Shown here: positions 1-64,000 of the stretch, piece by piece
How the letters are laid out: every line of letters starts with the position of its first letter
Position numbering within the stretch: position 1 is the stretch's first letter
DNA from: Trichococcus pasteurii
GTDB taxonomy: Bacteria; Bacillota; Bacilli; Lactobacillales; Aerococcaceae
Assembly (NCBI RefSeq): GCF_900112935.1
Contig: NZ_FONM01000009.1
Location: 1-64,000, forward strand
Reading direction: 5' to 3'
DNA length: 64,000 bases
The notes under the pieces: generated by a model
Databases searched by the model: none
What the model was told of the DNA's origin: nothing
What the model saw: the letters and a program-made list of their open reading frames with translations, nothing else
Program-made: the position numbers and the translations under genes

Positions 1-1
1 T

Positions 2-75
2 TCCGCAATAGCTCAGTTGGTAGTAGCGCATGACTGTTAATCATGATGTCGTAGGTTCGAGTCCTACTTGCGGAG
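2..75 (+). tRNA. tRNA-Asn (GTT)
   Basis: Complete cloverleaf: acceptor arms TCCGCAA/TTGCGGA, anticodon loop 34-40 with GTT at 36-38, and a T arm with GGTTCGAGTCC. No 3' CCA is encoded; T-rich sequence follows at once. It is the first gene of a twelve-tRNA cluster. Confidence 0.97.
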
Positions 76-127
76 TTTTTCGGTTAAGTCTCATGCATTT
101 GATATGAATAAGATTTTATCGGAACTT

Positions 128-216
128 GGAGAGTTGTCCGAGCGGCCGAAGGAGCACGATTGGAAATCGTGTAGGCGGGTTAAACTGTCTCAAGGGTTCG
201 AATCCCTTACTCTCCG
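128..216 (+). tRNA. tRNA-Ser (GGA)
   Basis: Class II tRNA with a long variable arm. The acceptor arms are GGAGAGT/ACTCTCC and the anticodon GGA is at 162-164. CCA is not encoded. Confidence 0.97.
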
Positions 217-240
217 TTTTCCCAGTATAATTAATTTCTT

Positions 241-312
241 GGTCCGTTGGTCAAGCGGTTAAGACACCGCCCTTTCACGGCGGTAACACGGGTTCGATTC
301 CCGTACGGATCA
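241..312 (+). tRNA. tRNA-Glu (TTC)
   Basis: Acceptor arms GGTCCGT/ACGGATC, with one G-T pair. The anticodon stem CCGCC/GGCGG holds TTC at 274-276. CCA is not encoded. Confidence 0.97.
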
Positions 313-328
313 TAATTACCAGCATTAT

Positions 329-401
329 GGAGGTTTAGCTCAGCTGGGAGAGCGTCTGCCTTACAAGCAGGATGTCGGCGGTTCGATCCCGTCAACCTCC
401 A
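329..401 (+). tRNA. tRNA-Val (TAC)
   Basis: Acceptor arms GGAGGTT/AACCTCC, anticodon TAC at 362-364, standard D and T arms. CCA is not encoded. Confidence 0.97.
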
Positions 402-403
402 TT

Positions 404-476
404 GGTTCCGTGGTGTAGGGGTCAACATGCCTGCCTGTCACGCAGGAGATCGCGGGTTCAAATCCCGTCGGAGCCG
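404..476 (+). tRNA. tRNA-Asp (GTC)
   Basis: It begins two bases after tRNA-Val. Acceptor arms GGTTCCG/CGGAGCC, anticodon GTC at 437-439, discriminator G. CCA is not encoded. Confidence 0.97.
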
Positions 477-493
477 TTTTTAATTTTTATTCT

Positions 494-566
494 GGTCTGA
501 TAGCTCAGTTGGTAGAGCACTTGATTGAAGCTCAAGGTGTCGGCGGTTCGAATCCGTCTCGGACCA
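494..566 (+). tRNA. tRNA-Phe (GAA)
   Basis: Acceptor starts GGTCTGA and the 3' half ends CGGACC plus discriminator A. The anticodon stem CTTGA/TCAAG holds GAA at 527-529. CCA is not encoded. Confidence 0.96.
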
Positions 567-579
567 TTTTTTATATGAT

Positions 580-660
580 GGAGGGATAGCGAAGTGGCTA
601 AACGCGGCGGACTGTAAATCCGCTCTTTCGGGTTCGGCAGTTCGAATCTGCCTCCCTCCA
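580..660 (+). tRNA. tRNA-Tyr (GTA)
   Basis: Class II tRNA with a long variable arm. Acceptor arms GGAGGGA/TCCCTCC, anticodon GTA at 614-616. CCA is not encoded. Confidence 0.97.
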
Positions 661-684
661 TTTTTTTGATTAAATTTTTAACAT

Positions 685-755
685 AGGGGTATAGTTTAAA
701 GGTAGAACTACGGTCTCCAAAACCGTCAGTGTGGGTTCAAGTCCTACTACCCCTG
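685..755 (+). tRNA. tRNA-Trp (CCA anticodon)
   Basis: Acceptor arms AGGGGTA/TACCCCT, anticodon CCA at 717-719, discriminator G. No 3' CCA tail is encoded. Confidence 0.97.
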
Positions 756-774
756 TTGTTTAACTTAATATCAT

Positions 775-848
775 GGCGATCGTGGCGAAGTGGTTAACGC
801 ACCGGTTTGTGGATCCGGCATTCGTGGGTTCAATTCCCATCGGTCGCC
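775..848 (+). tRNA. tRNA-His (GTG)
   Basis: The acceptor has eight pairs (GGCGATCG/CGGTCGCC), consistent with the extra G-1 that identifies tRNA-His. Anticodon GTG at 809-811. The last pair of the anticodon stem is a T-T mismatch. CCA is not encoded. Confidence 0.95.
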
Positions 849-856
849 CTCTTTAT

Positions 857-928
857 TGGGCTATCGCCAAGCGGTAAGGCAACAGACTTTGACTCTGTCA
901 TTCGTTGGTTCGAATCCAGCTAGCCCAG
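857..928 (+). tRNA. tRNA-Gln (TTG)
   Basis: Acceptor arms TGGGCTA/TAGCCCA, anticodon stem ACAGA/TCTGT with TTG at 889-891. CCA is not encoded. Confidence 0.97.
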
Positions 929-950
929 TTTTTTCAAATAGCAATATCTC

Positions 951-1021
951 GGCGGTATAGCCAAGTGGTAAGGCACAGGTCTGCAAAACCTCTATCACCG
1001 GTTCAAATCCGGTTACCGCCT
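951..1021 (+). tRNA. tRNA-Cys (GCA)
   Basis: Acceptor arms GGCGGTA/TACCGCC, anticodon GCA at 983-985, discriminator T. CCA is not encoded. Confidence 0.97.
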
Positions 1022-1059
1022 TTCCGATAGGTGATCTATCGTAATTAATTTATTATCAT

Positions 1060-1143
1060 GCCGGCGTGGCGGAATTGGCAGACGCGCTGGACTCAAAATC
1101 CAGTGCCCGCGAGGGCGTGCCGGTTCGACCCCGGCCGCCGGTA
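1060..1143 (+). tRNA. tRNA-Leu (CAA)
   Basis: Class II tRNA with a long variable arm. Acceptor starts GCCGGCG, anticodon stem CTGGA/TCCAG with CAA at 1094-1096. It is the last gene of the cluster and is followed within a few bases by a terminator. CCA is not encoded. Confidence 0.96.
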
Positions 1144-1150
1144 TCACACA

Positions 1151-1194
1151 AAAAAAGCTCCTGACGATGACATCATCGTTGGGAGCTTTTTTTT
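1151..1194 (+). terminator. Rho-independent terminator of the tRNA cluster
   Basis: Hairpin with arms built around AAAAAGCTCC and GGGAGCTTTT plus an inner GACGATG/CATCATCGT stem, ending in eight T residues. It starts about 8 bases after tRNA-Leu. Confidence 0.9.
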
Positions 1195-1217
1195 GCATAG
1201 CGAATCTCAGTTTGGGT

Positions 1218-1228
1218 TATAATATAAT
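1218..1228 (+). promoter_or_regulatory. Candidate -10 region for the acetyltransferase gene
   Basis: Two overlapping TATAAT hexamers (1218-1223 and 1223-1228). The only -35-like sequence is TTGCAT at 1193-1198, 19 bases before the first hexamer. This supports initiation near 1231-1236 and an ATG start further downstream for the gene. Confidence 0.45.
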
Positions 1229-1260
1229 CAGTGAATTTATATGCGAAAGTGGGCAGAGCA

Positions 1261-1755
1261 ATGGGTATCATTATCAGGAAATATAGCGACACTGATTTGG
1301 GGGCAATGACCAAAATTTGGAATCATATCGTCAAGGAAGGCCAGTACTTCCCCCAAGAAAATAATCTATCAGACAAGGAAGCAGCAGCCTTTTTCGCAGA
1401 TCAGACGTTTTCCGGCGTTGCGGAAGAAGATGGCGAAATAGTTGGTTTGTATATTCTTCATCCGAACAATATCGGACGTTGCGGTCATATCGCGAATGCC
1501 TCTTACGCGGTCAAAGCTGATCAAAGAGGGAAGCGTATCGGCGAAAAACTTGTGGTGCATTCGCTGGAGATGGCCAAGGAGTCAGGGTTCCGCATCATGC
1601 AGTTCAATGCCGTTGTTGCCAACAACAAAGGAGCGATCCATCTTTATAAGAAGTTGGGCTTCAAAGAGTTGGGGACCATTCCGGGAGGCTTCAAAATGGA
1701 TGATGGTAGTTTTGTGGATATCATTCCGTTTTATCTGGAGCTTTCCAGAATCTAG
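1261..1755 (+). CDS. GNAT-family N-acetyltransferase
   Basis: A 164-residue protein with the GNAT fold pattern: an N-terminal IIIRKYSDTDLGAM strand-helix, a central YAVKADQRGKRIGEKLV segment that carries the acetyl-CoA-binding Q/R-x-x-G-x-G/A loop, and a C-terminal AIHLYKKLGFKELG segment. It would transfer an acetyl group from acetyl-CoA to an amine; the substrate cannot be read from the sequence. The frame is open from a GTG at 1231, but that codon lies at the predicted transcription start, so the ATG at 1261 is preferred. It is a single gene between the tRNA terminator and its own terminator. Confidence 0.85.
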   Translation: MGIIIRKYSDTDLGAMTKIWNHIVKEGQYFPQENNLSDKEAAAFFADQTFSGVAEEDGEIVGLYILHPNNIGRCGHIANASYAVKADQRGKRIGEKLVVHSLEMAKESGFRIMQFNAVVANNKGAIHLYKKLGFKELGTIPGGFKMDDGSFVDIIPFYLELSRI

Positions 1756-1801
1756 ATCGAACGAAAGTAATGATGGGCAGGAGTGCCCGTCACTTCCAAA
1801 T

Positions 1802-1842
1802 AAAAACCATTCATCGCAATGAGTGCGACGAATGGTTTTTTC
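1802..1842 (+). terminator. Terminator after the acetyltransferase gene
   Basis: Arms AAAAACCATTCATCGC and GCGACGAATGGTTTTT around a 7-base loop, ending in a T run. It can also act on leftward transcription from the RpiR-type gene, whose stop is at 1871. Confidence 0.88.
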
Positions 1843-1870
1843 TGTATGTGATCAAAAATGAATGTTCCTT

Positions 1871-2755
1871 TTATTCCTTCAGATCCAACTGACGGATACG
1901 GCGTGGTTCTTCAAGTCTTGTAGCATTTTTCAATTTGTAACTGTAATTATTCAGGTAATCTTTTGAGAAATAGCCTGCATAAAGAACGTTCAGAATGAAA
2001 AGGATGGATTCCTCGGTCGAGAAACTGCTGATTTTTTTGTAGAGGCCCTCCCTGGAGGAGATGGTCAGGACGGTATCGATTTCTTTCCTCATGTAATTGT
2101 TCCCGTCACTGGTGATGCCGATCAGTTTGACTCCTTTTTCTTTCATTTCTGGAATGAACTTCATTGGTTCGCGTGAAACATCATTTCCCGCGTAGGATAT
2201 CAAGATTGCAGCATCTCTATTGGTGAGAGAATAAGCAATCATGCCGGTTTCCCCAGGAGCCGCCACTTCCACAATTTTTCCGATTGAGATCATCTTTCTG
2301 CGGAACAGTTGTGCCAGCAAATTGTTCGGACTCATCCCCAGCACAACGATTCTGTTGGCACCGACCAATTTATCGACTGCTTTTTCAAGGACAATGGAGT
2401 CGAAACGGTCGGCGGTATCGTGGATACTTTCGACTTGGATCGTAGCGATTTTTTTGATGATTTCGGAGAAGGAATCGTTTCTATCGAAAGGAATATTGGG
2501 ACTGATGTCGGAATAATGAATTTCTTCGTAACGGATTTCTTCGATCAGTGTCCGGATCAATTCCGTCCAACCGCTGAATCCCAATGATTTGGCGAACCTC
2601 ACAAGCGTTGCTTTTGATGAGTAGGTTTGTTGAGAGATGTCGTTCATCGTGTATTGGTTCAGTTTGTTTTTGTTCTGCATTATGAACTCGGCTATTTGTG
2701 ACCGGGAGTCTGTGTACAGGATTGTGTACTCCTCGATTTTTTGCAGCAGTTTCAT
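1871..2755 (-). CDS. RpiR/MurR-family transcriptional regulator (HTH plus SIS domain)
   Basis: A 294-residue regulator. Residues 1-75 form the HTH_6 domain (QQTYSSKATLVRFAKSLGFSGW is the recognition region) and about 120-255 form a sugar-phosphate-binding SIS domain (RIVVLGMSPNN, ILISYAGNDVSREPM). The ATG at 2755 is chosen because GGAGGTG lies just upstream; an in-frame ATG 21 bases earlier lacks a site. It is divergent from the beta-glucoside PTS operon, so it probably controls that operon in response to a phosphorylated sugar. No LicT/BglG antiterminator gene or RAT site is visible, so this regulator seems to replace that mode of control. The effector is unknown. Confidence 0.88.
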   Translation of the reverse strand: MKLLQKIEEYTILYTDSRSQIAEFIMQNKNKLNQYTMNDISQQTYSSKATLVRFAKSLGFSGWTELIRTLIEEIRYEEIHYSDISPNIPFDRNDSFSEIIKKIATIQVESIHDTADRFDSIVLEKAVDKLVGANRIVVLGMSPNNLLAQLFRRKMISIGKIVEVAAPGETGMIAYSLTNRDAAILISYAGNDVSREPMKFIPEMKEKGVKLIGITSDGNNYMRKEIDTVLTISSREGLYKKISSFSTEESILFILNVLYAGYFSKDYLNNYSYKLKNATRLEEPRRIRQLDLKE

Positions 2756-2846
2756 GGATACACCTCCGATTCGCATTTGTATTCTGCAGCTGCGATATGC
2801 TTCAACATGTATTATATCAGAAAGCTTCTTCTGTTATGAAATTTAA

Positions 2847-2860
2847 TGAAAACGTTTCGC
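2847..2860. promoter_or_regulatory. Candidate operator 1 of the PTS operon (AAACGTTT palindrome)
   Basis: A palindrome TGAAAACGTTTCGC around a perfect AAACGTTT core, in the divergent region between the RpiR-type regulator and the PTS gene. It could be an RpiR-type operator or a weak catabolite-responsive element; its flanks match the cre consensus poorly. Confidence 0.4.
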
Positions 2861-2889
2861 AAAATTTCGCGTATTCCTATGAAGTTGAA

Positions 2890-2904
2890 CGTTTCCGTGA
2901 AACG
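2890..2904. promoter_or_regulatory. Candidate operator 2 of the PTS operon (CGTTTC-CGT-GAAACG)
   Basis: Perfect 6-bp inverted repeat CGTTTC/GAAACG with a 3-base centre, about 40 bases downstream of the first palindrome and sharing its GTTTC half-site. Two related sites of this kind in a divergent region fit a dimeric or tetrameric RpiR-family repressor. Confidence 0.45.
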
Positions 2905-2928
2905 CTGTTCCGACTTGGCTCTGATGTA

Positions 2929-2957
2929 TTGTAAAGGCACCCCTCGGAACGTATATT
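2929..2957 (+). promoter_or_regulatory. Candidate promoter of the PTS-glucosidase operon
   Basis: TTGTAA (2929-2934), 17-base spacer, TATATT (2952-2957). It lies about 25 bases after the second palindrome and 50 bases before the PTS start codon. Confidence 0.45.
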
Positions 2958-3008
2958 CAGTATGTAAAGCGAAAGCGCGCTATTCAAAAAAGGAGAGGGG
3001 TTTCCCGG

Positions 3009-4883
3009 ATGAGTAAAAAGTACGAACAGTTAGCGAAAGAAATCGTTGGATTGGTTGGAGGAGAAAAAAATGTCCGTAATCTGATACATTGTCAGACCAG
3101 ACTTCGTTTTGATCTTTATGAGGCATCAAAAGCAAATGCAGCTGAATTGAAAGCATTGAACGGAGTTGCGGGAGTCATCAACAGCGGAGGGCAATTTCAG
3201 GTTGTGATCGGCACGCATGTCAGTGAGGTATACGATGAAATTCAACCATTGCTTGGGGAAATGACTGAGTCAGCCGACGTTTCGGATAACAAAAAGAAAA
3301 ATGCTGCCCTTTTGGCAGTCGAATTCATTTCTTCAGCATTCACACCGATTATCCCTGCGATAAGTGGAGCCGGTATGATCAGAGCGTTACTTGCATTATT
3401 GGTATTGTTCAAAGTTATTTCCAATGAGAGCCAAACGTATTTCGTAATCAATTTCATGGCTGATGCCGTTTTCTATTTCCTGCCGTTCTTGTTGGCTTCC
3501 ACAGCAGCCAGAAAATTGAAATGCAGTCCTTATCTTGCGATGGCTTTGGCCGGCGTGTTGCTGCATCCAAATATGGGAAGATTGATCACGGAAGGGAATC
3601 CGGTGGAAATTTTTGCCATGCCGATGCGCCTGGTGAATTACGGATCCAGCGTCATTCCGATTTTGCTGATCGTCATCGTCCAGTCTTACATCGAAAGATT
3701 CTTTAACCGCGTCATTCCGAATGCAGTCAAAATCGTTTTCGTTCCGATGTTCACGATCCTTTTGACAGGCATCATTGCTTTAGTAGCTGTCGGACCGATC
3801 GGATCTTATGTGGGTGAATACATCGCTTTGGCATTTGAGATCATCCGTGGCGTTGCTCCTTGGGCACCGGCAGTCATCGTCGGAACGTTCTTGCCGATCA
3901 TGGTTATGTTCGGTATCCATACAAGCGTTGGCCCTTTGGACGTCATCCAATTGACTTCTGTCGGATATGCGAATATTTTTGGACCGGGCGCGATGGTTTC
4001 GAATATCGCGACAGGCGTTGCCGCACTGGTTACAAGCCGTGTCACAAAAGTACAGTCCGAAAAGCTGCTTGGCACATCAAGCGGGATCACTGCTTTGATG
4101 GGTATTACGGAACCGGCGTTGTACGGTATCGCTTTGCCGAAAAAATATCCGCTGATCGCAACGATGATCGGTGGAGGCGCCGGCGGATTGTATGCTGGTT
4201 TGAGCGGTGCTTCGAGATATGCGACAGGATCATCCGGTTTGCCGGCGATTCCTTTGTACATCGGGGAAGATATTTCAAACCTTTACAATATTCTCATCGC
4301 AATCGCCATCAGTGCAGTCACGACAGCCATCGCAACTTACTTGCTGAGTTTGAAATATGAGAAAGCGATTGTGGTTGCTGATAATGAAGAACCGCAAGAA
4401 TCGACAGCGACTCAAACTATCCAAGTTGCAACTGTCAGCATCAACAGCCCAATCAACGGAGAAATGTTGCCGCTGTCTGAAGTGCAGGATGAAGCCTTTT
4501 CCGCTGGAATGTTGGGCAAAAGGGTAGCCTTTGAACCTGTTGAAGGAAAAGTCATTGCGCCTTTCGACGGTGATGTGGTCAGTCTGTTCCCTACAAAGCA
4601 TGCCATCGGTCTTCTGTCCAATGATGGCGTGGAACTGCTGATTCATGTAGGCCTTAACACCGTTGACTTAAACGGAAAATTTTTCGAAGCACATGTCAAG
4701 CAAGGGGATCAAATCAAGCAAGGCCAGACCCTATTGACGTTCGATCTGGAAAGCATCCGCGAAGCCGGTTACGTGACCCAAACACCTGTAGTCGTAACGA
4801 ATACAGGGAACTATAGCGATGTAAAACACGATGATCTGGGAATTAAAAATAGCAACAATGTGATGCTGACGGTTCACATTTAA
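3009..4883 (+). CDS. bglP: Beta-glucoside-specific PTS transporter, EIIBCA
   Basis: A 624-residue fused PTS permease with domains in the order IIB-IIC-IIA. IIB (1-85) has the phosphocysteine C28 in LIHCQTRLRF. IIC (about 105-460) has many hydrophobic segments and GIHTSVGPLD and GITEPALYGI motifs. IIA (about 480-624) has the GVELLIHVGLNTVDLNG histidine motif. It imports and phosphorylates beta-glucosides such as cellobiose, salicin or arbutin. A strong AAAGGAGAGGGG site precedes the ATG. Only 18 bases separate it from the phospho-beta-glucosidase gene, so the two form an uptake-hydrolysis operon. Specificity within beta-glucosides is inferred from family and neighbour. Confidence 0.93.
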   Translation: MSKKYEQLAKEIVGLVGGEKNVRNLIHCQTRLRFDLYEASKANAAELKALNGVAGVINSGGQFQVVIGTHVSEVYDEIQPLLGEMTESADVSDNKKKNAALLAVEFISSAFTPIIPAISGAGMIRALLALLVLFKVISNESQTYFVINFMADAVFYFLPFLLASTAARKLKCSPYLAMALAGVLLHPNMGRLITEGNPVEIFAMPMRLVNYGSSVIPILLIVIVQSYIERFFNRVIPNAVKIVFVPMFTILLTGIIALVAVGPIGSYVGEYIALAFEIIRGVAPWAPAVIVGTFLPIMVMFGIHTSVGPLDVIQLTSVGYANIFGPGAMVSNIATGVAALVTSRVTKVQSEKLLGTSSGITALMGITEPALYGIALPKKYPLIATMIGGGAGGLYAGLSGASRYATGSSGLPAIPLYIGEDISNLYNILIAIAISAVTTAIATYLLSLKYEKAIVVADNEEPQESTATQTIQVATVSINSPINGEMLPLSEVQDEAFSAGMLGKRVAFEPVEGKVIAPFDGDVVSLFPTKHAIGLLSNDGVELLIHVGLNTVDLNGKFFEAHVKQGDQIKQGQTLLTFDLESIREAGYVTQTPVVVTNTGNYSDVKHDDLGIKNSNNVMLTVHI

Positions 4884-6371
<1,488 letters not shown>

Positions 6372-6411
6372 TTGATTCAGGGGCACAGATTGACAATTTT
6401 CGATGCATTAT

Positions 6412-6468
6412 AAAAAAAAGAAGTCTGAAAGAACCCAGAATGTGTGGGAGTTCTTTCAGACTTCTTTT
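6412..6468. terminator. Terminator after the PTS-glucosidase operon
   Basis: Perfect 17-bp arms at 6418-6434 and 6450-6466 (AAGAAGTCTGAAAGAAC and its complement), with an A run before and a T run after, so it can work in both directions. Its right edge overlaps the -35 region of the next gene. Confidence 0.92.
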
Positions 6469-6498
6469 GGCAACAAATGCATACATTTGTTGTATACT
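6467..6498 (+). promoter_or_regulatory. MerR-type promoter of the first merR-like gene
   Basis: TTGGCA (6467-6472) and TATACT (6493-6498) are 20 bases apart. Inside that spacer sits a perfect 7-bp dyad, ACAAATG-CATA-CATTTGT (6473-6490). An over-long spacer containing a dyad is the hallmark of promoters untwisted by MerR-family activators, so autoregulation is likely. Confidence 0.65.
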
Positions 6499-6523
6499 GT
6501 ATGCGAGAAAGGGTGATTGAGTT

Positions 6524-6901
6524 ATGAATATATCTGAAGCTGCAAAAATTTCCGGGCTCACTGCTGCAACGTTGCGTTATTATGAAAGCGAGGGCCTGAT
6601 ACCGCCAGTTACCCGCAAAAACGGCGGGGTCCGGGATTACCAAAAAGACGATCTTGGTTGGATCGATTTCATCAAATGCATGCGCAGCTCGGGGATGTCG
6701 GTCGAGTCCCTCATCGAATATACGACGTTGTTCAGAAACGGGAAAGAGTCGGATGAAGCGCGCAAAAATATTTTGATCAGGGAAAGAGATCAACTGCTTG
6801 CCAAACAGAAGGAAATCGGTGAAACGATCGAGAGGCTGAACGGAAAAATCAAAAGCTTTGAAGGCAATCTGAAGGCTTCCGAAGAGAGTCTCCCGCATTA
6901 A
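6524..6901 (+). CDS. MerR-family regulator, paralogue 1
   Basis: A 125-residue regulator. Residues 1-70 form the winged-helix MerR domain (ISEAAKISGLTAATLRYYE, then NGGVRDYQKDDLGWIDFIKC); residues 75-120 form the dimerisation coiled coil. There is no metal-binding Cys cluster at the C terminus, so it resembles the AdhR/YraB-like group that responds to small organic electrophiles or stress rather than metal-sensing MerR. The ATG follows GAAAGGGTGATTGAGTT. It is a close paralogue of the product encoded at 9767-10120, including near-identical DLGWIDFIKCMR and IESLIEYT segments. Inducer and targets are unknown. Confidence 0.85.
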   Translation: MNISEAAKISGLTAATLRYYESEGLIPPVTRKNGGVRDYQKDDLGWIDFIKCMRSSGMSVESLIEYTTLFRNGKESDEARKNILIRERDQLLAKQKEIGETIERLNGKIKSFEGNLKASEESLPH

Positions 6902-6991
6902 AGATATTTCCAGTTTTCATAGCTGGAAAACAAAACCAATACAACAGCATGAAGCCCGTTATGGTTCCTACAAAAAAAATGACCATCCGGC

Positions 6992-7022
6992 TTGACTTAA
7001 TGTTTAGGTTAAGTGTTAAGGT
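6992..7022 (+). promoter_or_regulatory. MerR-type promoter/operator of the SDR gene
   Basis: TTGACT (6992-6997), 19-base spacer, weak -10 TAAGGT (7017-7022). The spacer region holds the dyad ACTTAA-N8-TTAAGT (6995-7014). The same dyad with the same geometry occurs before the second merR-like gene and the second glucosidase gene. Confidence 0.7.
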
Positions 7023-7055
7023 AAAACCATCAAAGAATCAGAGGAGGAACATAAA

Positions 7056-7793
7056 ATGAAATCATTGACAGAAAAAGTGGTCATCATCATGGGTGCTTCA
7101 AGCGGAATCGGTGAAGCGACCGCACGGCTATTGGCTGAAAAAGGGGCAAAACTGGTGATTGCGGCACGCCGCGAAGAACGCCTGGTTGAAATCAAAGATT
7201 CATTGCCGGACGCAGAACTTGTTTACAAGGCAGCGGATGTATCCAATTATGAGGATGTAAAAAATGTGGTCGATTTGGCTGTCGAAACTTACGGCCATGT
7301 CGATGTGCTGTTCAACAATGCCGGGATTATGCCTACCGCACCATTGGTTGAAGGTCGCCGTGACGAGTGGCAACAAATGTTGGATATCAATATCATGGGT
7401 GTATTGAATGGCATTTCTGCAGTGCTGCCATTGATGGCAGAGCAAAAATTTGGTCACATCATTTCGACCGATTCGGTAGCAGGGCATGTTGTCTATCCTG
7501 ATTCAGCGGTATACTGCGGCACAAAATTTGCCGTGCGCGCCATCATGGAAGGATTGCGTCAAGAACAACGCAAGAATAATATCAAATCGACCATCATTTC
7601 CCCAGGGGCTGTGCTAACAGAATTGTACAAAACGATCAGCGACAGCCAGATTGCCGAGGAAGTGCACAAGGCACAAGTAGAACGAGGCTTGAGGTCGGAA
7701 GATATCGCTATGGCAGTAGTATTTGCGATCGACACGCCAGATCGCATGTCCGTCAGTGAAATGATTGTCCGTCCGACAACACAATCGATATAA
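7056..7793 (+). CDS. Short-chain dehydrogenase/reductase
   Basis: A 245-residue classical SDR: cofactor motif GASSGIG at residues 12-18, the NNAG motif near 86-89, catalytic Ser near 140, and the YCGTK Tyr-Lys pair near 153-157. It would reduce or oxidise an alcohol/carbonyl with NAD(P)(H). The arginine pair in AARREERL after the second strand suggests NADP(H). An AGAGGAGGAAC site precedes the ATG. It stands alone behind a MerR-type promoter, which suggests induction by a reactive carbonyl or quinone-like compound; the substrate is not readable. Confidence 0.88.
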   Translation: MKSLTEKVVIIMGASSGIGEATARLLAEKGAKLVIAARREERLVEIKDSLPDAELVYKAADVSNYEDVKNVVDLAVETYGHVDVLFNNAGIMPTAPLVEGRRDEWQQMLDINIMGVLNGISAVLPLMAEQKFGHIISTDSVAGHVVYPDSAVYCGTKFAVRAIMEGLRQEQRKNNIKSTIISPGAVLTELYKTISDSQIAEEVHKAQVERGLRSEDIAMAVVFAIDTPDRMSVSEMIVRPTTQSI

Positions 7794-7869
7794 AATATAG
7801 CCATCGAGGCGGTGAACGCGGTAGCGCAAAAAAATGGCTGATTAGTGCTGCTTGCGGACCAGTCGAACC

Positions 7870-7918
7870 AAAAAATCCCTTCCGACGTTGTGCAACTGAC
7901 GTCGGAAGGGATTTTTTT
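7870..7918. terminator. Bidirectional terminator between SDR and Dxs-like genes
   Basis: Arms AAAAATCCCTTCCGACG and CGTCGGAAGGGATTTTT around a 12-base loop, with A and T runs on either side. It serves the two convergent genes. Confidence 0.92.
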
Positions 7919-7964
7919 GATGTAGTGATGAAATTATCGGGACAGGGTAATGCCGTAAAATGGT

Positions 7965-9731
7965 TTAAGCCAGAGCTTCCAACATATCCTTTACAATCAA
8001 TTCAGGCGTCAGATGGAACTGCTCATAAAGCGTTTCGAGCGGAACATTGTCGGTAAATTCTTTTTTCGCGCCGAAATTCAAAACTTTGACAGCTGAGGCC
8101 CCATAGAAGGAAGCAATCTGCTCGCCGAAGCCTCCAGCCAATGAACCGTCCTCGAGCGTGACGACCAAGTCATGGGTCGCTTCCAGTTCCTTCAGCGTAT
8201 CTGCATCGACCTCGGTGATGGAGCGCGGATTGATCACGGTGATGTCCTCACCGGTTTCAGCCTTCATTTGCTCAGCGACTCGTTCGCCGAGGGAAAGGAA
8301 AGAACTGAGCGCCAAGACTGCTACTTTTTTGCCTTTGCGGATTATTTCATAAGTTGGCGATTGGAAGTCAGCCAGTGTATTTTCTCTGGAGACAACCGGT
8401 CCGTTCGGCAATCGGATCGCAATCGGCCCTTTTTCCTGTTGCAGCGCCCAATCCAGCATCGCAAGCAGTTCTTCCTTGCTTGTCGGCGCAAGATAGTTGA
8501 AATTAGGGATGCTCTTGATCAATGGAATGTCGAACAGTCCGTTATGCGTCACCGCCCCGCTTGAGATCTTCCCACCGCTGATGATCAGTACGGCCGGCAA
8601 TTCATTGATGGCCAGATCGTGCGATAACTGGTCATAGGCTCTCTGCAGGAAGGTGCTCGAGTGGAAAACGACCGGTTTGACGCCTTGGGAAGCCAACCCA
8701 GCCGCAAACGTAATCGAGTGGCCTTCGGCGATGCCGACATCGAAATAATGTTCCGGATGCGCGGCTTGGAAGGCTTTTAGGCCGAACATGCCCGGGATGG
8801 CCGCATTGATTGCAGCCAGTTTCATTTCATCCTCATCGACCTTTTTGATCAGATAATCCATGATGATTGAATTGTAGGATTCCCCTCCAGCCGATCCTAG
8901 GCTTTCGCCTGTTTCCAGGTTGAAAGGTGAACGCCAATGGTAGTTCGTTTTTTCCTGAGTTGCTTTTTCGTAGCCGTGGCCTTTTTCGGTGTGGACATGG
9001 AGCACGATTGGATGATCGATGTCTTTGATAGACTGGAAGGTTTCGATCATTTTCGCCAAATCATTTCCTTCCTCGAGGTAGCGGTAATCAAAGCCCAATG
9101 CTCTGAACGGATTGTTGGCTGCTTCGCCATTTGTCGCACGCAGCTCGGCCAATGAACGATAAAGACCGCCAAAATTCTCATCGATCGACATTTCATTGTC
9201 ATTGACGATGATAATAAGATTGGATCCTAATTCTGCGGCGTTATTCAGCCCTTCGAAGGCGAGCCCGCCGCTCAGTGAACCGTCCCCGATCAAGGCAACG
9301 ACATTTCCCGTTTCCTTCTTCAGGTCCCGCGCTTTCGCCATTCCGACAGCGAGACTGATGGATGTGGAAGTATGCCCCACAGTGAAGAAGTCATGTTCGC
9401 TTTCGTACTGGGAAGTGTATCCGGTGACGGAATGGAAGTTCTCTTTGTCGACGAAGCCATGTTTGCGGCCTGTCAGAATTTTGTGAGGGTAGGACTGGTG
9501 GGAAACATCCCAGACAATTTTATCCTTTGGCGAATCGAAAACATGATGGAAAGCGATCGTCAATTCGGCGACACCCAAGTTAGGGCCGACATGGCCGCTG
9601 ACCTGGCTGACTTTGTTCAATACAAGAGACCTGATTTCTCCAGCCAATTGTTCCATCTCAACGAGGTTCAGTGTCTTCACGTCTGCGGGACTGTTCACTT
9701 TGTCTATGATTGTTGTTTGTAGTGTATGCAA
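7965..9731 (-). CDS. Dxs-like thiamine-diphosphate enzyme (DXP synthase family paralogue)
   Basis: A 588-residue transketolase-like protein. It has the Dxs signatures HVGPNLGVAELT, WDVSHQSYPHKILTGR, the TPP motif GDGSLSGG...NDNEMS (about 149-182), the catalytic Glu in VGIAEGH, and LQRAYDQ. However, three positions that bind glyceraldehyde phosphate in E. coli Dxs appear changed: Tyr392 to Ser, Asp427 to Gly (SSGAVTHNG) and Arg478 to Asn (IRLPNG). The product may therefore differ from DXP. The start is a TTG at 9731, placed after AAAGGAG; the frame stays open further upstream but overlaps the regulator gene. It lies 35 bases behind the second merR-like gene as an operon. No other MEP-pathway gene is in the window. 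Confidence 0.8.
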   Translation of the reverse strand: MHTLQTTIIDKVNSPADVKTLNLVEMEQLAGEIRSLVLNKVSQVSGHVGPNLGVAELTIAFHHVFDSPKDKIVWDVSHQSYPHKILTGRKHGFVDKENFHSVTGYTSQYESEHDFFTVGHTSTSISLAVGMAKARDLKKETGNVVALIGDGSLSGGLAFEGLNNAAELGSNLIIIVNDNEMSIDENFGGLYRSLAELRATNGEAANNPFRALGFDYRYLEEGNDLAKMIETFQSIKDIDHPIVLHVHTEKGHGYEKATQEKTNYHWRSPFNLETGESLGSAGGESYNSIIMDYLIKKVDEDEMKLAAINAAIPGMFGLKAFQAAHPEHYFDVGIAEGHSITFAAGLASQGVKPVVFHSSTFLQRAYDQLSHDLAINELPAVLIISGGKISSGAVTHNGLFDIPLIKSIPNFNYLAPTSKEELLAMLDWALQQEKGPIAIRLPNGPVVSRENTLADFQSPTYEIIRKGKKVAVLALSSFLSLGERVAEQMKAETGEDITVINPRSITEVDADTLKELEATHDLVVTLEDGSLAGGFGEQIASFYGASAVKVLNFGAKKEFTDNVPLETLYEQFHLTPELIVKDMLEALA

Positions 9732-9766
9732 ATCAAAATCGCTCCTTTTGGTTGTAAGTGCAGTTC

Positions 9767-10120
9767 TCAAGAATGTTCCTGCTCGTAGTGTTCTATTTTC
9801 TTGTTCAGTATTTCCAGTGTTTTTCCTAGTTCGTTGTAACGTTCTTCCATTTTTTTCTGTTCTTCGATGAGGATTTCCTTCCTGGCAACGACGGTTTCCG
9901 TTCCCTGATCGAACAAAGCGGTGTATTCGATCAAGGATTCGATCGACAAACCGGCATTGCGCATGCATTTGATGAAATCGATCCACCCGAGATCGGATTT
10001 TTCATATAACCGGACGCCACCGTTGCCGCGTTTTACAGGCGGGATTAAGCCGATTCGTTCGTAATAACGCAAGGTCACCGCGGTCAGCCCTGATTTTTCT
10101 GCTGCTTCTGAAATATTCAT
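9767..10120 (-). CDS. MerR-family regulator, paralogue 2
   Basis: A 117-residue MerR-type regulator: winged helix in residues 1-70 (ISEAAEKSGLTAVTLRYYERIGLIPPV), coiled coil in 75-115, no metal-site cysteines. It is strongly similar to the product at 6524-6901. It heads an operon with the Dxs-like gene and is divergent from the second phospho-beta-glucosidase gene. Its own promoter, the glucosidase promoter and the SDR promoter share the ACTTAA-N8-TTAAGT dyad, so it is the best candidate for the protein that binds those sites. The inducing signal is unknown. Confidence 0.87.
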   Translation of the reverse strand: MNISEAAEKSGLTAVTLRYYERIGLIPPVKRGNGGVRLYEKSDLGWIDFIKCMRNAGLSIESLIEYTALFDQGTETVVARKEILIEEQKKMEERYNELGKTLEILNKKIEHYEQEHS

Positions 10121-10161
10121 TTTTTTTCACCTCTGCTTGGCATAATTTGTTTTATAGGCAA

Positions 10162-10192
10162 AGCTTACAACTTAAAGTTAAGGTTAAGTCAA
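10162..10192 (-). promoter_or_regulatory. MerR-type promoter/operator of the merR2-dxs-like operon
   Basis: On the minus strand: TTGACT (10192-10187), 19-base spacer, TAAGCT (10167-10162). The dyad ACTTAA-N8-TTAAGT covers 10170-10189. Confidence 0.7.
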
Positions 10193-10229
10193 GCGAAATT
10201 TTCAAATGGATAAAATTTCCTGTTTCCTG

Positions 10230-10260
10230 TTGACTTAAAGTCAAGGTTAAGTGGTAGAGT
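10230..10260 (+). promoter_or_regulatory. MerR-type promoter/operator of the second glucosidase gene
   Basis: TTGACT (10230-10235), 19-base spacer, TAGAGT (10255-10260), with the dyad ACTTAA-N8-TTAAGT at 10233-10252. It is the divergent partner of the promoter at 10162-10192; the two dyads are 43 bases apart. Confidence 0.72.
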
Positions 10261-10272
10261 TGAGTCAGTTAA

Positions 10273-11745
<1,473 letters not shown>

Positions 11746-11794
11746 GTTTGGACAACTGCCCCGACTCGAGGAACGTGATGCAAATGCTCCTCAG

Positions 11795-11944
11795 CTCCGG
11801 TGAGGGGCCGTTCACCGGAGTACGAAGGTAACTTTCAGAAGCAACTCCGGCGAAGCTCGCCTTATCGGAGCAGGCAACCAGAATATTGGCTGAACTTCGG
11901 CAAAGCAACTGTTCATCGGAGCAGGTGCAACAGTAGCGTCACTG
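11795..11944. repeat. Degenerate 50-bp tandem hairpin array
   Basis: Three units with a 50-base period start at 11795, 11845 and 11895. The first has perfect arms CTCCGGTGA/TCACCGGAG. The second and third keep CTCCGG...ATCGGAG and CTTCGG...ATCGGAG plus a shared GCAGG-n-AAC tail, but have diverged in the loop. No coding sense is seen. In design it resembles the 52-bp array at 24478. Confidence 0.6.
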
Positions 11945-11973
11945 GTGCTGTACGCACCCAGAAAAGAAAAAGG

Positions 11974-12009
11974 AAAACACGCACATCCTGTTGAGGTTGT
12001 GCGTGTTTT
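11974..12009. terminator. Bidirectional terminator between the second glucosidase and yhgE-like genes
   Basis: Perfect 12-bp arms AAAACACGCACA (11974-11985) and TGTGCGTGTTTT (11998-12009). On the minus strand the hairpin is followed by a C/T-rich tract ending in CTTTTTCTTTT. Confidence 0.85.
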
Positions 12010-12028
12010 GACATTCATAGAGTCTTTT

Positions 12029-14668
12029 TTAAGCAGTTTGGGTTTCCAGAGCGGCCGATTTTTCCTCGTGCTCAAAGTCTTCCTCCCGCAACTGTTTCCG
12101 TTTGATGGAGTAGAAAAGGATGATCAGCAGATTGAAGGCGATCAGGATTGTCAGCAATACGACCAGGTCCGTGGAGATGCTTCCGCCGATGCCGAACAGC
12201 TGGCGGTAGGCATCAATCGAATACGTCATCGGCAGATACGGATGGATCGCCTCGAAGAAGCTGTTGGACAACTGGATCGGATAAGTGCCGCCGGACCCCG
12301 ATAACTGCAGGATAAGGAAGATCAGCATCAAGAAAGAGCCGACCTTATCAAACAGCAGATTGAAGAGCATGACGATCGAGACCGAGACGAGCGCGGTCAA
12401 AATGGTGAGCAATAGCGTTTTTCCAATCGAAGCTGGTGCCAATCCATTCACGTTCACTAGCAGCGCGACCATGATGAGAGATTGGCACACGCCGACAACT
12501 GCAAGGACAGAGATTTTGCTGGCCCACCAGCTGATTCCGTTTTTCGGATATTTCCGAGGGGTAAAGCTGTCGTACATCAGGTTCAGGCTGATTGCGCCGA
12601 CGAAGAGGGCGACCGACATCATATAGGGAGCCATGCCGGTGCCGTTGTTGACGACCGGCGCCGTTTCGATCTGGTTCGCGATGACCGGTTCGGCCATCAT
12701 CGCGTAGGTGTTTTCCGTGGCATCGACTTCGTTCAGAGCGGTGCTGCCATCCAGCAGTTTTGCGCCGAGTTCATCTGTGCCGCTCAACAATGTCGTCAGT
12801 CCGGCATTCAGTTGTTCTGATCCTTCAGCCAATTGACCCGAGCCGTCACTTATTTTCACAGCACCGTTTGCAAGCTGGCTCGTGCCATCGCTCAGCAAGC
12901 TACCGTTTTTGACAAGCTGCAGCGTCCCATCCGCCAACGCTTGCGTCCCTTCCTGAAGCTCCATTGCGCCTGCTGCGAGGGGTCCGGTCTGGCTATTCAG
13001 TGAATTCAGGCCGGCGCTTACTTGTGCATTGCCTTCTGCAAGGCTCTGCCCGCCTTCAGCCAATTGCTCGGAGCCGGCTGTGAGCTGACTCATGCCGGAA
13101 GCGAGCTTTTGAGAGCCGCTTTGGGCGCTTCCGATGGCTGCCTGCAATGATTGGGAACCGGACAGAAGGGCTGTGCTGGTTTGGCTGATTTGGCCAAAGC
13201 CTGAAACCAATGCTGTAGCTCCGCCATAGAGATCGGCGTAGCCGGTGGCAAGGCTGCTGATGCTGGACTGGAGTGCGGCTATTTGCTGGCCGATGGCAGA
13301 AGCATCGGTTCCGCTCAATCCGGAAAGGGAAGTGAGGCCGGTTGCAATCGTTTGGATTGAACCGGACTGTTCGGTCGCGATGCTCTCCAGCTGTTCCGAG
13401 ACGGCTTGGCTGACGGCTGCTTCCTGTTCAGCGGTCAATGGGGTGCCGCTTTGGGCAATCGCGTCCATGATGGCTGCGGAATTGCTGACGGGGTCCGTAG
13501 CAGCCGTGATGGTGTTGAGTTCGGTTTGGAAAGACGCAAGCGCAGTGGATAAGCCGTCCAGTTGGGCTAGGGCGGTCGCCAAATCCGATGATAGATTGGA
13601 CTGTTGCAGCTGACTGTCGAGCGTTTCGATGCCGATTTTCATTTGGTCGAGACCGCTTTGCAATGCAACCAGTTTTGACTGTTGCTCAGCACTTGTGAGA
13701 CTCGTATTCAGTGCCGCCAAGCCAGCAGTCAAAGCTTCGCTGCCTTCCGCCAACTGGTCCATGCCGCTGTTCAAGGAATCCATACCTGCCGTAAGGGTAT
13801 GTCCGTTCGTGGCCAAGCTGGAAAGCCCGTTGCTTAGCGATGCGCTGCCGGCTGCCGTTGCTGCCGCGCCATCGTTCAATTGACTGACGCCTGTTTGCAA
13901 GGCTGGCATGGTAGCTGCCAGTTTGGATGTGCCATCGTTCAATGCCGTGGCGCCGTCATCCAACTGGGCGACTCCGCTCAGATACGTTTGAAGGCCGACT
14001 GCCAGCGTCTCGGCACCGTCGCGGAAGGTGAGGGCACTGTCCGCAAGCGTCTCGAGGTTTTCGGTCAAGCTTTCGTTGCCTTCTTTGATCTGTACAGTGC
14101 CGTCGCTGAGCTGCCCGCTGCCATCAGCGGCTGCCGTCATCCCTTCCGCGACAGTCTGCAATTTGTCAAAAACGGTTTCCGCATAGATGGCGGTCACCTC
14201 ATCGGAGATGGTGTCCTTGATTTCATTTGCTGCAGAAGCTGTCAGCTTGGATGCGATGTAGCTCCTGCCTGCACTGGTCCGGTAGGTCAATTCCATCGGT
14301 TTAGGCGTTTCATCCAACAAGGTAGTCGCATTTTTAGAAAAATCATCCGGGATGGTGAGCGCCATGTAGTAGCTGCCGTCAGCCAGTCCGGCTTCCGCTT
14401 CTTTCTGAGAGACGAAATCGAAGTCCAAGGCTTCGGATTCCTCTAAGCCGGCAACAAGCGAGTCGCCCACAGCCAATGTTTCCTCATTATAGGAAACGGC
14501 CTTGTCCTGATTCACGACAGCGACCGGCAGTTCGGCCAATTTGCCGTAGGGATCCCACATGGAACTGAGGAACAGCACGGTGTAAAGGGAAGGGATCAAA
14601 CTGATCCCGAACAGGATGATTAACATTTTTTTCGTTTTGAAAATTGACTTCCATTCTTGCTTCAACAA
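12029..14668 (-). CDS. YhgE/Pip-family membrane protein with helical repeats
   Basis: An 879-residue protein. One N-terminal membrane segment (MLIILFGISLIPSLYTVLFL, about 14-33) is followed by an extracytoplasmic domain (PVAVVNQDKAVSYN). Residues about 180-690 are a long array of roughly 11-residue units of the form L-x-x-G-x-x-x-L-x-x-G, and five hydrophobic segments close the protein (about 705-860). This is the layout of YhgE/Pip proteins, which include phage-infection and secretion-linked members; the molecular function is unsettled. The start is TTG (tandem TTG TTG) after GGAAG. It is 19 bases downstream of an Rrf2-type gene and probably cotranscribed with it. Confidence 0.85.
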   Translation of the reverse strand: MLKQEWKSIFKTKKMLIILFGISLIPSLYTVLFLSSMWDPYGKLAELPVAVVNQDKAVSYNEETLAVGDSLVAGLEESEALDFDFVSQKEAEAGLADGSYYMALTIPDDFSKNATTLLDETPKPMELTYRTSAGRSYIASKLTASAANEIKDTISDEVTAIYAETVFDKLQTVAEGMTAAADGSGQLSDGTVQIKEGNESLTENLETLADSALTFRDGAETLAVGLQTYLSGVAQLDDGATALNDGTSKLAATMPALQTGVSQLNDGAAATAAGSASLSNGLSSLATNGHTLTAGMDSLNSGMDQLAEGSEALTAGLAALNTSLTSAEQQSKLVALQSGLDQMKIGIETLDSQLQQSNLSSDLATALAQLDGLSTALASFQTELNTITAATDPVSNSAAIMDAIAQSGTPLTAEQEAAVSQAVSEQLESIATEQSGSIQTIATGLTSLSGLSGTDASAIGQQIAALQSSISSLATGYADLYGGATALVSGFGQISQTSTALLSGSQSLQAAIGSAQSGSQKLASGMSQLTAGSEQLAEGGQSLAEGNAQVSAGLNSLNSQTGPLAAGAMELQEGTQALADGTLQLVKNGSLLSDGTSQLANGAVKISDGSGQLAEGSEQLNAGLTTLLSGTDELGAKLLDGSTALNEVDATENTYAMMAEPVIANQIETAPVVNNGTGMAPYMMSVALFVGAISLNLMYDSFTPRKYPKNGISWWASKISVLAVVGVCQSLIMVALLVNVNGLAPASIGKTLLLTILTALVSVSIVMLFNLLFDKVGSFLMLIFLILQLSGSGGTYPIQLSNSFFEAIHPYLPMTYSIDAYRQLFGIGGSISTDLVVLLTILIAFNLLIILFYSIKRKQLREEDFEHEEKSAALETQTA

Positions 14669-14687
14669 GCTAGTGCACTTCCTTCAT

Positions 14688-15167
14688 TTAAATTTCTGCA
14701 GACAGGACGATGGATTCCCAATCTACGGTGTCGACCCTATCAGAGCCTTCGACCAAGAGCGAATCGAGTGTGTATTTCTGCAAGCGGGCTTTGAATTGTT
14801 GCTCTGCATCGAAGAATACTGCGAGGACTTCCTTTTTTTTGTCTTTGATTTTTTCCGCGCGCAGGAACACTTTTTCGGCCAGATTAGTCGGCCGGACAAA
14901 GCTGTGCGTTCCTTCGATCGCTTCATAGATGTGCAGCATCGTGATTTCTTCTGGAGTCAGTTTTAATTTGAATCCGCCGTCTTTGCCGGATTCGGAATCG
15001 ACCAATCCAGAAACGACAAGGGAACGCATCACTTTCTTCAGATAGGAATCGGAGACGGACAAACGCTTGCTCAGGATGGCGCTCTTGATCGGATGCTGAT
15101 CGATTTGGGTCGCCAGCATGATCAGTATGCAGATGGCTTGTTCCACGCCGCTTTTCATTTTCATCAT
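14688..15167 (-). CDS. Rrf2-family transcriptional regulator
   Basis: A 159-residue Rrf2-type winged-helix protein: MKSGVEQAICILIMLA at the start, then the HTH with SDSYLKKVMRSLVVSGLV and the wing SGKDGGFKL. The three clustered cysteines that hold the Fe-S cluster of IscR/NsrR are absent (only one Cys, in the first helix), so it senses something else. ATG at 15167 has AGAAGGCG upstream; an in-frame ATG at 15200 has no site. It heads the operon with the YhgE-like gene and presumably autoregulates it. Confidence 0.85.
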   Translation of the reverse strand: MMKMKSGVEQAICILIMLATQIDQHPIKSAILSKRLSVSDSYLKKVMRSLVVSGLVDSESGKDGGFKLKLTPEEITMLHIYEAIEGTHSFVRPTNLAEKVFLRAEKIKDKKKEVLAVFFDAEQQFKARLQKYTLDSLLVEGSDRVDTVDWESIVLSAEI

Positions 15168-15206
15168 TTTCGCCTTCTTTCGTAGATATATTTTATCCAT
15201 GGATGT

Positions 15207-15235
15207 ATTTTATCTCTTAATATCCGATTGTTCAA
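15207..15235 (-). promoter_or_regulatory. Promoter of the Rrf2-yhgE operon
   Basis: On the minus strand TTGAAC (15235-15230), 17-base spacer, TAAAAT (15212-15207), about 40 bases upstream of the chosen start codon. Confidence 0.65.
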
Positions 15236-15261
15236 GTGAAGCTTTTCGATTTGAGGTAAAA

Positions 15262-15304
15262 AAATAGCCGAGCAAGCCAAGAAGGCGGTTTGCTCGGTTT
15301 TTCT
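15262..15304 (-). terminator. Terminator of the small heat-shock gene
   Basis: Arms CCGAGCAA (15268-15275) and TTGCTCGG (15290-15297) with an inner GCC/GGC pair. On the minus strand it is followed by CTATTTTTTT. Confidence 0.85.
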
Positions 15305-15311
15305 TTATGTA

Positions 15312-15722
15312 TCAGAATATTTCAATTTTACGTTTGGAAAGTACAGTAGGTTCTTTTTTCGGAAGCACTAAGTTCAAGACACCATCCGTCAGAGTAGCTG
15401 TAATGTCTTCTTCGTTGATGCCTTTCAGATAAATTTCCCTGTGGACGGAACCCGAAGAACGTTCTTGGCGGATGATTTGTCCTTTATCGTCTTTTTCGAT
15501 TTTTTCCGATTTGCGGACGGCTGAAATGGAGAGAATGTCGTTGTCATAATCCACAGTGATATCCTCTTTGCTGTAGCCCGGCAGATCGGCTGTCACTTGA
15601 TAGTTGTCCTCGGTTTCATGAACGTCCAATTTTATTTCCTGGAAAAAACGATTTTGGAACATCGATCCGGTGTCCGACAGCAGGTCGAAGAAACTGTTGC
15701 TTTTGCGTAACTCATTTGACAT
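15312..15722 (-). CDS. Small heat-shock protein (Hsp20/alpha-crystallin family)
   Basis: A 136-residue holdase chaperone. The alpha-crystallin domain spans about residues 30-120 (KLDVHETEDNYQVTADLPGYSKEDI ... GVLNLVLPKK). The C terminus KRKIEIF carries the I-x-I/V type oligomerisation motif. It would bind unfolding proteins without ATP. GAAAGGAGA precedes the ATG. It is a single gene between its own promoter and terminator. I see no CIRCE site, so control is by another route; a short dyad near the start of transcription is recorded separately. Confidence 0.93.
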   Translation of the reverse strand: MSNELRKSNSFFDLLSDTGSMFQNRFFQEIKLDVHETEDNYQVTADLPGYSKEDITVDYDNDILSISAVRKSEKIEKDDKGQIIRQERSSGSVHREIYLKGINEEDITATLTDGVLNLVLPKKEPTVLSKRKIEIF

Positions 15723-15746
15723 TTGAAAAATCTCCTTTCTTTTTGT

Positions 15747-15772
15747 TGAACCTTTCGTTCACCCTCAGTATA
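15747..15772 (-). promoter_or_regulatory. Candidate -10 and dyad upstream of hsp20
   Basis: On the minus strand TATACT (15772-15767) is followed by the dyad TGAAC-N5-GTTCA (15761-15747). The position, around the expected transcription start, suits a repressor. The sequence is neither CIRCE nor a good CtsR box, and no clear -35 is seen. Confidence 0.35.
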
Positions 15773-15948
15773 TACCTACGGAGACCAGATTTCCACCAAA
15801 ATGAAGCCGGTTCCAAAAGGCGGAAAAGAAGCGACAATCAAGCAAAAGCTGATTCCAAACGGGTTCTATGGTAAACTGTTAAAGGAGTTTTGAGACAGTG
15901 AACGCCTGACACCGTGTGAACGGAAGAGGCCGAGAAAGGGTAGTATTT

Positions 15949-16806
15949 ATGAAAAAAATTGAAGCGGGCAGTCTTTATCTGAAACAGCATCGGGATCTTT
16001 TCCAGTGTCCAATCTGCAAAGGGGACTTTGAAAAGGTGGAGGGGCATAGTGTCGTCTGCGCGAATGGACATCATTTTGATGTGTCAAAAAAGGGGACCCT
16101 GCATTTGCTGATGAAGGGCGGCCAGAACGAATACGGCAAGGAGATGCTTTCGAGCCGGAAAAATTTGGCGGACACCGGTTTCTTTTTCCCGTTGCTGGAT
16201 GACGTATATGCCCATATCGACAAGCCGGAGTCGGCGACGGTTCTGGATGTCGGTTGCGGGGAAGGGTCGCATCTGCATTATTTGACCGAAAAAGGCTTAA
16301 AGGGAGCGAAAATAGGCTTTGATATTTCGAAGGATGCAATCCAATTGGCGGCCAGCAACTTTTTCCCGGATGCTTTCTGGTGTGTGGCCGATCTGGCGCA
16401 TTCACCTTTTGCAGAGAGTGCTTTTGATGTCATCTTGAACATCTTTTCACCATCGCAGTATCAGGAATTCGACCGTGTTTTGAAGCCGGGGGGCAAGGTC
16501 ATCAAAGTTGTGCCGAATGCTCAGTATCTGATTGAGTTGCGGGAACAGTTGTATGCTTTGGATGCCACAAAGAGAGAGTACGACAATCAACAGGTAGTGA
16601 ACCGATTCTACGATATCTATCCGGATGCAGTCAGCGAAGAAGTGCTCTATAGCGTGGCTCTCGATGCACAAAGCTACAGCTGGCTGATGGAAATGACGCC
16701 GTTGTCTTGGGGTGCTTCTGAAACGGCGTTGGCAAACGCGGCGGCAAATCCTTTGAAGTCCGTCACTGTGGCAGTCACACTTTTGGTCGCAACTAAAGCG
16801 ATCTGA
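15949..16806 (+). CDS. 23S rRNA (guanine-N1)-methyltransferase, RlmA type
   Basis: A 285-residue protein with an N-terminal zinc finger (FQCPICKGDF ... VVCANGHHFD, about 19-46) and a class I SAM-dependent methyltransferase domain (VLDVGCGEGSH near 95). This layout is that of RlmA, which methylates N1 of G745 or G748 in helix 35 of 23S rRNA; the Gram-positive form usually targets G748. The frame is open from a GTG at 15916, but the ATG at 15949 has GAGAAAGGG upstream and begins like RlmA proteins. Which guanine is modified is inferred only from lineage. Confidence 0.82.
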   Translation: MKKIEAGSLYLKQHRDLFQCPICKGDFEKVEGHSVVCANGHHFDVSKKGTLHLLMKGGQNEYGKEMLSSRKNLADTGFFFPLLDDVYAHIDKPESATVLDVGCGEGSHLHYLTEKGLKGAKIGFDISKDAIQLAASNFFPDAFWCVADLAHSPFAESAFDVILNIFSPSQYQEFDRVLKPGGKVIKVVPNAQYLIELREQLYALDATKREYDNQQVVNRFYDIYPDAVSEEVLYSVALDAQSYSWLMEMTPLSWGASETALANAAANPLKSVTVAVTLLVATKAI

Positions 16807-16847
16807 TTTTCACAAAACCGGAATATGGACCGATTTTCTGAAAAATG

Positions 16848-16875
16848 TTGACACTGTGGTGTGATGTGCTATAAT
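16848..16875 (+). promoter_or_regulatory. Strong promoter upstream of the queG leader
   Basis: TTGACA (16848-16853), 16-base spacer, TATAAT (16870-16875) with an extended -10 (TGC directly before). Transcription would start near 16882. Confidence 0.85.
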
Positions 16876-16879
16876 ACGT

Positions 16880-16979
16880 ATATCATTTTGTAGCCATTAT
16901 TATCGTTTTGTTCCACAAAATGACCTTGACCAACGTATCGCATTCGCCGTGCCTGACACCGAAACGATACGTTTTTTTG
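16880..16979 (+). promoter_or_regulatory. Structured leader or small RNA ending in a terminator, before queG
   Basis: From the predicted start the transcript forms a 9-bp stem TCATTTTGT/ACAAAATGA (16883-16891 with 16915-16923), then a terminator with arms AACGTATCG (16932-16940) and CGATACGTT (16965-16973) and seven T residues. The queG start codon is 80 bases further on. It is either an attenuator or riboswitch-type leader of queG or a separate small RNA of about 95 bases. It does not match the preQ1 riboswitch sequences I know. Confidence 0.6.
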
Positions 16980-17060
16980 TGCGTATTTTCGCAATCTTTT
17001 TCGGAAGTCGATGAAGGCACCGAACGGTACACAAAATACTGACTGTCAGGAGCAGGAAAA

Positions 17061-18218
17061 ATGGATTTTGCCGCATTGAAGGCTGAAATAATAGAAGAAA
17101 GCAAAAAGCTGGGAATCGATAAACTAGGTTTCACGACTGCCGAACCTTTTGAACATATGTTGGAAAGCTTGAAGGAGCAGCATGCGAAGGGCCATACGGT
17201 CGGATTTGAGCACCCGGTTCTGGATGAACGCATTTATCCGGACCGGATATTCGACAATCCGCAAGCGATCCTTTCGATTGCGCTGGCCTACCCGAGCAAA
17301 ATGACCGAAAAGGCTGAGCGGGTGCGCGGGGAACGCCGCGGTAATTTCTCGCGCGCTTCCTGGGGGATCGACTATCATGTCATCCTCCGCGAAAGGATGG
17401 ACCGCTTGATTGCCTTCATCCAGGAAAAGGTTCCGGGTGCCCGCTTCAAGCCGATGGTGGACACTGGCGAGCTGATCGATACCGTGGTGGCGCAACGGGC
17501 CGGATTGGGCTTCATCGGCCGCAACGGACTGTTGATCACGCGCGAATTCGGGTCCTACGTCTATTTGGGGGAAATCATCACCGACATCCCTTTCCCTGCG
17601 GATGAGCCGGGTGTCTTCGGCTGCGGGGAATGCACGCGTTGTGTCGATTTCTGTCCGACCGGGGCGATTCTCGGCAACGGCCAATTGAACCCGAACATCT
17701 GCCTGTCCTACCAGACGCAAACAAAAGGGTACATGCCGGAAGAGTACCGCCAAAAAATCGGCCACGTCATTTACGGATGCGATATCTGCCAGCAGGTCTG
17801 CCCGTATAACCGGGGCATGGATCATCACCTGCATCCGGAAATGGAGCCGGAACCGGAAAGCGTCACGCCTGTGCTGCAACCGATGCTGACGATTTCGAAC
17901 CGGGAATTCAAGGAGCAATTCGGACATCTGGCAGGCTCATGGCGCGGCAAGAAACCGCTGCAGCGCAACGCGGTCATCGCTTTGGCGAATTACCGTGACC
18001 GGACGGCGATCCCGGAACTGCTGCGGATGATCGAACAGGATCCCCGGCCGGTGCTGCGCGGGACGGCCGCTTGGGCCATCGCGGAAATCGTGCGCGAAGC
18101 CAACCCGGAATTGTTGGCATTTTTCTCCGAACGGCTTATAATCGAAACGGACGAAGAAACCAAAGCCGAAATGGAGAAGGCTTATCTGAAAATACTTGAA
18201 ATCAAAGAAAAAGATTAA
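17061..18218 (+). CDS. queG: Epoxyqueuosine reductase
   Basis: A 385-residue cobalamin- and iron-sulfur-dependent enzyme for the last step of queuosine synthesis in tRNA with GUN anticodons (epoxyqueuosine to queuosine). It shows the N-terminal B12-binding region, two 4Fe-4S motifs ([12 protein letters not shown] near 193-204 and CDICQQVCP near 240-248, with a further CP pair) and a C-terminal HEAT-like repeat ([24 protein letters not shown]). AGGAGCAGGAAAA precedes the ATG. It is probably cotranscribed with trmL, 26 bases downstream, so the two form a tRNA-modification unit. Confidence 0.94.
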
Positions 18219-18244
18219 TCTGACAGAATGAAGGAGCCTCACTT

Positions 18245-18754
18245 ATGACCAACCATATCGTACTATTTGAACCGCAGATCCCTGCGAATACGGGAAATAT
18301 CGCGCGCACTTGCGCAGCAACCAACACAACGTTGCATCTGATCGAACCATTGGGCTTTTCAACCGACGATAAGCAGCTGAAACGTGCCGGGCTCGACTAC
18401 TGGCATGACGTAAATATCATCCATCATGCGGATCTGGCGGCATTCCTTGACTATTTGGGCGAGCGCCAACTGTATCTGATCACAAAGTTCGCCGACCGCA
18501 TCTACAGCGAAGCCGACTTCACGAAGGACGAGGATGTCTTCTTCATCTTCGGAAAGGAAACGACCGGCCTGCCTGAATCGTTCATGCAGGAAAATGCTGA
18601 AAAATGTTTGCGCATTCCGATGAATGATGAGCATGTGCGTTCCCTGAACCTTTCGAACACAGCCTGCATGATCGTCTATGAAGCGTTGCGTCAGCAAGGG
18701 TTCCCCAATCTGGAATTGACCCACACTTATGAGAACGACAAATTGAAAGGGTAA
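18245..18754 (+). CDS. trmL: tRNA (cytidine(34)/uridine(34)-2'-O)-methyltransferase, TrmL
   Basis: A 169-residue SPOUT methyltransferase (YibK/TrmL): [20 protein letters not shown] at the start, the SAM-binding knot segments [12 protein letters not shown] and [17 protein letters not shown]. It methylates the 2'-hydroxyl of the wobble nucleotide of certain tRNA-Leu species. AAGGAG lies a few bases before the ATG. It follows queG at 26 bases and ends before a strong terminator. Confidence 0.92.
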
Positions 18755-18780
18755 GACCTTCCACATTTGATGGGCATCAC

Positions 18781-18825
18781 AAAAAGAATGGCCGAAGCAA
18801 AAAAGCTTCGGCCGTTCTTTTTTTA
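18781..18825 (+). terminator. Terminator after queG-trmL
   Basis: Arms AAAAAGAATGGCCGAAGC and GCTTCGGCCGTTCTTTTT around a short A-rich loop, ending in a T run. Confidence 0.93.
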
Positions 18826-18840
18826 TTGCAGTCGAATAGG

Positions 18841-18846
18841 TATAAT
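18841..18846 (+). promoter_or_regulatory. -10 element of the phosphohexomutase gene
   Basis: A perfect TATAAT 32 bases before the start codon. The -35 position falls in the T run of the preceding terminator and matches poorly. Confidence 0.45.
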
Positions 18847-18877
18847 GGATGTAACGGAAAATCGAAAAGGGGATGGA

Positions 18878-20413
18878 ATGATGGAAAAAGCTGCATTATT
18901 GGCCTTACAGAATGGATCGGATGTTCGTGGGATTGCGATTTCGACAGAAAAACATGAAGCGACGCTGACGGCGGACAAAGTGACGCGCATCGGATATGGT
19001 TTTGTGGAGTGGCTGCAAAAAGGGAAAAACATCAGCCTGAACGGCGAAAAGAAAGTCAAAATTGCGATCGGACAGGACAGCCGCTTATCCGGTGGGGACA
19101 TCAAAGCTGCACTTATGGCAGGGATGGCGCCTTATGCCATCGAGCTCATCGATGTCGGCCTTTGCACTACGCCGGCGATGTTCATGTCGACGCAGTACGA
19201 AGATTACGAGACGAATGCAGCAATCATGATCACCGCCAGCCATCTTCCTTTTGAGTACAATGGACTGAAATTCTTCACCAAAACGGGTGGAGCAGAGCAC
19301 GAGGATATCGAAGAAATTTTGGAATACGCCTATGAAATGCCTGAAGCATTTGCGGAAAAAGAACAAGCGGCCGTTGTGACCGAGATGGACCTGCTTTCGG
19401 CTTACGCAGCCGATCTCCAGGATAAGATCCGCAAAGGCATCGCTTCAGCGGAAAATCCTGAAAAACCGTTGGCGGGACGCCACATCATCGTGGATGCCGG
19501 CAACGGAGCGGGCGGATTCTTTGTGGATCGGGTGCTGCAACCCTTGGGAGCCGACACTTCTGGTAGCCAATTCCTGGATCCGGACGGCACTTTCCCGAAT
19601 CACGTCCCAAACCCTGACAATAAAGCAGCAATGAAGAGCATCCAGGACGCTGTGATCGCAAACAAAGCCGATCTTGGAATCATTTTCGACACGGACGTGG
19701 ACCGTTCAGCGATCGTCGACAGTGAAGGAAAAGCGTTCAACCGCAACAATCTGATTGCGCTGATTTCAGCGGTGCTGTTGAATGAAGAACCAGGCGCGAC
19801 GATCGTAACGAATTCCGCGACTTCTGCTCATCTGGAGACGTTCATCACGGGCCTTGGCGGGGTCCAGGACCGCTATCTGACCGGTTACCGGAATGTCATC
19901 AACCGCGGCATCGAATTGAATGAAGCGGGCATCAATGCGGTCTTGGCGATCGAAACGAGCGGGCATGCGGCACTGAAGGAGAATTATTTCCTGGATGACG
20001 GCGCCTACCTGATCGCAAAACTGCTGATTGCCGATGCACAGTTGTCAACGGAAGGAAAGCGTCTCGGCGATCTGATCGCAACACTAGGCCAACCGGCTGA
20101 AACGATGGAGTACCGCTTCACGATCATCAAAGAACCGATTTTTGAAGTGGGCAATGCTATCATCAAAGATTTTGCCGCTTTCATCGCTGCCACCGAGGAC
20201 ATGGCGTTGGTTGCGGACCATCTTGAGGGCGTGCGCGTGAATCTGAGCGGACAGTACGGGGAAGGTTGGTTCATCCTGCGTTTGAGCCTGCATGAGCCGT
20301 TGTTGGTATGGACGATCGAAAGCGATGAAGTCGGCAAATTGCCGTTGATCGCGAAGACCGTGCTGCCTTTCTTCAAAGGCCGTCCGGAGTTGGATACTGG
20401 GCACCTTCATTAA
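18878..20413 (+). CDS. Phosphoglucomutase/phosphomannomutase family protein
   Basis: A 511-residue alpha-D-phosphohexomutase. The catalytic phosphoserine is in ITASHLP (near 114), the Mg-binding loop is DTDVDR (near 275), and the sugar-binding segment is ETSGHAAL. A family member of this length could interconvert glucose 1- and 6-phosphate or mannose phosphates, feeding cell-wall and exopolysaccharide precursors; the exact sugar is not decided by these motifs. Tandem ATGs at 18878 and 18881 follow AAAAGGGG. An upstream in-frame ATG at 18767 lies inside the preceding terminator and is rejected. Confidence 0.88.
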   Translation: MMEKAALLALQNGSDVRGIAISTEKHEATLTADKVTRIGYGFVEWLQKGKNISLNGEKKVKIAIGQDSRLSGGDIKAALMAGMAPYAIELIDVGLCTTPAMFMSTQYEDYETNAAIMITASHLPFEYNGLKFFTKTGGAEHEDIEEILEYAYEMPEAFAEKEQAAVVTEMDLLSAYAADLQDKIRKGIASAENPEKPLAGRHIIVDAGNGAGGFFVDRVLQPLGADTSGSQFLDPDGTFPNHVPNPDNKAAMKSIQDAVIANKADLGIIFDTDVDRSAIVDSEGKAFNRNNLIALISAVLLNEEPGATIVTNSATSAHLETFITGLGGVQDRYLTGYRNVINRGIELNEAGINAVLAIETSGHAALKENYFLDDGAYLIAKLLIADAQLSTEGKRLGDLIATLGQPAETMEYRFTIIKEPIFEVGNAIIKDFAAFIAATEDMALVADHLEGVRVNLSGQYGEGWFILRLSLHEPLLVWTIESDEVGKLPLIAKTVLPFFKGRPELDTGHLH

Positions 20414-20428
20414 TACATTTTGATGGAC

Positions 20429-20478
20429 AAAAAAAAGACTTTGCGGTAGGCTCAAATGCCTGCCACGAAGTCTTTTTC
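20429..20478. terminator. Bidirectional terminator between pgm-like and corC-like genes
   Basis: Arms built from AAAGACTT-n-GCGGTAGGC and GCCTGCCAC-n-AAGTCTTT, with flanking A and T runs. It serves the two convergent genes. Confidence 0.88.
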
Positions 20479-20484
20479 ATTTGC

Positions 20485-21855
20485 TTATTCGGTTACTTCG
20501 GGTTCATCTTTTTCTTCCGATTCGGCAGATTCAACATGGTTTTTCAGCTTCCTTGTCGTGAAGATATCGATGACGAGGATCGAATTTTTCTCTTTTTGGA
20601 TGGCTTTGAAGCGGTAGCCGTGGTATTCAACTTCTTCGCCTTCCTTGACGTCATATTTTTGGTCCAGCAGCCAGCCGCCCATCGTATCCACATTCTCGTT
20701 GTCGATGTCCAAGCCGAACAGGTCATTGACATCATCGATCAACATGCGGGCACTGATGCGGTAATGGTTCTCGCCAAGCATGATGAATTCAGGTTGATCT
20801 TTCGTCTCGAAATCATCGCTGATGTCGCCGACGATTTCCTCCACGATGTCCTCCATCGAAACGAGGCCGCTTGTGCCGCCGTATTCGTCGATCAAAACGG
20901 CGACTTGGTTATGCTCCTTCTGCATCTTCACCAGGAGTTCCTTGATCGGAATCGTCTCGATGACCGTGATGACCGGACGAACGAAGTCAGTGACGGTGAA
21001 TTTGCTTTCGTCCTTGTTCTGGACAGCTTCGACAAAGGCGGCGAAGACTTCTTTGGTATTGATGACGCCTACTATCGAGTCTTTATCCTCGCGCATGACC
21101 GGATAGCGGGTATATTTTTCCTGCTGGACGACATTTGCGATATCGCTCAGCGACATGTCGAAGTCGACCGCTACGATTTCTGTGCGCGGAACCATGATTT
21201 CGCGCGCCATCCGCTCATCGAAGTTGAAGACATTTTCCACGAATTGGTATTCTTCGCGGTTGATTTCCCCGCTCTTCAAGCTTTGGCTCATGATCAGGCG
21301 CAGTTCTTCCTCGGATACATTGTCATCCGATTCGCCGATCGTTTTCATCCCGATCGCTTTGGAAATGCCGTTGGCGGTTTTGTTCAGCACAAAAATCAGC
21401 GGGTACATCACCCGGTACCAAATGTTCAAAGGTTTTGCGATGCGCAGTCCCATTTTCTCCGTACGGCTCAAGGCAACGTTTTTGGGAACGAGTTCACCGA
21501 TGATGACTTGGATGGAAGTCAGAACAGCGAAGGAAACAACGAAGGACATGATGGTCGCGATCGCTTTGGGAATCGGCAGGTTGCCGAAAAGCGTATCGAA
21601 CAGACGTTTAAAGGTAGGGTCCCCTAACCAACCAAGGGCAAGGGAAGTTATCGTAACCCCCAGTTGCGTCGCTGAAAGATAGCTGTCCAGTTTCACGGTC
21701 ATATTTTTCAATAATTTTGCTTGCGGATTCCCTTCTTCAACCAGGAAATCCAGTCGGGATGGACGTATCCTTACCAGTACGTATTCCGACATGACGAAAA
21801 ATGAAGCGATGAAGAGGATGAGGAAAAATAATAGTAAACCGGTTGCAATTGACAT
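20485..21855 (-). CDS. CNNM/CorC (HlyC) family membrane protein with CBS pair
   Basis: A 456-residue protein: DUF21/CNNM transmembrane domain (about 1-190), two CBS domains (about 205-325; VPRTEIVAVD and TIPIKELLVKM mark them) and a CorC/HlyC FAD-like C-terminal domain (about 340-430). Such proteins are linked to Mg2+/Co2+ export or homeostasis and the CBS pair senses adenine nucleotides. The ATG at 21855 (MSIATGLLLFF) is preferred by family length; an in-frame GTG at 21894 overlaps a consensus Shine-Dalgarno and cannot use it. The 5' leader is about 260 bases long and structured, so control at RNA level is likely. Confidence 0.87.
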   Translation of the reverse strand: MSIATGLLLFFLILFIASFFVMSEYVLVRIRPSRLDFLVEEGNPQAKLLKNMTVKLDSYLSATQLGVTITSLALGWLGDPTFKRLFDTLFGNLPIPKAIATIMSFVVSFAVLTSIQVIIGELVPKNVALSRTEKMGLRIAKPLNIWYRVMYPLIFVLNKTANGISKAIGMKTIGESDDNVSEEELRLIMSQSLKSGEINREEYQFVENVFNFDERMAREIMVPRTEIVAVDFDMSLSDIANVVQQEKYTRYPVMREDKDSIVGVINTKEVFAAFVEAVQNKDESKFTVTDFVRPVITVIETIPIKELLVKMQKEHNQVAVLIDEYGGTSGLVSMEDIVEEIVGDISDDFETKDQPEFIMLGENHYRISARMLIDDVNDLFGLDIDNENVDTMGGWLLDQKYDVKEGEEVEYHGYRFKAIQKEKNSILVIDIFTTRKLKNHVESAESEEKDEPEVTE

Positions 21856-22113
21856 AATTGATTGCCTGCTTCCTGTAAGGACAGCAGACTTCACCTCCTG
21901 TGAAATAATGATCCTGAATAGGAAATTTCTTCACGAGATCTCTGGTTTCACGCTGAAACAAATGAATGCGACCAAAAGAATCCCTGAAAATACACGTTTT
22001 CGAAAATTCTTTTGGTCTACAGATGATTGCCATCTGATGCGTTCTGTCCCACTGGTGCCACCTACCTTAATAATTATTTAAGCAAAATTCGGTTATTTCA
22101 AAACGATACTTAT
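21856..22113 (-). promoter_or_regulatory. Long structured 5' leader of the CorC-like gene
   Basis: Between the promoter and the ATG at 21855 lie about 258 bases. On the minus strand they show AAGGTAGGTGGCACC, a CAGATG/CATCTG hairpin, a long stem ACCAAAAGAAT/ATTCTTTTGGT (around 21974-22017), and a consensus AGGAGG held in the loop of TTCAC/GTGAA (about 21890-21904), 30 bases from the ATG. Metal-related genes often have riboswitch leaders. The sequence does not match the M-box, yybP-ykoY or T-box consensus that I know. Confidence 0.5.
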
Positions 22114-22119
22114 GCTAAA

Positions 22120-22147
22120 ATTATAAATCAAAATAGAGAAATTGCAA
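22120..22147 (-). promoter_or_regulatory. Promoter of the CorC-like gene
   Basis: On the minus strand TTGCAA (22147-22142), 16-base spacer, TATAAT (22125-22120). It places the start of transcription near 22113. Confidence 0.65.
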
Positions 22148-22313
22148 CACGAGCGCACTTCTGCGACTTAAGTCGGTTTCTTATTTGAGCGATTCCTGTT
22201 ACTATGATACGGAATCCTGCTGTCGCGATGTGCTTTCATGTGACAATCTTATGTCGTTGCTCCACTGTCATACGCACCGCAAAGGCATTCAGCAATCCGG
22301 GGGGATGTAATAA

Positions 22314-24413
22314 ATGAAGAAGGATGAAAAAATGCAAAATAAACCATTTAAAGAAATTTTCAAAGCCGGGTGGGCCCGTTTCAACGAGAAACGCAAAAAC
22401 CTCTGGCGGAAATACCGGATAAACAAATTTATTGTCTTGTTTTTGTTGATTGGTACTTTGATCAGCAGTACCTATCTTGTTTTCTTGGCAAAGACAGCCA
22501 ACGTCGAAAATCTCAAGGCCGGTCTGGAACAGACAACGGTCATCTACGATCGCTACGGCAATGAAGCCGGGGAACTCTATTCGCAGAAAGGGACGTTCGT
22601 GACGATTGACCAGATTTCTCCGAACATCCAGACTGCCGTCGTTTCTACGGAGGACAAACGCTTTTACACGCACACAGGGGTTGACCCAATCGGAATCGGC
22701 CGTGCCGCTGTCGGTTTCGTGCTGAATGGCGGTAATATCGTCGGTGGGGGTTCGACGCTTACCCAACAACTGGCCAAAAATGCCTACCTGACTCTGGATC
22801 AGACGCTGATCCGCAAAGCCAAAGAACTGTTTTTGGCGTTCGAAATCGAAAGCAAATACACGAAGGACGAAATCCTTGAGATGTACCTGAATAACGCCTA
22901 CTTCGGTTCCGGGGTGTGGGGCGTCGAGGATGCTTCGCAGAAATACTTCGGAAAATCGGCGAGCGAAGTCAGCTTGTCGGAAGCGGCCGTTCTGGCCGGA
23001 ATCCTGAAGTCGCCGAGCTACTACAACCCGATCGATAATTATGAAGCGAGCACTGACAGAAGAAATACGGTCCTGCAGTTGCTGGCTGACAATACTTTTG
23101 TCGATCAAGCCACTGCTGACGCCGCAATCGCTGAAGATATCAATGTGGTGGATAACTATTATGCCGACAGCGGTTATAACTATCCCTACTATTTCGATGC
23201 GGTCATAAATGAGGCCATCAATACCTATGGCTTGGATGAAGAGGACTTGCTGAACAGGGGTTACAAAATTTACACCGGCTTGGATCAGGACTATCAGAAC
23301 CAGATGGATGATGCCTATGCGAATGCCTATCTGCCGGCTGCCGATGACGGAACCCTGCTGCAGAGTGCTTCAGTTGCCTTGGAACCGACCACAGGGGATG
23401 TGCTTGCGGTCGTCGGAGCAACGAACTATGAAGGTTTCCGGACCTTCAACCGGGCGACCCAGATGACCATGGCGCCGGGTTCGACAATCAAACCGTTGTC
23501 CGTCTATACGCCGGCTCTTGAGGCCGGATTCGAAGTCGATGCGGATGTGATGGATGATGATTCCTTGACTTACGGCGATGACGATTATTCCGTTTGGAAC
23601 TATGACCAAAACAGTCTGTATGACACTTTGCCGATGTACCAAGCGCTTGCGGAGAGCAAGAACACGTCCGCAGTGTGGCTGTTGGACAAGCTGGGCATCC
23701 AAAAAGGCATCGCCAAGCTGGAGGACTTCGGCATCTCCATCGGCGAAGCGGATGAGAATCTGGGCGCGATTGCGCTCGGAGGGATGAGTACCGGGGTAAC
23801 ACCGGTGCAGTTGGCCAGTGCCTATACGACATTCGTGAACGAAGGGGTGCGCACGCAAGCGCGTTTCATCACGAAGATTGTGGATGCGACCGGAGCGGTG
23901 ATTGTGGACAATACGAATCCGGAAACGAACCGGGTCACGACAGCCGCAGTCGCGGAGGAAATGACGAGCATGCTGATGGGTGTGTATGCAGATGGCGGAA
24001 CCGGGGCATCTGCGCAACCATCGAACGGCATGGTGATCGCCGGCAAGACCGGCACGACAGAGCTTGACCGGGAAACAGGCTACATCAAGTCGCAATGGAT
24101 GGTGGGGTATACACCGGATCTTGTCGTCGCAACCTGGTTGGGATATGACGAAACCAATGAAGCCCACAATCTGAACAATGCCGGAAAGACGATGGCGAAT
24201 TTGTACAGTGCTGAGATGGGCGCATTGTTGTCTATCAGCCCGCAGACCGAATTTGCGGTCGCTGCTGCCGAAGAAACCTATGACAGTGGCATCATGAGTG
24301 GACTGAAAAATGGTCTCGATGAGTTCATGAACGAAATGGGCTCGTTCGGCCAAAGCATCGGCGAGGGTTCGCAAAAATTGTTCGATTGGGCGAATGAGGC
24401 TTTCGGGCAATAA
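22314..24413 (+). CDS. Class A penicillin-binding protein (PBP1A/2A type)
   Basis: A 699-residue bifunctional peptidoglycan synthase. After a short basic cytoplasmic part and one membrane helix (about 38-60) comes the GT51 glycosyltransferase domain (STEDKRFYTHTGVDP; GGSTLTQQLAKNAYL; about 75-260), then the transpeptidase domain (about 340-650) with APGSTIKPL (SxxK), SKN, and KTGT. It polymerises lipid II and cross-links glycan strands outside the membrane. A G-rich site (GGGGGGATG) is 7 bases before the ATG. Nothing suggests an operon; a terminator follows directly. Confidence 0.94.
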   Translation: MKKDEKMQNKPFKEIFKAGWARFNEKRKNLWRKYRINKFIVLFLLIGTLISSTYLVFLAKTANVENLKAGLEQTTVIYDRYGNEAGELYSQKGTFVTIDQISPNIQTAVVSTEDKRFYTHTGVDPIGIGRAAVGFVLNGGNIVGGGSTLTQQLAKNAYLTLDQTLIRKAKELFLAFEIESKYTKDEILEMYLNNAYFGSGVWGVEDASQKYFGKSASEVSLSEAAVLAGILKSPSYYNPIDNYEASTDRRNTVLQLLADNTFVDQATADAAIAEDINVVDNYYADSGYNYPYYFDAVINEAINTYGLDEEDLLNRGYKIYTGLDQDYQNQMDDAYANAYLPAADDGTLLQSASVALEPTTGDVLAVVGATNYEGFRTFNRATQMTMAPGSTIKPLSVYTPALEAGFEVDADVMDDDSLTYGDDDYSVWNYDQNSLYDTLPMYQALAESKNTSAVWLLDKLGIQKGIAKLEDFGISIGEADENLGAIALGGMSTGVTPVQLASAYTTFVNEGVRTQARFITKIVDATGAVIVDNTNPETNRVTTAAVAEEMTSMLMGVYADGGTGASAQPSNGMVIAGKTGTTELDRETGYIKSQWMVGYTPDLVVATWLGYDETNEAHNLNNAGKTMANLYSAEMGALLSISPQTEFAVAAAEETYDSGIMSGLKNGLDEFMNEMGSFGQSIGEGSQKLFDWANEAFGQ

Positions 24414-24427
24414 AAATTGATTTGAGG

Positions 24428-24459
24428 AAAGACAAGCTGCGATGGCTTGTCTTTTTTTG
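24428..24459 (+). terminator. Terminator after the class A PBP gene
   Basis: Perfect 10-bp arms AAAGACAAGC (24428-24437) and GCTTGTCTTT (24445-24454), followed by TTTT. Confidence 0.9.
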
Positions 24460-24477
24460 ACATGCTTGTTGAAGGAA

Positions 24478-24668
24478 TGTCCGATAATTGTAGGGAATCG
24501 GACAAGCGGAGAGCGAATGTCTTGCGGGTTGTCCGATAAGGTGGAAGAATCGGACAAGCGGAGAGCGAATGCCCTGCGGGTTGTCCGATAAGGCGGAAGA
24601 ATCGGACAAACGGAGAGCGAATGTCTTGCGGGTTGTCCGATAAGGCGGAAGAATCGGATAAACAGAGC
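24478..24668. repeat. 52-bp tandem hairpin repeat, about 3.7 copies
   Basis: Units start at 24478, 24530, 24582 and 24634 (period 52; last unit partial). Each begins with a hairpin TGTCCGAT-N11-ATCGGACA and continues AAGCGGAGAGCGAATG-n-CTTGCGGGT. Units 2 and 3 differ at only a few bases. The period is not a multiple of three and no gene fits. Spacers are not unique, so it is not a CRISPR array. Confidence 0.85.
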
Positions 24669-24716
24669 ATATTGTTGTAGGGAATCGTTCGGCTTATTTA
24701 ACAGTTTGCGAAAGAC

Positions 24717-24743
24717 CTCAAACGTCGCACTGTGACGTTTGAG
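24717..24743. repeat. Hairpin module with conserved GTCGCACTGTGAC centre (copy 1)
   Basis: CTCAAAC-GTCGCACTGTGAC-GTTTGAG. The same centre with different complementary arms (CTCTGAT/ATCAGAG) lies inside the modular element at about 37.8 kb. Confidence 0.7.
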
Positions 24744-24960
24744 TGCCTAAGCTGATATTACGTCACGGCCAAAGAGCGGCCGTTCTCGTAATATCCTCTT
24801 AGTGCTCGTCCCCTAACCGCGAATCATCATGCTCTGCGTAAACGCGTTCTGAATCCCAGAAATCTGTGCCTAAGCTGACTACCACACACGGACAAAGAGC
24901 GTCCGCTTTGTGTTAGTCCTCTTAGTGCTCGATTTCTACCCGGGATTCATCACGCTCTTT
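24744..24960. repeat. Type II intergenic element, two tandem units
   Basis: Two units share GTGCCTAAGCTG ... GG(C/A)CAAAGAGCG(G/T)CC ... CCTCTTAGTGCTCG. The stem between these conserved blocks is different in each unit but complementary: ATATTACG/CGTAATAT in the first (24755-24795), GACTA-n-CACA/TGTG-n-TAGTC in the second (about 24868-24920). They are joined by a GCGAATCATCA ... GTTCTGAATCCCAGA block also found near 43.05 kb. The remainder up to the yheA-like gene (24961-25049) shows nothing clear. No coding sense. Confidence 0.7.
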
Positions 24961-25049
24961 TTTCCGAACGTATTTTCGTGTTTTTTGATGGCTTTATTGT
25001 TCGGATAATGTTATAGTTTATGTAATATGCGAATGGAAGGAATGGGATA

Positions 25050-25400
25050 ATGAGTAATATTTATGATACGGCTTATGAGTTGGAAAAAAATCTGCGTGAG
25101 GCTTCTGTTTTTACAGAGTTGTCTGCCGCTTATACAGCTATGAGAGAAGATCAAGTGGCTTTTCAATTGTTTGAAGAGTTCCGTAATGTCCAAATCGGAC
25201 TGCAACAAAAACAAATGACAGGCCAAGCGATCACTGATGACGATGTGGCATCTGCTCAAGCAATCGCTGAGAGAGCATCCGGCAACGAAGTCATCCAATC
25301 TTTGATGGCCAAAGAACAACAGTTGAGCCAATTGATGGAAGAAGTCAATGCCATCATCACAAAACCGTTGCAAGAATTATACGCGCCTGCAAAAGATTAG
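25050..25400 (+). CDS. YlbF/YmcA/YheA-family protein
   Basis: A 116-residue, almost wholly helical protein (NIYDTAYELEKNLREASVFTEL, then LQQKQMTGQAI, then a C-terminal LMAKEQQLSQLMEEVNAII helix). Length and pattern fit the YheA/UPF0342 branch of the DUF964 family, whose better-known members YlbF and YmcA act with YaaT on RNase Y in B. subtilis; the role of YheA itself is not established. A GGAAGGAATGGG site precedes the ATG. It lies upstream of the YhaO/YhaN/YhaM cluster in the same direction. Confidence 0.8.
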   Translation: MSNIYDTAYELEKNLREASVFTELSAAYTAMREDQVAFQLFEEFRNVQIGLQQKQMTGQAITDDDVASAQAIAERASGNEVIQSLMAKEQQLSQLMEEVNAIITKPLQELYAPAKD

Positions 25401-25409
25401 TACTTAATT

Positions 25410-25600
25410 TTTGACGATAAGCTGTGACCATTTCCGAAAGAATGGCCGGATGATAGATAAGGACAGGATTCAACGCATTGCCGATCAATGCCATCCAACG
25501 TTCTTCATCCGATATTTGGAGGAAATGGCGCAGTTTTTTTGATTTTTCATGAACGATTCCAAGGAAATTTGATTTGTCAGATTTAGCATAGAATGCGGAA
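25410..25600 (-). pseudogene. Possible remnant coding segment on the minus strand
   Basis: The gap between the YheA-like and YhaO-like genes has no gene, but one minus-strand frame stays open across it and reads like protein: around 25420-25590 it encodes segments such as SNFLGIVHEKSKKLRHFL and ISDEERWMALIGNALNPV. There is no ATG, GTG or TTG start upstream in frame before a stop at the edge of the YhaO-like gene. It may be a decayed fragment of a displaced gene; chance openness is not excluded. The family is not recognised. Confidence 0.25.
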
Positions 25601-25613
25601 AGAAGGACAGCTT

Positions 25614-26876
25614 GTGATTACATTTATCCATACAGCGGATCTCCATCTGGATAGCCCTTTTAAGGGGATAAAACAGCTGGAGCCGCAGCTTTTTGATGCC
25701 ATTTACCAGTCCACTTTTGATTCCTTTCGGGAATTGGTGACGCAGGCCATTGCGGCTGAAGTGGATTTTTTTCTGATCAGCGGGGATATCTACGATGAGG
25801 AGAATCAGAGCGTAAAGGCGCAAGCCTTTCTGCGGGATGAACTGGGTCGGCTGGATCGTTCCGGCATCCCGGTTTATTTGTCGCATGGGAACCATGATTT
25901 TCTCGGAAGGGAATCGCTCAAACTGCAGCTTCCGGAGAACGTCACGGTCTTCGAAAAAGAGGTTACGACCGAAATGTTGACCACGAAAACAGGGGAGCGA
26001 GTGGCCATCACCGGCTTCAGTTATCCTTCCAGATGGGTCGAGGAACGGATGATCGTCGATTACCCGAACCGGAATCATACAGTCGATTACCATATCGGGA
26101 TGCTGCATGGCTACCTCGAAGGGTTGAACTCTTCCGAAGGCGTCTATGCGCCGTTCTCTTTGGGCGAATTGAACGCGAAAAACTATGATTATTGGGCTCT
26201 GGGACACATCCACAAAAGGCAGCAGCTGCAGGAGGCTCCGCCTGTCGTCTATTGCGGAAATACGCAAGGGCGCAATCCGAACGAAACCGAAGCAAAAGGC
26301 GCGTATCTGGTGACGCTCCGGAAAGGGATGGTACCGACGTTGACTTTTCTCCCGACGGCGCCGATCGTTTGGGAAAAAGAAACGATGTCGTTGCATGGAT
26401 GCAAAACCCTGAATGATGTGTTTGCGCGCATCGAGGAACGTATGGAACAGCATCGCGCTATCAGTGAATCGAGCGTGTTGTTGTCGCTGCTGTTCACGGA
26501 CATCCAGGGGCTTCATCCCGATGTTGTCAAAAAGATCGAGGACGAAGAGATACTGGACGGTGTCCGACAAAGGTTGGACCGGCCTTTCATTTATCTGTAC
26601 CAGTTGAAAATTGCGGTTGATACGGAAAAAGAACTGTTTTCTTTTGATCAGGTCATGAAGGAGAGTTTTTCGAAAAGTTGGACGGAAATCAGTGCCGATG
26701 ACGTATTCTATCAACAGCTGGACAACTTTTTCCAACATCCGCTCATCAGGACTACGTTTCCTGACTTAAAAAAAGATCGAAGCTTCAAAGAGGAAGTGCT
26801 GGCAGCCGCCAAGAAGAGGATTGTGCAGGCTGTTGCGTTCGAGGAGGAAGAGGACAGTGAAGATTCGGAAGATTGA
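25614..26876 (+). CDS. DNA exonuclease YhaO-like (SbcD-type metallophosphoesterase)
   Basis: A 420-residue protein of the calcineurin-like phosphoesterase fold: motif I FIHTADLHLDSPF, motif II SGDIYDEEN, motif III YLSHGNHDF, then HIGMLHG and YWALGHIH. A C-terminal helical cap follows. It is the nuclease partner of the adjacent SbcC-like ATPase and resembles B. subtilis YhaO (SbcD/Mre11 class). The GTG at 25614 is chosen because AGAAGGAC precedes it and the protein then starts at the first strand; an ATG seven codons earlier has no site. Its 3' end overlaps the next gene by 20 bases. Confidence 0.87.
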   Translation: MITFIHTADLHLDSPFKGIKQLEPQLFDAIYQSTFDSFRELVTQAIAAEVDFFLISGDIYDEENQSVKAQAFLRDELGRLDRSGIPVYLSHGNHDFLGRESLKLQLPENVTVFEKEVTTEMLTTKTGERVAITGFSYPSRWVEERMIVDYPNRNHTVDYHIGMLHGYLEGLNSSEGVYAPFSLGELNAKNYDYWALGHIHKRQQLQEAPPVVYCGNTQGRNPNETEAKGAYLVTLRKGMVPTLTFLPTAPIVWEKETMSLHGCKTLNDVFARIEERMEQHRAISESSVLLSLLFTDIQGLHPDVVKKIEDEEILDGVRQRLDRPFIYLYQLKIAVDTEKELFSFDQVMKESFSKSWTEISADDVFYQQLDNFFQHPLIRTTFPDLKKDRSFKEEVLAAAKKRIVQAVAFEEEEDSEDSED

Positions 26877-29679
26877 AATATACGGCTACGGAAAATGGGT
26901 GAACCGAACCTTTGATGGTGTGCAGGATCTGCAGGTATTCCACGGAAAAAATGAAGCCGGCAAAAGCACCTTGTCATCCTTCATCAACAGCATCCTCTTC
27001 GGGTTTCCCAGTGCCCGCAAGAAAGATCAGAATCTGTACGTCCCGAAACAAGCGCAAGCATACGGCGGTCGCTTATTTTTGGAGGACACGCGGTTCGGGG
27101 ATGTCATCGTTGAGCGGGTGAAGGACCGCAATAAAGGGCAGGCCCTCGTCACGCTGCCGGATGGTGTGCAGCAGACGACAAAAAATCTCGGGCGTTTCCT
27201 GTTGGGGATGGACAGGGAGACTTTTGAGTCGTTATACACATTCAAAATAGACAGTCTGCTTTCCTTGAAAAAAACCCAAAAAGACGACCTCAACCATTAT
27301 CTGTTGAGCATCGGCACCAGCGGGAGCGAACGTTTGCTGCAATTAGCCAAAGAATACCGGGATGAAGCCGCGAAACGCTTCAAACCGACAGGCAGCGTTC
27401 CGCCATTGAACAAGAAGATACAGGCTGCTGAAAAACTGCAAAGGAAGCTTCAGCAAGCAAAAGCAAAAAATGCGACCTATGAAACTTCGCTGTTGCATTT
27501 ATCGGACAGCCAAAAACAGCAGGCGGAGCTTTTGTCCCGTCAACAGGAACTGGAGCAGGAACAAACCGCAATTGCAGAAAGCTTGCGTTTGGCGGACAGC
27601 TATCAGGAGTGGAAACGGCTGAACAAGGAAATTACGGCTGTCGACTACAGTGAAGTGCCTGAAGATGCCCGTTACCAGTGGCAGAACCAGCAAGAAAAAA
27701 TGGCCGCGTCGATCCAAGCGCAAACGCAACTCCAGGAAAGGTTAGCGCAGCTGCAGAAACAGTTGGGCGAATATGTCCATGTGGAATGGTACAAAGGGCA
27801 TCAATCGGAGTTTGCGGCTTTGCAGCACAGTGCAGCCAAAACGCAAGCGGATCTGAATAAGATCACTTATTTGGAAAATGAGATCAGCAACAACAAGGCT
27901 GATTTGGCCAAACAAAAAATGGCCTTGGGTTTGAATCTGGCCCTGCCCGCTCCGGAGCCGCTCAAGGAAGAAGAACGCGGGCAGTTGCAGCAGCTTGCGC
28001 AGGACATCCGACAGATCGAAGAACAGCTGCTTCGCTTGGACCACAATATCGGTTTTCATGAGGAACAGCTGGAAACCCTCCAGCAAGAAGAGACTCGCCT
28101 CCAACACGAGAAGCTTACTGATGAAGCGTATGCTGCGCTGCAAAGCGATGTGCAACAGCCGAATCAAAGAATTGCTGCACCCGCCCCAGCGAAAAGAAAT
28201 CCGCTCGGCATGCTGTTTTTGGCTGCGGCTGTATTTTTGGTCCTGTCCTTTGTTCTGGCAGACTTCCGGGTAATTGCATGGGCGTTGTCTGCTGTGCTTG
28301 CTGTCGGTGGGGCTATCCTGACCAGAAGGAAGCAACAGACACAAACGAAGGACGTTGCCTCCCAAGAAGGCTCCTCCGAAAATGCTATGGAGCAATTTCT
28401 GAAGCAGGCCGCTGTCAGGGAAAGAATCTCGGCTGTAACAAGAGAGCTCGAAGAGTTGCAGGATAAGTTTTTGGAACTTTTGAACAGCCGGGAAGAAACG
28501 GAAGAGCGCGGAAACATGCTCCAAACCGAATGGACGACTTTCCTGCAGCAGAAAGGCTATCCAGCCCGCATGACGGCAAGGGAACTCCTGCAATTGGACC
28601 CCGGTGCCGTGTTGGCGGAGAAGGCCGCACTGATCATCAATCAGGAAGCCGAAATGAGCGATCTTAATTTCGCCGTGGATAAATGGAACGAGCAGACTGC
28701 GTTCATCCGCAGCCGTTTCCATTTTGAACATCTGACAGTCGCTGAAATGGCCGCACGCTTCTCCGAGATACAGAATGCCGTCATTTTGGAAGAAAATATG
28801 GCTACGAATGTTCAGGATAAAATCAATGAACTGCAGCAAGAGTTGGAGCAGATCCAACGCGACCTTGCCGAGTCCCATCAACAGAGACAGCGGCTATTGG
28901 ATCAGGCAAACGCAAAGACGGAAGCTGAATTTTACCAGTTGTTGGCTCTGAAGGAAAAGCAGGAGCAAAACCTCAAGCGCAAAGAATTGCTGGATGAGCA
29001 GGTCAGTGGCCGCGAGCAACTCTTGGATCGTTATGGCGATGCCAAGAAAAGCGCGGATCTTTACGAAAAGAATGAACTGGAAATGCGGCGGTTGAAGTCC
29101 GAGCTGTCGATACTGCAGCGGACTGAGGTTGAACTGAAGCATCAGCTGGAACAATTGGAAGAAGGCGGTACTTACAGTGCCTTGCTGCAGGAGTTCGCTT
29201 TGGCCGAAACCGAGCTGAGGGACCTTGCCATCGAGTGGGCCGGCTTGGTTACAGCCGGAGAATGGATCGAAGGGGCATTGCGGTACGGGAAAGAGGATCG
29301 CCTGCCGCTGATGCTCGATGATACGATAACCTTCTTCAGTCGGTTGACGGAAGGCGCATATACCGGGATTGCGTTCCAAAAGAACGGCATGAAGGTGCAG
29401 CGTAAGGACGGAACGACCTTCTTACCGAATGAACTATCGCAAGGAACGGTGGAGCAGTTGTATATTGCGCTGCGGCTTGCGTTTGTGAAGAATACTGCCG
29501 ATATCGTCAGCATGCCGGTCTTGATCGATGATGGTTTTGTGAACTTCGATGACGACAGGAAAAATATCATGTTTACGTTGTTGGAAGAGCTGAGCGAAGA
29601 CGTGCAGGTGCTCTTTTTCACGTTCGACGACACTTGCGTTCAACGATTTTCACAGAAACAAGTATACATGTTAAAATAG
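26857..29679 (+). CDS. SbcC/Rad50-like ATPase YhaN
   Basis: A 940-residue ATPase with Walker A HGKNEAGKSTL near residue 36, long coiled-coil arms (about 190-430 and 520-800), two hydrophobic helices in the middle (LGMLFLAAAVFLVLSFVL ... VIAWALSAVLAVGGAIL, about 445-490) and a C-terminal signature/Walker B region (ELSQGTVEQLYIALRLAF, VLIDDGFVNFDD). The central membrane pair in place of a zinc hook is typical of YhaN and would anchor the complex in the membrane. The GTG at 26857 follows GAGGAGGAAGAGGA inside the end of the YhaO-like gene; translation is probably coupled. Confidence 0.9.
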   Translation: MKIRKIEIYGYGKWVNRTFDGVQDLQVFHGKNEAGKSTLSSFINSILFGFPSARKKDQNLYVPKQAQAYGGRLFLEDTRFGDVIVERVKDRNKGQALVTLPDGVQQTTKNLGRFLLGMDRETFESLYTFKIDSLLSLKKTQKDDLNHYLLSIGTSGSERLLQLAKEYRDEAAKRFKPTGSVPPLNKKIQAAEKLQRKLQQAKAKNATYETSLLHLSDSQKQQAELLSRQQELEQEQTAIAESLRLADSYQEWKRLNKEITAVDYSEVPEDARYQWQNQQEKMAASIQAQTQLQERLAQLQKQLGEYVHVEWYKGHQSEFAALQHSAAKTQADLNKITYLENEISNNKADLAKQKMALGLNLALPAPEPLKEEERGQLQQLAQDIRQIEEQLLRLDHNIGFHEEQLETLQQEETRLQHEKLTDEAYAALQSDVQQPNQRIAAPAPAKRNPLGMLFLAAAVFLVLSFVLADFRVIAWALSAVLAVGGAILTRRKQQTQTKDVASQEGSSENAMEQFLKQAAVRERISAVTRELEELQDKFLELLNSREETEERGNMLQTEWTTFLQQKGYPARMTARELLQLDPGAVLAEKAALIINQEAEMSDLNFAVDKWNEQTAFIRSRFHFEHLTVAEMAARFSEIQNAVILEENMATNVQDKINELQQELEQIQRDLAESHQQRQRLLDQANAKTEAEFYQLLALKEKQEQNLKRKELLDEQVSGREQLLDRYGDAKKSADLYEKNELEMRRLKSELSILQRTEVELKHQLEQLEEGGTYSALLQEFALAETELRDLAIEWAGLVTAGEWIEGALRYGKEDRLPLMLDDTITFFSRLTEGAYTGIAFQKNGMKVQRKDGTTFLPNELSQGTVEQLYIALRLAFVKNTADIVSMPVLIDDGFVNFDDDRKNIMFTLLEELSEDVQVLFFTFDDTCVQRFSQKQVYMLK

Positions 29680-29700
29680 GAGTGAAAGGGGCTGATAGGG

Positions 29701-30669
29701 GTGGCCAAAAAAATATATGAACATGAAATCGATGATAATTTTGAAATTTATGTACTGATCAAAAGTGCGGATATCCGTCTGGCAAAAAACGGCAAGAAAT
29801 TCATCGCCTTTACTTTTCAGGACCGCAGCGGTCAGATCGACGGAAAGTATTGGGACGCAAAAGAGGAGGATATCCAGCAGTTCCAAGCTGGTCAAGTTGT
29901 TGCCGTAACCGGTAAACGGGAACTGTATCAGAACAATCCCCAACTGCGCATCACAAAACTAAGGCTCGCCCGCGAAGGGGAACCAAGCCGACCGGAACTC
30001 TATATGGAGCGTGCTCCGTTGAAATCGGAGGAAATGGTGGAGGAAGTCAGCCAAATCCTGTTTGAGATCACGAGCGCACCAATCAACCGGATTGTCCGGC
30101 ATATACTAAAAAAATATCAACGGGAATTTTTCGAGTATCCCGCTGCGAAACGTCACCATCACGCTATCGTAGGCGGACTGGGTTTCCATACGGTATCGAT
30201 CTTGCGGATGGCCAAAACGGTCATCCAACATTACCCTTCAGTCAATAAGTCTTTGCTGTACGGGGGAGTGATACTCCACGATATCGGAAAAACGATCGAG
30301 TTGAGCGGCAGCATGTCGACTGAGTATACCCTGAAAGGGAATCTGATCGGACACATCGTCCTGATAGATGAAGAAATCACCAAAGCCTGTCTGTCCCTGA
30401 ACATCGATGAGGACAGCGAAGAAGTCATCCTATTGAAACACATTGTTCTGGCGCATCACGGCAAACAGGAATTCGGTTCGCCGGTGACGCCGCATCTCTT
30501 GGAAGCCGAAATCATCCATCATCTTGATAATTTGGATGCTTCCATCAATATGATCGATACGGCCTTGCTGCGCACGACACCAGGAACGTTCAGCGAGCGG
30601 ATTTTTGGGTTGGAGAACCGCAGTTTCTATAAACCGCTCTTTGCCCAACCTTCTGAAGAAGGGCAATAA
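29701..30669 (+). CDS. yhaM: 3'-5' exoribonuclease YhaM
   Basis: A 322-residue nuclease: an N-terminal OB fold (residues 15-95; KFIAFTFQDRSGQIDGKYW) and a C-terminal HD domain (about 150-300) with KRHHHAIVGGLGFHT, ILHDIGK and LAHHGKQEFGSPV metal ligands. YhaM degrades RNA and single-stranded DNA from the 3' end. The GTG start follows AAAGGGGCTGATAGGG. It is 21 bases downstream of the YhaN gene in the same operon, the order seen in B. subtilis. Confidence 0.92.
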   Translation: MAKKIYEHEIDDNFEIYVLIKSADIRLAKNGKKFIAFTFQDRSGQIDGKYWDAKEEDIQQFQAGQVVAVTGKRELYQNNPQLRITKLRLAREGEPSRPELYMERAPLKSEEMVEEVSQILFEITSAPINRIVRHILKKYQREFFEYPAAKRHHHAIVGGLGFHTVSILRMAKTVIQHYPSVNKSLLYGGVILHDIGKTIELSGSMSTEYTLKGNLIGHIVLIDEEITKACLSLNIDEDSEEVILLKHIVLAHHGKQEFGSPVTPHLLEAEIIHHLDNLDASINMIDTALLRTTPGTFSERIFGLENRSFYKPLFAQPSEEGQ

Positions 30670-30720
30670 CAAAAAACACGCAAGTTACCGGCATCAAAGG
30701 CTGGTGACTTGCGTGTTTAA
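30670..30720. terminator. Bidirectional terminator between yhaM and prsA
   Basis: Arms AAACACGCAAGT-TACC and GGT-GACTTGCGTGTTT with a 13-base loop, flanked by A and T stretches. Confidence 0.85.
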
Positions 30721-30731
30721 CATTATAAGTA

Positions 30732-31703
30732 TTAGTTTGCTGATTCAGCAGTTGCAGATTCCGCTTCTTCGGAAGTTGCAGTTTCTGAGCTAGCTTCATC
30801 AGATGTTGCTGAATCTGATGAACTTGTTTCTTCAGCAGGCAAGAATTGATCGATTGCTGCTGCCAGGTCTTCGTCCTTGATTTCAACATTCGCTGCTTGA
30901 ACGATTGTGGACATGACGGATGTCAGGTAATCATTGTCGGCAAGTTTTTCGTCCATCATCAATGTTTCGATGTTTTCGCGTTCTTCTTCCAATGTTCCTT
31001 TTTCTGTCTTCTCGATCATCTTGATGACGTGGTAGCCGTATTCGGTAGCGACTGGTGTTTGTGTCACTTCGCCGACCTCAAGCGCATAAGCTGCTTCTTC
31101 GAATGCTGCAACCATGTCGCCTGCTCCGAACAGTCCTGTCTCTCCGCCGTTTTCAGCAGTTGCTGTGTCGGTGGAGTTTGCTTTAGCCAATTCCGCGAAA
31201 TCTGCGCCTGCATTGATTTGGTTGATCAGGTCTACAGCTGTTGCTTCGTCCGCAACCAAGATATGCTGTACATTGATTTGTGGTTGGTAAGCTTCGTAAT
31301 AGGCTTCCACTTCCTCATCCGTGAAAGTCGTTTCAGCTCTTACGGCTGCTTCAATCAGTTTGTTCAAATACAATACATCCTGGTACTCGTCTTTATTTGC
31401 GAAGCCTGATTGTGACAAGATGTAGTTGAATGTTTCTTCTCCGCCGTATTGTTCGATGGTAGTCAACAGCTCAGCTTCCGTCTCAGCTTCCAATTCATTG
31501 TCGCCGATCGCGTCGTTCAATACGTCGATCAAGATCAGACGTTGCAAAACGGTTTCGCCGATTGATGCTTTCATTGCGTCGTATAATTCATCTTTAGTGA
31601 TATCGCCTGCTGGAGTCGTTGCGACAGTTTCGCCAGTCGAGCAGCCTGCTAATGTGATGGCCGTCAGGAAAGCAACGGACGTCAATGCTAATTTCTTCTT
31701 CAT
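30732..31703 (-). CDS. prsA: Foldase lipoprotein PrsA
   Basis: A 323-residue peptidyl-prolyl isomerase outside the membrane. A lipoprotein signal peptide ends in LAGC (Cys near 21). The parvulin domain (about 135-225) shows INVQHILVADEATA, FAELAKANSTD, GLFGAGDMVAAFEEAAY and YGYHVIKM. The C terminus is a low-complexity tail of Ser, Thr, Ala and Glu (about 275-323), likely a spacer. It helps fold secreted proteins. It is a single gene, placed next to yhaM as in B. subtilis. Confidence 0.93.
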   Translation of the reverse strand: MKKKLALTSVAFLTAITLAGCSTGETVATTPAGDITKDELYDAMKASIGETVLQRLILIDVLNDAIGDNELEAETEAELLTTIEQYGGEETFNYILSQSGFANKDEYQDVLYLNKLIEAAVRAETTFTDEEVEAYYEAYQPQINVQHILVADEATAVDLINQINAGADFAELAKANSTDTATAENGGETGLFGAGDMVAAFEEAAYALEVGEVTQTPVATEYGYHVIKMIEKTEKGTLEEERENIETLMMDEKLADNDYLTSVMSTIVQAANVEIKDEDLAAAIDQFLPAEETSSSDSATSDEASSETATSEEAESATAESAN

Positions 31704-31874
31704 GAATGTGGCACTTCCAATCTATTTCTATTTATTTATCCCATGAATAACCATCTATAAATATATCATAAACGCCGTGATTATGGAAAATATTCCTTAA
31801 AAACGCTAGCAAACTTCTCAGAAAATTCATATCTGCAGACCAATCCGGAAGCAAGCGAAAACCGCAACATAGAA

Positions 31875-31908
31875 CAAAAAAGAAGCCCGTATTACCGCTA
31901 GTGCGGGC
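31875..31908 (-). terminator. Minus-strand terminator-like hairpin without an assigned gene
   Basis: On the minus strand GCCCG (31908-31904) pairs with CGGGC (31889-31885) and is followed by TTCTTTTTT. The only gene to its right is transcribed to the right, so no annotated leftward gene uses it. It may end antisense or divergent transcription from the region near 31910-31990. Confidence 0.4.
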
Positions 31909-31911
31909 GGA

Positions 31912-31940
31912 TTGCTCAAAATGCCAATATTTGGTATCAT
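31912..31940 (+). promoter_or_regulatory. Promoter of the MarR-type gene
   Basis: TTGCTC (31912-31917), 17-base spacer, TATCAT (31935-31940), 34 bases before the start codon. Confidence 0.55.
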
Positions 31941-31974
31941 AAGTTGATGAATCGAAAGGAATGGGGGGAACTTT

Positions 31975-32403
31975 GTGAAATGTGAAATGAGTTCTGCGTT
32001 TTGCCAATGGCTGGAGATCAACAATTTTCATCTGAAAGTCGAGAGCACATTGGAAAAAAGTTTGCAGATGAACCATAATCTTTCTTTGAAAGAGTTCTAT
32101 GTCCTTTATTTCTTATCACAGGAACCGGACCAAAAACTAAAGCTCCAGGATCTGGAGGAGAAGGTCGGTTTAAGCCAAAGCGCGGTTTCCAGATTGGTCA
32201 GCAAATTTGAGGCTAAAGGTTGCGGGGCTTTGGAGCGGAATGTCTGCGAGCAGGATCGTCGGATCGTCCATACGTCCTTGACGAAAACAGGAGCAGCAAA
32301 ACTGGCTGCAGCGGCTGCGACAGTGGAACAGGTGCTCACGGAGTCTTTTTCGGAAATGCCGGTGCAGTTGCTCATCAAGCAGGCCGAAAATCAGAATAAA
32401 TAG
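31975..32403 (+). CDS. MarR-family transcriptional regulator
   Basis: A 142-residue winged-helix protein with the MarR pattern: helix LKEFYVLYFLSQEP, recognition helix SQSAVSRLVSKFEAKG and wing CEQDRRIVHTSLTKTGAAKL (DxRxxxxxLT). The chromosomal place corresponds to that of hpr (scoC) in B. subtilis, but the protein is short and this is context, not homology proof. A GTG at 31975 follows AATGGGGGGAA; an ATG four codons later is possible. It is a single gene, with a strong shared terminator at its end. Targets are unknown. Confidence 0.82.
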   Translation: MKCEMSSAFCQWLEINNFHLKVESTLEKSLQMNHNLSLKEFYVLYFLSQEPDQKLKLQDLEEKVGLSQSAVSRLVSKFEAKGCGALERNVCEQDRRIVHTSLTKTGAAKLAAAAATVEQVLTESFSEMPVQLLIKQAENQNK

Positions 32404-32440
32404 CGGGTTCTTGATCGAACTCTTTTTAACATAAACACTG

Positions 32441-32500
32441 AAAAATACGACGCTCCAAATGACCGTTTGACCGGTTTGCATTTGGAGCGTCGTATTTTTT
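32441..32500. terminator. Bidirectional terminator between the MarR-type gene and yhaH-like gene
   Basis: Perfect 21-bp arms at 32441-32461 and 32479-32499 (AAAAATACGACGCTCC... and its complement) plus an inner ACCG/CGGT pair. A and T runs lie at the two ends. Confidence 0.93.
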
Positions 32501-32507
32501 ATTTCCA

Positions 32508-32888
32508 TTATTGAGTTGGCGCATCTGTCGCTGCCGGCAGCTGCGATTCCATGCTCGCTGCGACTTTTTCCATATCCTCAGTCAATACGGCAAGTTTATC
32601 GTTGATGCGGTTGATTCTTGGTTGGGCTTGCTGGGTGAAGCTTTCAACAGATTTTGCCACATCTTCAGTGACTGCCGTGACGGAAGCCAAACCTTCGTTG
32701 GTCAAGGATTGGATCGCTTTGCGCAAACCTTGGACGCTTTCGTTGAGGTCCTCGACCGCAAGGGTGTTGTCCTCTAGGTAGGCTTTCGCTTTCTCGCGGT
32801 TTTCTTTGCCGCTTCGGGGACTATTCAGCAATCCCAGCAGACCACCGACTACCGTACCGAATAAGATCCCTTCCATAAATGAGCGCAT
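32508..32888 (-). CDS. YtxH/YhaH-like membrane-associated protein
   Basis: A 126-residue protein. Its N terminus FMEGILFGTVVGGLLGLLNSP is a glycine-zipper membrane segment typical of YtxH-domain proteins; the rest is an amphipathic helix with heptad character (LNESVQGLRKAIQSL, FTQQAQPRINRINDKLAVL). Function is not established. A GAGGAATAGAT site precedes the ATG. It lies two bases after the HIT gene and is cotranscribed with it; in B. subtilis yhaH also neighbours hit/ecs/prsA. Confidence 0.78.
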   Translation of the reverse strand: MRSFMEGILFGTVVGGLLGLLNSPRSGKENREKAKAYLEDNTLAVEDLNESVQGLRKAIQSLTNEGLASVTAVTEDVAKSVESFTQQAQPRINRINDKLAVLTEDMEKVAASMESQLPAATDAPTQ

Positions 32889-32890
32889 AT

Positions 32891-33325
32891 CTATTCCTCC
32901 AGACTCTCTTTGATGGCTGCAACTACTTTTGCCAATTCTTCCTGCGAATATTTCCCTTCATGCGTCTTCCATTTCAAACCGAATCCATCCGAATCCGAAT
33001 CTTCGTAACGCGGCAAGAAGTGGATATGCGAATGGAAAACAGATTGATAGGCTATCGAACGGTTGTTGTTCAGAATGTTCAATCCCAAAATGTCATCGCT
33101 GGAACGTTCGATTGCGCGTGCGATTTTAGGGATGCGCGAAAAGACTTCCTTCGCCAATTCTTCATCGTATTCAAAAATATCAGCAACATGCTTCTTGGGA
33201 ACCAGCAAAGTATGTCCCTTCGTCACTTGTGATAAATCCAGAAACGCTATGACGACATCATCTTCATAGACAATGCTGCTCGGGATTTCGTGGTTCGCGA
33301 TTTTGCAAAAAATACAATCTGTCAT
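32891..33325 (-). CDS. hit: HIT-family nucleotide-binding protein
   Basis: A 144-residue histidine-triad protein of the HINT branch. N-terminal CIFCKIANHEIPSS with the zinc-type cysteines and the C-terminal triad HSHIHFLP (H-x-H-x-H) are both visible. Such proteins hydrolyse purine nucleoside phosphoramidates or dinucleotides; the physiological substrate is uncertain. GAAAGGAGGTCAGGC precedes the ATG. It is divergent from ecsAB, the same neighbourhood as in B. subtilis. Confidence 0.93.
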   Translation of the reverse strand: MTDCIFCKIANHEIPSSIVYEDDVVIAFLDLSQVTKGHTLLVPKKHVADIFEYDEELAKEVFSRIPKIARAIERSSDDILGLNILNNNRSIAYQSVFHSHIHFLPRYEDSDSDGFGLKWKTHEGKYSQEELAKVVAAIKESLEE

Positions 33326-33436
33326 ATGCCTGACCTCTTTCTTTCCGTAATCTACTTTTTCTATGATTTAACTTTATCATATTTGCCATTTTTTTGATAT
33401 CCTGAGGGCAAAAAGACGCTTCGGTCAGCAAGATAT

Positions 33437-33464
33437 TTGGGATAGGGAAAGGCTGTGCTATAAT
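33437..33464 (+). promoter_or_regulatory. Promoter of ecsAB
   Basis: TTGGGA (33437-33442), 16-base spacer, TATAAT (33459-33464) with an extended -10 (TGC before it). Confidence 0.7.
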
Positions 33465-33498
33465 ATAAGGCACAAACGCATGCGAAAGGGACGGTTAA

Positions 33499-34236
33499 AT
33501 GTCACTATTATTGGAGAATGTCACAGGCGGTTATACGCAACTGCCTGTCATAAAAAATATAAATTTTGAGGTCAAAGCCGGTGAATTGACTGGATTGATC
33601 GGATTGAACGGAGCGGGCAAGAGCACGACCATCAAGCACATCATCGGTTTGATGATGCCTTTCAGCGGGAAAATTGAGATCGATGGCCGTACGTTGCGCG
33701 ATGACACGGAACATTATCGTAAGTCATTCGCTTTTATTCCCGAGACGCCGGTGCTCTATGAAGAGCTCACTTTACGGGAACACTTGGAAATCACGGCGAT
33801 GGCCTACGGAATCACGGAAGCAGTTGCCATGGAAAAGGCGATGCGCTACATCCGGGATTTCCGTCTGGAGGACAAGCTGGACTGGTTTCCGGCTTATTTT
33901 TCCAAAGGCATGAAACAAAAGGTGATGATCGTTTGCGCATTCATGTTGGATGTGCCGGTTTATGTCATCGATGAACCATTCCTGGGTCTGGATCCGTTGG
34001 GCATCCACTCGTTCCTGGAGATGGTCAGGGAGAAAAAAGCGCAAGGTGCAGCTATTCTCATGTCTACTCATGTGCTGGCCTCGGCCGAGAAAGAATGCGA
34101 TAATTTCGTCCTGCTTCACCATGGAGAGGTCAAAGTGAAGGGCACGATGGGGGATCTGCAGCGCGAAATGGGGATGCCGGGAGCGAGTCTCGATGAGCTT
34201 TACATCAGCTTGACGAAAGAAGTGGCGCAACCATGA
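33499..34236 (+). CDS. ecsA: ABC transporter ATP-binding protein EcsA
   Basis: A 245-residue ABC ATPase: Walker A GLNGAGKSTT (33-42), Q-loop region FAFIPETPVL, signature FSKGMKQKV, Walker B VYVIDEPFLGLD and the switch His in STHVL. With EcsB it forms the Ecs transporter, which in related bacteria affects protein secretion, regulated intramembrane proteolysis and peptide pheromone export. AAAGGGACGG precedes the ATG. It overlaps ecsB by 4 bases (ATGA), so translation is coupled. Confidence 0.93.
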   Translation: MSLLLENVTGGYTQLPVIKNINFEVKAGELTGLIGLNGAGKSTTIKHIIGLMMPFSGKIEIDGRTLRDDTEHYRKSFAFIPETPVLYEELTLREHLEITAMAYGITEAVAMEKAMRYIRDFRLEDKLDWFPAYFSKGMKQKVMIVCAFMLDVPVYVIDEPFLGLDPLGIHSFLEMVREKKAQGAAILMSTHVLASAEKECDNFVLLHHGEVKVKGTMGDLQREMGMPGASLDELYISLTKEVAQP

Positions 34237-35465
34237 ATCTGGACAGTATCTGGAAAAGAAGGCAACAACTGCACCTGAAAAAATTCAGCCGTTACAGCAA
34301 ATATATCTTCAATGATCATTTCGTCATAGTCCTCCTCTTTCTGCTGGGAGCTTTGGCTTACCAATATTCCGAATTCGTGAAAACTGTTACGCCGGATTTC
34401 CTTTGGGGAAAACTTCTGATAGTGGCTGTTTTTTCAGGCAGCATCTTTATCGGGAAGCTGGCGACTTTCCTTGAGCCGGCCGACCAAGTGTTCCTTTTGG
34501 CTAAGGAAAAGGAATGGGGAAGCTATTTCAGCAAAGCGAAAAAATACAGCCTGATCCTGCCGTCGATCCTGTTGTTCTTTTTGGCAGCCGCGGCAATGCC
34601 GATGCTATTTGCCGGGAGAACAATCGGGGCGAGTGATTTCCTCCCGATTTATGCAACTTTGATTCTCTTGAAAATCATCGATTTGGATCTTCAGGAGTTG
34701 GGTCTGAAGATAGGCGACAAGAAAGTTCGGCAAAAAAATGATCTGTACCTGGCTTGCGCGGCGATTTTATCGTTCAGCATCGCGATATTTTTCAATCCAT
34801 GGGTTGCGCCGGTACTTGTAACGCTGTATACTATGTTTCTGCGTAAAAAAGTACAAGTGGCGTACGAGGCGCGCTATCCGCTCTATCAATGGGAGCAGAT
34901 GATCGCCTCGGAAGAACAACGAAAAGCTCGGACAAACCGAGTCATCAATCTTTTTACGGATGTTCCTCAAGTGAAGAGCAAAGCAAAAAGAAGGAAATAT
35001 TTCGACGGCTTGTTGCGTCGGATCGAAGGCAACAGCAATTCCTACCAGTATTTATACGCGCGGGCATTTTTGCGCGGGACAGATTACAGCGGCTTGTTCT
35101 TCCGCCTGTTGACCATCGGGGTGCTGTTGCTTCTGTTCACGCCTTCAGCCGGATTTTCTTTAGGCCTCAGTCTGTTGTTCCTGTATTTGACAGGCTTCCA
35201 GCTGTTGCCGCTGTATTTCCATTTCAATGAGAATATGCTGTACCGGCTATATCCGACGCAGCACGCAGATAAATTTGCCGGCTTCAAGCATTTGCTGGCT
35301 TACCTATTGGGAGTGGAAGGATTCCTTTTTGCGGGAATCATCTTCATCAACAACAGTTGGCAGACGGGCTTGGCTGCAGTCGCCTTAAACGCCGGGTTCG
35401 TTTGGCTGTTCATCCAGTTTTACATGGGCGGGCGTACGGGAAAAAGAGAAGCAGCAAGTTACTGA
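34233..35465 (+). CDS. ecsB: ABC transporter permease EcsB
   Basis: A 410-residue membrane protein with about six to eight hydrophobic segments in pairs (FVIVLLFLLGALAYQYS, ILPSILLFFLAAAAMPM, YLACAAILSFSIAIFF, VLLLLFTPSAGFSLGLSL, LLAYLLGVEGFLFAGI, AVALNAGFVWLFI) and a basic cytoplasmic loop (about 215-260). It is the permease of the Ecs transporter, recognised from layout and from overlap with ecsA. No ecsC gene follows. Confidence 0.88.
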   Translation: MNLDSIWKRRQQLHLKKFSRYSKYIFNDHFVIVLLFLLGALAYQYSEFVKTVTPDFLWGKLLIVAVFSGSIFIGKLATFLEPADQVFLLAKEKEWGSYFSKAKKYSLILPSILLFFLAAAAMPMLFAGRTIGASDFLPIYATLILLKIIDLDLQELGLKIGDKKVRQKNDLYLACAAILSFSIAIFFNPWVAPVLVTLYTMFLRKKVQVAYEARYPLYQWEQMIASEEQRKARTNRVINLFTDVPQVKSKAKRRKYFDGLLRRIEGNSNSYQYLYARAFLRGTDYSGLFFRLLTIGVLLLLFTPSAGFSLGLSLLFLYLTGFQLLPLYFHFNENMLYRLYPTQHADKFAGFKHLLAYLLGVEGFLFAGIIFINNSWQTGLAAVALNAGFVWLFIQFYMGGRTGKREAASY

Positions 35466-35759
35466 TCTACGGATTAAAATCGGTTCAGTTCCGAAACTCC
35501 CATGGAATATTCTTGACTGAATATGTAAAGAAATCTAAAATAATAATTGTATGCGAGTGCGGGTCGCTGCGCTTTCAGAGCAAAATGATCGGCATCGCCA
35601 AATGAACACGTAGCACATGAACAGAAGAGCAGACCGAGATAGCTGGGGCTTTCGTCCCGGCTCCTTCTTTTCAATGATATAAATTTATCAAATTAAAAGT
35701 GCATCACCTTTGGTGCTTCACAAGTTTGCAAAATATTTCATGCACCTAAAAAGATGTCT

Positions 35760-35875
35760 AGCGGTCCAAGCCTGCCTCTCGGAAATTAGATAAATCTGAC
35801 CCATTGCGCTCTGCGATGCTCATTCAGGGCCAGATTTCCTAAATTTCTTTCGAGGCAGAGCGGGCTTGTACCGCT
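35760..35875. repeat. Type I modular intergenic element, copy A (short core)
   Basis: It lies between ecsB and the YtmP-like gene. The outer arms AGCGGTCCAAGCC and GGGCTTGTACCGCT pair, and the inner arms AAATCTG and CAGATTT pair. Between them are GCCTCTCGGAAATTAGAT, TTGCGCTCTGCGATGCTCA and GATTTCCTAAATTTCTTTC. It is the shortest of four related copies (others at 37521, 51136, 63572). The whole can fold into one long imperfect hairpin. In the remaining gap, 35466-35759, I see only a GCATCACC/GGTGC hairpin near 35701 and no gene. Confidence 0.75.
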
Positions 35876-35910
35876 TTTCAAAATTAATGACAGAGTAGGG
35901 AATGAGCTCG

Positions 35911-36708
35911 ATGGATTATAAAATGGACTCAGGGTGGCGGCTACATCCCATCGGAGGAGACACAGGACAAGCTTATATGGGCACCAGAGCCGAGGAAAGA
36001 GTTTTTTTGAAAAGAAACTCTTCACCTTTCTTAGCTGCGCTTTCCGTTGAGGGGATCACGCCGCGACTGATCTGGACCAAACGGGTCGGCAATGGGGATG
36101 TCCTGACAGCTCAAGAATGGCTTAACGGCAGGGAATTGAATCCGGATGAGATGAAAGGGAAGTCCGTGCGGGACATCCTGCATCGCATCCATCATTCCGA
36201 AAATCTCCTGAAGATGCTTCAGAAGGTAAAAGGGGAAATCTTCAACCCGATCAATTTCTACAACCTGTACGTTGCGGATCTGCCGGATGACCTGAAATCC
36301 AATTCAGTCCTGCAACAGGTGACTGAATATGTGAAGAACAGCATCGCCAGCATCGACGACTCGCAAAAGACGGTCTGCCACGGAGACGTGAATCGCAAAA
36401 ACTTCCTGTTGGATGAGGAAGACCGGTTGTACCTAGTGGATTGGGAAATGGTCAAAATAGCTGATCCGTTCTCAGACATCAGCACCTTGCTGGTTCAATA
36501 CGTTCCCTACGAGGAATGGGGAACATGGCTGGAGCAGTACGGTTTGCGGATGAATGACAATATGGAACGCCGGTTGGAGTGGTACAGCATGATGGTGTGC
36601 CTCTGCATGATCAAAAAGAGTCATTCGCAGGATCGTAATATGGAAATGAACCAATTGATTCTGTTGCTGAAAAAGCTTTATCAGAATCGCCTGAACAGTT
36701 ATTTATGA
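35911..36708 (+). CDS. Phosphotransferase of the choline/aminoglycoside kinase fold, YtmP-like
   Basis: A 265-residue kinase-like protein with WRLHPIGGDTGQAYMG as a glycine-rich start, the catalytic loop CHGDVNRKNFLL and the metal-binding LVDWEMVKIADP. In B. subtilis the matching ytmP gene also precedes trmB. The substrate is unknown; related proteins phosphorylate choline, thiamine or aminoglycosides. The ATG at 35911 is used because AGGG lies 10 bases upstream; an ATG three codons earlier is too close to it. It starts just behind a repeat element and no good promoter is seen between them. Confidence 0.8.
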   Translation: MDYKMDSGWRLHPIGGDTGQAYMGTRAEERVFLKRNSSPFLAALSVEGITPRLIWTKRVGNGDVLTAQEWLNGRELNPDEMKGKSVRDILHRIHHSENLLKMLQKVKGEIFNPINFYNLYVADLPDDLKSNSVLQQVTEYVKNSIASIDDSQKTVCHGDVNRKNFLLDEEDRLYLVDWEMVKIADPFSDISTLLVQYVPYEEWGTWLEQYGLRMNDNMERRLEWYSMMVCLCMIKKSHSQDRNMEMNQLILLLKKLYQNRLNSYL

Positions 36709-36750
36709 AATCCTCTTCGTCTTAAACGAACGGAAAGGATTTCTTTTTTC
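36707..36750 (+). terminator. Terminator after the YtmP-like gene
   Basis: Arms GAAATCCT (36707-36714, overlapping the stop codon) and AGGATTTC (36736-36743), inner CGTT/AACG pair, then TTTTTT. Confidence 0.8.
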
Positions 36751-36780
36751 GAAAAAAAACAGATAAGAAAGAGGAGAATT

Positions 36781-37446
36781 ATGCGCGTAAGAAATAAACC
36801 ATGGGCTGCCGAAAAATTGGCTGAGAGTACCCAATATGTAGTGATGGAACCAGCGGATTGGAAAGGGAAATGGCAGGAACGCTTCGGCAACGAGCAACCG
36901 ATCCATGTGGAAATCGGCTCCGGCAAGGGCCAGTTCATCGTCGAGATGGCTCGCATGCATCCGGAAGTGAATTATATCGGGATCGAACGTCAGACGAGTG
37001 TGGCGGTCATGACACTCGATAAAATGATCGAATCAGGCTTGAAAAATGTCCAATTGCTGAATACGGACGGAGAGAATGTAGCGGATTTCTTTGCGGAGGG
37101 CGAAGTGGATCGCGTCTACCTGAACTTTTCCGATCCGTGGCCAAAGTCCAAGCATGACAAACGCCGCTTGACCTACAAAAAATTCCTGCGGAACTATGAA
37201 CAGATCCTGGTTTCCGGCGGGGAGATCCATTTCAAGACGGATAACCAAGGCTTGTTCGAGTATTCGCTCGCAAGCTTCTCGCAGTACGGCATGACTTTAA
37301 AGCAAGTCTGGCTGGATCTGCACAAGAGCGATTTTGAGGGGAACATCATGACGGAGTATGAAGCGAAGTTCTCTTCAAGAGGAGACCGCATCTACCGTGT
37401 CGAAGCAGCGTTCCCGAAAAAAGAGACGGCTGATTCAGAAAAATAG
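36781..37446 (+). CDS. trmB: tRNA (guanine(46)-N7)-methyltransferase
   Basis: A 221-residue class I methyltransferase: SAM motif [15 protein letters not shown] (near 43-57), then NYIGIERQ and the TrmB-specific [18 protein letters not shown]. It makes m7G46 in the variable loop of tRNAs. AAGAGGAGAATT directly precedes the ATG. It follows the YtmP-like gene as in B. subtilis, although a terminator lies between. Confidence 0.95.
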
Positions 37447-37457
37447 CACACAAAACA

Positions 37458-37501
37458 AAAGGAAGGACCAAAGCTGCGAGTGCTTTGGTCCTTCCTTTTT
37501 T
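37458..37501 (+). terminator. Terminator after trmB
   Basis: Perfect 17-bp arms AAAGGAAGGACCAAAGC (37458-37474) and its complement (37482-37498), followed by T residues. Confidence 0.93.
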
Positions 37502-37520
37502 TGTGCAACTAATGATGTCC

Positions 37521-37887
37521 AGCGATCCAAGCCTGCCTCTCGGAAAGAGATGAAGGACCCCCTTGTCTCTGCGAGCCAAGGATACTGATCGACTAACCTG
37601 CTGACGCAAGAAATCTCTCAGCATGTTGCGCTCTTCGATACTCAGTTGCATGGGAGTCTTAGGGATTCATCCCTTAGAGTCCCAGTACAAGGTGACCGTA
37701 GGGAACGTTGCAGGGCACGATTTCCTAAATTGTCATGACTCTTGCGATTTCAATCGCTTAATCCTGTCATAAGGCCATCCAACCGGTCGCGCAGTGAGGC
37801 CCTCTGATGTCGCACTGTGACATCAGAGTACTTGACCGTTTAGGTCACAGTGTTTCCTTAATCGAGGCAGAGCGGGCTTGTATCGCA
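37521..37887. repeat. Type I modular intergenic element, copy B (longest)
   Basis: Outer arms GCGATCCAAGCC and GGGCTTGTATCGC pair; compared with copy A the AGCGGT/ACCGCT end has become GCGAT/ATCGC. Modules in order: a GAGAT...ATCTC segment with CCTTGTCTCTGCGAGCCAAGG; TTGCGCTCTTCGATACTCA; a hairpin insert TTAGGGATTCATCCCTTAG; GATTTCCTAAATT; GTCATGACTCTTGCGATTTC; a CTCTGAT-GTCGCACTGTGAC-ATCAGAG hairpin; CTTGACCGTTTAGGTCACAG; and GAGGCAGAGCGGGCTTG. It fills the gap between trmB and the convergent YtzB-like gene. No coding sense. Confidence 0.8.
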
Positions 37888-37896
37888 TTTCTTTTT

Positions 37897-38247
37897 TTAC
37901 AGTTTGTATAAGTCCAAAATGGTTCCTGTGTAGGCATCGGCGATGAATTCATATTGCACCAATACGCCTTCTTCTTTGCGGGAAATGCCGCCGTAATACA
38001 CATCCGTCTTTGAAGAATAACGGCTGAGCGGGACAGGATGCAGTTCGATCCATGAGCCTTCGATCGGAGCTTCAGCCAAGAACATCTTTTTGACGTTTTC
38101 CAGGATTTTATCGCCGTTTACAGTCCGTTTCTGTTCATAGCAAAGGGCTGTCACGACTGAACCAAGTACGAGTCCGGCTCCGAATAAAATACCGCCCAAG
38201 ATTTCTTCTTTGTGTTTTTTGCACATGCATTTTTCCAAAAAGTTCAT
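37897..38247 (-). CDS. Small membrane-anchored protein, YtzB-like (PepSY-type C-terminal half)
   Basis: A 116-residue protein. After a Lys/Cys-rich cytoplasmic start (MNFLEKCMCKKHKEE) comes one hydrophobic segment (ILGGILFGAGLVLGSVVTALCY) and an extracytoplasmic domain whose end, VLVQYEFIADAYTGTILDLYKL, looks like a PepSY repeat. A PepSY protein, YtzB, sits beside ytoP in B. subtilis, so the context agrees. The ATG at 38247 has GAGGAGGAAC upstream; the open frame continues further but without a site. Function unknown; PepSY domains often inhibit or regulate proteases. Confidence 0.65.
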   Translation of the reverse strand: MNFLEKCMCKKHKEEILGGILFGAGLVLGSVVTALCYEQKRTVNGDKILENVKKMFLAEAPIEGSWIELHPVPLSRYSSKTDVYYGGISRKEEGVLVQYEFIADAYTGTILDLYKL

Positions 38248-38352
38248 CTTATGTTCCTCCTCAAAGTAATGCGCTTTCTTAATTTCTCCCTTCAGTATAG
38301 CAATAATACGAAAAAAATAATAGGGAAATGTCACAAGCGGCAGGATGCACAA

Positions 38353-38366
38353 AGGAAACGTTTCCT
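38353..38366. promoter_or_regulatory. Perfect palindrome AGGAAACGTTTCCT, cre-like
   Basis: A 14-bp perfect palindrome between the divergent YtzB-like and YtoP-like genes. It matches the catabolite-responsive element consensus TGWAANCGNTNWCA except at the outermost bases. It may bind CcpA. Confidence 0.4.
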
Positions 38367-38399
38367 GTGCTGGACAATGCTTCTTAACGAATGGAATCG

Positions 38400-38428
38400 T
38401 TGCTATGACAAGGATGCTGCGCTATAAT
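38400..38428 (+). promoter_or_regulatory. Promoter of the ytoP-ytpP-ytpR group
   Basis: TTGCTA (38400-38405), 17-base spacer, TATAAT (38423-38428). Confidence 0.65.
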
Positions 38429-38484
38429 GGATAGGATAGTCAGACACTTAAGGGGGATCGGGAGCGGCATAAGGATAAATTTGT

Positions 38485-39579
38485 GTGCTGCTCCATTCAA
38501 ATATGGATGATAAAACATTTGCTATGATCAAAGAATTGACGGAATTGCAGGGAACAAGCGGAAACGAACGCAATATCCGTAACTATATGCGCGAGAGAAT
38601 GGCGCCATTGGTGGATCGCATCGAAACGGATGGCTTGGGCGGTATTTTCGGAATCAGAGAGCATGAAAATGAAACGGCACCGCGCATCATGGTGGCGGCA
38701 CATATGGATGAAGTTGGCTTCATGGTGGCAGGCATCACGGATCGGGGATTGTTCCGGGTTGTGCCGCTTGGAGGTTGGAATGCTTATGTCGTTTCGGCAC
38801 AGCGCTATACCCTGCAGACGTCCAAAGGCGATATACCTGTGATTTCTTCTTCCGTCCCGCCGCATTTATTGCGCGGGGAGGGTGAAGGCAAAAAAGTCAA
38901 AGTGACGGATATCCTGTTCGATGCCGGTTTCGATACGAAAGAAGAGGCGTTGGCATTCGGAGTCCGTCCAGGAGATACGATTGTTACCCAAGTGGAAACG
39001 ATCTGGACAGCCAACAAGAAGAAGATCATTTCAAAAGCGTGGGACAACCGCTACGGGAACACGGTTGTTTTGGAAACGCTGGAAGCATTGAAAAATGAAA
39101 AGTTGCCGAACACATTGATCGCCGGCGCAAATGTTCAGGAAGAGGTCGGACTGCGCGGGACAAAGGGGGCCGTTCACAAATTCAAGCCCGATCTGTTCTT
39201 CGCGGTGGACTGCTCCGCTGCGGACGATCTGACGACGACCAAGGATACGTTCGGGCATCTGGGAGAAGGTTTCCTTTTGCGGATCCAGGATCCCGGCATG
39301 ATCACCTTGAAAGGGATGCGCGAATTTCTGTTGGATACGGCGGAAACGCATGATATCCCTTATCAGTATTTCGTTTCCAAAGGCGGAACGGATGCGGGTG
39401 CCGCCCATGTCATGAACGACGGCGTGCCTAGCGCGGTCATCGGGGTCTGCGCCCGCTACATCCATACACACCAAACAATGTTCCACATCGACGATTATGC
39501 GGCGGCAAAGGAAATGGTCGCACAAGTCATCAAAGCGTTGGACAAGAGTACTTATGAAACCATCATGGCCATGAATTAA
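38485..39579 (+). CDS. M42-family aminopeptidase, YtoP-like
   Basis: A 364-residue dinuclear metallo-aminopeptidase. Metal ligands are in [35 protein letters not shown] and the GGTDAGAAH segment near the C terminus. Enzymes of this family remove N-terminal residues from short peptides and often form dodecamers. The start is uncertain: a GTG at 38485 has AAGGAT 8 bases upstream, while an ATG at 38503 fits family length better but has no site. Genes for YtpP and YtpR follow closely, as in B. subtilis. A paralogue lies at 58808-59893. Confidence 0.88.
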   Translation: MLLHSNMDDKTFAMIKELTELQGTSGNERNIRNYMRERMAPLVDRIETDGLGGIFGIREHENETAPRIMVAAHMDEVGFMVAGITDRGLFRVVPLGGWNAYVVSAQRYTLQTSKGDIPVISSSVPPHLLRGEGEGKKVKVTDILFDAGFDTKEEALAFGVRPGDTIVTQVETIWTANKKKIISKAWDNRYGNTVVLETLEALKNEKLPNTLIAGANVQEEVGLRGTKGAVHKFKPDLFFAVDCSAADDLTTTKDTFGHLGEGFLLRIQDPGMITLKGMREFLLDTAETHDIPYQYFVSKGGTDAGAAHVMNDGVPSAVIGVCARYIHTHQTMFHIDDYAAAKEMVAQVIKALDKSTYETIMAMN

Positions 39580-39593
39580 GGAGGAATGGGATT

Positions 39594-39905
39594 ATGGATA
39601 AACTGAAAGATTTGGATCAATTCAAAGAACTGCGCGATTCGGGAAAAACGGTATTCGTCTTCATGACCGGCTGGTGCCCGGACTGCCATTACATCCGCCC
39701 ATTCATGCCCGAGGTGGAAAGCAAGTTCGCGGATTTTCGTTTCGTCGAAATAGACCGCGACGATTTCGGCCCGCTGGGGGAAGCTTTGCAGATTTCCGGA
39801 ATACCGAGCTTTGTCGCTTATGATAAAGGAGAACTTTTGGGGCGTTTCGTTTCCCGCAACCGGAAGACGCAAAAAGAGATTGAAGCCTTTTTGGGCGAAT
39901 TGTGA
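39594..39905 (+). CDS. Thioredoxin-like protein YtpP
   Basis: A 103-residue thioredoxin fold with active site GWCPDCHY (C-P-D-C, near 28-31) and the cis-Pro segment SGIPSFVAY. The CPDC site differs from classic CGPC, as in YtpP-type proteins. It probably acts as a thiol-disulfide oxidoreductase in the cytosol; the partner is unknown. AAGGAGGAATGGGATT precedes the ATG; it lies 14 bases after the peptidase gene. Confidence 0.85.
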   Translation: MDKLKDLDQFKELRDSGKTVFVFMTGWCPDCHYIRPFMPEVESKFADFRFVEIDRDDFGPLGEALQISGIPSFVAYDKGELLGRFVSRNRKTQKEIEAFLGEL

Positions 39906-39958
39906 TACTATTTCGTTTGGGAAAAATAAATGAAGAAGCATAAAGGAGCAAACAAAAC

Positions 39959-40573
39959 ATGTGGTTAAGTTTTTATAATCGTGAAGCAGTCGGGGATACA
40001 TTATTATTGACAAAAGGGGATATCGCCGTCCGCCAAGAACAATCATGCGAATCGAAAGGGAATGTGACGCGCATTTTCAACAACCGTACAAATGAAACGA
40101 TGGGCTATAATCTGTTTTCGATTTCAGATGCGCTTACGTTGCATGCAAAGGGACAAGTTTTCCTTTCAGATGAAGAAGTCGCAAAAGTGAATGCTTTGAT
40201 CCAGGCGGCAGGTTTCAGTGACGCTGTCGTTGTCGATCGCTCACCTAAATTTGTTGTGGGTTACGTCAAGGAATGCGTGCCGCATGAAGACTCCGACCAT
40301 CTGTCCGTTACGCAAACGGAAGTGGACAACGGAGAAGTACTGCAGATCGTCTGCGGTGCAGCCAACATCAAAAAAGGGCAACGCGTCGTCGTAGCCAAAC
40401 CAGGCGCTGTCATGCCAAGCGGTTTGATCATCTGGCCAGGTGAATTGCGCGGCGTAGCCAGCCATGGCATGATCTGTTCAGCCAAAGAATTGCAGTTGGA
40501 AAACGCAAGCCCTAAAAAAGGCATACTTGTCTTGGATGACAGCTATACAATCGGCGCAGCGTTTTCTAAATAA
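39959..40573 (+). CDS. tRNA-binding domain protein YtpR
   Basis: A 204-residue protein. The C-terminal half (about 95-200) is an OB-fold tRNA-binding domain like that of the PheRS beta chain: VVGYVKECVPHEDSDHLSV, QIVCGAANIKKGQRVVVAKPGAVMPSG and ELRGVASHGMICSAKEL. The N-terminal half is the YtpR-specific DUF4479 region. Its role is not settled. AAAGGAGCAAAC precedes the ATG. Order ytoP-ytpP-ytpR is conserved, here without ytpQ. Confidence 0.88.
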   Translation: MWLSFYNREAVGDTLLLTKGDIAVRQEQSCESKGNVTRIFNNRTNETMGYNLFSISDALTLHAKGQVFLSDEEVAKVNALIQAAGFSDAVVVDRSPKFVVGYVKECVPHEDSDHLSVTQTEVDNGEVLQIVCGAANIKKGQRVVVAKPGAVMPSGLIIWPGELRGVASHGMICSAKELQLENASPKKGILVLDDSYTIGAAFSK

Positions 40574-40674
40574 TCCTATAGAATTATTCTTGAAAAAGAA
40601 GTACTATTATAAAGGAATTCCATTGAAACCGGGCATAGTATTGCCGGAAGCAAAATAAGAGAGGAGCAGACTGG

Positions 40675-41370
40675 ATGAGTCGCTATGATGGACCAAGTTT
40701 TTTTCGGCATGAACATCGTTCAGGAATGGATGGAAGTCATCCTGCAACAAATAAGTTTGATTTTCCGAATTACCTGAAAAAAGAGGATGAAGAGCATGGC
40801 ATGCTGGAAGAAAAAGGCGATTCTGCACAACCGTCCTCCTATATCTCGCAAGATTTGCTGCATCCGATGGACACAGTCCCGTACATCCGCCACAACAAGG
40901 AGGCATTCGTATCCTACAGGGATAAAGCTGTGAAGCCTGTTGAAGATGTTTTTGCGGTCGAGAAAAAAAGACTGAAGGAAGAAAAGCAGAAGGAGCGCCG
41001 CACGGAACTTGGCATGCATCCTTTCGCATCCTATAAAAGCAGAAGGCCTTTCCAACTGACCGAAGTACCGGAACCGTTGAAAGGCTGGGGAAACCTGAAT
41101 GAAAAGAAAATCGATTATCGCGCGATTGCGGCATTATTGAAGAAAAGCAGCTCGGACCTGCTTATTTTCGAACTGGGGGCACCTGTTGAAGACGATGCGA
41201 TTCTGGAAGAAGACAACGCGGGGGAAAGTGAGTTGCAACCGTTGGAAGGCAAATCCAAACGGGCAATGAACCGCTCGCTGTTGGGCATCATGGAGCAGGA
41301 ACGCTCATACGATGTAGCCGGAAAATTCGTCCATGAGGCTGCCGATTCGGTAAGCCACTCTTATTTTTAG
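40675..41370 (+). CDS. Uncharacterised protein at the sftA position; possible motor-less SftA relative
   Basis: A 231-residue hydrophilic protein with charged, probably disordered sequence and no membrane segment, Walker motif or other enzyme motif. Residues about 124-139 (RRPFQLTEVPEPLKGW) resemble the PFxxTEVPSPIxGx linker motif in the N-terminal part of SftA/FtsK-like DNA translocases. In B. subtilis sftA lies between ytpR and murC, exactly this place. It may be what is left of an SftA whose motor was lost, or a linker-only protein with a structural role. AGAGAGGAGCAGACTGG precedes the ATG, so it looks expressed. Confidence 0.6.
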   Translation: MSRYDGPSFFRHEHRSGMDGSHPATNKFDFPNYLKKEDEEHGMLEEKGDSAQPSSYISQDLLHPMDTVPYIRHNKEAFVSYRDKAVKPVEDVFAVEKKRLKEEKQKERRTELGMHPFASYKSRRPFQLTEVPEPLKGWGNLNEKKIDYRAIAALLKKSSSDLLIFELGAPVEDDAILEEDNAGESELQPLEGKSKRAMNRSLLGIMEQERSYDVAGKFVHEAADSVSHSYF

Positions 41371-41485
41371 TCATCGCGTTGTAACATTAGCTTGATTTGT
41401 ACGCTGCGGTTGATTTTGCAGTGAAATTATTGACATGTTTGACATCAAAGTTTAAATAATTTCATGCATTTTCTTAATCCGTGCG

Positions 41486-41494
41486 TGCTATACT
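41486..41494 (+). promoter_or_regulatory. Extended -10 promoter of murC
   Basis: TGC-TATACT at 41486-41494, about 115 bases before the murC ATG. A second possible promoter, TTGACA (41430-41435) with TTAAAT (41452-41457) at 16 bases, lies upstream. The leader between has GGACA/TGTCC and GAAGGT/ACCTTC stems. Confidence 0.5.
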
Positions 41495-41608
41495 GGTTCC
41501 GATTCAATAAATGGACAGCAAGTCATCATGTCCTGAGAGAGTGTTTTGAGGCACAAACATCAGAAGGTAGCCGAAAGACTAACCTTCCTTATTCATTTGG
41601 AGGTAATT

Positions 41609-42940
41609 ATGGAAACGGAAACGATTTATCATTTTGTCGGCATCAAAGGTTCTGGGATGAGTGCGTTGGCATTGATCCTGCATGGAAAAGGCTACAGAGT
41701 CCAAGGCTCCGATGTCGAAACTTATTTCTTTACGCAAAAAGGTTTGGATGATGCTGGCATCACAATCATGCCATTCAGCGAAGCGAACATCACACCGGGT
41801 CTGACAGTCATCGCAGGGAATGCTTTCCCTGATTCACATGAGGAAATCGCGAAAGCGAAAGAACTCGGTTTGACGGTTATCCGCTACCATGATTTCATAG
41901 GCGAATTGATCAAGAACTATACGAGCGTCGCCATTACCGGTTCACACGGCAAGACAAGCACAACCGGTTTGTTGTCCCATGTGTTGGACGGGATTGCCCC
42001 GACAAGCTATCTGATCGGAGATGGCACTGGTTTCGGCCGGGAAGATGCGGAGTACTTTGTGTTGGAAGCTTGCGAATACAGACGTCATTTCTTGGCTTAC
42101 TCACCAGACTACGCCATCATCACGAACATCGATTTCGATCACCCGGATTACTACCAGGACATCAATGATGTTTACAGCGCATTTGATACGTTTGCATCCC
42201 AAGTGAAAAAAGGCATCATCGCTTGTGGGGAAGATGCGTATGTCCGTGAGCTGAAAGGAAAATATCCTGTCACGTTTTATGGGTTCGCTGAAGACAATGA
42301 TGTTGTCGCCAAAAATGTCACGAAAGACACAAACGGCAGTCAGTTCGATGTGGAAATAAATGGCGAGCTGTTCGGTCATTTTGAAATCCCGTCATTCGGC
42401 ACGCACAACATCCTCAATTCATTGGCCATCATCACATTCTGCTGGTTGGAAGGTTTGGACAAAGACAAGGTTGCTGCCCAGCTCAAGACATTCTCAGGAG
42501 TAAAACGTCGCTTCAGCGAAAAATACATTTCGGATATGGTTGTCATCGACGATTATGCCCATCATCCATCCGAAATCCGCGCTACACTCGATGCAGCCAG
42601 ACAGAAATACCCTACTAAAGAAATCATTGCAATTTTCCAACCGCATACCTTCACGCGTACGGTTGCCCTGCTTAGCGAGTTCGCTGAGTCGCTGGAATTG
42701 GCCGACAAGGTCTTCCTTTGCGATATCTTCGGCTCTGCACGCGAAAAGGACGGACAGGTTTCGATCGGCGATTTGGCCGATAAAATCGAAAAAGGCGCAA
42801 CGGTATTGAACGTCAACAATATGTCTCCACTGTTGCAGTTCCATGATGCTGTAGCCATTTTCATGGGCGCGGGGGATGTTCAGAAATTTGAACTGGCTTA
42901 TGAAGAACTGTTGAGCCATAGCGTGCCGACAAAAAATTAA
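41609..42940 (+). CDS. murC: UDP-N-acetylmuramate--L-alanine ligase
   Basis: A 443-residue Mur ligase that adds L-Ala to UDP-MurNAc in the cytosol. Domain 1 starts with [15 protein letters not shown] (nucleotide binding), domain 2 has the ATP loop [12 protein letters not shown] and the [10 protein letters not shown] region, and domain 3 has [12 protein letters not shown] and [13 protein letters not shown] lies 5 bases before the ATG at 41609; earlier in-frame ATGs are rejected. The position after the ytpR/sftA site is conserved in Bacilli. Confidence 0.95.
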
Positions 42941-42987
42941 TTCAGTAGAACGGTTCTGATTCGCAGATACCGCTCCCGTTTCGCAAA

Positions 42988-43022
42988 CAGAGGATGTCCA
43001 CAAAAGAGGTGGACATCCTCTG
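42988..43022. other. Stable hairpin after murC, without T run
   Basis: Perfect 14-bp arms CAGAGGATGTCCAC (42988-43001) and GTGGACATCCTCTG (43009-43022), 7-base loop. No T run follows, so it is a weak terminator candidate or an mRNA 3'-end stabiliser. Confidence 0.6.
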
Positions 43023-43045
43023 TTCACTCCAACGTCCGGGTATCT

Positions 43046-43200
43046 AAACGCGAATCATCACACACTGTTTTAGAACGGTTCTGAATCCTAGAGTTCTCCG
43101 CCTAACGCTGTTCAGGCCCACTCAGCCAAAACCGGGCTGCTTGGTCCTGAACCTCGTTAGTGCTCAAACTCTGAGCTCAGGATTCATCACACACTATTAG
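43046..43200. repeat. Type II intergenic element, second locus
   Basis: It shares with the 24.75-24.96 kb locus the blocks GCGAATCATCA, GGTTCTGAATCC-n-AGA, GCCTAACGCTG, TCGTTAGTGCTC and GGATTCATCACAC. The stem between the conserved blocks is again different and self-complementary: TTCAGG/CCTGAA around GCCCACTC and GGGCT. It lies between murC and the MaoC-like gene. No coding sense. Confidence 0.65.
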
Positions 43201-43233
43201 TCCGGGGATCACTTCCTGGGCTTTTTTGATGCA

Positions 43234-43260
43234 AGGCAGAGCAGGCTTGGGCGGCTTTTC
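43234..43260. repeat. Solo 3' end of a type I element
   Basis: AGGCAGAGCAGGCTTG followed by GGCGGCTTTTC closely matches the right end of the type I elements at 35.8 and 37.8 kb (GAGGCAGAGCGGGCTTG), but no left end is nearby. Confidence 0.5.
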
Positions 43261-43310
43261 TGAATAAATGGGTCCAGAGAGCTAAACGGCTTTTATCGGA
43301 ACGGCGTTTT

Positions 43311-43319
43311 TGATATGAT
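43311..43319 (+). promoter_or_regulatory. Extended -10 promoter of the MaoC-like gene
   Basis: TGA-TATGAT at 43311-43319, 36 bases before the chosen ATG; the -35 region (TTTTAT) is weak. Confidence 0.5.
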
Positions 43320-43354
43320 AGACATATATGTGTTCAAAGAAAGGAAAAGTGAAA

Positions 43355-43900
43355 ATGGGTCTGAAAGATATAAAGCTTGGAAAATCGATTGATGAAATTC
43401 AAGAGGGGGATTCGTTGACCGTCACGGAAATCATCGAAGACAAAGATATTTTGCTTTATCTTGGGTTGACGAATGACGGAAACCCGCTCTATATTCAACA
43501 TGATTATTCGCAGACGACTCGGTTCCATAAACCGATAGTGCCAACTGTTTTGTTGGTGGGGATTTTGACGAGCAACGTTTCCAAACATTTGCCGGGTCCG
43601 GGTTCACATATTGTGGACGTTTCTTTGAATGTGATTGAACCAATCTACCACAACAGCACGATCACGTTCAATTTTGAAGTGGAGCGCGTGGATGAGCGCC
43701 GTGAACAAGTCACGATCAGCGTTGTCGGAACAAATATGGAAAATGAACGCGTGTTGGATGCCGAATTGATCGTAGAGACACCTCGCAAATTGATCTTTGA
43801 TGAGGAAGAGAACGTAATCATGAACGAGCGAACTGAAGTCGAGGAGAATGCCGATAAGGGAGTTAATCCTCCATCGATGGCAGATGGCGATTCAGAATAA
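43355..43900 (+). CDS. MaoC-like hotdog-fold protein
   Basis: A 181-residue protein with a MaoC/FabZ-type hotdog domain (about 25-135): YLGLTNDGNPLYIQHDYSQ resembles the D-x-NP-x-H hydratase motif, though the usual His position reads as Tyr/Ile-Gln-His, so activity is uncertain. A charged acidic C-terminal tail (about 140-181) is extra. Known members hydrate enoyl-CoA or are fatty-acid dehydratases. AAAGGAAAAG precedes the ATG at 43355; an upstream GTG is rejected. polA begins 21 bases downstream. Confidence 0.78.
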   Translation: MGLKDIKLGKSIDEIQEGDSLTVTEIIEDKDILLYLGLTNDGNPLYIQHDYSQTTRFHKPIVPTVLLVGILTSNVSKHLPGPGSHIVDVSLNVIEPIYHNSTITFNFEVERVDERREQVTISVVGTNMENERVLDAELIVETPRKLIFDEEENVIMNERTEVEENADKGVNPPSMADGDSE

Positions 43901-43921
43901 GCAGAGTTAGGATGTAAACAG

Positions 43922-46573
43922 ATGACTGATAAAAAGAAAAAATTACTATTGGTGGATGGCAGCAGTGTGGCTTTCAGATCCTTTTTCGGATTGCCGAATC
44001 TGGATGGGTTCCGCAACAAGAACGGATTGCATACGAACGCGCTCTACGCCTTCAATAATATATTGGAACGCATCTTCCAGACTGAAGAGCCTACGCATCT
44101 GTTGGTAGCATTCGATTCCGGGAAAACGACTTTCCGTAATGCCCTTTATGATGATTACAAAGGCGGGCGTGCCAGCATGCCGTCGGAGTTGTCCGAACAA
44201 TGGCCTTATTTCGGCGTCTTAGTCCATGCTTTCGGAGGCAAGACTTATGAATTGGTCAATTATGAAGCCGATGACATCATCGGGACCTACTCGCGGATGG
44301 CCGATCAGGCCGGCTATGATGTCGTCATCATTTCAGGCGATAAGGATATGATCCAATTGACGACGGATAATATCCGGGTCGACATAACCGTCAAAGGTGT
44401 GTCGGAATTGAAATCCTACACACCTGACGTCATCCGTGAAGAATACGGCATCGAACCGAAACAGATCATCGACATGAAGGGGCTGATGGGGGATTCGTCG
44501 GATAATTATCCGGGCGTCACCAAAGTCGGCGAGAAGACTGCTTTGAAGCTCCTGACTGAATACGGCTCCATCGAAAACCTTTACGAGCATATCGATGAAC
44601 TGAAAAAAAGCAAGATGAAAGAAAACCTCATCAATGACAAAGAAAATGCGTTCATGAGCAAAACGTTGGCTACGATCGATCTGGATTCTCCCGTGACATT
44701 GAAGCTCGATGAACTTGCGGTTGAAGGCAAACAGATGGACAAGCTGACCGATTTCTATCGCGAAATGGATTTCAACAGTTTCCTTGATAAACTGGGCGTG
44801 GCTTCCGAAGACCGCTCCGAATCCTTTGAGGATATCCATTTCGAAGTCCTGACCGAAATCCGTCCCGAGCATTTCACGGAGCGTATGGCACTGTACGTGG
44901 AGATGCTCGAAGACAACTACCACGACGGAAAAATCCTCGCAGTCAGCTGGGGAACGGAAAAAAATATATATACGGCTTCGTTGGAAACAGTTATGGCAAG
45001 CCCCGCTTTCAAGGAATGGGCTGAGAATGCCGAAGCCCACAAAATTGTGTACGACGGCAAACGGACGATGGTCATGCTGCATTATGCCGGCATCGCGCTG
45101 GCGGGCATCGACTTTGATATCCTGCTGGCCTCCTACATCCTGAATGCGAAGGACAACAGCAAAGACCTTGCGCAAGTCGCCCAGGAATACGGCTACAACG
45201 ATGTCTCCTTTGATGAGGCCATCTACGGAAAAGGCGCTAAAACAGCCGTTCCAGAGGACACTGTGCTGCATGACCATTTGGCACGCAAAGTGAAAGCGAT
45301 CCAAGCGCTGTTTGCCCAACTGAACGCGGAGCTTGAAAGCAATGTGCAAAAAGACCTGTATTACGAAATGGAACTGCCTTTGTCGTTTGTGCTGGCGCAC
45401 ATGGAAATCCAAGGGATCAAAGTGGAACCGCAACGTCTTTTGACCATGAAAGAGGAATTTGCCGGCCGTTTGCTTGAAATCGAGAAAACCATCTACGCGG
45501 AAGCGGGTGAAGAGTTCAACATCAACTCACCGAAGCAATTGGGTGTCATCCTGTTCGAGAAGATGGGCTTGCCAGCCATCAAAAAGACGAAAACAGGCTA
45601 TTCGACAGCGGTGGATGTATTGGAAAAACTGCAGGCGCAAGCGCCGATCGTGGAGCACATCCTGAATTACCGACAGTTGGCCAAACTGCAATCGACCTAC
45701 GTGGAAGGACTTCTGAAATTCATCAAACCGGAAACCGGAAAGATCCATACGCGCTACCAACAGACATTGACGCAGACCGGCCGATTGAGTTCCGTCGATC
45801 CGAACCTGCAGAATATTCCGATCCGGATGGAAGAAGGCCGGAAAATCAGGCAAGCCTTCGTTCCCCAGCAAGAAGGCTGGAAACTGTTTGCCTCAGACTA
45901 TTCACAGATCGAATTGCGTGTGCTGGCGCACATTTCCGGGGATGAGCATCTGCAGGAAGCCTTCCTGGAAGGACAGGACATCCATACCTCGACCGCGATG
46001 CGCGTATTTGGCATCGAAAATCCGGAAGACGTCACTGCCAATCTGCGCCGGCAAGCGAAGGCCGTCAATTTTGGGGTTGTGTATGGCATCAGCGACTATG
46101 GTTTGTCCCAAAACCTGAACATCACCCGAAAAGCCGCTCAAGAGTTCATTGACCGTTATTTCGAAAAATATCCAGGTGTGAAGCAATTTATGGAGGATAT
46201 CGTCAAAGAAGCGAAAGAGACCGGTTATGTCGAAACGTTATTCCACAGACGCCGCTACCTGCCTGACATCCATAACCGCAATTTCAATCTGCGCTCCTTT
46301 GCGGAACGGACTGCCATCAATTCGCCGATCCAAGGCACTGCCGCTGATATCATCAAAGTTGCGATGGTCCGGATGGATAAAGCCCTTAAGGAAAAAGGCC
46401 TTCAAGCGAACATGCTTTTGCAGGTTCACGATGAACTGATCTTCGAATGCCCGGAAGAAGAAATTCCGGTATTGGAAAAATTGGTTCCGGAAATCATGGA
46501 GCATGCCGTCTCCTTGGCTGTGCCGCTCAAAGTGGACAGTAACTTCGGCGACAGTTGGTATGAAGCAAAATAA
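43922..46573 (+). CDS. polA: DNA polymerase I
   Basis: An 883-residue enzyme for primer removal and repair synthesis. It has an N-terminal 5'-3' nuclease (LLLVDGSSVAFRSF, YEADDIIGT, ISGDKDM, GLMGDSSDNYPGV; 1-290), a central 3'-5' exonuclease-like domain (about 310-465) and a polymerase domain (about 470-883) with SDYSQIELRVLAH, RRQAKAVNFGVVYG and QVHDELIFE. The central domain lacks the acidic D-x-E metal ligands (ALYVEML stands at motif I), so proofreading is probably absent, as in Bacillus PolA. mutM follows 36 bases downstream. Confidence 0.96.
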   Translation: MTDKKKKLLLVDGSSVAFRSFFGLPNLDGFRNKNGLHTNALYAFNNILERIFQTEEPTHLLVAFDSGKTTFRNALYDDYKGGRASMPSELSEQWPYFGVLVHAFGGKTYELVNYEADDIIGTYSRMADQAGYDVVIISGDKDMIQLTTDNIRVDITVKGVSELKSYTPDVIREEYGIEPKQIIDMKGLMGDSSDNYPGVTKVGEKTALKLLTEYGSIENLYEHIDELKKSKMKENLINDKENAFMSKTLATIDLDSPVTLKLDELAVEGKQMDKLTDFYREMDFNSFLDKLGVASEDRSESFEDIHFEVLTEIRPEHFTERMALYVEMLEDNYHDGKILAVSWGTEKNIYTASLETVMASPAFKEWAENAEAHKIVYDGKRTMVMLHYAGIALAGIDFDILLASYILNAKDNSKDLAQVAQEYGYNDVSFDEAIYGKGAKTAVPEDTVLHDHLARKVKAIQALFAQLNAELESNVQKDLYYEMELPLSFVLAHMEIQGIKVEPQRLLTMKEEFAGRLLEIEKTIYAEAGEEFNINSPKQLGVILFEKMGLPAIKKTKTGYSTAVDVLEKLQAQAPIVEHILNYRQLAKLQSTYVEGLLKFIKPETGKIHTRYQQTLTQTGRLSSVDPNLQNIPIRMEEGRKIRQAFVPQQEGWKLFASDYSQIELRVLAHISGDEHLQEAFLEGQDIHTSTAMRVFGIENPEDVTANLRRQAKAVNFGVVYGISDYGLSQNLNITRKAAQEFIDRYFEKYPGVKQFMEDIVKEAKETGYVETLFHRRRYLPDIHNRNFNLRSFAERTAINSPIQGTAADIIKVAMVRMDKALKEKGLQANMLLQVHDELIFECPEEEIPVLEKLVPEIMEHAVSLAVPLKVDSNFGDSWYEAK

Positions 46574-46609
46574 CCAGGGATAAAAACGATAAAAGAGAGG
46601 GGGCTGTTT

Positions 46610-47494
46610 ATGCCGGAATTACCGGAAGTAGAAACCATCCGTAAAGGGCTCATCAACCTTGTCGGAGGAGCCGTCATCACAGACGTAGCAGTCTTTTGGG
46701 ACCGCATGATCACGCCGCCCTTTTCCACGGAGCGGTTCAAGACGGTCCTGCGGGGGGAACAGATCCACACCATCGAACGCCGCGGCAAGTATCTGATCTT
46801 CTTGTTGGACCACTGGGCGATGATTTCCCATCTGCGGATGGAAGGCAAATATGAGGTCAGCGAATCCGGTGAGCCGATCAAGAAGCACACCCATGTCATT
46901 TTTTATCTCGCCGATGGCCGCCAGTTGCGTTACCTTGACGTGCGCAAATTCGGTAAATTCACGTTGTTGCCGATCGAAAAGCGGGATGAGTATGAACCTT
47001 TCAAAAAAATGGGGCCGGAGCCGACAGCGGATTTCTTCAAGTTGAGCAAATTCAAAAAGGATCTTGCCAAGTCGCATCGGGCAATCAAAGCGGTCATCCT
47101 GGACCAGAACATTGTTGCCGGTGTCGGAAATATTTATGCGGATGAGTCGCTTTTCCAAGCCAAAATCCATCCGCTGCAAACTGCTGACACAATCGGCCCG
47201 GCTGCAGCAAAAAGGCTGCACGAAGCCATCATAGATGTAATCAGCAGATCAGTGGAAGCAGGCGGTTCGACCATCCGGACATACAAAAACACGCTTGGGG
47301 AGGCCGGGAAATTCCAAGTCTCTCTTGCCGTTTATGGACAGACCGGGAAACCTTGTCCGAATTGCGGCCATCCGATCGAAAAAATAAGGGTTGCACAAAG
47401 AGGAACGCATTATTGTCCGCATTGTCAACAACTGCCTAAGCTCCGTCCGAAGGCAGCAGACATCAACGACATTGCGTACAAAGGGGCGAGATAA
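46610..47494 (+). CDS. mutM: Formamidopyrimidine-DNA glycosylase
   Basis: A 294-residue bifunctional glycosylase/lyase that removes 8-oxoguanine and formamidopyrimidines. The N terminus MPELPEVETI provides the catalytic Pro2 and Glu3; the helix-two-turn-helix contains QNIVAGVGNIYADE; the C-terminal zinc finger is CPNCGHPI ... THYCPHCQ. AGAGAGGGGGCTGTTT precedes the ATG. It lies between polA and coaE, the conserved Bacilli order, and is probably cotranscribed. Confidence 0.96.
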   Translation: MPELPEVETIRKGLINLVGGAVITDVAVFWDRMITPPFSTERFKTVLRGEQIHTIERRGKYLIFLLDHWAMISHLRMEGKYEVSESGEPIKKHTHVIFYLADGRQLRYLDVRKFGKFTLLPIEKRDEYEPFKKMGPEPTADFFKLSKFKKDLAKSHRAIKAVILDQNIVAGVGNIYADESLFQAKIHPLQTADTIGPAAAKRLHEAIIDVISRSVEAGGSTIRTYKNTLGEAGKFQVSLAVYGQTGKPCPNCGHPIEKIRVAQRGTHYCPHCQQLPKLRPKAADINDIAYKGAR

Positions 47495-47500
47495 GCGAAC

Positions 47501-48100
47501 ATGAGTTATATATTGGGTCTCACAGGAAGCATCGCTACAGGGAAATCGACTGTAGCGAAGCTGTTTTTGTCTGCGGGCATACCGGTTGTGGATGCAGACT
47601 TGGGAGCAAGGGCTGTCGTTCTGCCGGGTGCGCCAGGGTTAGCGGACATCATCAAGCATTTCGGGGAAGACTATCTGCTGCCGGACGGCTCGCTGGATCG
47701 CAAACGTCTGGGAGCGCTGATCTTTTCGGACAGAGAAAAGCGGGCGGAGCTTGATGCGTTGCTGAAAGAACGCATCAAGGATTGGATCCATGCCGAAAAG
47801 GAGCGTTATATTTCGGAAGGGCATGAACTCATCGTGCTGGATATCCCTTTGCTTTACGAAGGCGGCTATGTGGACAGCTGCGATGCCGTGATGGTCGTCT
47901 ATGTACCGGAAGAGCTCCAATTGAGAAGGCTGATGAGCCGCAATCATTTGGATGAGAAGGAAGCCGCCCAGAGGATGCAAAGCCAGCTTTCGATCGAGAA
48001 GAAAAAAGAGCTGGCGGACTTTGTCATCGACAATTCCGGGACAATCGAGGAAACCGAAAAACAAGTCAGCGAATGGCTGCGCGGACACAGATCCGTCTAG
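47501..48100 (+). CDS. coaE: Dephospho-CoA kinase
   Basis: A 199-residue P-loop kinase (GLTGSIATGKSTVA at 6-19) for the last step of coenzyme A synthesis. DADLGARAVV and LDIPLLYEGGY are the substrate-binding segments, and SRNHLDEKEAAQRMQSQ is the lid region. It begins six bases after mutM; GGGGCGAGATAAGCGAAC includes a modest ribosome site. Confidence 0.95.
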   Translation: MSYILGLTGSIATGKSTVAKLFLSAGIPVVDADLGARAVVLPGAPGLADIIKHFGEDYLLPDGSLDRKRLGALIFSDREKRAELDALLKERIKDWIHAEKERYISEGHELIVLDIPLLYEGGYVDSCDAVMVVYVPEELQLRRLMSRNHLDEKEAAQRMQSQLSIEKKKELADFVIDNSGTIEETEKQVSEWLRGHRSV

Positions 48101-48195
48101 CCTGAGGGTCCCGAAAAGACCATCTTTTCAAGGTTTTTGAGCCACAAGTATGTTATAATGAAGTGATAATAAACGAAAGAAAAGGGGGAAAGCCG

Positions 48196-48738
48196 ATGCA
48201 ATGCCCAAAATGTCACTATCACGGATCGCGTGTTGTCGATAGTCGTCCGGCTGATGACGGGAAAGCCATCCGCCGTCGTCGCGAATGCGAACAATGCCAT
48301 TTCCGCTTCACTACATTCGAAAGGATCGAGCAGACGCCATTGCTTGTCATCAAAAAAAATGGCGCGCGCGAAGAATTCAGCCGTGAAAAGTTGTTGCGGG
48401 GATTGATCCGCTCCTGCGAAAAACGGCCGATCGCCCTTGAACAATTGGAGACTGTCGTCAATGAAGTGGAAGCCGAAATCCGAGCGCTCGGAGAAAATGA
48501 AGTATCCAGCATCGTCATCGGGGAATACGTCATGGATAAGTTGGCCAAAATTGACGACGTCGCCTACATCCGTTTCGCAAGTGTTTACCGTCAATTTTCG
48601 GACCGGAAAACTTTCCTTGATGAATTGAAGAACATGGAGAAGAAAAAAGCCGAACAAGCGGCTGCCGAATCTTCAGACATCCAACCATCCGATGCTCCTC
48701 CCCACGAGGCAGCCCCCGGAAAGGAAGACAATGAATAA
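48196..48738 (+). CDS. nrdR: Transcriptional repressor NrdR
   Basis: A 180-residue repressor of ribonucleotide reductase genes. It has an N-terminal zinc ribbon ([17 protein letters not shown] ... [15 protein letters not shown]) and an ATP-cone (about 50-140) that senses ATP/dATP. A Glu/Ala/Pro-rich C-terminal tail (about 150-180) is longer than usual. The ATG at 48196 follows AAAGGGGGAAAG; an ATG 11 codons earlier has no site. Its stop overlaps the dnaB start by one base (TAATG). Confidence 0.95.
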
Positions 48739-50171
48739 TGAGCTATCCATGGCAAAATATCAGCCCTAAGGATCCTTTCCGGGCAAGCCAGACGAACTTG
48801 ATTTCCGATGTGGACCGCAAAATCCTGACGCAATTGTATCAGCCCATCATCGGGCCGCAAGCGTTCAGTCTCTATTTGACGCTGCTTGCGGAAATTCCGC
48901 AGGAGAGCTACTGGAGCAAGGATCTGTTGCATGCCGAATTATTGGCTTTATCGAATATCGGGATACCGGAGTTCTATCAAGCCCGCGTGAAATTGGAAGG
49001 GATCGGTTTACTGAAGACATTTCTGGTGAACGAACCTGAGAAGCAGTATCTATACGAATTGCAGCAGCCGCTGTCCAGTCATGCTTTTTTCAGCGATGAC
49101 CTGATGGGGTTGCTGTTGTATGAGAAGGTCGGCGAACGGAAATACCGCGAACTGCAACAACGGTTCAGCCGGCAAGTACGCGACGTAAAAAATGCGGAAA
49201 ACATCACGAAGTCTTTTCTGGATGTTTTTTCCTTCTCGGAAACCGCCTTTACGGAGCAAGCTCGGATGAGGCAGAACGATAACGCGTTGCTGGGTGATGA
49301 CGCGGCAACGCTGCCCGTAATCGAGAACGATGGGTTTGACTTCGCGTTTTTCCGGCAGCTGTTGAACAAACAATTCGTCAAACGTGAATCCATCACAAAG
49401 GAATTGGAGCACACGATCACTATCCTCTACACCTTGTATGGTTGCGACGAACTGCAGATGGCCCAGTTCATCCTGGAGGCCGCTGATATCGAATCGGGCA
49501 AAGTCGACGGAGAAGCGCTCAAAAAAATTGTATCCGATGCCTATGAACAGAGGCACAGTACCCGCTTGGAGGTAAAGGACAAAGTCACCCAGAGCATCCA
49601 ATTGGCTAAGGATACTGAAAAAGGCCGGGAACAAAAATTGGTTCAGGCACGCTTTTCCAGTGAAGAAATCGCGTTCATCAAGGCGTGCGAACAGTTGACG
49701 CCGCATCAGTTTTTGACCAGCATCAAAAAACAGAAAGGCGGCATCGTGACCGCCTCGGAAACGCAATTGCTGCGGACGCTGATGGAGAAGGCCGATTTCA
49801 AGCCGAGTGTGCTCAATGTATTGACGCACTACGTGTTGGTCATCCTCAACAATCCGCACCTTTCGAAGGCCTATGTGGAAGCGATCGCTAATGATTGGCT
49901 GCAGGATGGTGTCGATTCGCCCGAAAAAGCATTGGCGAAAGCGAAGCAATTCGCCGGCGAGATGAAGGCGAAGGCTGAAAAGCGGGCAGCCAGCCGAACA
50001 ACCGCAAAGAACTACGGGAAAACAGTGGCGCGCAAGAAAGAAAACTTGCCTGATTGGGCTAAAGAGGAACGGAAACCGGTTGTTGAAACACCGCTGACGC
50101 CGGAAGCGCAACAAAAATTGAATGAACGCATCAAAAAATTAAAAAGTAGCGGAAAGGCAGGGGATGAGTGA
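48738..50171 (+). CDS. dnaB: Replication initiation and membrane attachment protein DnaB
   Basis: A 477-residue protein of the Firmicute DnaB (not the helicase) type: N-terminal winged-helix region (YQPIIGPQAFSLYLTLLAE, about 30-110), two DnaD-like helical domains (VKRESITKELEHTITILYTLYG about 215-300; ADFKPSVLNVLTHYVLVILNN about 350-400) and a basic Lys/Ala-rich tail. With DnaD and DnaI it loads the replicative helicase. It is joined to nrdR and dnaI by one-base overlaps. Confidence 0.92.
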   Translation: MSYPWQNISPKDPFRASQTNLISDVDRKILTQLYQPIIGPQAFSLYLTLLAEIPQESYWSKDLLHAELLALSNIGIPEFYQARVKLEGIGLLKTFLVNEPEKQYLYELQQPLSSHAFFSDDLMGLLLYEKVGERKYRELQQRFSRQVRDVKNAENITKSFLDVFSFSETAFTEQARMRQNDNALLGDDAATLPVIENDGFDFAFFRQLLNKQFVKRESITKELEHTITILYTLYGCDELQMAQFILEAADIESGKVDGEALKKIVSDAYEQRHSTRLEVKDKVTQSIQLAKDTEKGREQKLVQARFSSEEIAFIKACEQLTPHQFLTSIKKQKGGIVTASETQLLRTLMEKADFKPSVLNVLTHYVLVILNNPHLSKAYVEAIANDWLQDGVDSPEKALAKAKQFAGEMKAKAEKRAASRTTAKNYGKTVARKKENLPDWAKEERKPVVETPLTPEAQQKLNERIKKLKSSGKAGDE

Positions 50172-51097
50172 TGGATCATATCGGAAGAGCATTCTACAAA
50201 TATATGAATAATCCCGAAATCAGCCAACGCTACAAAGGCATGATCGACACAATCATGAAGGATGCCGATGTCCAGGAATTCTTCCAGAAACACGAAGAGC
50301 GACTGACACAGGAAATCGTCGAAAGAAGTTATTCCAAATTGCACGAATATGTGCAGGAAAAAGAGAAAATCCGGCTGGGTAAAGAATCGCAGAATCCCGG
50401 CTATGAGCCGAACCTGGTGTTGAATGCCGGTTACATAGATGTCGTCTATACACCGACAGACGAGACGATGGCGCGGGAAAGGGAAAAGGAATTGCGGAGT
50501 CGGGTCCATTCGATGTCGATGCCGAAGGATGTCCGCACAGCGACGCTGGATCGGTTTGTCCAATCGAACGAGCGGATGCCGGCCATTCTGGAGTCGTTGA
50601 ATTTCATCGATGCCTTCAATGCAAATCCGAAAACGCACCACCAAGCGCTTTATTTCTATGGGCCGTTCGGAGTAGGGAAATCCTATCTGTTGGGTGCGAT
50701 CGCGCATGAGTTGGCGATGGGCGGCCATCTGACGACATTGATGCATTACCCGACCTTCACGATGGAGATGAAGCAGGCGATCCAGAGCAACACGGTCAAC
50801 GAAAAGATCGATGCCGTGAAGAAGGCGGAAATCCTGATGCTGGATGATATCGGAGCGGAAGCCAACTCCACCTGGATACGCGATGAAGTGCTCGGTGTCA
50901 TCCTCCAGTACCGGATGCAGGAGGACTTGCCGACATTCTTCAGTTCCAACTTTACGATGCAGCAGTTGGAGGAACATTTGCGCATGGGCAACCGGGGCGA
51001 CGATGAGCCGATGAAGGCAAAACGCCTGATGGAGCGGATACGCTTCTTATCGCGCGAGATTCCTCTGACCGGAAAAAACCGTCGCTTCGAGCAATAG
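50171..51097 (+). CDS. dnaI: Helicase loader DnaI
   Basis: A 308-residue AAA+ ATPase. The N-terminal domain (about 1-135) binds the replicative helicase; the ATPase domain shows Walker A YFYGPFGVGKSYLLG, Walker B ILMLDDIGAE, sensor FFSSNFTMQQLEEH and arginine finger region MERIRFLSREIPL. It loads the helicase with DnaB and DnaD. The ATG at 50171 overlaps the dnaB stop (TGATG); a GTG one codon before is the alternative. Confidence 0.94.
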   Translation: MDHIGRAFYKYMNNPEISQRYKGMIDTIMKDADVQEFFQKHEERLTQEIVERSYSKLHEYVQEKEKIRLGKESQNPGYEPNLVLNAGYIDVVYTPTDETMAREREKELRSRVHSMSMPKDVRTATLDRFVQSNERMPAILESLNFIDAFNANPKTHHQALYFYGPFGVGKSYLLGAIAHELAMGGHLTTLMHYPTFTMEMKQAIQSNTVNEKIDAVKKAEILMLDDIGAEANSTWIRDEVLGVILQYRMQEDLPTFFSSNFTMQQLEEHLRMGNRGDDEPMKAKRLMERIRFLSREIPLTGKNRRFEQ

Positions 51098-51135
51098 GCT
51101 GACGTTCAGCTTTTCTGCAATCAAAAGAGTTGGCT

Positions 51136-51315
51136 AGCTTCACGGGTAAGCCCTTCGGAAATTAGATAAATCGTGCCTATTGCGCTCTACGATGCTCAGT
51201 TGCATGGGACTTTTAGGGATTCATCCCTTAGAGTCCCAGTACAAGGTGACCGTAGGGAACGTTGCGTGGCTCGATTTCCTAAATTTCTTTCAGGGCTAAG
51301 CGAACCCGTTTAGCT
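51136..51315. repeat. Type I modular intergenic element, copy C (long core)
   Basis: Outer arms AGCTTCACGGGTAAGCCC and GGGCTAAGCGAACCCGTTTAGCT pair; inner arms AAATCG and CGATTT pair. The core has TTGCGCTCTACGATGCTCA and the insert TTAGGGATTCATCCCTTAG, nearly identical to copy B, while GGAAATTAGATAAAT and TTTCCTAAATTTCTTTC match copy A. It lies between dnaI and the promoter of thrS. From 51098 to 51135 only a small GCTGACGTTCAGC palindrome is seen. Confidence 0.78.
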
Positions 51316-51330
51316 TTTATTATATTAAAC

Positions 51331-51359
51331 TTGAAAACAATTATTTTTTGTGTTTAAAT
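51331..51359 (+). promoter_or_regulatory. Promoter of thrS
   Basis: TTGAAA (51331-51336), 17-base spacer, TTAAAT (51354-51359) with TGT just before it. Confidence 0.6.
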
Positions 51360-51365
51360 GGACTA

Positions 51366-51640
51366 CAGATGAAACGAAAGACAAATCGATGAGAAAGACA
51401 CCGATAGATGAACTGATTTTCAGCGAGGGATGGCTTGGTGGAACATCCTAATCAATCATGTATTGACCCCTTTCGAGAGATTCCCTGAACATGCAGTAGG
51501 GGGAAACGGTACGCTCGTTATCGCGTTCAAGTAAGGATGAGACAGAATCTTAGGCGGATGCCTGTCGCACTCTTTGAATTTGGGTGGAACCACGTAGACA
51601 CGTCCCATTTCCGGCATAAGCTGGAAATGGGCTTTTTTTA
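51366..51640 (+). promoter_or_regulatory. T-box leader of thrS
   Basis: A leader of about 275 bases with stem I features (CAGCGAGGGATGG, TTGGTGGAA), the T-box sequence TGGGTGGAACCACG (51581-51594) and a terminator with arms CCCATTTCC (51604-51612) and GGAAATGGG (51623-51631) plus seven T residues. Uncharged tRNA-Thr would pair with the T-box and allow read-through into thrS. I cannot place the specifier codon with certainty; ACC at about 51468-51470 is one candidate. Confidence 0.88.
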
Positions 51641-51694
51641 TTGCCTTTTTTGCCATCCGCAACGTACAGAATTTAATTAATTGGAGGAATCAGC

Positions 51695-53629
51695 ATGTCA
51701 GAAATCAAAATCACTTTTCCAGACGGCGCCGTAAAAATATTCGAAGCCGGCGTAACAGTGGAAGAAGTAGCAAAAAGCATCAGCAACAGCCTGGCCAAAA
51801 AAGCTTTGGCCGGAAAATTCAATGGGGAATTGGTCGACTTCACACGTCAGTTGGAGACGGATGGTTCGCTTGAAATCGTGACTCCGGATCACGCAGACGG
51901 ATTGGGTATCCTGCGCCACTCGACTGCCCATTTGATGGCGCATGCTTTGACGCGCCTGTTCCCGGAAATCCATTTCGGCGTCGGACCAGCGATCGAAGCA
52001 GGTTTCTACTACGATACCGATATGGAAGTGCAGCTTGCCGAAGAGGACTTGCCGAAAGTCGAAGCGGAAATGATGAACATCGTGAAGGCGAACTATCCGA
52101 TCGTCAGACGTGAAGTGAGCCGTGCGGAAGCATTGGAAATCTTCGCAAATGACCCTTACAAAGTCGAATTGATCACTGCGTTGCCTGAGGGTGACGTCAT
52201 CACCGTCTATACGCAAGAGGACTTCACGGACCTTTGCCGCGGTGTCCATGTGCCGGCAACAGGCAAAATCCAAGTCTTCAAGTTGTTGTCATTGGCGGGT
52301 GCCTACTGGAGAGGAAACTCGAACAACAAAATGATGCAACGTGTCTACGGAACAGCCTTCTTCGACAAGAAAGCCCTAGCTGAATTCATCAAAATGCGCG
52401 AAGAAGCAAAAGAACGCGATCACCGTAAATTAGGCAAAGAGCTGGATCTGTTCATGATCGCTCCTGAAGTCGGTTCCGGTTTGCCTTTCTGGTTGCCGAA
52501 AGGCGCGACGATCCGTCGTACGCTTGAGCGTTACATCGTCGACAAAGAAGTGAGCCTGGGTTACCAGCACGTCTACACGCCGATCATGGCGAATGTGGAA
52601 TTGTACAAAACTTCCGGCCACTGGGACCACTACCATGAAGATATGTTCCCGCCGATGGATATGGGCGATGGCGAAATGCTGGTGTTGCGTCCGATGAACT
52701 GTCCGCACCACATGATGGTCTACAAAAACGACATCCACAGCTACCGCGAATTGCCGATCCGCATCGCCGAATTGGGCATGATGCACCGTTACGAAAAGAG
52801 CGGGGCCTTGTCCGGACTGCAGCGCGTACGCGAAATGACATTGAATGATGCCCACGTATTTGTCCGTCCGGATCAGATCAAGGACGAATTCAAACGCGTG
52901 CTGCAATTGGTCATGGATGTTTACGCAGACTTCCAGATCAGCGACTACCGTTTCCGTCTGAGCTACCGCGATCCTGAAGACAAAGTAAAATACTTTGACG
53001 ACGACGATATGTGGAACAAAGCGGAAGCGATGCTGAAGGAAGCCATGGATGAATTCGGTCTGGAATACTTCGAAGCTATCGGTGAAGCTGCGTTCTACGG
53101 CCCTAAGTTGGATGTGCAGTTCAAGACAGCGATGGGCTTGGAGGAAACGATGTCCACAATCCAATTGGACTTCCTGTTGCCTGAACGCTTCGACCTGACT
53201 TATGTCGGCGAAGACGGCGAAAACAATCATCGTCCGGTCGTTATCCACCGTGGCGTCATCTCCACAATGGAGCGGTTTGTGGCTTATCTGATAGAAGAGT
53301 ACAAAGGAGCATTCCCGGTATGGTTGGCTCCTGTCCAAGCTACGATCATCCCTGTCAACCTGGACCTGCATGCCGATCAAGCCTATGAACTGAAAGCCGT
53401 AATGGAACAGTTGGGCATGCGTGTCGAAGTCGATGACCGCAACGAGAAGATGGGTTACAAGATCCGTGCTTCCCAGACTCAAAAAATCCCTTACCAACTT
53501 GTCATCGGCGACCAGGAATTGGTGAACGGAACCGTCACTGTCCGCCGCTACGGCTCGAAAGAAATGGTTACTTTCAGCATGGATGATTTCTTGGCTGAGG
53601 TTCAATCTGAAATCAAAAACTTCAAATAA
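51695..53629 (+). CDS. thrS: Threonine--tRNA ligase
   Basis: A 644-residue class II synthetase: N-terminal TGS domain (1-62), editing/SAD domain (about 65-240, [11 protein letters not shown] with zinc-type His), catalytic core (about 245-535; [31 protein letters not shown] and [13 protein letters not shown]) and an anticodon-binding domain (about 540-644). It charges tRNA-Thr. TTGGAGGAATCAGC precedes the ATG. It is preceded by a threonine T-box leader and followed by a terminator. Confidence 0.97.
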
Positions 53630-53707
53630 TCTTATCAAATCCACATCTTTCTGAGCAAATCATGATACAATAAGTTTCAGTGATGTAGCTTTGATTCTGT
53701 TAGCTTG

Positions 53708-53755
53708 ATGAAGGCCCGGAACATGGCAGTTTGTGTTCCGGGCCTTCATTTTCTT
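53708..53755 (+). terminator. Terminator after thrS
   Basis: Perfect 16-bp arms ATGAAGGCCCGGAACA (53708-53723) and its complement (53734-53749), followed by TTTCTT. Confidence 0.85.
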
Positions 53756-53787
53756 ATATATTTTGCTTGATAGGGGATGAAGGGTTT

Positions 53788-54978
53788 ATGTTAAGAGAAG
53801 AATTGATGAAAATGCTGGATGGCCGTGAAGATGACATGATCGCTTTGCGCCGTCATTTCCATGAGCATCCTGAACTGTCATTCGACGAGAAAGAAACGGC
53901 TGCGTTCATCGCCCGTTTCTATGAGGATAAACCGGTTGATGTGCAGACGAACGTCGGGAACGGCTATGGCATCATCGTCACGATCAACGGAAAACAACCA
54001 GGCCGGACCATCGCGCTGCGGGCGGATTTTGATGCGCTTCAGATCGAAGAACAGACCGGTCTGCCGTTTGCATCCAAAAACCCAGGTGTCATGCATGCCT
54101 GCGGACATGATGGGCACACTGCCTATTTGATGGTCTTGGCTGATTGCCTGATCCGTCTGCGGGACCAATGGGAAGGAACAGTCAAAATTGTGCACCAGCA
54201 TGCCGAAGAAATGGCCCCGGCAGGCGCCAAGAGCATCGTGGACTCCGGCTTGTTGGACGATGTCGATGAAATCTATGGCATCCATTTCTATCCGGATCAT
54301 GAAGTCGGCACCGTCTTTTACACAAGCGGCTACGCCTATGCGGGCTGCAGCGACATCAAAGTTACGATCCAAGGGACTGGTGGGCATGCTTCGCAACCGC
54401 ACCGCTCCAACGATACGATCGTGGCGGCTTCCAGCTTCGTGATGAATCTGCAGACCATCGTTTCCCGCCGTATCAATCCTTATGACATGGCTGTCGTGAC
54501 GATCGGTTCCTTCGAGGCGGTCGGGAGCAGCAACGTCATCAAGGATAGCCTGGTTCTGCGCGGGGATGCCCGTTATATGGATCTGGAGGTCGGGAAGGTC
54601 ATTGAGGAACATTTCCACCGGATCGGCCGCGGCCTTGAGGAGATGTATGATGTGAAAGTGGAAATCGACTACAACTCCGATTATCCGCCCTTGTACAACC
54701 ATCCGAAGGAGACTGCCAAAGCAGCCGCAGTCCTTGAGAAGCATGGTGTCGGGTCTTACTTGAATCAAGTCATCGCAACTTCAGCCAACACCGGAGCTGA
54801 GGATTTCGGTCAGTATCTGCTGAAAATCCCCGGCGCATTCCTGAATGTCGGCGCCCGCCCGAACCAAGTTGAAGTTTTCAATAATCATCACCCGAAATTC
54901 GATATCAATGAAAAAGCTCTATTGGTCGCGGCTAAATCAGTCGCTGACATCACCCTTGCGGCGTTAGCCGGGGAATGA
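53788..54978 (+). CDS. M20-family amidohydrolase/peptidase
   Basis: A 396-residue metallohydrolase of the M20D group. The motif HACGHDGHTAYL, the paired glutamates HQHAEEMAPAGA and the dimerisation-domain segment GTGGHASQPHRSNDTI are typical of enzymes that cleave N-acyl amino acids or short peptides; the substrate here is unknown. The ATG at 53788 has GATGAAGGG just upstream, and the open frame before it lies in the thrS terminator. It ends 18 bases before folE and may be cotranscribed with the folate genes. Confidence 0.88.
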   Translation: MLREELMKMLDGREDDMIALRRHFHEHPELSFDEKETAAFIARFYEDKPVDVQTNVGNGYGIIVTINGKQPGRTIALRADFDALQIEEQTGLPFASKNPGVMHACGHDGHTAYLMVLADCLIRLRDQWEGTVKIVHQHAEEMAPAGAKSIVDSGLLDDVDEIYGIHFYPDHEVGTVFYTSGYAYAGCSDIKVTIQGTGGHASQPHRSNDTIVAASSFVMNLQTIVSRRINPYDMAVVTIGSFEAVGSSNVIKDSLVLRGDARYMDLEVGKVIEEHFHRIGRGLEEMYDVKVEIDYNSDYPPLYNHPKETAKAAAVLEKHGVGSYLNQVIATSANTGAEDFGQYLLKIPGAFLNVGARPNQVEVFNNHHPKFDINEKALLVAAKSVADITLAALAGE

Positions 54979-54996
54979 GCGTTTAGGAGGATAAAA

Positions 54997-55554
54997 ATGG
55001 ATTTAGAAAAGATAGAAACCGCCGTCCAAATGATTTTGGAGGCGATCGGTGAAGATCCGAACCGCTCAGGACTGCAGGATACGCCGAAGCGGGTAGCGCG
55101 CATGTATGCCGAGATTTTTTCCGGTGTCGAGAAAGACCCTGCCGATCACGCTAAGGTGGTCTTCCATGAAGATACCGACGAAATCGTATTAGTGAAGGAC
55201 ATTCCTTTCTATTCGACTTGCGAACATCATCTGGTTCCTTTTTTCGGTGTAGGACATATCGCTTATATGCCGAAGGATGGACAGGTAATCGGTTTGAGCA
55301 AGCTGGCGCGTATCCTGGATGAGGTCAGCAAAAAGCCGCAGATCCAGGAACGGATCACGACGACTGTTGCGGATATCCTGATGGAGCATCTGGAACCGCA
55401 GGGCGTCATGGTCGTTTTGGAAGCTGAGCATATGTGCATGACCATGCGCGGCGTGAAAAAGCCGGGCAGCAAGACTGTGACATCCGCAGTCCGTGGCGCA
55501 TTCAAACAATCATTCAAATCCAGAAGTGAAGTGCTGGAATTGATCAAACTGTAG
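54997..55554 (+). CDS. folE: GTP cyclohydrolase I
   Basis: A 185-residue enzyme that converts GTP to 7,8-dihydroneopterin triphosphate, the first step of folate synthesis. Visible are [16 protein letters not shown], the zinc/active-site segment [20 protein letters not shown] and the C-terminal zinc Cys in [26 protein letters not shown] site precedes the ATG. It leads the folE-folP-folB-folK run. Confidence 0.96.
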
Positions 55555-55585
55555 ACGAAGTACACGCTGATGAGGAGAATGAATC

Positions 55586-56419
55586 TTGAAATTAACGACA
55601 AAGACGAAGGTATATGACCTGTCGAAGCGCAGCTATATCATGGGGATCCTGAATGTGACGCCTGACTCGTTTTCTGACGGTGGGGAGTGGAACACGGTCG
55701 AAAAAGCCGTCGCCCATGCTCTCGAAATGGTTGCTGATGGTGCTGACATCATCGACATCGGCGGAGAATCCACCCGTCCGGGCCACACCCAGATTTCTGA
55801 TGAAGAGGAGATTGCGCGGATTGTGCCTGTCATTGAAGCTGTCAAAAAAGCGGTCGATGTGCCGCTTTCGATCGACACCTACAAGTCGGCGGTCGCCCGT
55901 GCGGCTTGCGAGGCCGGCGTTGATATCATCAACGACATTTGGGGCTGCAAGTACGATCCGGAGATTGCGGCTGTGGCTGCGGCATTTGATGTTCCGATCA
56001 TTTTGATGCACAACCGGGAAAAGCCGGATTATGCCTTTTTGATCGAAGATATGCTGGCTGATTTAGCGGAGAGTGTGCGGATTGCAGTTTCGGCAGGCGT
56101 CAAAAGGGAAAACATCATCCTCGATCCCGGCTGCGGATTCGGGAAAACCTATGAAGACAATCTGAACGTGGTCCATCATCTGAAGCGGTTTGCGGATCTC
56201 GGCTACCCGTTGCTCCTGGGAACGTCCCGTAAACGGTTCATCGGAACGGCACTGGGGGATGTCCCTTTCAAGGGGCGCGATCTGGGGACTGCCGCAACGA
56301 CTGCATTGGGCATAGTAAACGGTGCACAACTGTTCCGCGTGCACAATGTAAAGGCCAATGCGGAAATGGCACGGATGATGGATATCATGTTGAAAAAAGG
56401 AGAGAGCCCGATTGGATAA
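55586..56419 (+). CDS. folP: Dihydropteroate synthase
   Basis: A 277-residue TIM-barrel enzyme that joins pterin pyrophosphate and p-aminobenzoate. Signatures are MGILNVTPDSFSDGG, DIIDIGGESTRPGHT, DIINDIWG and DPGCGFGKT plus LGTSRKRFIG. GAGGAGAATGAATC precedes a TTG start (55586). It overlaps folB by 8 bases. Confidence 0.95.
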   Translation: MKLTTKTKVYDLSKRSYIMGILNVTPDSFSDGGEWNTVEKAVAHALEMVADGADIIDIGGESTRPGHTQISDEEEIARIVPVIEAVKKAVDVPLSIDTYKSAVARAACEAGVDIINDIWGCKYDPEIAAVAAAFDVPIILMHNREKPDYAFLIEDMLADLAESVRIAVSAGVKRENIILDPGCGFGKTYEDNLNVVHHLKRFADLGYPLLLGTSRKRFIGTALGDVPFKGRDLGTAATTALGIVNGAQLFRVHNVKANAEMARMMDIMLKKGESPIG

Positions 56420-56780
56420 AATCTATTTGAATAATCTGCAGTTCTATGCCTTTCATGGATTGAATGCGGAAGAAAAGGTGTTGGGACAGCGCTTCAACGT
56501 AGATGTTGTGCTGCACACCGATACAAAAAAAGCCGGTTACAGCGACAAAATGGAGGATTCGATCCATTATGGCCATGCCTACAAAGCTGTCAAAGCGGTA
56601 GTGGAGGGCGAAAACTTCAACCTGATCGAAGCTTTGGCGGAGCATATCGCCATCGCTTTGTTTGCGCGTTTTGACGGCTTGCAGGCGTGCCAGGTGAAAG
56701 TGATCAAGCCGGATCCTCCGATCGTCGGTCATTATGATTCCGTTGCGGTTGAAATCTACCGCGAAAGGGAAGGGAGCTAA
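56412..56780 (+). CDS. folB: Dihydroneopterin aldolase
   Basis: A 122-residue aldolase that makes 6-hydroxymethyl-dihydropterin. Signatures are LNNLQFYAFHGLNAEEKVLGQ, DSIHYGHAYKAVK and the C-terminal VKVIKPDPPIVGHYDSVAVEI. The TTG start at 56412 follows AAAGGAGAGAGC and overlaps the end of folP, so translation is coupled. folK starts four bases after its stop. Confidence 0.94.
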   Translation: MDKIYLNNLQFYAFHGLNAEEKVLGQRFNVDVVLHTDTKKAGYSDKMEDSIHYGHAYKAVKAVVEGENFNLIEALAEHIAIALFARFDGLQACQVKVIKPDPPIVGHYDSVAVEIYREREGS

Positions 56781-56784
56781 GCGC

Positions 56785-57285
56785 ATGCCTATCGTGTACA
56801 TCGCCTTAGGCACGAATCTCGAGCCGCGTGCAACCCATCTCGAAAAAGCCTTGGAGCTTTTCCGCTCCTTGCCCGATGTGGAAGTGAAACGCGTATCCTC
56901 CATTTATGAATCGAAACCGGTCGGCTATCTCGACCAGCCGGATTTCCTGAACCTGGTGTTCGAAGCGGACACGGACTTGCTTCCGATGGATTTGCTGGAC
57001 AGCTGCCAAAACATCGAACAGGAACTCGGAAGAGTGCGGACCATCCGATTCGGCCCGCGCACCTTGGATGTCGACATTGTTTTGTACGGAGTGGAGAGTA
57101 TCGAAGAAGAACGGCTGACCGTGCCGCATCCGAGGATGCAGGAGCGCTCCTTCGTGCTGTTGCCGCTGCAGGAACTGAATCCGGAATTTGTCGTTCCGGG
57201 ATGGAACAAAACCGTCAATGAACTGGTGGCGGAATTGCCCCCAGAGGATCTCGAAGAAATCTGGAAATACGCACCGGAAGCCTGA
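56785..57285 (+). CDS. folK: 2-amino-4-hydroxy-6-hydroxymethyldihydropteridine pyrophosphokinase
   Basis: A 166-residue HPPK that activates the pterin for FolP. Signatures are YIALGTNLEPRATHLEKAL and RFGPRTLDVDIVLYG and PHPRMQERSFVLLPL. The ATG at 56785 lies downstream of AAGGGAGCTAAG; an ATG 17 codons earlier is inside folB. It is the last gene of the folate operon; no folC or dihydrofolate reductase gene is in the window. Confidence 0.95.
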   Translation: MPIVYIALGTNLEPRATHLEKALELFRSLPDVEVKRVSSIYESKPVGYLDQPDFLNLVFEADTDLLPMDLLDSCQNIEQELGRVRTIRFGPRTLDVDIVLYGVESIEEERLTVPHPRMQERSFVLLPLQELNPEFVVPGWNKTVNELVAELPPEDLEEIWKYAPEA

Positions 57286-57330
57286 ATGTCTGAACCTATC
57301 TTGTAAAAGAATATTTTTAGAGAAATGCTC

Positions 57331-57359
57331 TTGACGTTTTCATTTCAACAAGGTATACT
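57331..57359 (+). promoter_or_regulatory. Promoter of infC-rpmI-rplT
   Basis: TTGACG (57331-57336), 17-base spacer, TATACT (57354-57359): a strong vegetative promoter. Confidence 0.85.
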
Positions 57360-57365
57360 ATAAAA

Positions 57366-57496
57366 GTTGAGAAATTAAGCAGAAGCACCCGCTTCTCGCC
57401 TAAGTGGACAATCGCGTCCCTGGGCCAGATATGTACAAGTAACTTGCAGCAATGCGAGTATTGTCGGCGGGTTATTATGACCCGCCGGCTTTTTTC
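57366..57496 (+). promoter_or_regulatory. L20-type leader with terminator upstream of infC
   Basis: About 130 bases with paired segments (AGAAGC/GCTTCT, AACTTGCAG) and ending in a terminator with arms GTCGGCGGGT (57463-57472) and ACCCGCCGGC (57480-57489) plus T residues. A leader of this kind at infC-rpmI-rplT in Firmicutes is bound by ribosomal protein L20 to stop its own operon. Confidence 0.8.
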
Positions 57497-57534
57497 TGCG
57501 TTCTTTCTCTCAAATATCATGGAGGTGAACGACC

Positions 57535-58050
57535 ATAGCAAAAGATATGATGGTTAACGACGGCATCCGTGCCCGCGAACTACGCATTATCGGTAGTGAC
57601 GGCGAGCAACTAGGAGTCAAATCGAAAAGTGATGCATTGCAGATTGCAGAAGCAGCAAATTTAGATTTAGTTTTGGTATCGCCAAATGCAAACCCGCCCG
57701 TTGCCCGTATTATGGATTACGGTAAGTTCCGTTTCGATCAACAAAAACGTGAACGTGAAGCCCGTAAAAACCAAAAAGTGGTAAGCCTTAAAGAAGTACG
57801 CTTGAGTCCTTCCATCGACGAAAATGATTTTCAAACGAAATTGCGGAATGCACGCAAATTCTTGGAAAAAGGTGACAAAGTGAAAGCATCGATCCGATTC
57901 AAAGGACGTGCCATCACCCACAAAGAAATCGGACAAAGGGTCCTTGATCGCCTTGCATCTGAGCTTACTGACGTTTCGACGATTGAATCTCATCCTAAAA
58001 TGGACGGAAGAAGCATGTTCTTGATGTTGGCGCCCAAAGCCGATAAATAA
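57535..58050 (+). CDS. infC: Translation initiation factor IF-3, with ATA start codon
   Basis: A 171-residue factor that controls start-codon choice on the 30S subunit: N-terminal domain to about residue 80 ([20 protein letters not shown]), linker with [16 protein letters not shown]-terminal domain with [14 protein letters not shown]. The start is placed at ATA 57535-57537: GGAGGTGA lies exactly 6 bases upstream, and the frame ATA GCA AAA GAT ATG ATG runs into the known protein. The first in-frame ATG (57547) would be 18 bases from that site. Rare AUN starts are a known self-control feature of infC. Confidence 0.93.
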
Positions 58051-58080
58051 ATTTGTAACTTAATTTAGGAGGAAAGACAA

Positions 58081-58281
58081 ATGCCAAAACAAAAAACTCA
58101 CCGTGGTTCAGCTAAACGTTTCAAAAGAACTGGTAACGGCGGACTAAAACGTTGGAGCGCTTTTACAAGCCATAGATTCCACGGAAAAACGAAGAAACAA
58201 AGACGTCAATTGCGTCAAGCTTCAATGGTTAGCGCATCTGATATCAAACGCATCAGCCAACAATTATCACAAATGAAATAA
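58081..58281 (+). CDS. rpmI: 50S ribosomal protein L35
   Basis: A 66-residue basic protein with the L35 start [19 protein letters not shown] and the RHRLRxxx-like basic middle. TTAGGAGGAAAGACAA precedes the ATG. It lies 30 bases after infC and 56 bases before rplT in the standard operon. Confidence 0.97.
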
Positions 58282-58337
58282 TTCTAAACAACAACAATAC
58301 GAGATAGAACCATGGTTCTAATAAGGAGGAAATCACT

Positions 58338-58697
58338 ATGCCACGTGTTAAAGGTGGGACAGTAACCCGTAAACGCCGCAAAAAGATTATTAAATTATCT
58401 AAAGGTTATTACGGTTCAAAACATACATTATTCAAAACAGCTAAAGAACAAGTAATGAAATCTTATACTTATGCTTACAGAGACCGTCGTCAAAAGAAAC
58501 GTGACTTCCGTAGATTATGGATTGCCCGTATCAACGCGGCTGCTCGCATCAACGGCATGAGCTACAGCACTTTGATCCACGGATTGAAACTTGCTGGTAT
58601 CGAAATGAACCGTAAAATGTTGGCTGACTTGGCTGTTACAGACGCTGCAGCTTTCACTGCGGTAGCTGAACAAGCTAAAGCTGCTTTGGCTAAATAA
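58338..58697 (+). CDS. rplT: 50S ribosomal protein L20
   Basis: A 119-residue protein with [19 protein letters not shown] and [19 protein letters not shown], diagnostic of L20. It binds 23S rRNA early in assembly and probably also the operon leader as an autoregulator. ATAAGGAGGAAATCACT precedes the ATG. Confidence 0.97.
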
Positions 58698-58706
58698 TTT
58701 TCTAAT

Positions 58707-58748
58707 CGCTGCCCTCCGGTCTTTGACCGGAAGTGCGGCGTTTTTTTG
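58707..58748 (+). terminator. Terminator after rplT
   Basis: Hairpin with TCCGGTC (58715-58721) and GACCGGA (58725-58731) plus outer CGC-n-GC/GCGGCG pairs, then seven T residues. Confidence 0.9.
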
Positions 58749-58764
58749 TTTTTCATAGAGTAAA

Positions 58765-58773
58765 TGCTATACT
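58765..58773 (+). promoter_or_regulatory. Extended -10 promoter of the second M42 peptidase gene
   Basis: TGC-TATACT at 58765-58773, 35 bases before the start codon; the -35 (TTGTTT, 58747-58752) is at 15 bases, so it is weak. Confidence 0.5.
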
Positions 58774-58807
58774 GATATTATGTCAGTAAATCAATGGGGG
58801 TATCATT

Positions 58808-59893
58808 TTGGAAAAGAAAGAATTACAGATGCTGATCGATTTGACGGATGCGAGAGGCGTTCCGGGCAACGAAGGGGAGGTCCGAGAAGTCTTCAGACGC
58901 TACGCGGAACCTTTCGCCGAAAGCTTTTCGCAGGACGGATTGGGAGGTCTTTTTGCCAAACATGCGGGTACAGAAGATGGGCCGACCATTTTGTTGGCGG
59001 GGCACTTGGATGAAGTGGGTTTTATGGTCACGAGCATTACCGAGAAGGGTTTCATCAAATTCCAAACTTTGGGTGGCTGGTGGAATCAGGTCATGCTGGC
59101 CCAGCAGGTGGAAATCACCAACTCAAAAGGCGAGCGCTGCCACGGGGTCATCGGCTGCAAGCCTCCGCATGTGCTGACGCCGGAAGCGCGCAAAAAGCCG
59201 TATGAAATCAAAGATATGTTCATCGACATCGGCGCTTCTTCGAAAGAACAAGCAGCGGAATGGGGCATCAAACCCGGCGACATGATTACGCCGTACATTT
59301 CCTTCAAACGCATGAACGATTCAAAATTCCTTTTGGCGAAAGCTTGGGACAACCGCATCGGACTGGCCGTTGCGCTGAGAGTGTTGGAAAATGTCGCAAA
59401 AGCTGGGCATCCGAATGTGATCTTCAGCGGCGGGAATGTTCAGGAGGAAGTAGGTCTGCGCGGTGCGAAGACGGCCACGCATATGATCCGTCCGGACATC
59501 GCGTTTGCTTTGGATACAGGAACTGCCGGGGATACTCCGGGAATGACGCCTCAAGAAGCGGATTCCGAATTAGGAAAAGGGCCGCAATTATTGATTTATG
59601 ACGCATCGATGATCCCGCACCGGGGCTTACGCGATTTCATCGTCGGTGTTGCCGAAGAATGCGAAATTCCGTTCCAGTACACGGTCATTACAGGCGGTGG
59701 AACGGATGCAGGCGCCCAACATCAGAGTTTGGATGGCATTCCTTCCTTCGCGATCACTGTGCCGGTACGTTATCTGCATTCGCACACTTCCATGATCCAT
59801 GAAGATGATTATCTGAATGCGGTCAAATTGGTCACCGAATTAGTCAAACGCTTGGATGCGGAAACAGTCAAACAGATCCGCGAAAACGTCTAA
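58808..59893 (+). CDS. M42-family aminopeptidase, second copy
   Basis: A 361-residue dinuclear metallo-aminopeptidase with [36 protein letters not shown] and the GGTDAGAQH segment. It is a paralogue of the product at 38485-39579 (similar length and all metal ligands present), but has LGGWWNQVM where that one has LGGWNAYVV. The TTG start has AATGGGGG 7 bases upstream; the next Met is residue 8. It stands alone after the rplT terminator. Confidence 0.88.
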
Positions 59894-60011
59894 AAACGCG
59901 AACGGGATGAATATCTGTCGAAAAGTATCCACATATTTTCGGTGGTGGATAGAGTAAGATATAGATAGTGATTAATTAGGCGTCAAGAAAGAAAAAGGAG
60001 GGGATGGAAGG

Positions 60012-61442
60012 ATGGAGAAGATGAAAAGACGTATCGCGATCATCGGCGGCGGACTTAGGGGATTGACAGCCGCTTATGAAATCGATAAAGCCATCCGGGA
60101 ACAAAACCTCCCGTTTGAGTATGTCGTTCTGGAGGATCGAGCCGCTGTGGGCGGCATGATCCATACGATTGAAATGGACGGGTATGCGTTTGATGTAGGC
60201 GCATCAGCTTTCGATTCGAGACGGGCGGATATTTCCGGATTTTTGAAGGAATTGAGCTTGGAATCCGAAATTCAATTCAGCAAAGGCGGGAAACTGGTGC
60301 TGTTCGATGGGACTGCGGTCATGGATGACACTATGATGACTTATCACGGCATGCCGCTTTTCCCTAATGATATTTGGCAGGCAAATGGATTGACCTTGGA
60401 TGCAAAGCTCCGGGCGTTCATGAACAGCATTTTCCTGTCCAAGGACCTGCATGAGAACCCTGAGTATTCAACCGACAACTTTTTGGAATTCCGTTTGGGA
60501 CGGGAAGTGGTCGACTATATGGCTGAGCCCTATTATCCGGATAACGTCTATGGCTCCATGGAATTGATGCCGGTGAAGTTATTCGATGAAAATTTGGTGA
60601 CCATCTACGGAAAGGCGCATATCGGAAAGCACAAAAAAGAGCAGCTGATGCGTTTTGCGGATGGATCCGGCCAGGAGTATACCTTCAAAGAAGGCTTGGC
60701 AACCTTAACCAAATGCCTGGCCCAGCGTACGGAAGGCCATCTATACGTGAATCAGAAAGTGAAGTCGTTGAACAGCGTGGCGGAGGACCTGCTGTTGATC
60801 GAATTGAATGGGCGTGAATCCATGCGTGCTGGGAGTGTTGTGGTCACAACAAATCCCCAGGAATCCCTTGGGTTTTTGGAAGGTCTGACCAGTGAAATTG
60901 CTATCCCGAAAGCTCAAAGCACCAGTGTGGGCACAGTTTTTTTCAAAATAAACAAAAGGGCAGTCAAAAACTTGCCTGAAGGGCAAGGGTTTGTGATTCC
61001 GCGAAGAAGTTCCTATCATAGCACCAAAGTTGTCGTTCTGAACAACAAATGGCCGCTGCTCGAGCAGGCGGAACATTATTATGTACTTGTGGAATTCGGC
61101 AGATGTTTGGAAGAAACCTTGATAGAATTAGCTGATGATCTCGTGATGGATATCATCAAGAAAGAAGTGAAGGAAATTTTGACTTTGACTGAAGAGCCTC
61201 TACAGGTCACTTTTTATCGCTGGGAAAAGGCCGTACCGCATTTCAGTCTGCATCAAAGACAAGAGATGTTGGGTGAAGATTATCCAGTCAATAGCGAGTA
61301 TGCAAAAAGAGGCATTTTTGTCGGAGGAAATGGAATCACTGGTTATGGGATGGAAAATGCCATCATAGAGGGGAAACGCTTAGCAGATGAGGCAATCCGC
61401 TACATGAAAAAAATGGAAAAGAATGACAGTCCGAATGCATGA
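60012..61442 (+). CDS. HemY-like FAD-dependent oxidoreductase (protoporphyrinogen/coproporphyrinogen oxidase family)
   Basis: A 476-residue flavoprotein. The Rossmann motif IAIIGGGLRGLTAAYE (8-23) and the GG-motif VVLEDRAAVGGMIHT bind FAD; ALGASAF-like FDVGASAF and the C-terminal GIFVGGNGITGYGMENAIIEG complete the HemY/CgoX layout. Family members oxidise coproporphyrinogen III or protoporphyrinogen IX, but no other haem gene is in the window and most lactic acid bacteria do not make haem. The substrate is therefore uncertain. AAAAGGAGGGGATGGAAGG precedes the ATG; residue 4 is a second Met. Confidence 0.8.
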   Translation: MEKMKRRIAIIGGGLRGLTAAYEIDKAIREQNLPFEYVVLEDRAAVGGMIHTIEMDGYAFDVGASAFDSRRADISGFLKELSLESEIQFSKGGKLVLFDGTAVMDDTMMTYHGMPLFPNDIWQANGLTLDAKLRAFMNSIFLSKDLHENPEYSTDNFLEFRLGREVVDYMAEPYYPDNVYGSMELMPVKLFDENLVTIYGKAHIGKHKKEQLMRFADGSGQEYTFKEGLATLTKCLAQRTEGHLYVNQKVKSLNSVAEDLLLIELNGRESMRAGSVVVTTNPQESLGFLEGLTSEIAIPKAQSTSVGTVFFKINKRAVKNLPEGQGFVIPRRSSYHSTKVVVLNNKWPLLEQAEHYYVLVEFGRCLEETLIELADDLVMDIIKKEVKEILTLTEEPLQVTFYRWEKAVPHFSLHQRQEMLGEDYPVNSEYAKRGIFVGGNGITGYGMENAIIEGKRLADEAIRYMKKMEKNDSPNA

Positions 61443-61444
61443 TG

Positions 61445-61494
61445 AAACAGTCCGCCTATCTGTATGGTTACAGAGAAGGGTGGACTGTTTTTTG
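61445..61494 (+). terminator. Terminator after the HemY-like gene
   Basis: Arms AAACAGTCC (61445-61453) and GGACTGTTT (61482-61490), then TTTT. Confidence 0.85.
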
Positions 61495-61522
61495 AATTCG
61501 GGTAGTGTTTCTTTTTATTTGG

Positions 61523-61531
61523 TGCTATAAT
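61523..61531 (+). promoter_or_regulatory. Upstream extended -10 promoter of the yhfI-lplA group
   Basis: TGC-TATAAT at 61523-61531; no clear -35. It gives a leader of about 140 bases. Confidence 0.5.
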
Positions 61532-61605
61532 GAATCCGTTGATGTTTAACTGTTATCTATCTATATAAAAACTGTTTCTTTTTGTTGCCGTGAAATAGTT
61601 TGCGA

Positions 61606-61633
61606 TTGTCGATGGCTGAAGGCGTGTTATAAT
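61606..61633 (+). promoter_or_regulatory. Downstream promoter of the yhfI-lplA group
   Basis: TTGTCG (61606-61611), 16-base spacer, TATAAT (61628-61633) with TGT before it (extended -10). Confidence 0.65.
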
Positions 61634-61680
61634 CAGAACAGGATTCTTTGCTTATCAGATATTGGATTGGAGGACGTTGA

Positions 61681-62421
61681 ATGGAATTGACTATTTTGGG
61701 CTGCATGGGCGGCTATCCTACAAAAGATGTCGGGACGACAGCTTATCTGCTGACATCTGAGGATTTCAAACTGTTGATCGACGCAGGCAGCAATGCGCTG
61801 TTGTCACTGGAGCATCATCTGGACCCGTTGGATTTGGATGCGGTCATCCTGACGCATTATCACGCAGACCATATTGCGGATTTGGGTGTCCTGCAATATA
61901 CTTTTCAGCTGAAAGAGCCTGCAGTTGGAAAATCGAAAAAAATATTGCCGATATACGGTCATGCTGAATCGGAATTCTTCCGCTTGTTGGAGATGCCGGG
62001 GGTGAGTGAAGGGATTGCCTATGCTCCGGAGGAGATGTTGGAATTGGGGCCATTCCGGATCCATTTTTTGAAAACCATCCATCCGGTCCCGTGCTATGCG
62101 TTGCGGATCGAGGAAATAGCCACCGGAAAAGTCTTCGTTTTCGGGGCGGATTCAGCCTATTTACCGGCATTTGTGCCTTTTGTGAAGGATGCTGACCTGT
62201 TCTTGGCTGATGCCAATCTGTTCAACGGCAACGAGCGTCATCATGCGCATATGACCGCAGGTGAAGTCGGGACGATAGCTGAAGAAGCCGCAGTTAAACA
62301 GCTGATCCTGACACACTTGCCGCAAAAAGGCGAGCTATCCGTGCTGTTGGACCAAGCGAAAGAGTCTGCGCCGTCCGTGTCTGTAACGCTGGCCGAAAAG
62401 GATCGGATCATCACCATCTGA
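61681..62421 (+). CDS. MBL-fold metallohydrolase, YhfI-like
   Basis: A 246-residue metallo-beta-lactamase-fold protein of the RNase Z-like group. The metal site is ILTHYHADHIADLG (HxHxDH), with later His in KTIHPVPCYAL and ILTHLPQKG and Asp in FGADSAY. It lacks the RNase Z exosite, so a phosphodiesterase or related hydrolase is more likely; the substrate is unknown. TTGGAGGACGTTG precedes the ATG. The lipoate ligase gene follows, the same pair as yhfI-lplJ in B. subtilis. Confidence 0.86.
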   Translation: MELTILGCMGGYPTKDVGTTAYLLTSEDFKLLIDAGSNALLSLEHHLDPLDLDAVILTHYHADHIADLGVLQYTFQLKEPAVGKSKKILPIYGHAESEFFRLLEMPGVSEGIAYAPEEMLELGPFRIHFLKTIHPVPCYALRIEEIATGKVFVFGADSAYLPAFVPFVKDADLFLADANLFNGNERHHAHMTAGEVGTIAEEAAVKQLILTHLPQKGELSVLLDQAKESAPSVSVTLAEKDRIITI

Positions 62422-62482
62422 TCGTATCCATCAAACGGAATGAAACAACAAATCAAATGAAGAATGGGAGAGGAATAGGCAT

Positions 62483-63490
62483 ATGTATTTTGTAGATAAT
62501 CAAGGACAGTTGGATCCCAGCGTTAATATTGCGTTGGAGACATTTTTATTGAAGGAAAAAATCTTGGACGAGCCGATTCTGTTGTTCTATATCAATGAAC
62601 CGTCGATCATCATCGGCCGCAATCAGAATACGATAGAAGAAATCAATGCGGACTATGTCGAAGCGAATAAGATACATATCGTGCGCCGTATGTCCGGGGG
62701 CGGCGCAGTATACCACGACCTAGGGAACTTTTCATTCTGCTTCATCACGAAGGATGACGGTGATTCTTTCCGCGATTTCGGGAAATTCACAAAGCCGGTC
62801 ATTTCCTTTTTGCATAGCGTAGGCGTCAAGGAAGCTGAATTAAAAGGAAGGAACGACTTGGTCATCGGAGAGAAAAAATTCTCGGGGAATGCCATGTACG
62901 CGACAAACGGAAGAATGACGGCCCATGGGACGATCCTATTCGACTCTGATTTGGATGCCGTAACCAGTGCGTTGAAACCGCGCAAAGAGAAAATCGAATC
63001 GAAAGGCATCAAGTCGATCCGCAGCCGCGTGACCAACATCAAACCATTTGTTGATGAGGCATATCAAAATTTGACGACTGAACAATTCCGCGATTTGATG
63101 TTGCTTTCGATTTTTGATGTCGAGACGCGCGAGGAAGTAAAAGAATACCATTTGACTGATGAGGATTGGAAACGCGTATATGAAATCCGCGAAGAGTACT
63201 TCGGTAACTGGGATTGGAATTACGGTAAGTCGCCTAAATTCGAAATCCAAAAACATCATCGTTTTCCGATCGGATCCATTGAAGTCCGCTTGAATGTTGA
63301 AGAGGGTCATATCCAACAGCTGAAGATTTTCGGAGATTTCTTTGGATTGGGTGAAATCAAGGATGTTGAGGATGCATTTATCGGCGTCAAATACGCCAAA
63401 GAGGACATCCTGGCCAAATTGAAGGAACTTGACATCAAGAAATACTTCGGCAATGTTACAGCGGAAGAATTGCTCGAAGAATTGTACTGA
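62483..63490 (+). CDS. Lipoate--protein ligase
   Basis: A 335-residue ligase of the LplA/LplJ type. The catalytic domain (about 1-240) has VRRMSGGGAVYHDLGN (lipoyl-AMP loop), the active Lys in EKKFSGNAMYATNGRMTAHGTIL, and SIRSRVTNI; the C-terminal domain (about 250-335) is the accessory lid. It attaches free lipoate to E2 and GcvH proteins. AGAGGAATAGGCAT precedes the ATG. It is downstream of the YhfI-like gene by 61 bases and ends at a terminator. Confidence 0.94.
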   Translation: MYFVDNQGQLDPSVNIALETFLLKEKILDEPILLFYINEPSIIIGRNQNTIEEINADYVEANKIHIVRRMSGGGAVYHDLGNFSFCFITKDDGDSFRDFGKFTKPVISFLHSVGVKEAELKGRNDLVIGEKKFSGNAMYATNGRMTAHGTILFDSDLDAVTSALKPRKEKIESKGIKSIRSRVTNIKPFVDEAYQNLTTEQFRDLMLLSIFDVETREEVKEYHLTDEDWKRVYEIREEYFGNWDWNYGKSPKFEIQKHHRFPIGSIEVRLNVEEGHIQQLKIFGDFFGLGEIKDVEDAFIGVKYAKEDILAKLKELDIKKYFGNVTAEELLEELY

Positions 63491-63494
63491 TAAA

Positions 63495-63530
63495 GAAAGA
63501 GAAGCCCCGCAATGCGGAGCTTCTCTTTTG
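63495..63530 (+). terminator. Terminator after the lipoate ligase gene
   Basis: Perfect 10-bp arms AAAGAGAAGC (63496-63505) and GCTTCTCTTT (63519-63528) with an inner CCGCA/TGCGG stem. Confidence 0.88.
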
Positions 63531-63540
63531 CATCATTATG

Positions 63541-63819
63541 GCTGAACGAACCCGTTCAGCATTTCTTGTCCAGCTTCACGAGTTAGCCCTTCGGAAAGGA
63601 CAAAGGAACCCCTTGTCTCTACGAGCCAAGGATACTATTCGACTAACCTGCTGACGCAGGAAGTCTCTCAGCATATTGCGCTCTACGATGCTCATACGGT
63701 ATGATTTCCTAAATTGTCATGACTCTTGCGATTTCAATCGCTTAGAGACATGATACACTTGACCGTTTAGGTCACAGTGTTTCCTTAATCAGGGCTAAAC
63801 CAACTCGTTCAGCATTTCT
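63541..63819. repeat. Type I modular intergenic element, copy D, with flanking 14-bp direct repeat
   Basis: Main body 63572-63813. Outer arms AGCTTCACGAGTTAGCCC and GGGCTAAACCAACTCGTTCAGC pair; relative to copy C the ACGGGT/ACCCGT pair is now ACGAGTT/AACTCGT. Modules: CCTTGTCTCTACGAGCCAAGG as in copy B, TTGCGCTCTACGATGCTCA, short core, GATTTCCTAAATT, GTCATGACTCTTGCGATTTC and CTTGACCGTTTAGGTCACAG as in copy B, AGGGCTAA end as in copy C. A hairpin GCTGAACG/CGTTCAGC precedes it, and CGTTCAGCATTTCT occurs on both sides (63553-63566, 63806-63819). It fills the gap between lplA and trpS. Confidence 0.78.
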
Positions 63820-63822
63820 GTT

Positions 63823-64000
63823 CTATCTGTGGAGGCCGATTGCTGTTTCCATGCGTTTCAGGGTTTCTGAGGCAACGGCATTCGCTTGTTTTGCCCCTGC
63901 ATCCAAAATGTCATCCAGTTCTTTGGAACTCAATAGCTCGTAATAACGATTCTGCATCGGTTCCAATTCGGCGATGATAGCATCCGCCAATTTTTCTTTG
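63823..64000 (-). CDS. trpS: Tryptophan--tRNA ligase, C-terminal part
   Basis: Partial gene cut by the window end. On the minus strand 58 codons precede a TAG at 63825-63823. The product ends LADAIIAELEPMQNRYYELL ... ILDAGAKQANAVASETL ... GLHR, the normal C terminus of bacterial TrpS (the RYYELL and G-A-x-x-A-N-A-V-A-S segments are characteristic). The catalytic domain lies outside. It is convergent with the lipoate ligase gene, with repeat copy D between. Confidence 0.9.
   Translation of the reverse strand, partial: KEKLADAIIAELEPMQNRYYELLSSKELDDILDAGAKQANAVASETLKRMETAIGLHR

What the first reader, a model, noticed from the sequence alone, without database searches (positions are those of the whole stretch)
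35760..63819. A four-copy family of modular intergenic elements with co-varying complementary ends
Copies at 35760-35875, 37521-37887, 51136-51315 and 63572-63813 share a core (TTGCGCTCTRCGATGCTCA ... GATTTCCTAAATT), but their ends are of two kinds (GCCTCTCGGAAA/GAGGCAGAGC in A and B; CCCTTCGGAAA/AGGGCTAA in C and D). In each copy the two ends are complementary, and the differences between copies are compensated: AGCGGT/ACCGCT in A, GCGAT/ATCGC in B, ACGGGT/ACCCGT in C, ACGAGTT/AACTCGT in D. The inner arms also covary (AAATCTG/CAGATTT in A, AAATCG/CGATTT in C). This argues for selection on a folded RNA or on cruciform-forming DNA rather than chance repeats. The design recalls streptococcal BOX elements, but I do not recognise the sequence.
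Basis: seen in the sequence. Interest (0 to 1): 0.8.

Follow-up and report, generated by a model that had tools for sequence, protein, structure and literature searches.

The report
Terminator-docking mobile hairpin elements
The four repeats are copies of a small mobile DNA element, present in up to more than a hundred copies per genome in a range of Bacilli, that keeps its two halves complementary and, in the two groups studied closely, tends to insert just behind the stop signals of genes, where it probably does little harm.

Summary
The window comes from a Trichococcus-related genome with 35 copies of the core; all 13 genomes of the genus searched carry the element. Covariance models find the folded body in 22 of 80 sampled genera of its order and 26 of 146 of class Bacilli, up to 117 copies per genome (cap). 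Complementarity is maintained: 39 of 41 pairs change on both sides. No Rfam family matches. Empty orthologous sites show insertion; at one site related species hold nothing, the short form, or forms with one or two extra modules, so modules come and go in place. The full unit is a leader plus a ~120-nt hairpin body ending in GCTTTTC(TTA). Its left end tends to lie directly behind an intrinsic terminator's T-tract (31 of 40 near-identical copies in two genomes versus 10 of 800 control positions), though not in every genus. Its own 3' end makes such a T-tract, which would explain head-to-tail arrays. I read it as a non-autonomous mobile DNA element whose folded hairpin is recognised by an unidentified enzyme. 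RNA selection is not excluded; mismatch types lean weakly against it. It works like BOX, ERIC or bcr1; membership was not shown.

The parts
35641..35672 (+). intrinsic terminator (hairpin plus T-rich tract) directly upstream of copy A, the docking site
   Evidence: sequence; present in the empty sites of related genomes
35674..35752 (+). copy A: 5' leader with its own hairpin (GTGCAT..ATGCAC); part of the inserted unit
   Evidence: absent together with the body in 8 of 13 genomes; 21 of 25 hits of a leader query in the own genome adjoin a body, the other 4 are weak (positions compared by eye)
35753..35879 (+). copy A: hairpin body, short form, ending GCTTTTC
   Evidence: R1 138 bits, E 4.8e-38 (copy A is among the training rows); R2 E 6.6e-30
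37460..37502 (+). intrinsic terminator and T-tract directly upstream of copy B
   Evidence: sequence; similar terminators in the empty sites
37514..37891 (+). copy B: long form without the full leader; carries modules M1 (5' of the core), M2 (after the core), M3 and nested M4 (3' arm)
   Evidence: 93% identical over 331 nt to the copy at G000:C26:466134-466464; among 13 genomes: long form here, empty in 6, short form in 1, remnants or deletion derivatives in 3, unrelated repeats in 1, an opposite-strand copy in 1
37626..37644 (+). copy B: core TTGCGCTCTTCGATACTCA
37645..37713 (+). copy B: module M2 (approximate limits)
   Evidence: shared with copy C, repeat D3
37732..37859 (+). copy B: module M3 with nested M4 (approximate limits); M3/M4-like sequence also occurs outside this family
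   Evidence: C14:95341-95448 matches query 210-314; L018 and L025
51098..51115 (+). relic of an older copy's 3' terminal hairpin and T-tract, just upstream of copy C
   Evidence: sequence
51129..51319 (+). copy C: body with module M2 in the apical position
   Evidence: R1 107 bits, E 6.7e-29
63500..63529 (+). intrinsic terminator upstream of the D locus
   Evidence: sequence
63540..63567 (+). relic 3' end of a neighbouring copy (GGCTGAACGAACCCGTTCAGCATTTCTT); copy D starts directly after it (tandem arrangement)
   Evidence: sequence; repeat D9; weak R2 match 63464-63565, E 0.003
63565..63818 (+). copy D: body with modules M1 and M3, without M2
   Evidence: R1 36 bits, E 5.7e-8; repeats D4-D6

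Best explanation
These are copies of a non-coding, non-autonomous mobile DNA element. SHOWN: the unit is a ~120-nt imperfect hairpin body (longer with nested modules), in many Trichococcus copies with a 5' leader; its arms are kept complementary across genera while a 4x4 mismatch loop (AGAT/CCTA), small bulges and the TTTT tail keep their sequence. It inserts: orthologous sites are filled in some species and empty in others. In Trichococcus and in two genomes of a related genus the left end tends to sit on one side of intrinsic terminators, directly behind the T-tract. Bursts of near-identical copies exist, and a near-identical subfamily occurs in genomes of several families and on Enterococcus plasmids. 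INFERRED: an enzyme supplied in trans recognises the folded single-stranded (or extruded) DNA hairpin with its conserved mismatches and joins it behind the T-tract; because the element itself ends in hairpin + CTTTTCTTA it makes a new docking site, giving head-to-tail arrays; docking behind terminators is a safe haven that spares host genes. Modules are swapped in place by recombination between copies.
For: Copies: 35 cores in the own genome; 13 of 13 Trichococcus genomes; 124 of 395 genomes of the order at E <= 0.01, 74 of 398 of the class at E <= 1e-4. Mobility: site A empty in 8 of 13 genomes, short in 3, +M2 in 1, +M2+M3 in 1; 26 automatic filled/empty pairs, about ten of them misplaced or poorly aligned and several from the same site. 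Docking: 38 of 40 left junctions have at least 6 T in the last 9 nt and 31 of 40 have T-tract plus stable hairpin, versus 10 of 800 control positions; 0 of 40 on the right side read from the other strand (the 40 were picked by me from the top of the capped list). Trichococcus leaders: 44 of 71 versus 26 of 426 control windows. Covariation. Unpaired columns carry more sequence information (0.92 bits, n=38) than paired ones (0.68, n=81). Arrays with a period of mostly 119-122 nt. Strand bias in G225, 76 of 117 copies listed: 27 of 33 minus below 1.3 Mb, 36 of 40 plus from 1.3 to 2.8 Mb, 3 of 3 minus above; the same strand is the G-rich one in the fetched flanks. Horizontal spread: L317-L319 and L321, and L333 with a few more differences, and Enterococcus plasmids. 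G-T 116 versus A-C 128 mismatches.
Against: No enzyme was found. Y1 transposase was not found in 9 of 21 element-bearing genomes, including single-contig G368 with 110 copies, and G276's single Y1 match has a stop; RVT_1 was not found in 7 of 13 Trichococcus genomes, two of them incomplete. Target duplications are inconsistent: 7 nt at one site, 3-4 nt at others depending on where the 3' end is put, about 0-1 at another; in 10 of the 40 copies the left end reads TTTG where the right reads TTA. Docking is not universal: in genus g37 several copies lie directly before a ribosome-binding site or after a stop codon without a T-tract. 27 of 71 Trichococcus leader junctions lack a terminator by my criterion, and 59 of 146 Trichococcus copies lack the full leader. 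The strand bias could simply follow gene direction. Outer stems alone show G-T 56 versus A-C 35 (naive p 0.035), a mild lean to RNA, inner stems 60 versus 93.
Confidence: 0.58

Rival explanations
1. A retro-mobile RNA element (a bacterial SINE-like unit): the terminated transcript is copied by a reverse transcriptase such as that of a group IIC intron, whose introns also target terminators, and integrated at T-tracts.
For: Fixed 3' end in a T-tract and two 5' forms (87 of 146 copies match a leader model from positions 1-30, 51 only from position 51 on, 8 not at all); short, variable duplications; terminator preference as described for group IIC introns (passages of PMC7923331); RVT_1 in 6 of 13 Trichococcus genomes.
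Against: RVT_1 not found in 7 of 13 Trichococcus genomes that hold copies (two are incomplete, so 5 of 11 good ones); G-T mismatches no more frequent than A-C overall; the plus strand folds more stably than minus in only 17 of 112; 5' ends are bimodal rather than ragged; no intron-like ends or domain V seen by eye; the leader would have to be transcribed from outside.
Confidence: 0.15
2. A cis-acting regulatory RNA (attenuator or terminator-like) that has been duplicated and kept for function: the 3' arm alone can form a terminator (GCTGAACG..CGTTCAGC-TTTT) that competes with the long hairpin.
For: Strong covariation; a local 3' hairpin can be read by eye in many type C and Enterococcaceae-like copies and is the predicted fold in a few, such as L002 and L008; several g37 copies lie directly upstream of a ribosome-binding site; in seven Streptococcus-like genomes a copy shares its upstream sequence, in three of them directly followed by the same gene start; mild G-T excess in the outer stems.
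Against: Presence/absence at orthologous sites and near-identical bursts show spread without site conservation; the local terminator hairpin is weak in type A copies (by eye); G-T/A-C near parity overall.
Confidence: 0.17
3. Complementarity is kept not by selection but by intrastrand template switching during replication, which mends imperfect palindromes; the repeats are otherwise inert relics.
For: Equal G-T and A-C mismatches overall and mostly Watson-Crick pairs (3570 of 4133 cells).
Against: The AGAT/CCTA loop and the TC and AACG bulges stay mismatched and conserved, although such correction would tend to erase them; bursts with precise ends.
Confidence: 0.1

Closest known systems
BOX elements of Streptococcus pneumoniae (PMC3049150, passages read)
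   Same: Small interspersed repeats, modular (67-637 bp there), tightly folded, probably parasitic.
   Different: BOX is boxA-(boxB)n-boxC with tandem boxB, terminal inverted repeats likened to ISSpn2 and target duplications, found in S. pneumoniae, less in S. mitis and rarely in other streptococci. Here modules are nested inside one hairpin, ends dock at terminators in the groups studied, and the range spans many Bacilli genera.
bcr1 and other bcr repeats of the Bacillus cereus group (PMC6542083, PMC3446304, passages read)
   Same: High-copy, MITE-like, tied to a T-rich motif (TTTAT), often within UTRs; folding and site-by-site presence/absence of bcr1 are partly recalled.
   Different: Described as confined to the B. 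cereus group; no terminator docking in the passages seen; sequence relation untested.
ERIC sequences (mostly recalled; PMC2267715 passages call it a single long stem-loop)
   Same: ~127-bp imperfect palindrome, intergenic, mover unknown (size and mover recalled).
   Different: Enterobacterial (recalled); copy A with its leader has no match in 20,395 E. coli records.
Efa-1 of Enterococcus faecalis (PMC2267715, passages read)
   Same: 163-bp structured intergenic repeat in a lactic acid bacterium, 65 sequences detected (18 in brackets in that table); could be a relative.
   Different: Predicted as a pair of adjacent stem-loops; sequence not available to compare.
Group IIC introns (PMC7923331, passages read)
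   Same: Insert behind Rho-independent terminator or attC stem-loops.
   Different: Ribozyme with intron-encoded RT; none of its parts seen here.

Membership tests
BOX element | A-(B)n-C module order with tandem boxB | tested here: not met
   Modules are nested insertions at different points of one hairpin; no tandem internal unit seen by eye
BOX element | sequence similarity to boxA/boxC | not tested
   BOX sequences not held by the tools
MITE (DDE-transposase type) | terminal inverted repeats at the very ends plus a fixed-length target duplication | tested here: not met
   Units start ACATATAGG or TAGACTAGGGG and end GCTTTTCTTA, not complementary; duplications of 0-7 nt, inconsistent. The arms further in are complementary
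IS200/IS605-derived (Y1/HUH) element | insertion 3' of a short fixed target without duplication (recalled) | tested here: inconclusive
   T-tract on the left in 38 of 40 copies, but a 7-nt duplication at one clean site
IS200/IS605-derived (Y1/HUH) element | Y1 transposase available in bearing genomes | tested here: inconclusive
   12 of 13 Trichococcus genomes; 12 of 21 bearing genomes; absence today does not exclude past presence
group II intron (ORF-less, class C) | catalytic domain V and intron ends | tested here: not met
   No Rfam group II match in the window at gathering threshold nor in four loci with copies at E up to 10; intron ends looked for by eye only
group II intron (ORF-less, class C) | insertion behind terminators | tested here: met
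   in Trichococcus and genus g12
REP/REPIN | 20-40 bp palindrome (PMC3733652 abstract) with a RAYT transposase (recalled) | tested here: not met
   Body is ~120 nt; no Y1 protein found in 9 of 21 bearing genomes
bcr1 (B. cereus group) | sequence homology and TTTAT motif | not tested
   No bcr1 sequence held; T-rich ends are a resemblance only
any Rfam 15 family | match at gathering threshold | tested here: not met
   13 matches in the window, 12 tRNAs and one L20 leader, none over a copy; at E up to 10 only hits far below their gathering scores overlap or adjoin copies in L002 and L007

The most novel reading that the evidence does not exclude
A previously undescribed, Bacilli-wide class of mobile elements that uses intrinsic transcription terminators as docking sites, carries a terminator-like end so that every insertion creates a new dock, and builds itself from exchangeable hairpin cassettes also shared with unrelated repeats; its mover may be a new single-strand DNA enzyme or an RNA-based one.
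Probability: 0.38. Interest if true: 0.85.

Novelty: new variant of a known kind. Interest (0 to 1): 0.68.

Why it matters
If right, one element family links many unexplained intergenic repeats in streptococci, enterococci, carnobacteria and other Bacilli, and shows a second route, besides group IIC introns, by which a mobile element uses transcription terminators as safe havens. It gives a natural system of hundreds of copies in which hairpin recognition, module exchange and insertion targeting can be tested, and a likely unknown mover enzyme to be found. It also warns that strong covariation does not by itself mean functional RNA.

Tried and rejected
Rejected: chance repeats. Autonomous copy: two Enterococcus plasmids hold only the left half; in AP031372 an annotated IS6 transposase begins 307 nt further on, so an IS interruption is likely; LR962532 has no annotation there. 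Phage carriage: copy B has no match in phages; the three viral-contig pattern hits look like chance by their surroundings. RT or Y1 as the mover: neither supported nor excluded. Efa-1, bcr1, BOX: no sequences to compare. Plasmid searches with five other subtypes gave no match; the flank search showed no clear empty plasmid site (listing only). A promoter inside the leader was considered, not tested. Cross-genus leader: four of 48 loci exceed the best of 384 controls (18.8-26.1 against 16.9), so reported as limited; at lower cut-offs upstream and control rates are alike or nearly so. RNAalifold on A2 found only part of the hairpin and its column-shuffle control was uninformative; the structure was mapped from one member, so cells-paired leans to it; the covariation measures are the stronger evidence. 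The tRNA control counts only pairs that ARAGORN draws, so its zero A-C says nothing; only its G-U share (52 of 604) can be compared.

Dropped rows and caps: 55 de-duplicated short forms, 54 aligned in A1 (one L128 copy left out). A2 used 35 of the 41 loci L311-L351 plus 3 Trichococcus copies; left out were L314, L317, L321, L333 (near duplicates), L345 (long insert) and L339 (poor fold). A3 came from 69 loci, many of them training rows of R2. Chance pattern hits in other organisms (L133, L153, L155, L171, L197, L200, L203, L224-L226) were dropped. Copies scored per genome were capped at 8, 9 and 117.
Full report
WHAT IS THERE. The four copies are real. Copy A is the short form (body 35753-35879 with leader 35674-35752); B is the longest (37514-37891); C has one extra module; D has two. 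The core TTGCGCTCTNCGATNCTCA occurs at 35 places in the genome with 0-1 mismatches, against 2 control matches with up to 3. All 13 genomes of the genus searched have matches at E <= 0.001, 9 to 52 each.

ARCHITECTURE. Of 154 pattern hits with enough flank in fetched loci, simple sequence rules called 76 short forms, 16 with M2 only, 15 M1 only, 11 M1+M2, 17 M1+M2+M3, 2 M1+M3, 1 M3 only and 16 unclassified; the unclassified are nine chance hits in unrelated organisms and seven true copies. The short body folds into one long hairpin in most short copies. M2 sits in the apical region, M1 replaces the 5' inner arm, M3 (with nested M4) lies in the 3' arm; in L007 an M3-like module sits inside M1. 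M3/M4-like sequence also occurs in a different repeat (L018, L025). Leaders: of 146 copies, 87 match a leader model from positions 1-30, 51 only from position 51 on, 8 not at all.

COVARIATION. On 54 de-duplicated short forms (53 of the genus, one E. faecium) RNAalifold predicts 33 pairs, 15 with compensatory changes; many of these reflect one switch between the A and C end types. On 38 bodies across genera the evidence is much stronger: 81.7% of cells paired against 62.9% shuffled, 39 of 41 pairs with both-side changes, 305 such cells against 97, covariation 0.490 against 0.178, none of 500 shuffles as high in any of the five measures; slid structures reach 0.188. Related rows inflate such counts, and the structure came from one of the rows.

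RANGE. Model R1 matches 124 of 395 genomes of the order at E <= 0.01 (22 of 80 genera). Model R2 matches 74 of 398 genomes of the class at E <= 1e-4 (26 of 146 genera), including genomes of 12 families outside the order. E-values are rough. One subfamily is almost identical in genomes of several families (L317, L318, L319, L321; L333 with a few more differences) and on Enterococcus plasmids (11 E. faecium records with 94% of the query covered at 97.6%; two more Enterococcus records with the left half), which means recent horizontal spread.

IT MOVES. At site A the window genome, G007 and G009 hold the short form, G003 the form with M2, G012 the form with M2 and M3, and 8 of 13 genomes are empty. 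The same insertion with different module sets shows that modules are gained or lost in place. At site B 6 of 13 are empty, one holds a short form, three hold remnants or deletion derivatives, one unrelated repeats, one an element on the other strand, and the window genome the long form. Of 26 automatic filled/empty pairs about ten are misplaced or poorly aligned and several are the same site seen twice or more. Clean junctions: L041/L136 with a 7-nt duplication TGATGCC; L136/L236, L168/L131 and L116/L139 with apparent 3-4 nt duplications if the 3' end is put at GCTTTTC; L265/L277 with about none.

WHERE IT LANDS. I took 33 copies of G225 and 7 of G276 from the top of the list. All 40 begin TAGACTAG, and most stand straight behind a T-tract that closes a terminator hairpin. 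By a fixed criterion 38 of 40 have at least 6 T in the last 9 bases, 31 of 40 also a hairpin of -6 kcal/mol or better; of 800 random positions in the same flanks 10 do; on the right side, read from the other strand, 0 of 40. In Trichococcus 44 of 71 distinct full-leader junctions pass against 26 of 426 control windows. The right end is GCTTTTCTTA in 38 of 40, itself like a terminator tail, and in arrays the next unit starts directly after it with a period of mostly 119-122 (in G225 some pairs are 158 apart). This is the basis for the self-seeding idea, which is inferred. It does not hold everywhere: several copies in genus g37 sit directly before a ribosome-binding site or after a stop codon.

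RNA OR DNA. Stems hold 3570 Watson-Crick, 116 G-T and 128 A-C cells out of 4133 in 112 aligned copies, although the aligner favours G-U. A selected RNA should tolerate G-U and not A-C (general knowledge). Against this, in the 23 outer pairs alone G-T is 56 and A-C 35 (naive p 0.035), in the 15 inner pairs 60 and 93. The minus strand folds more stably in 94 of 112, the plus strand in 17; for 27 tRNAs the plus strand does in 20. In G225 the version with GACCTA/TAGGCC arms, an A-C mismatch on the plus strand, was itself amplified (17 of the 33 copies fetched, my reading). Unpaired positions are better conserved than paired ones: 0.92 against 0.68 bits. I therefore lean to recognition of a folded DNA hairpin, moderately.

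MOVER. Unknown. RVT_1 occurs in 6 of 13 Trichococcus genomes (6 of 11 good ones), Y1 transposase in 12 of 13 and in 12 of 21 element-bearing genomes, not found for example in single-contig G368. Strand bias in G225 (of 76 listed: 27 of 33 minus below 1.3 Mb; 36 of 40 plus from 1.3 to 2.8 Mb; 3 of 3 minus above; flank GC skew -0.086 and +0.110) fits insertion into the lagging-strand template but also plain co-direction with genes (upstream ORF co-directed 20, opposite 8, unclear 12 of 40). No clear bias was seen by eye in the Trichococcus genomes G009 and G012 (one search list).

WHAT IS KNOWN. No Rfam family covers a copy at its threshold. Eight literature searches (listings with abstract starts) showed no description of this family. 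Read as passages only: PMC3049150 (BOX, RUP, SPRITE), PMC2267715 (structured repeat families including Efa-1), PMC6542083 and PMC3446304 (bcr repeats), PMC7923331 (group IIC introns and terminators). Efa-1 may be a relative; its sequence is not in the text I saw.

VERDICT. A true, widespread, mobile family with an unusual and well supported landing preference in two studied groups; new as far as I could search, but of the general kind of small interspersed hairpin repeats.

Noticed in passing
window 24700-24970 (+), also L018:1360-1790 and L025:1350-1590: A second modular hairpin repeat family (units with ..CCTAAGCTGA..TCCTCTTAGTGCTC..) that carries M3/M4-like modules resembling those inside copy B, so hairpin cassettes seem to be shared between unrelated repeats.
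   Followed up: partly
window 24495-24680: About three and a half tandem copies of a 52-nt unit (GAATCGGACAAGCGGAGAGCG...) right upstream of that second repeat.
   Followed up: no
L346, L350 (= L375), L366, L368, L370, L376, L379: In seven Streptococcus-like genomes a divergent copy shares its upstream sequence, and in three of them (L350, L366, L368) it stands directly upstream of the same gene start (AGGAGAGGTCATGGCTGATGATAAG); in the others another unit follows. Hints at a long-kept or domesticated copy.
   Followed up: no
L122, L143, L145, L149, L163, L168 and others (MUZD01 records): Records titled Sedimentibacter sp. SX930 have contig lengths equal to those of G008 (709087, 253349, 197256), which the genome set lists as the same genus as the window: probably a mislabelled Trichococcus.
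   Followed up: partly
L256, about 3968-4476: In G007 the site of copy B holds unrelated tandem repeats (GCCGACAGATG...GATCAGGTCACCGTCC...) between two terminators instead of the element.
   Followed up: no
L227:2690-3124, L317, L408: One near-identical copy next to a LacI/PTS sugar region on E. faecium plasmids has the same upstream sequence as copies in G225 and G307, so the copy travelled with its neighbourhood.
   Followed up: partly
window 6524-6733 / 9911-10120 and 5927-6088 / 11340-11501: Diverged inverted and direct repeats (74% and 71%) in the first part of the window; not examined, perhaps paralogous genes.
   Followed up: no
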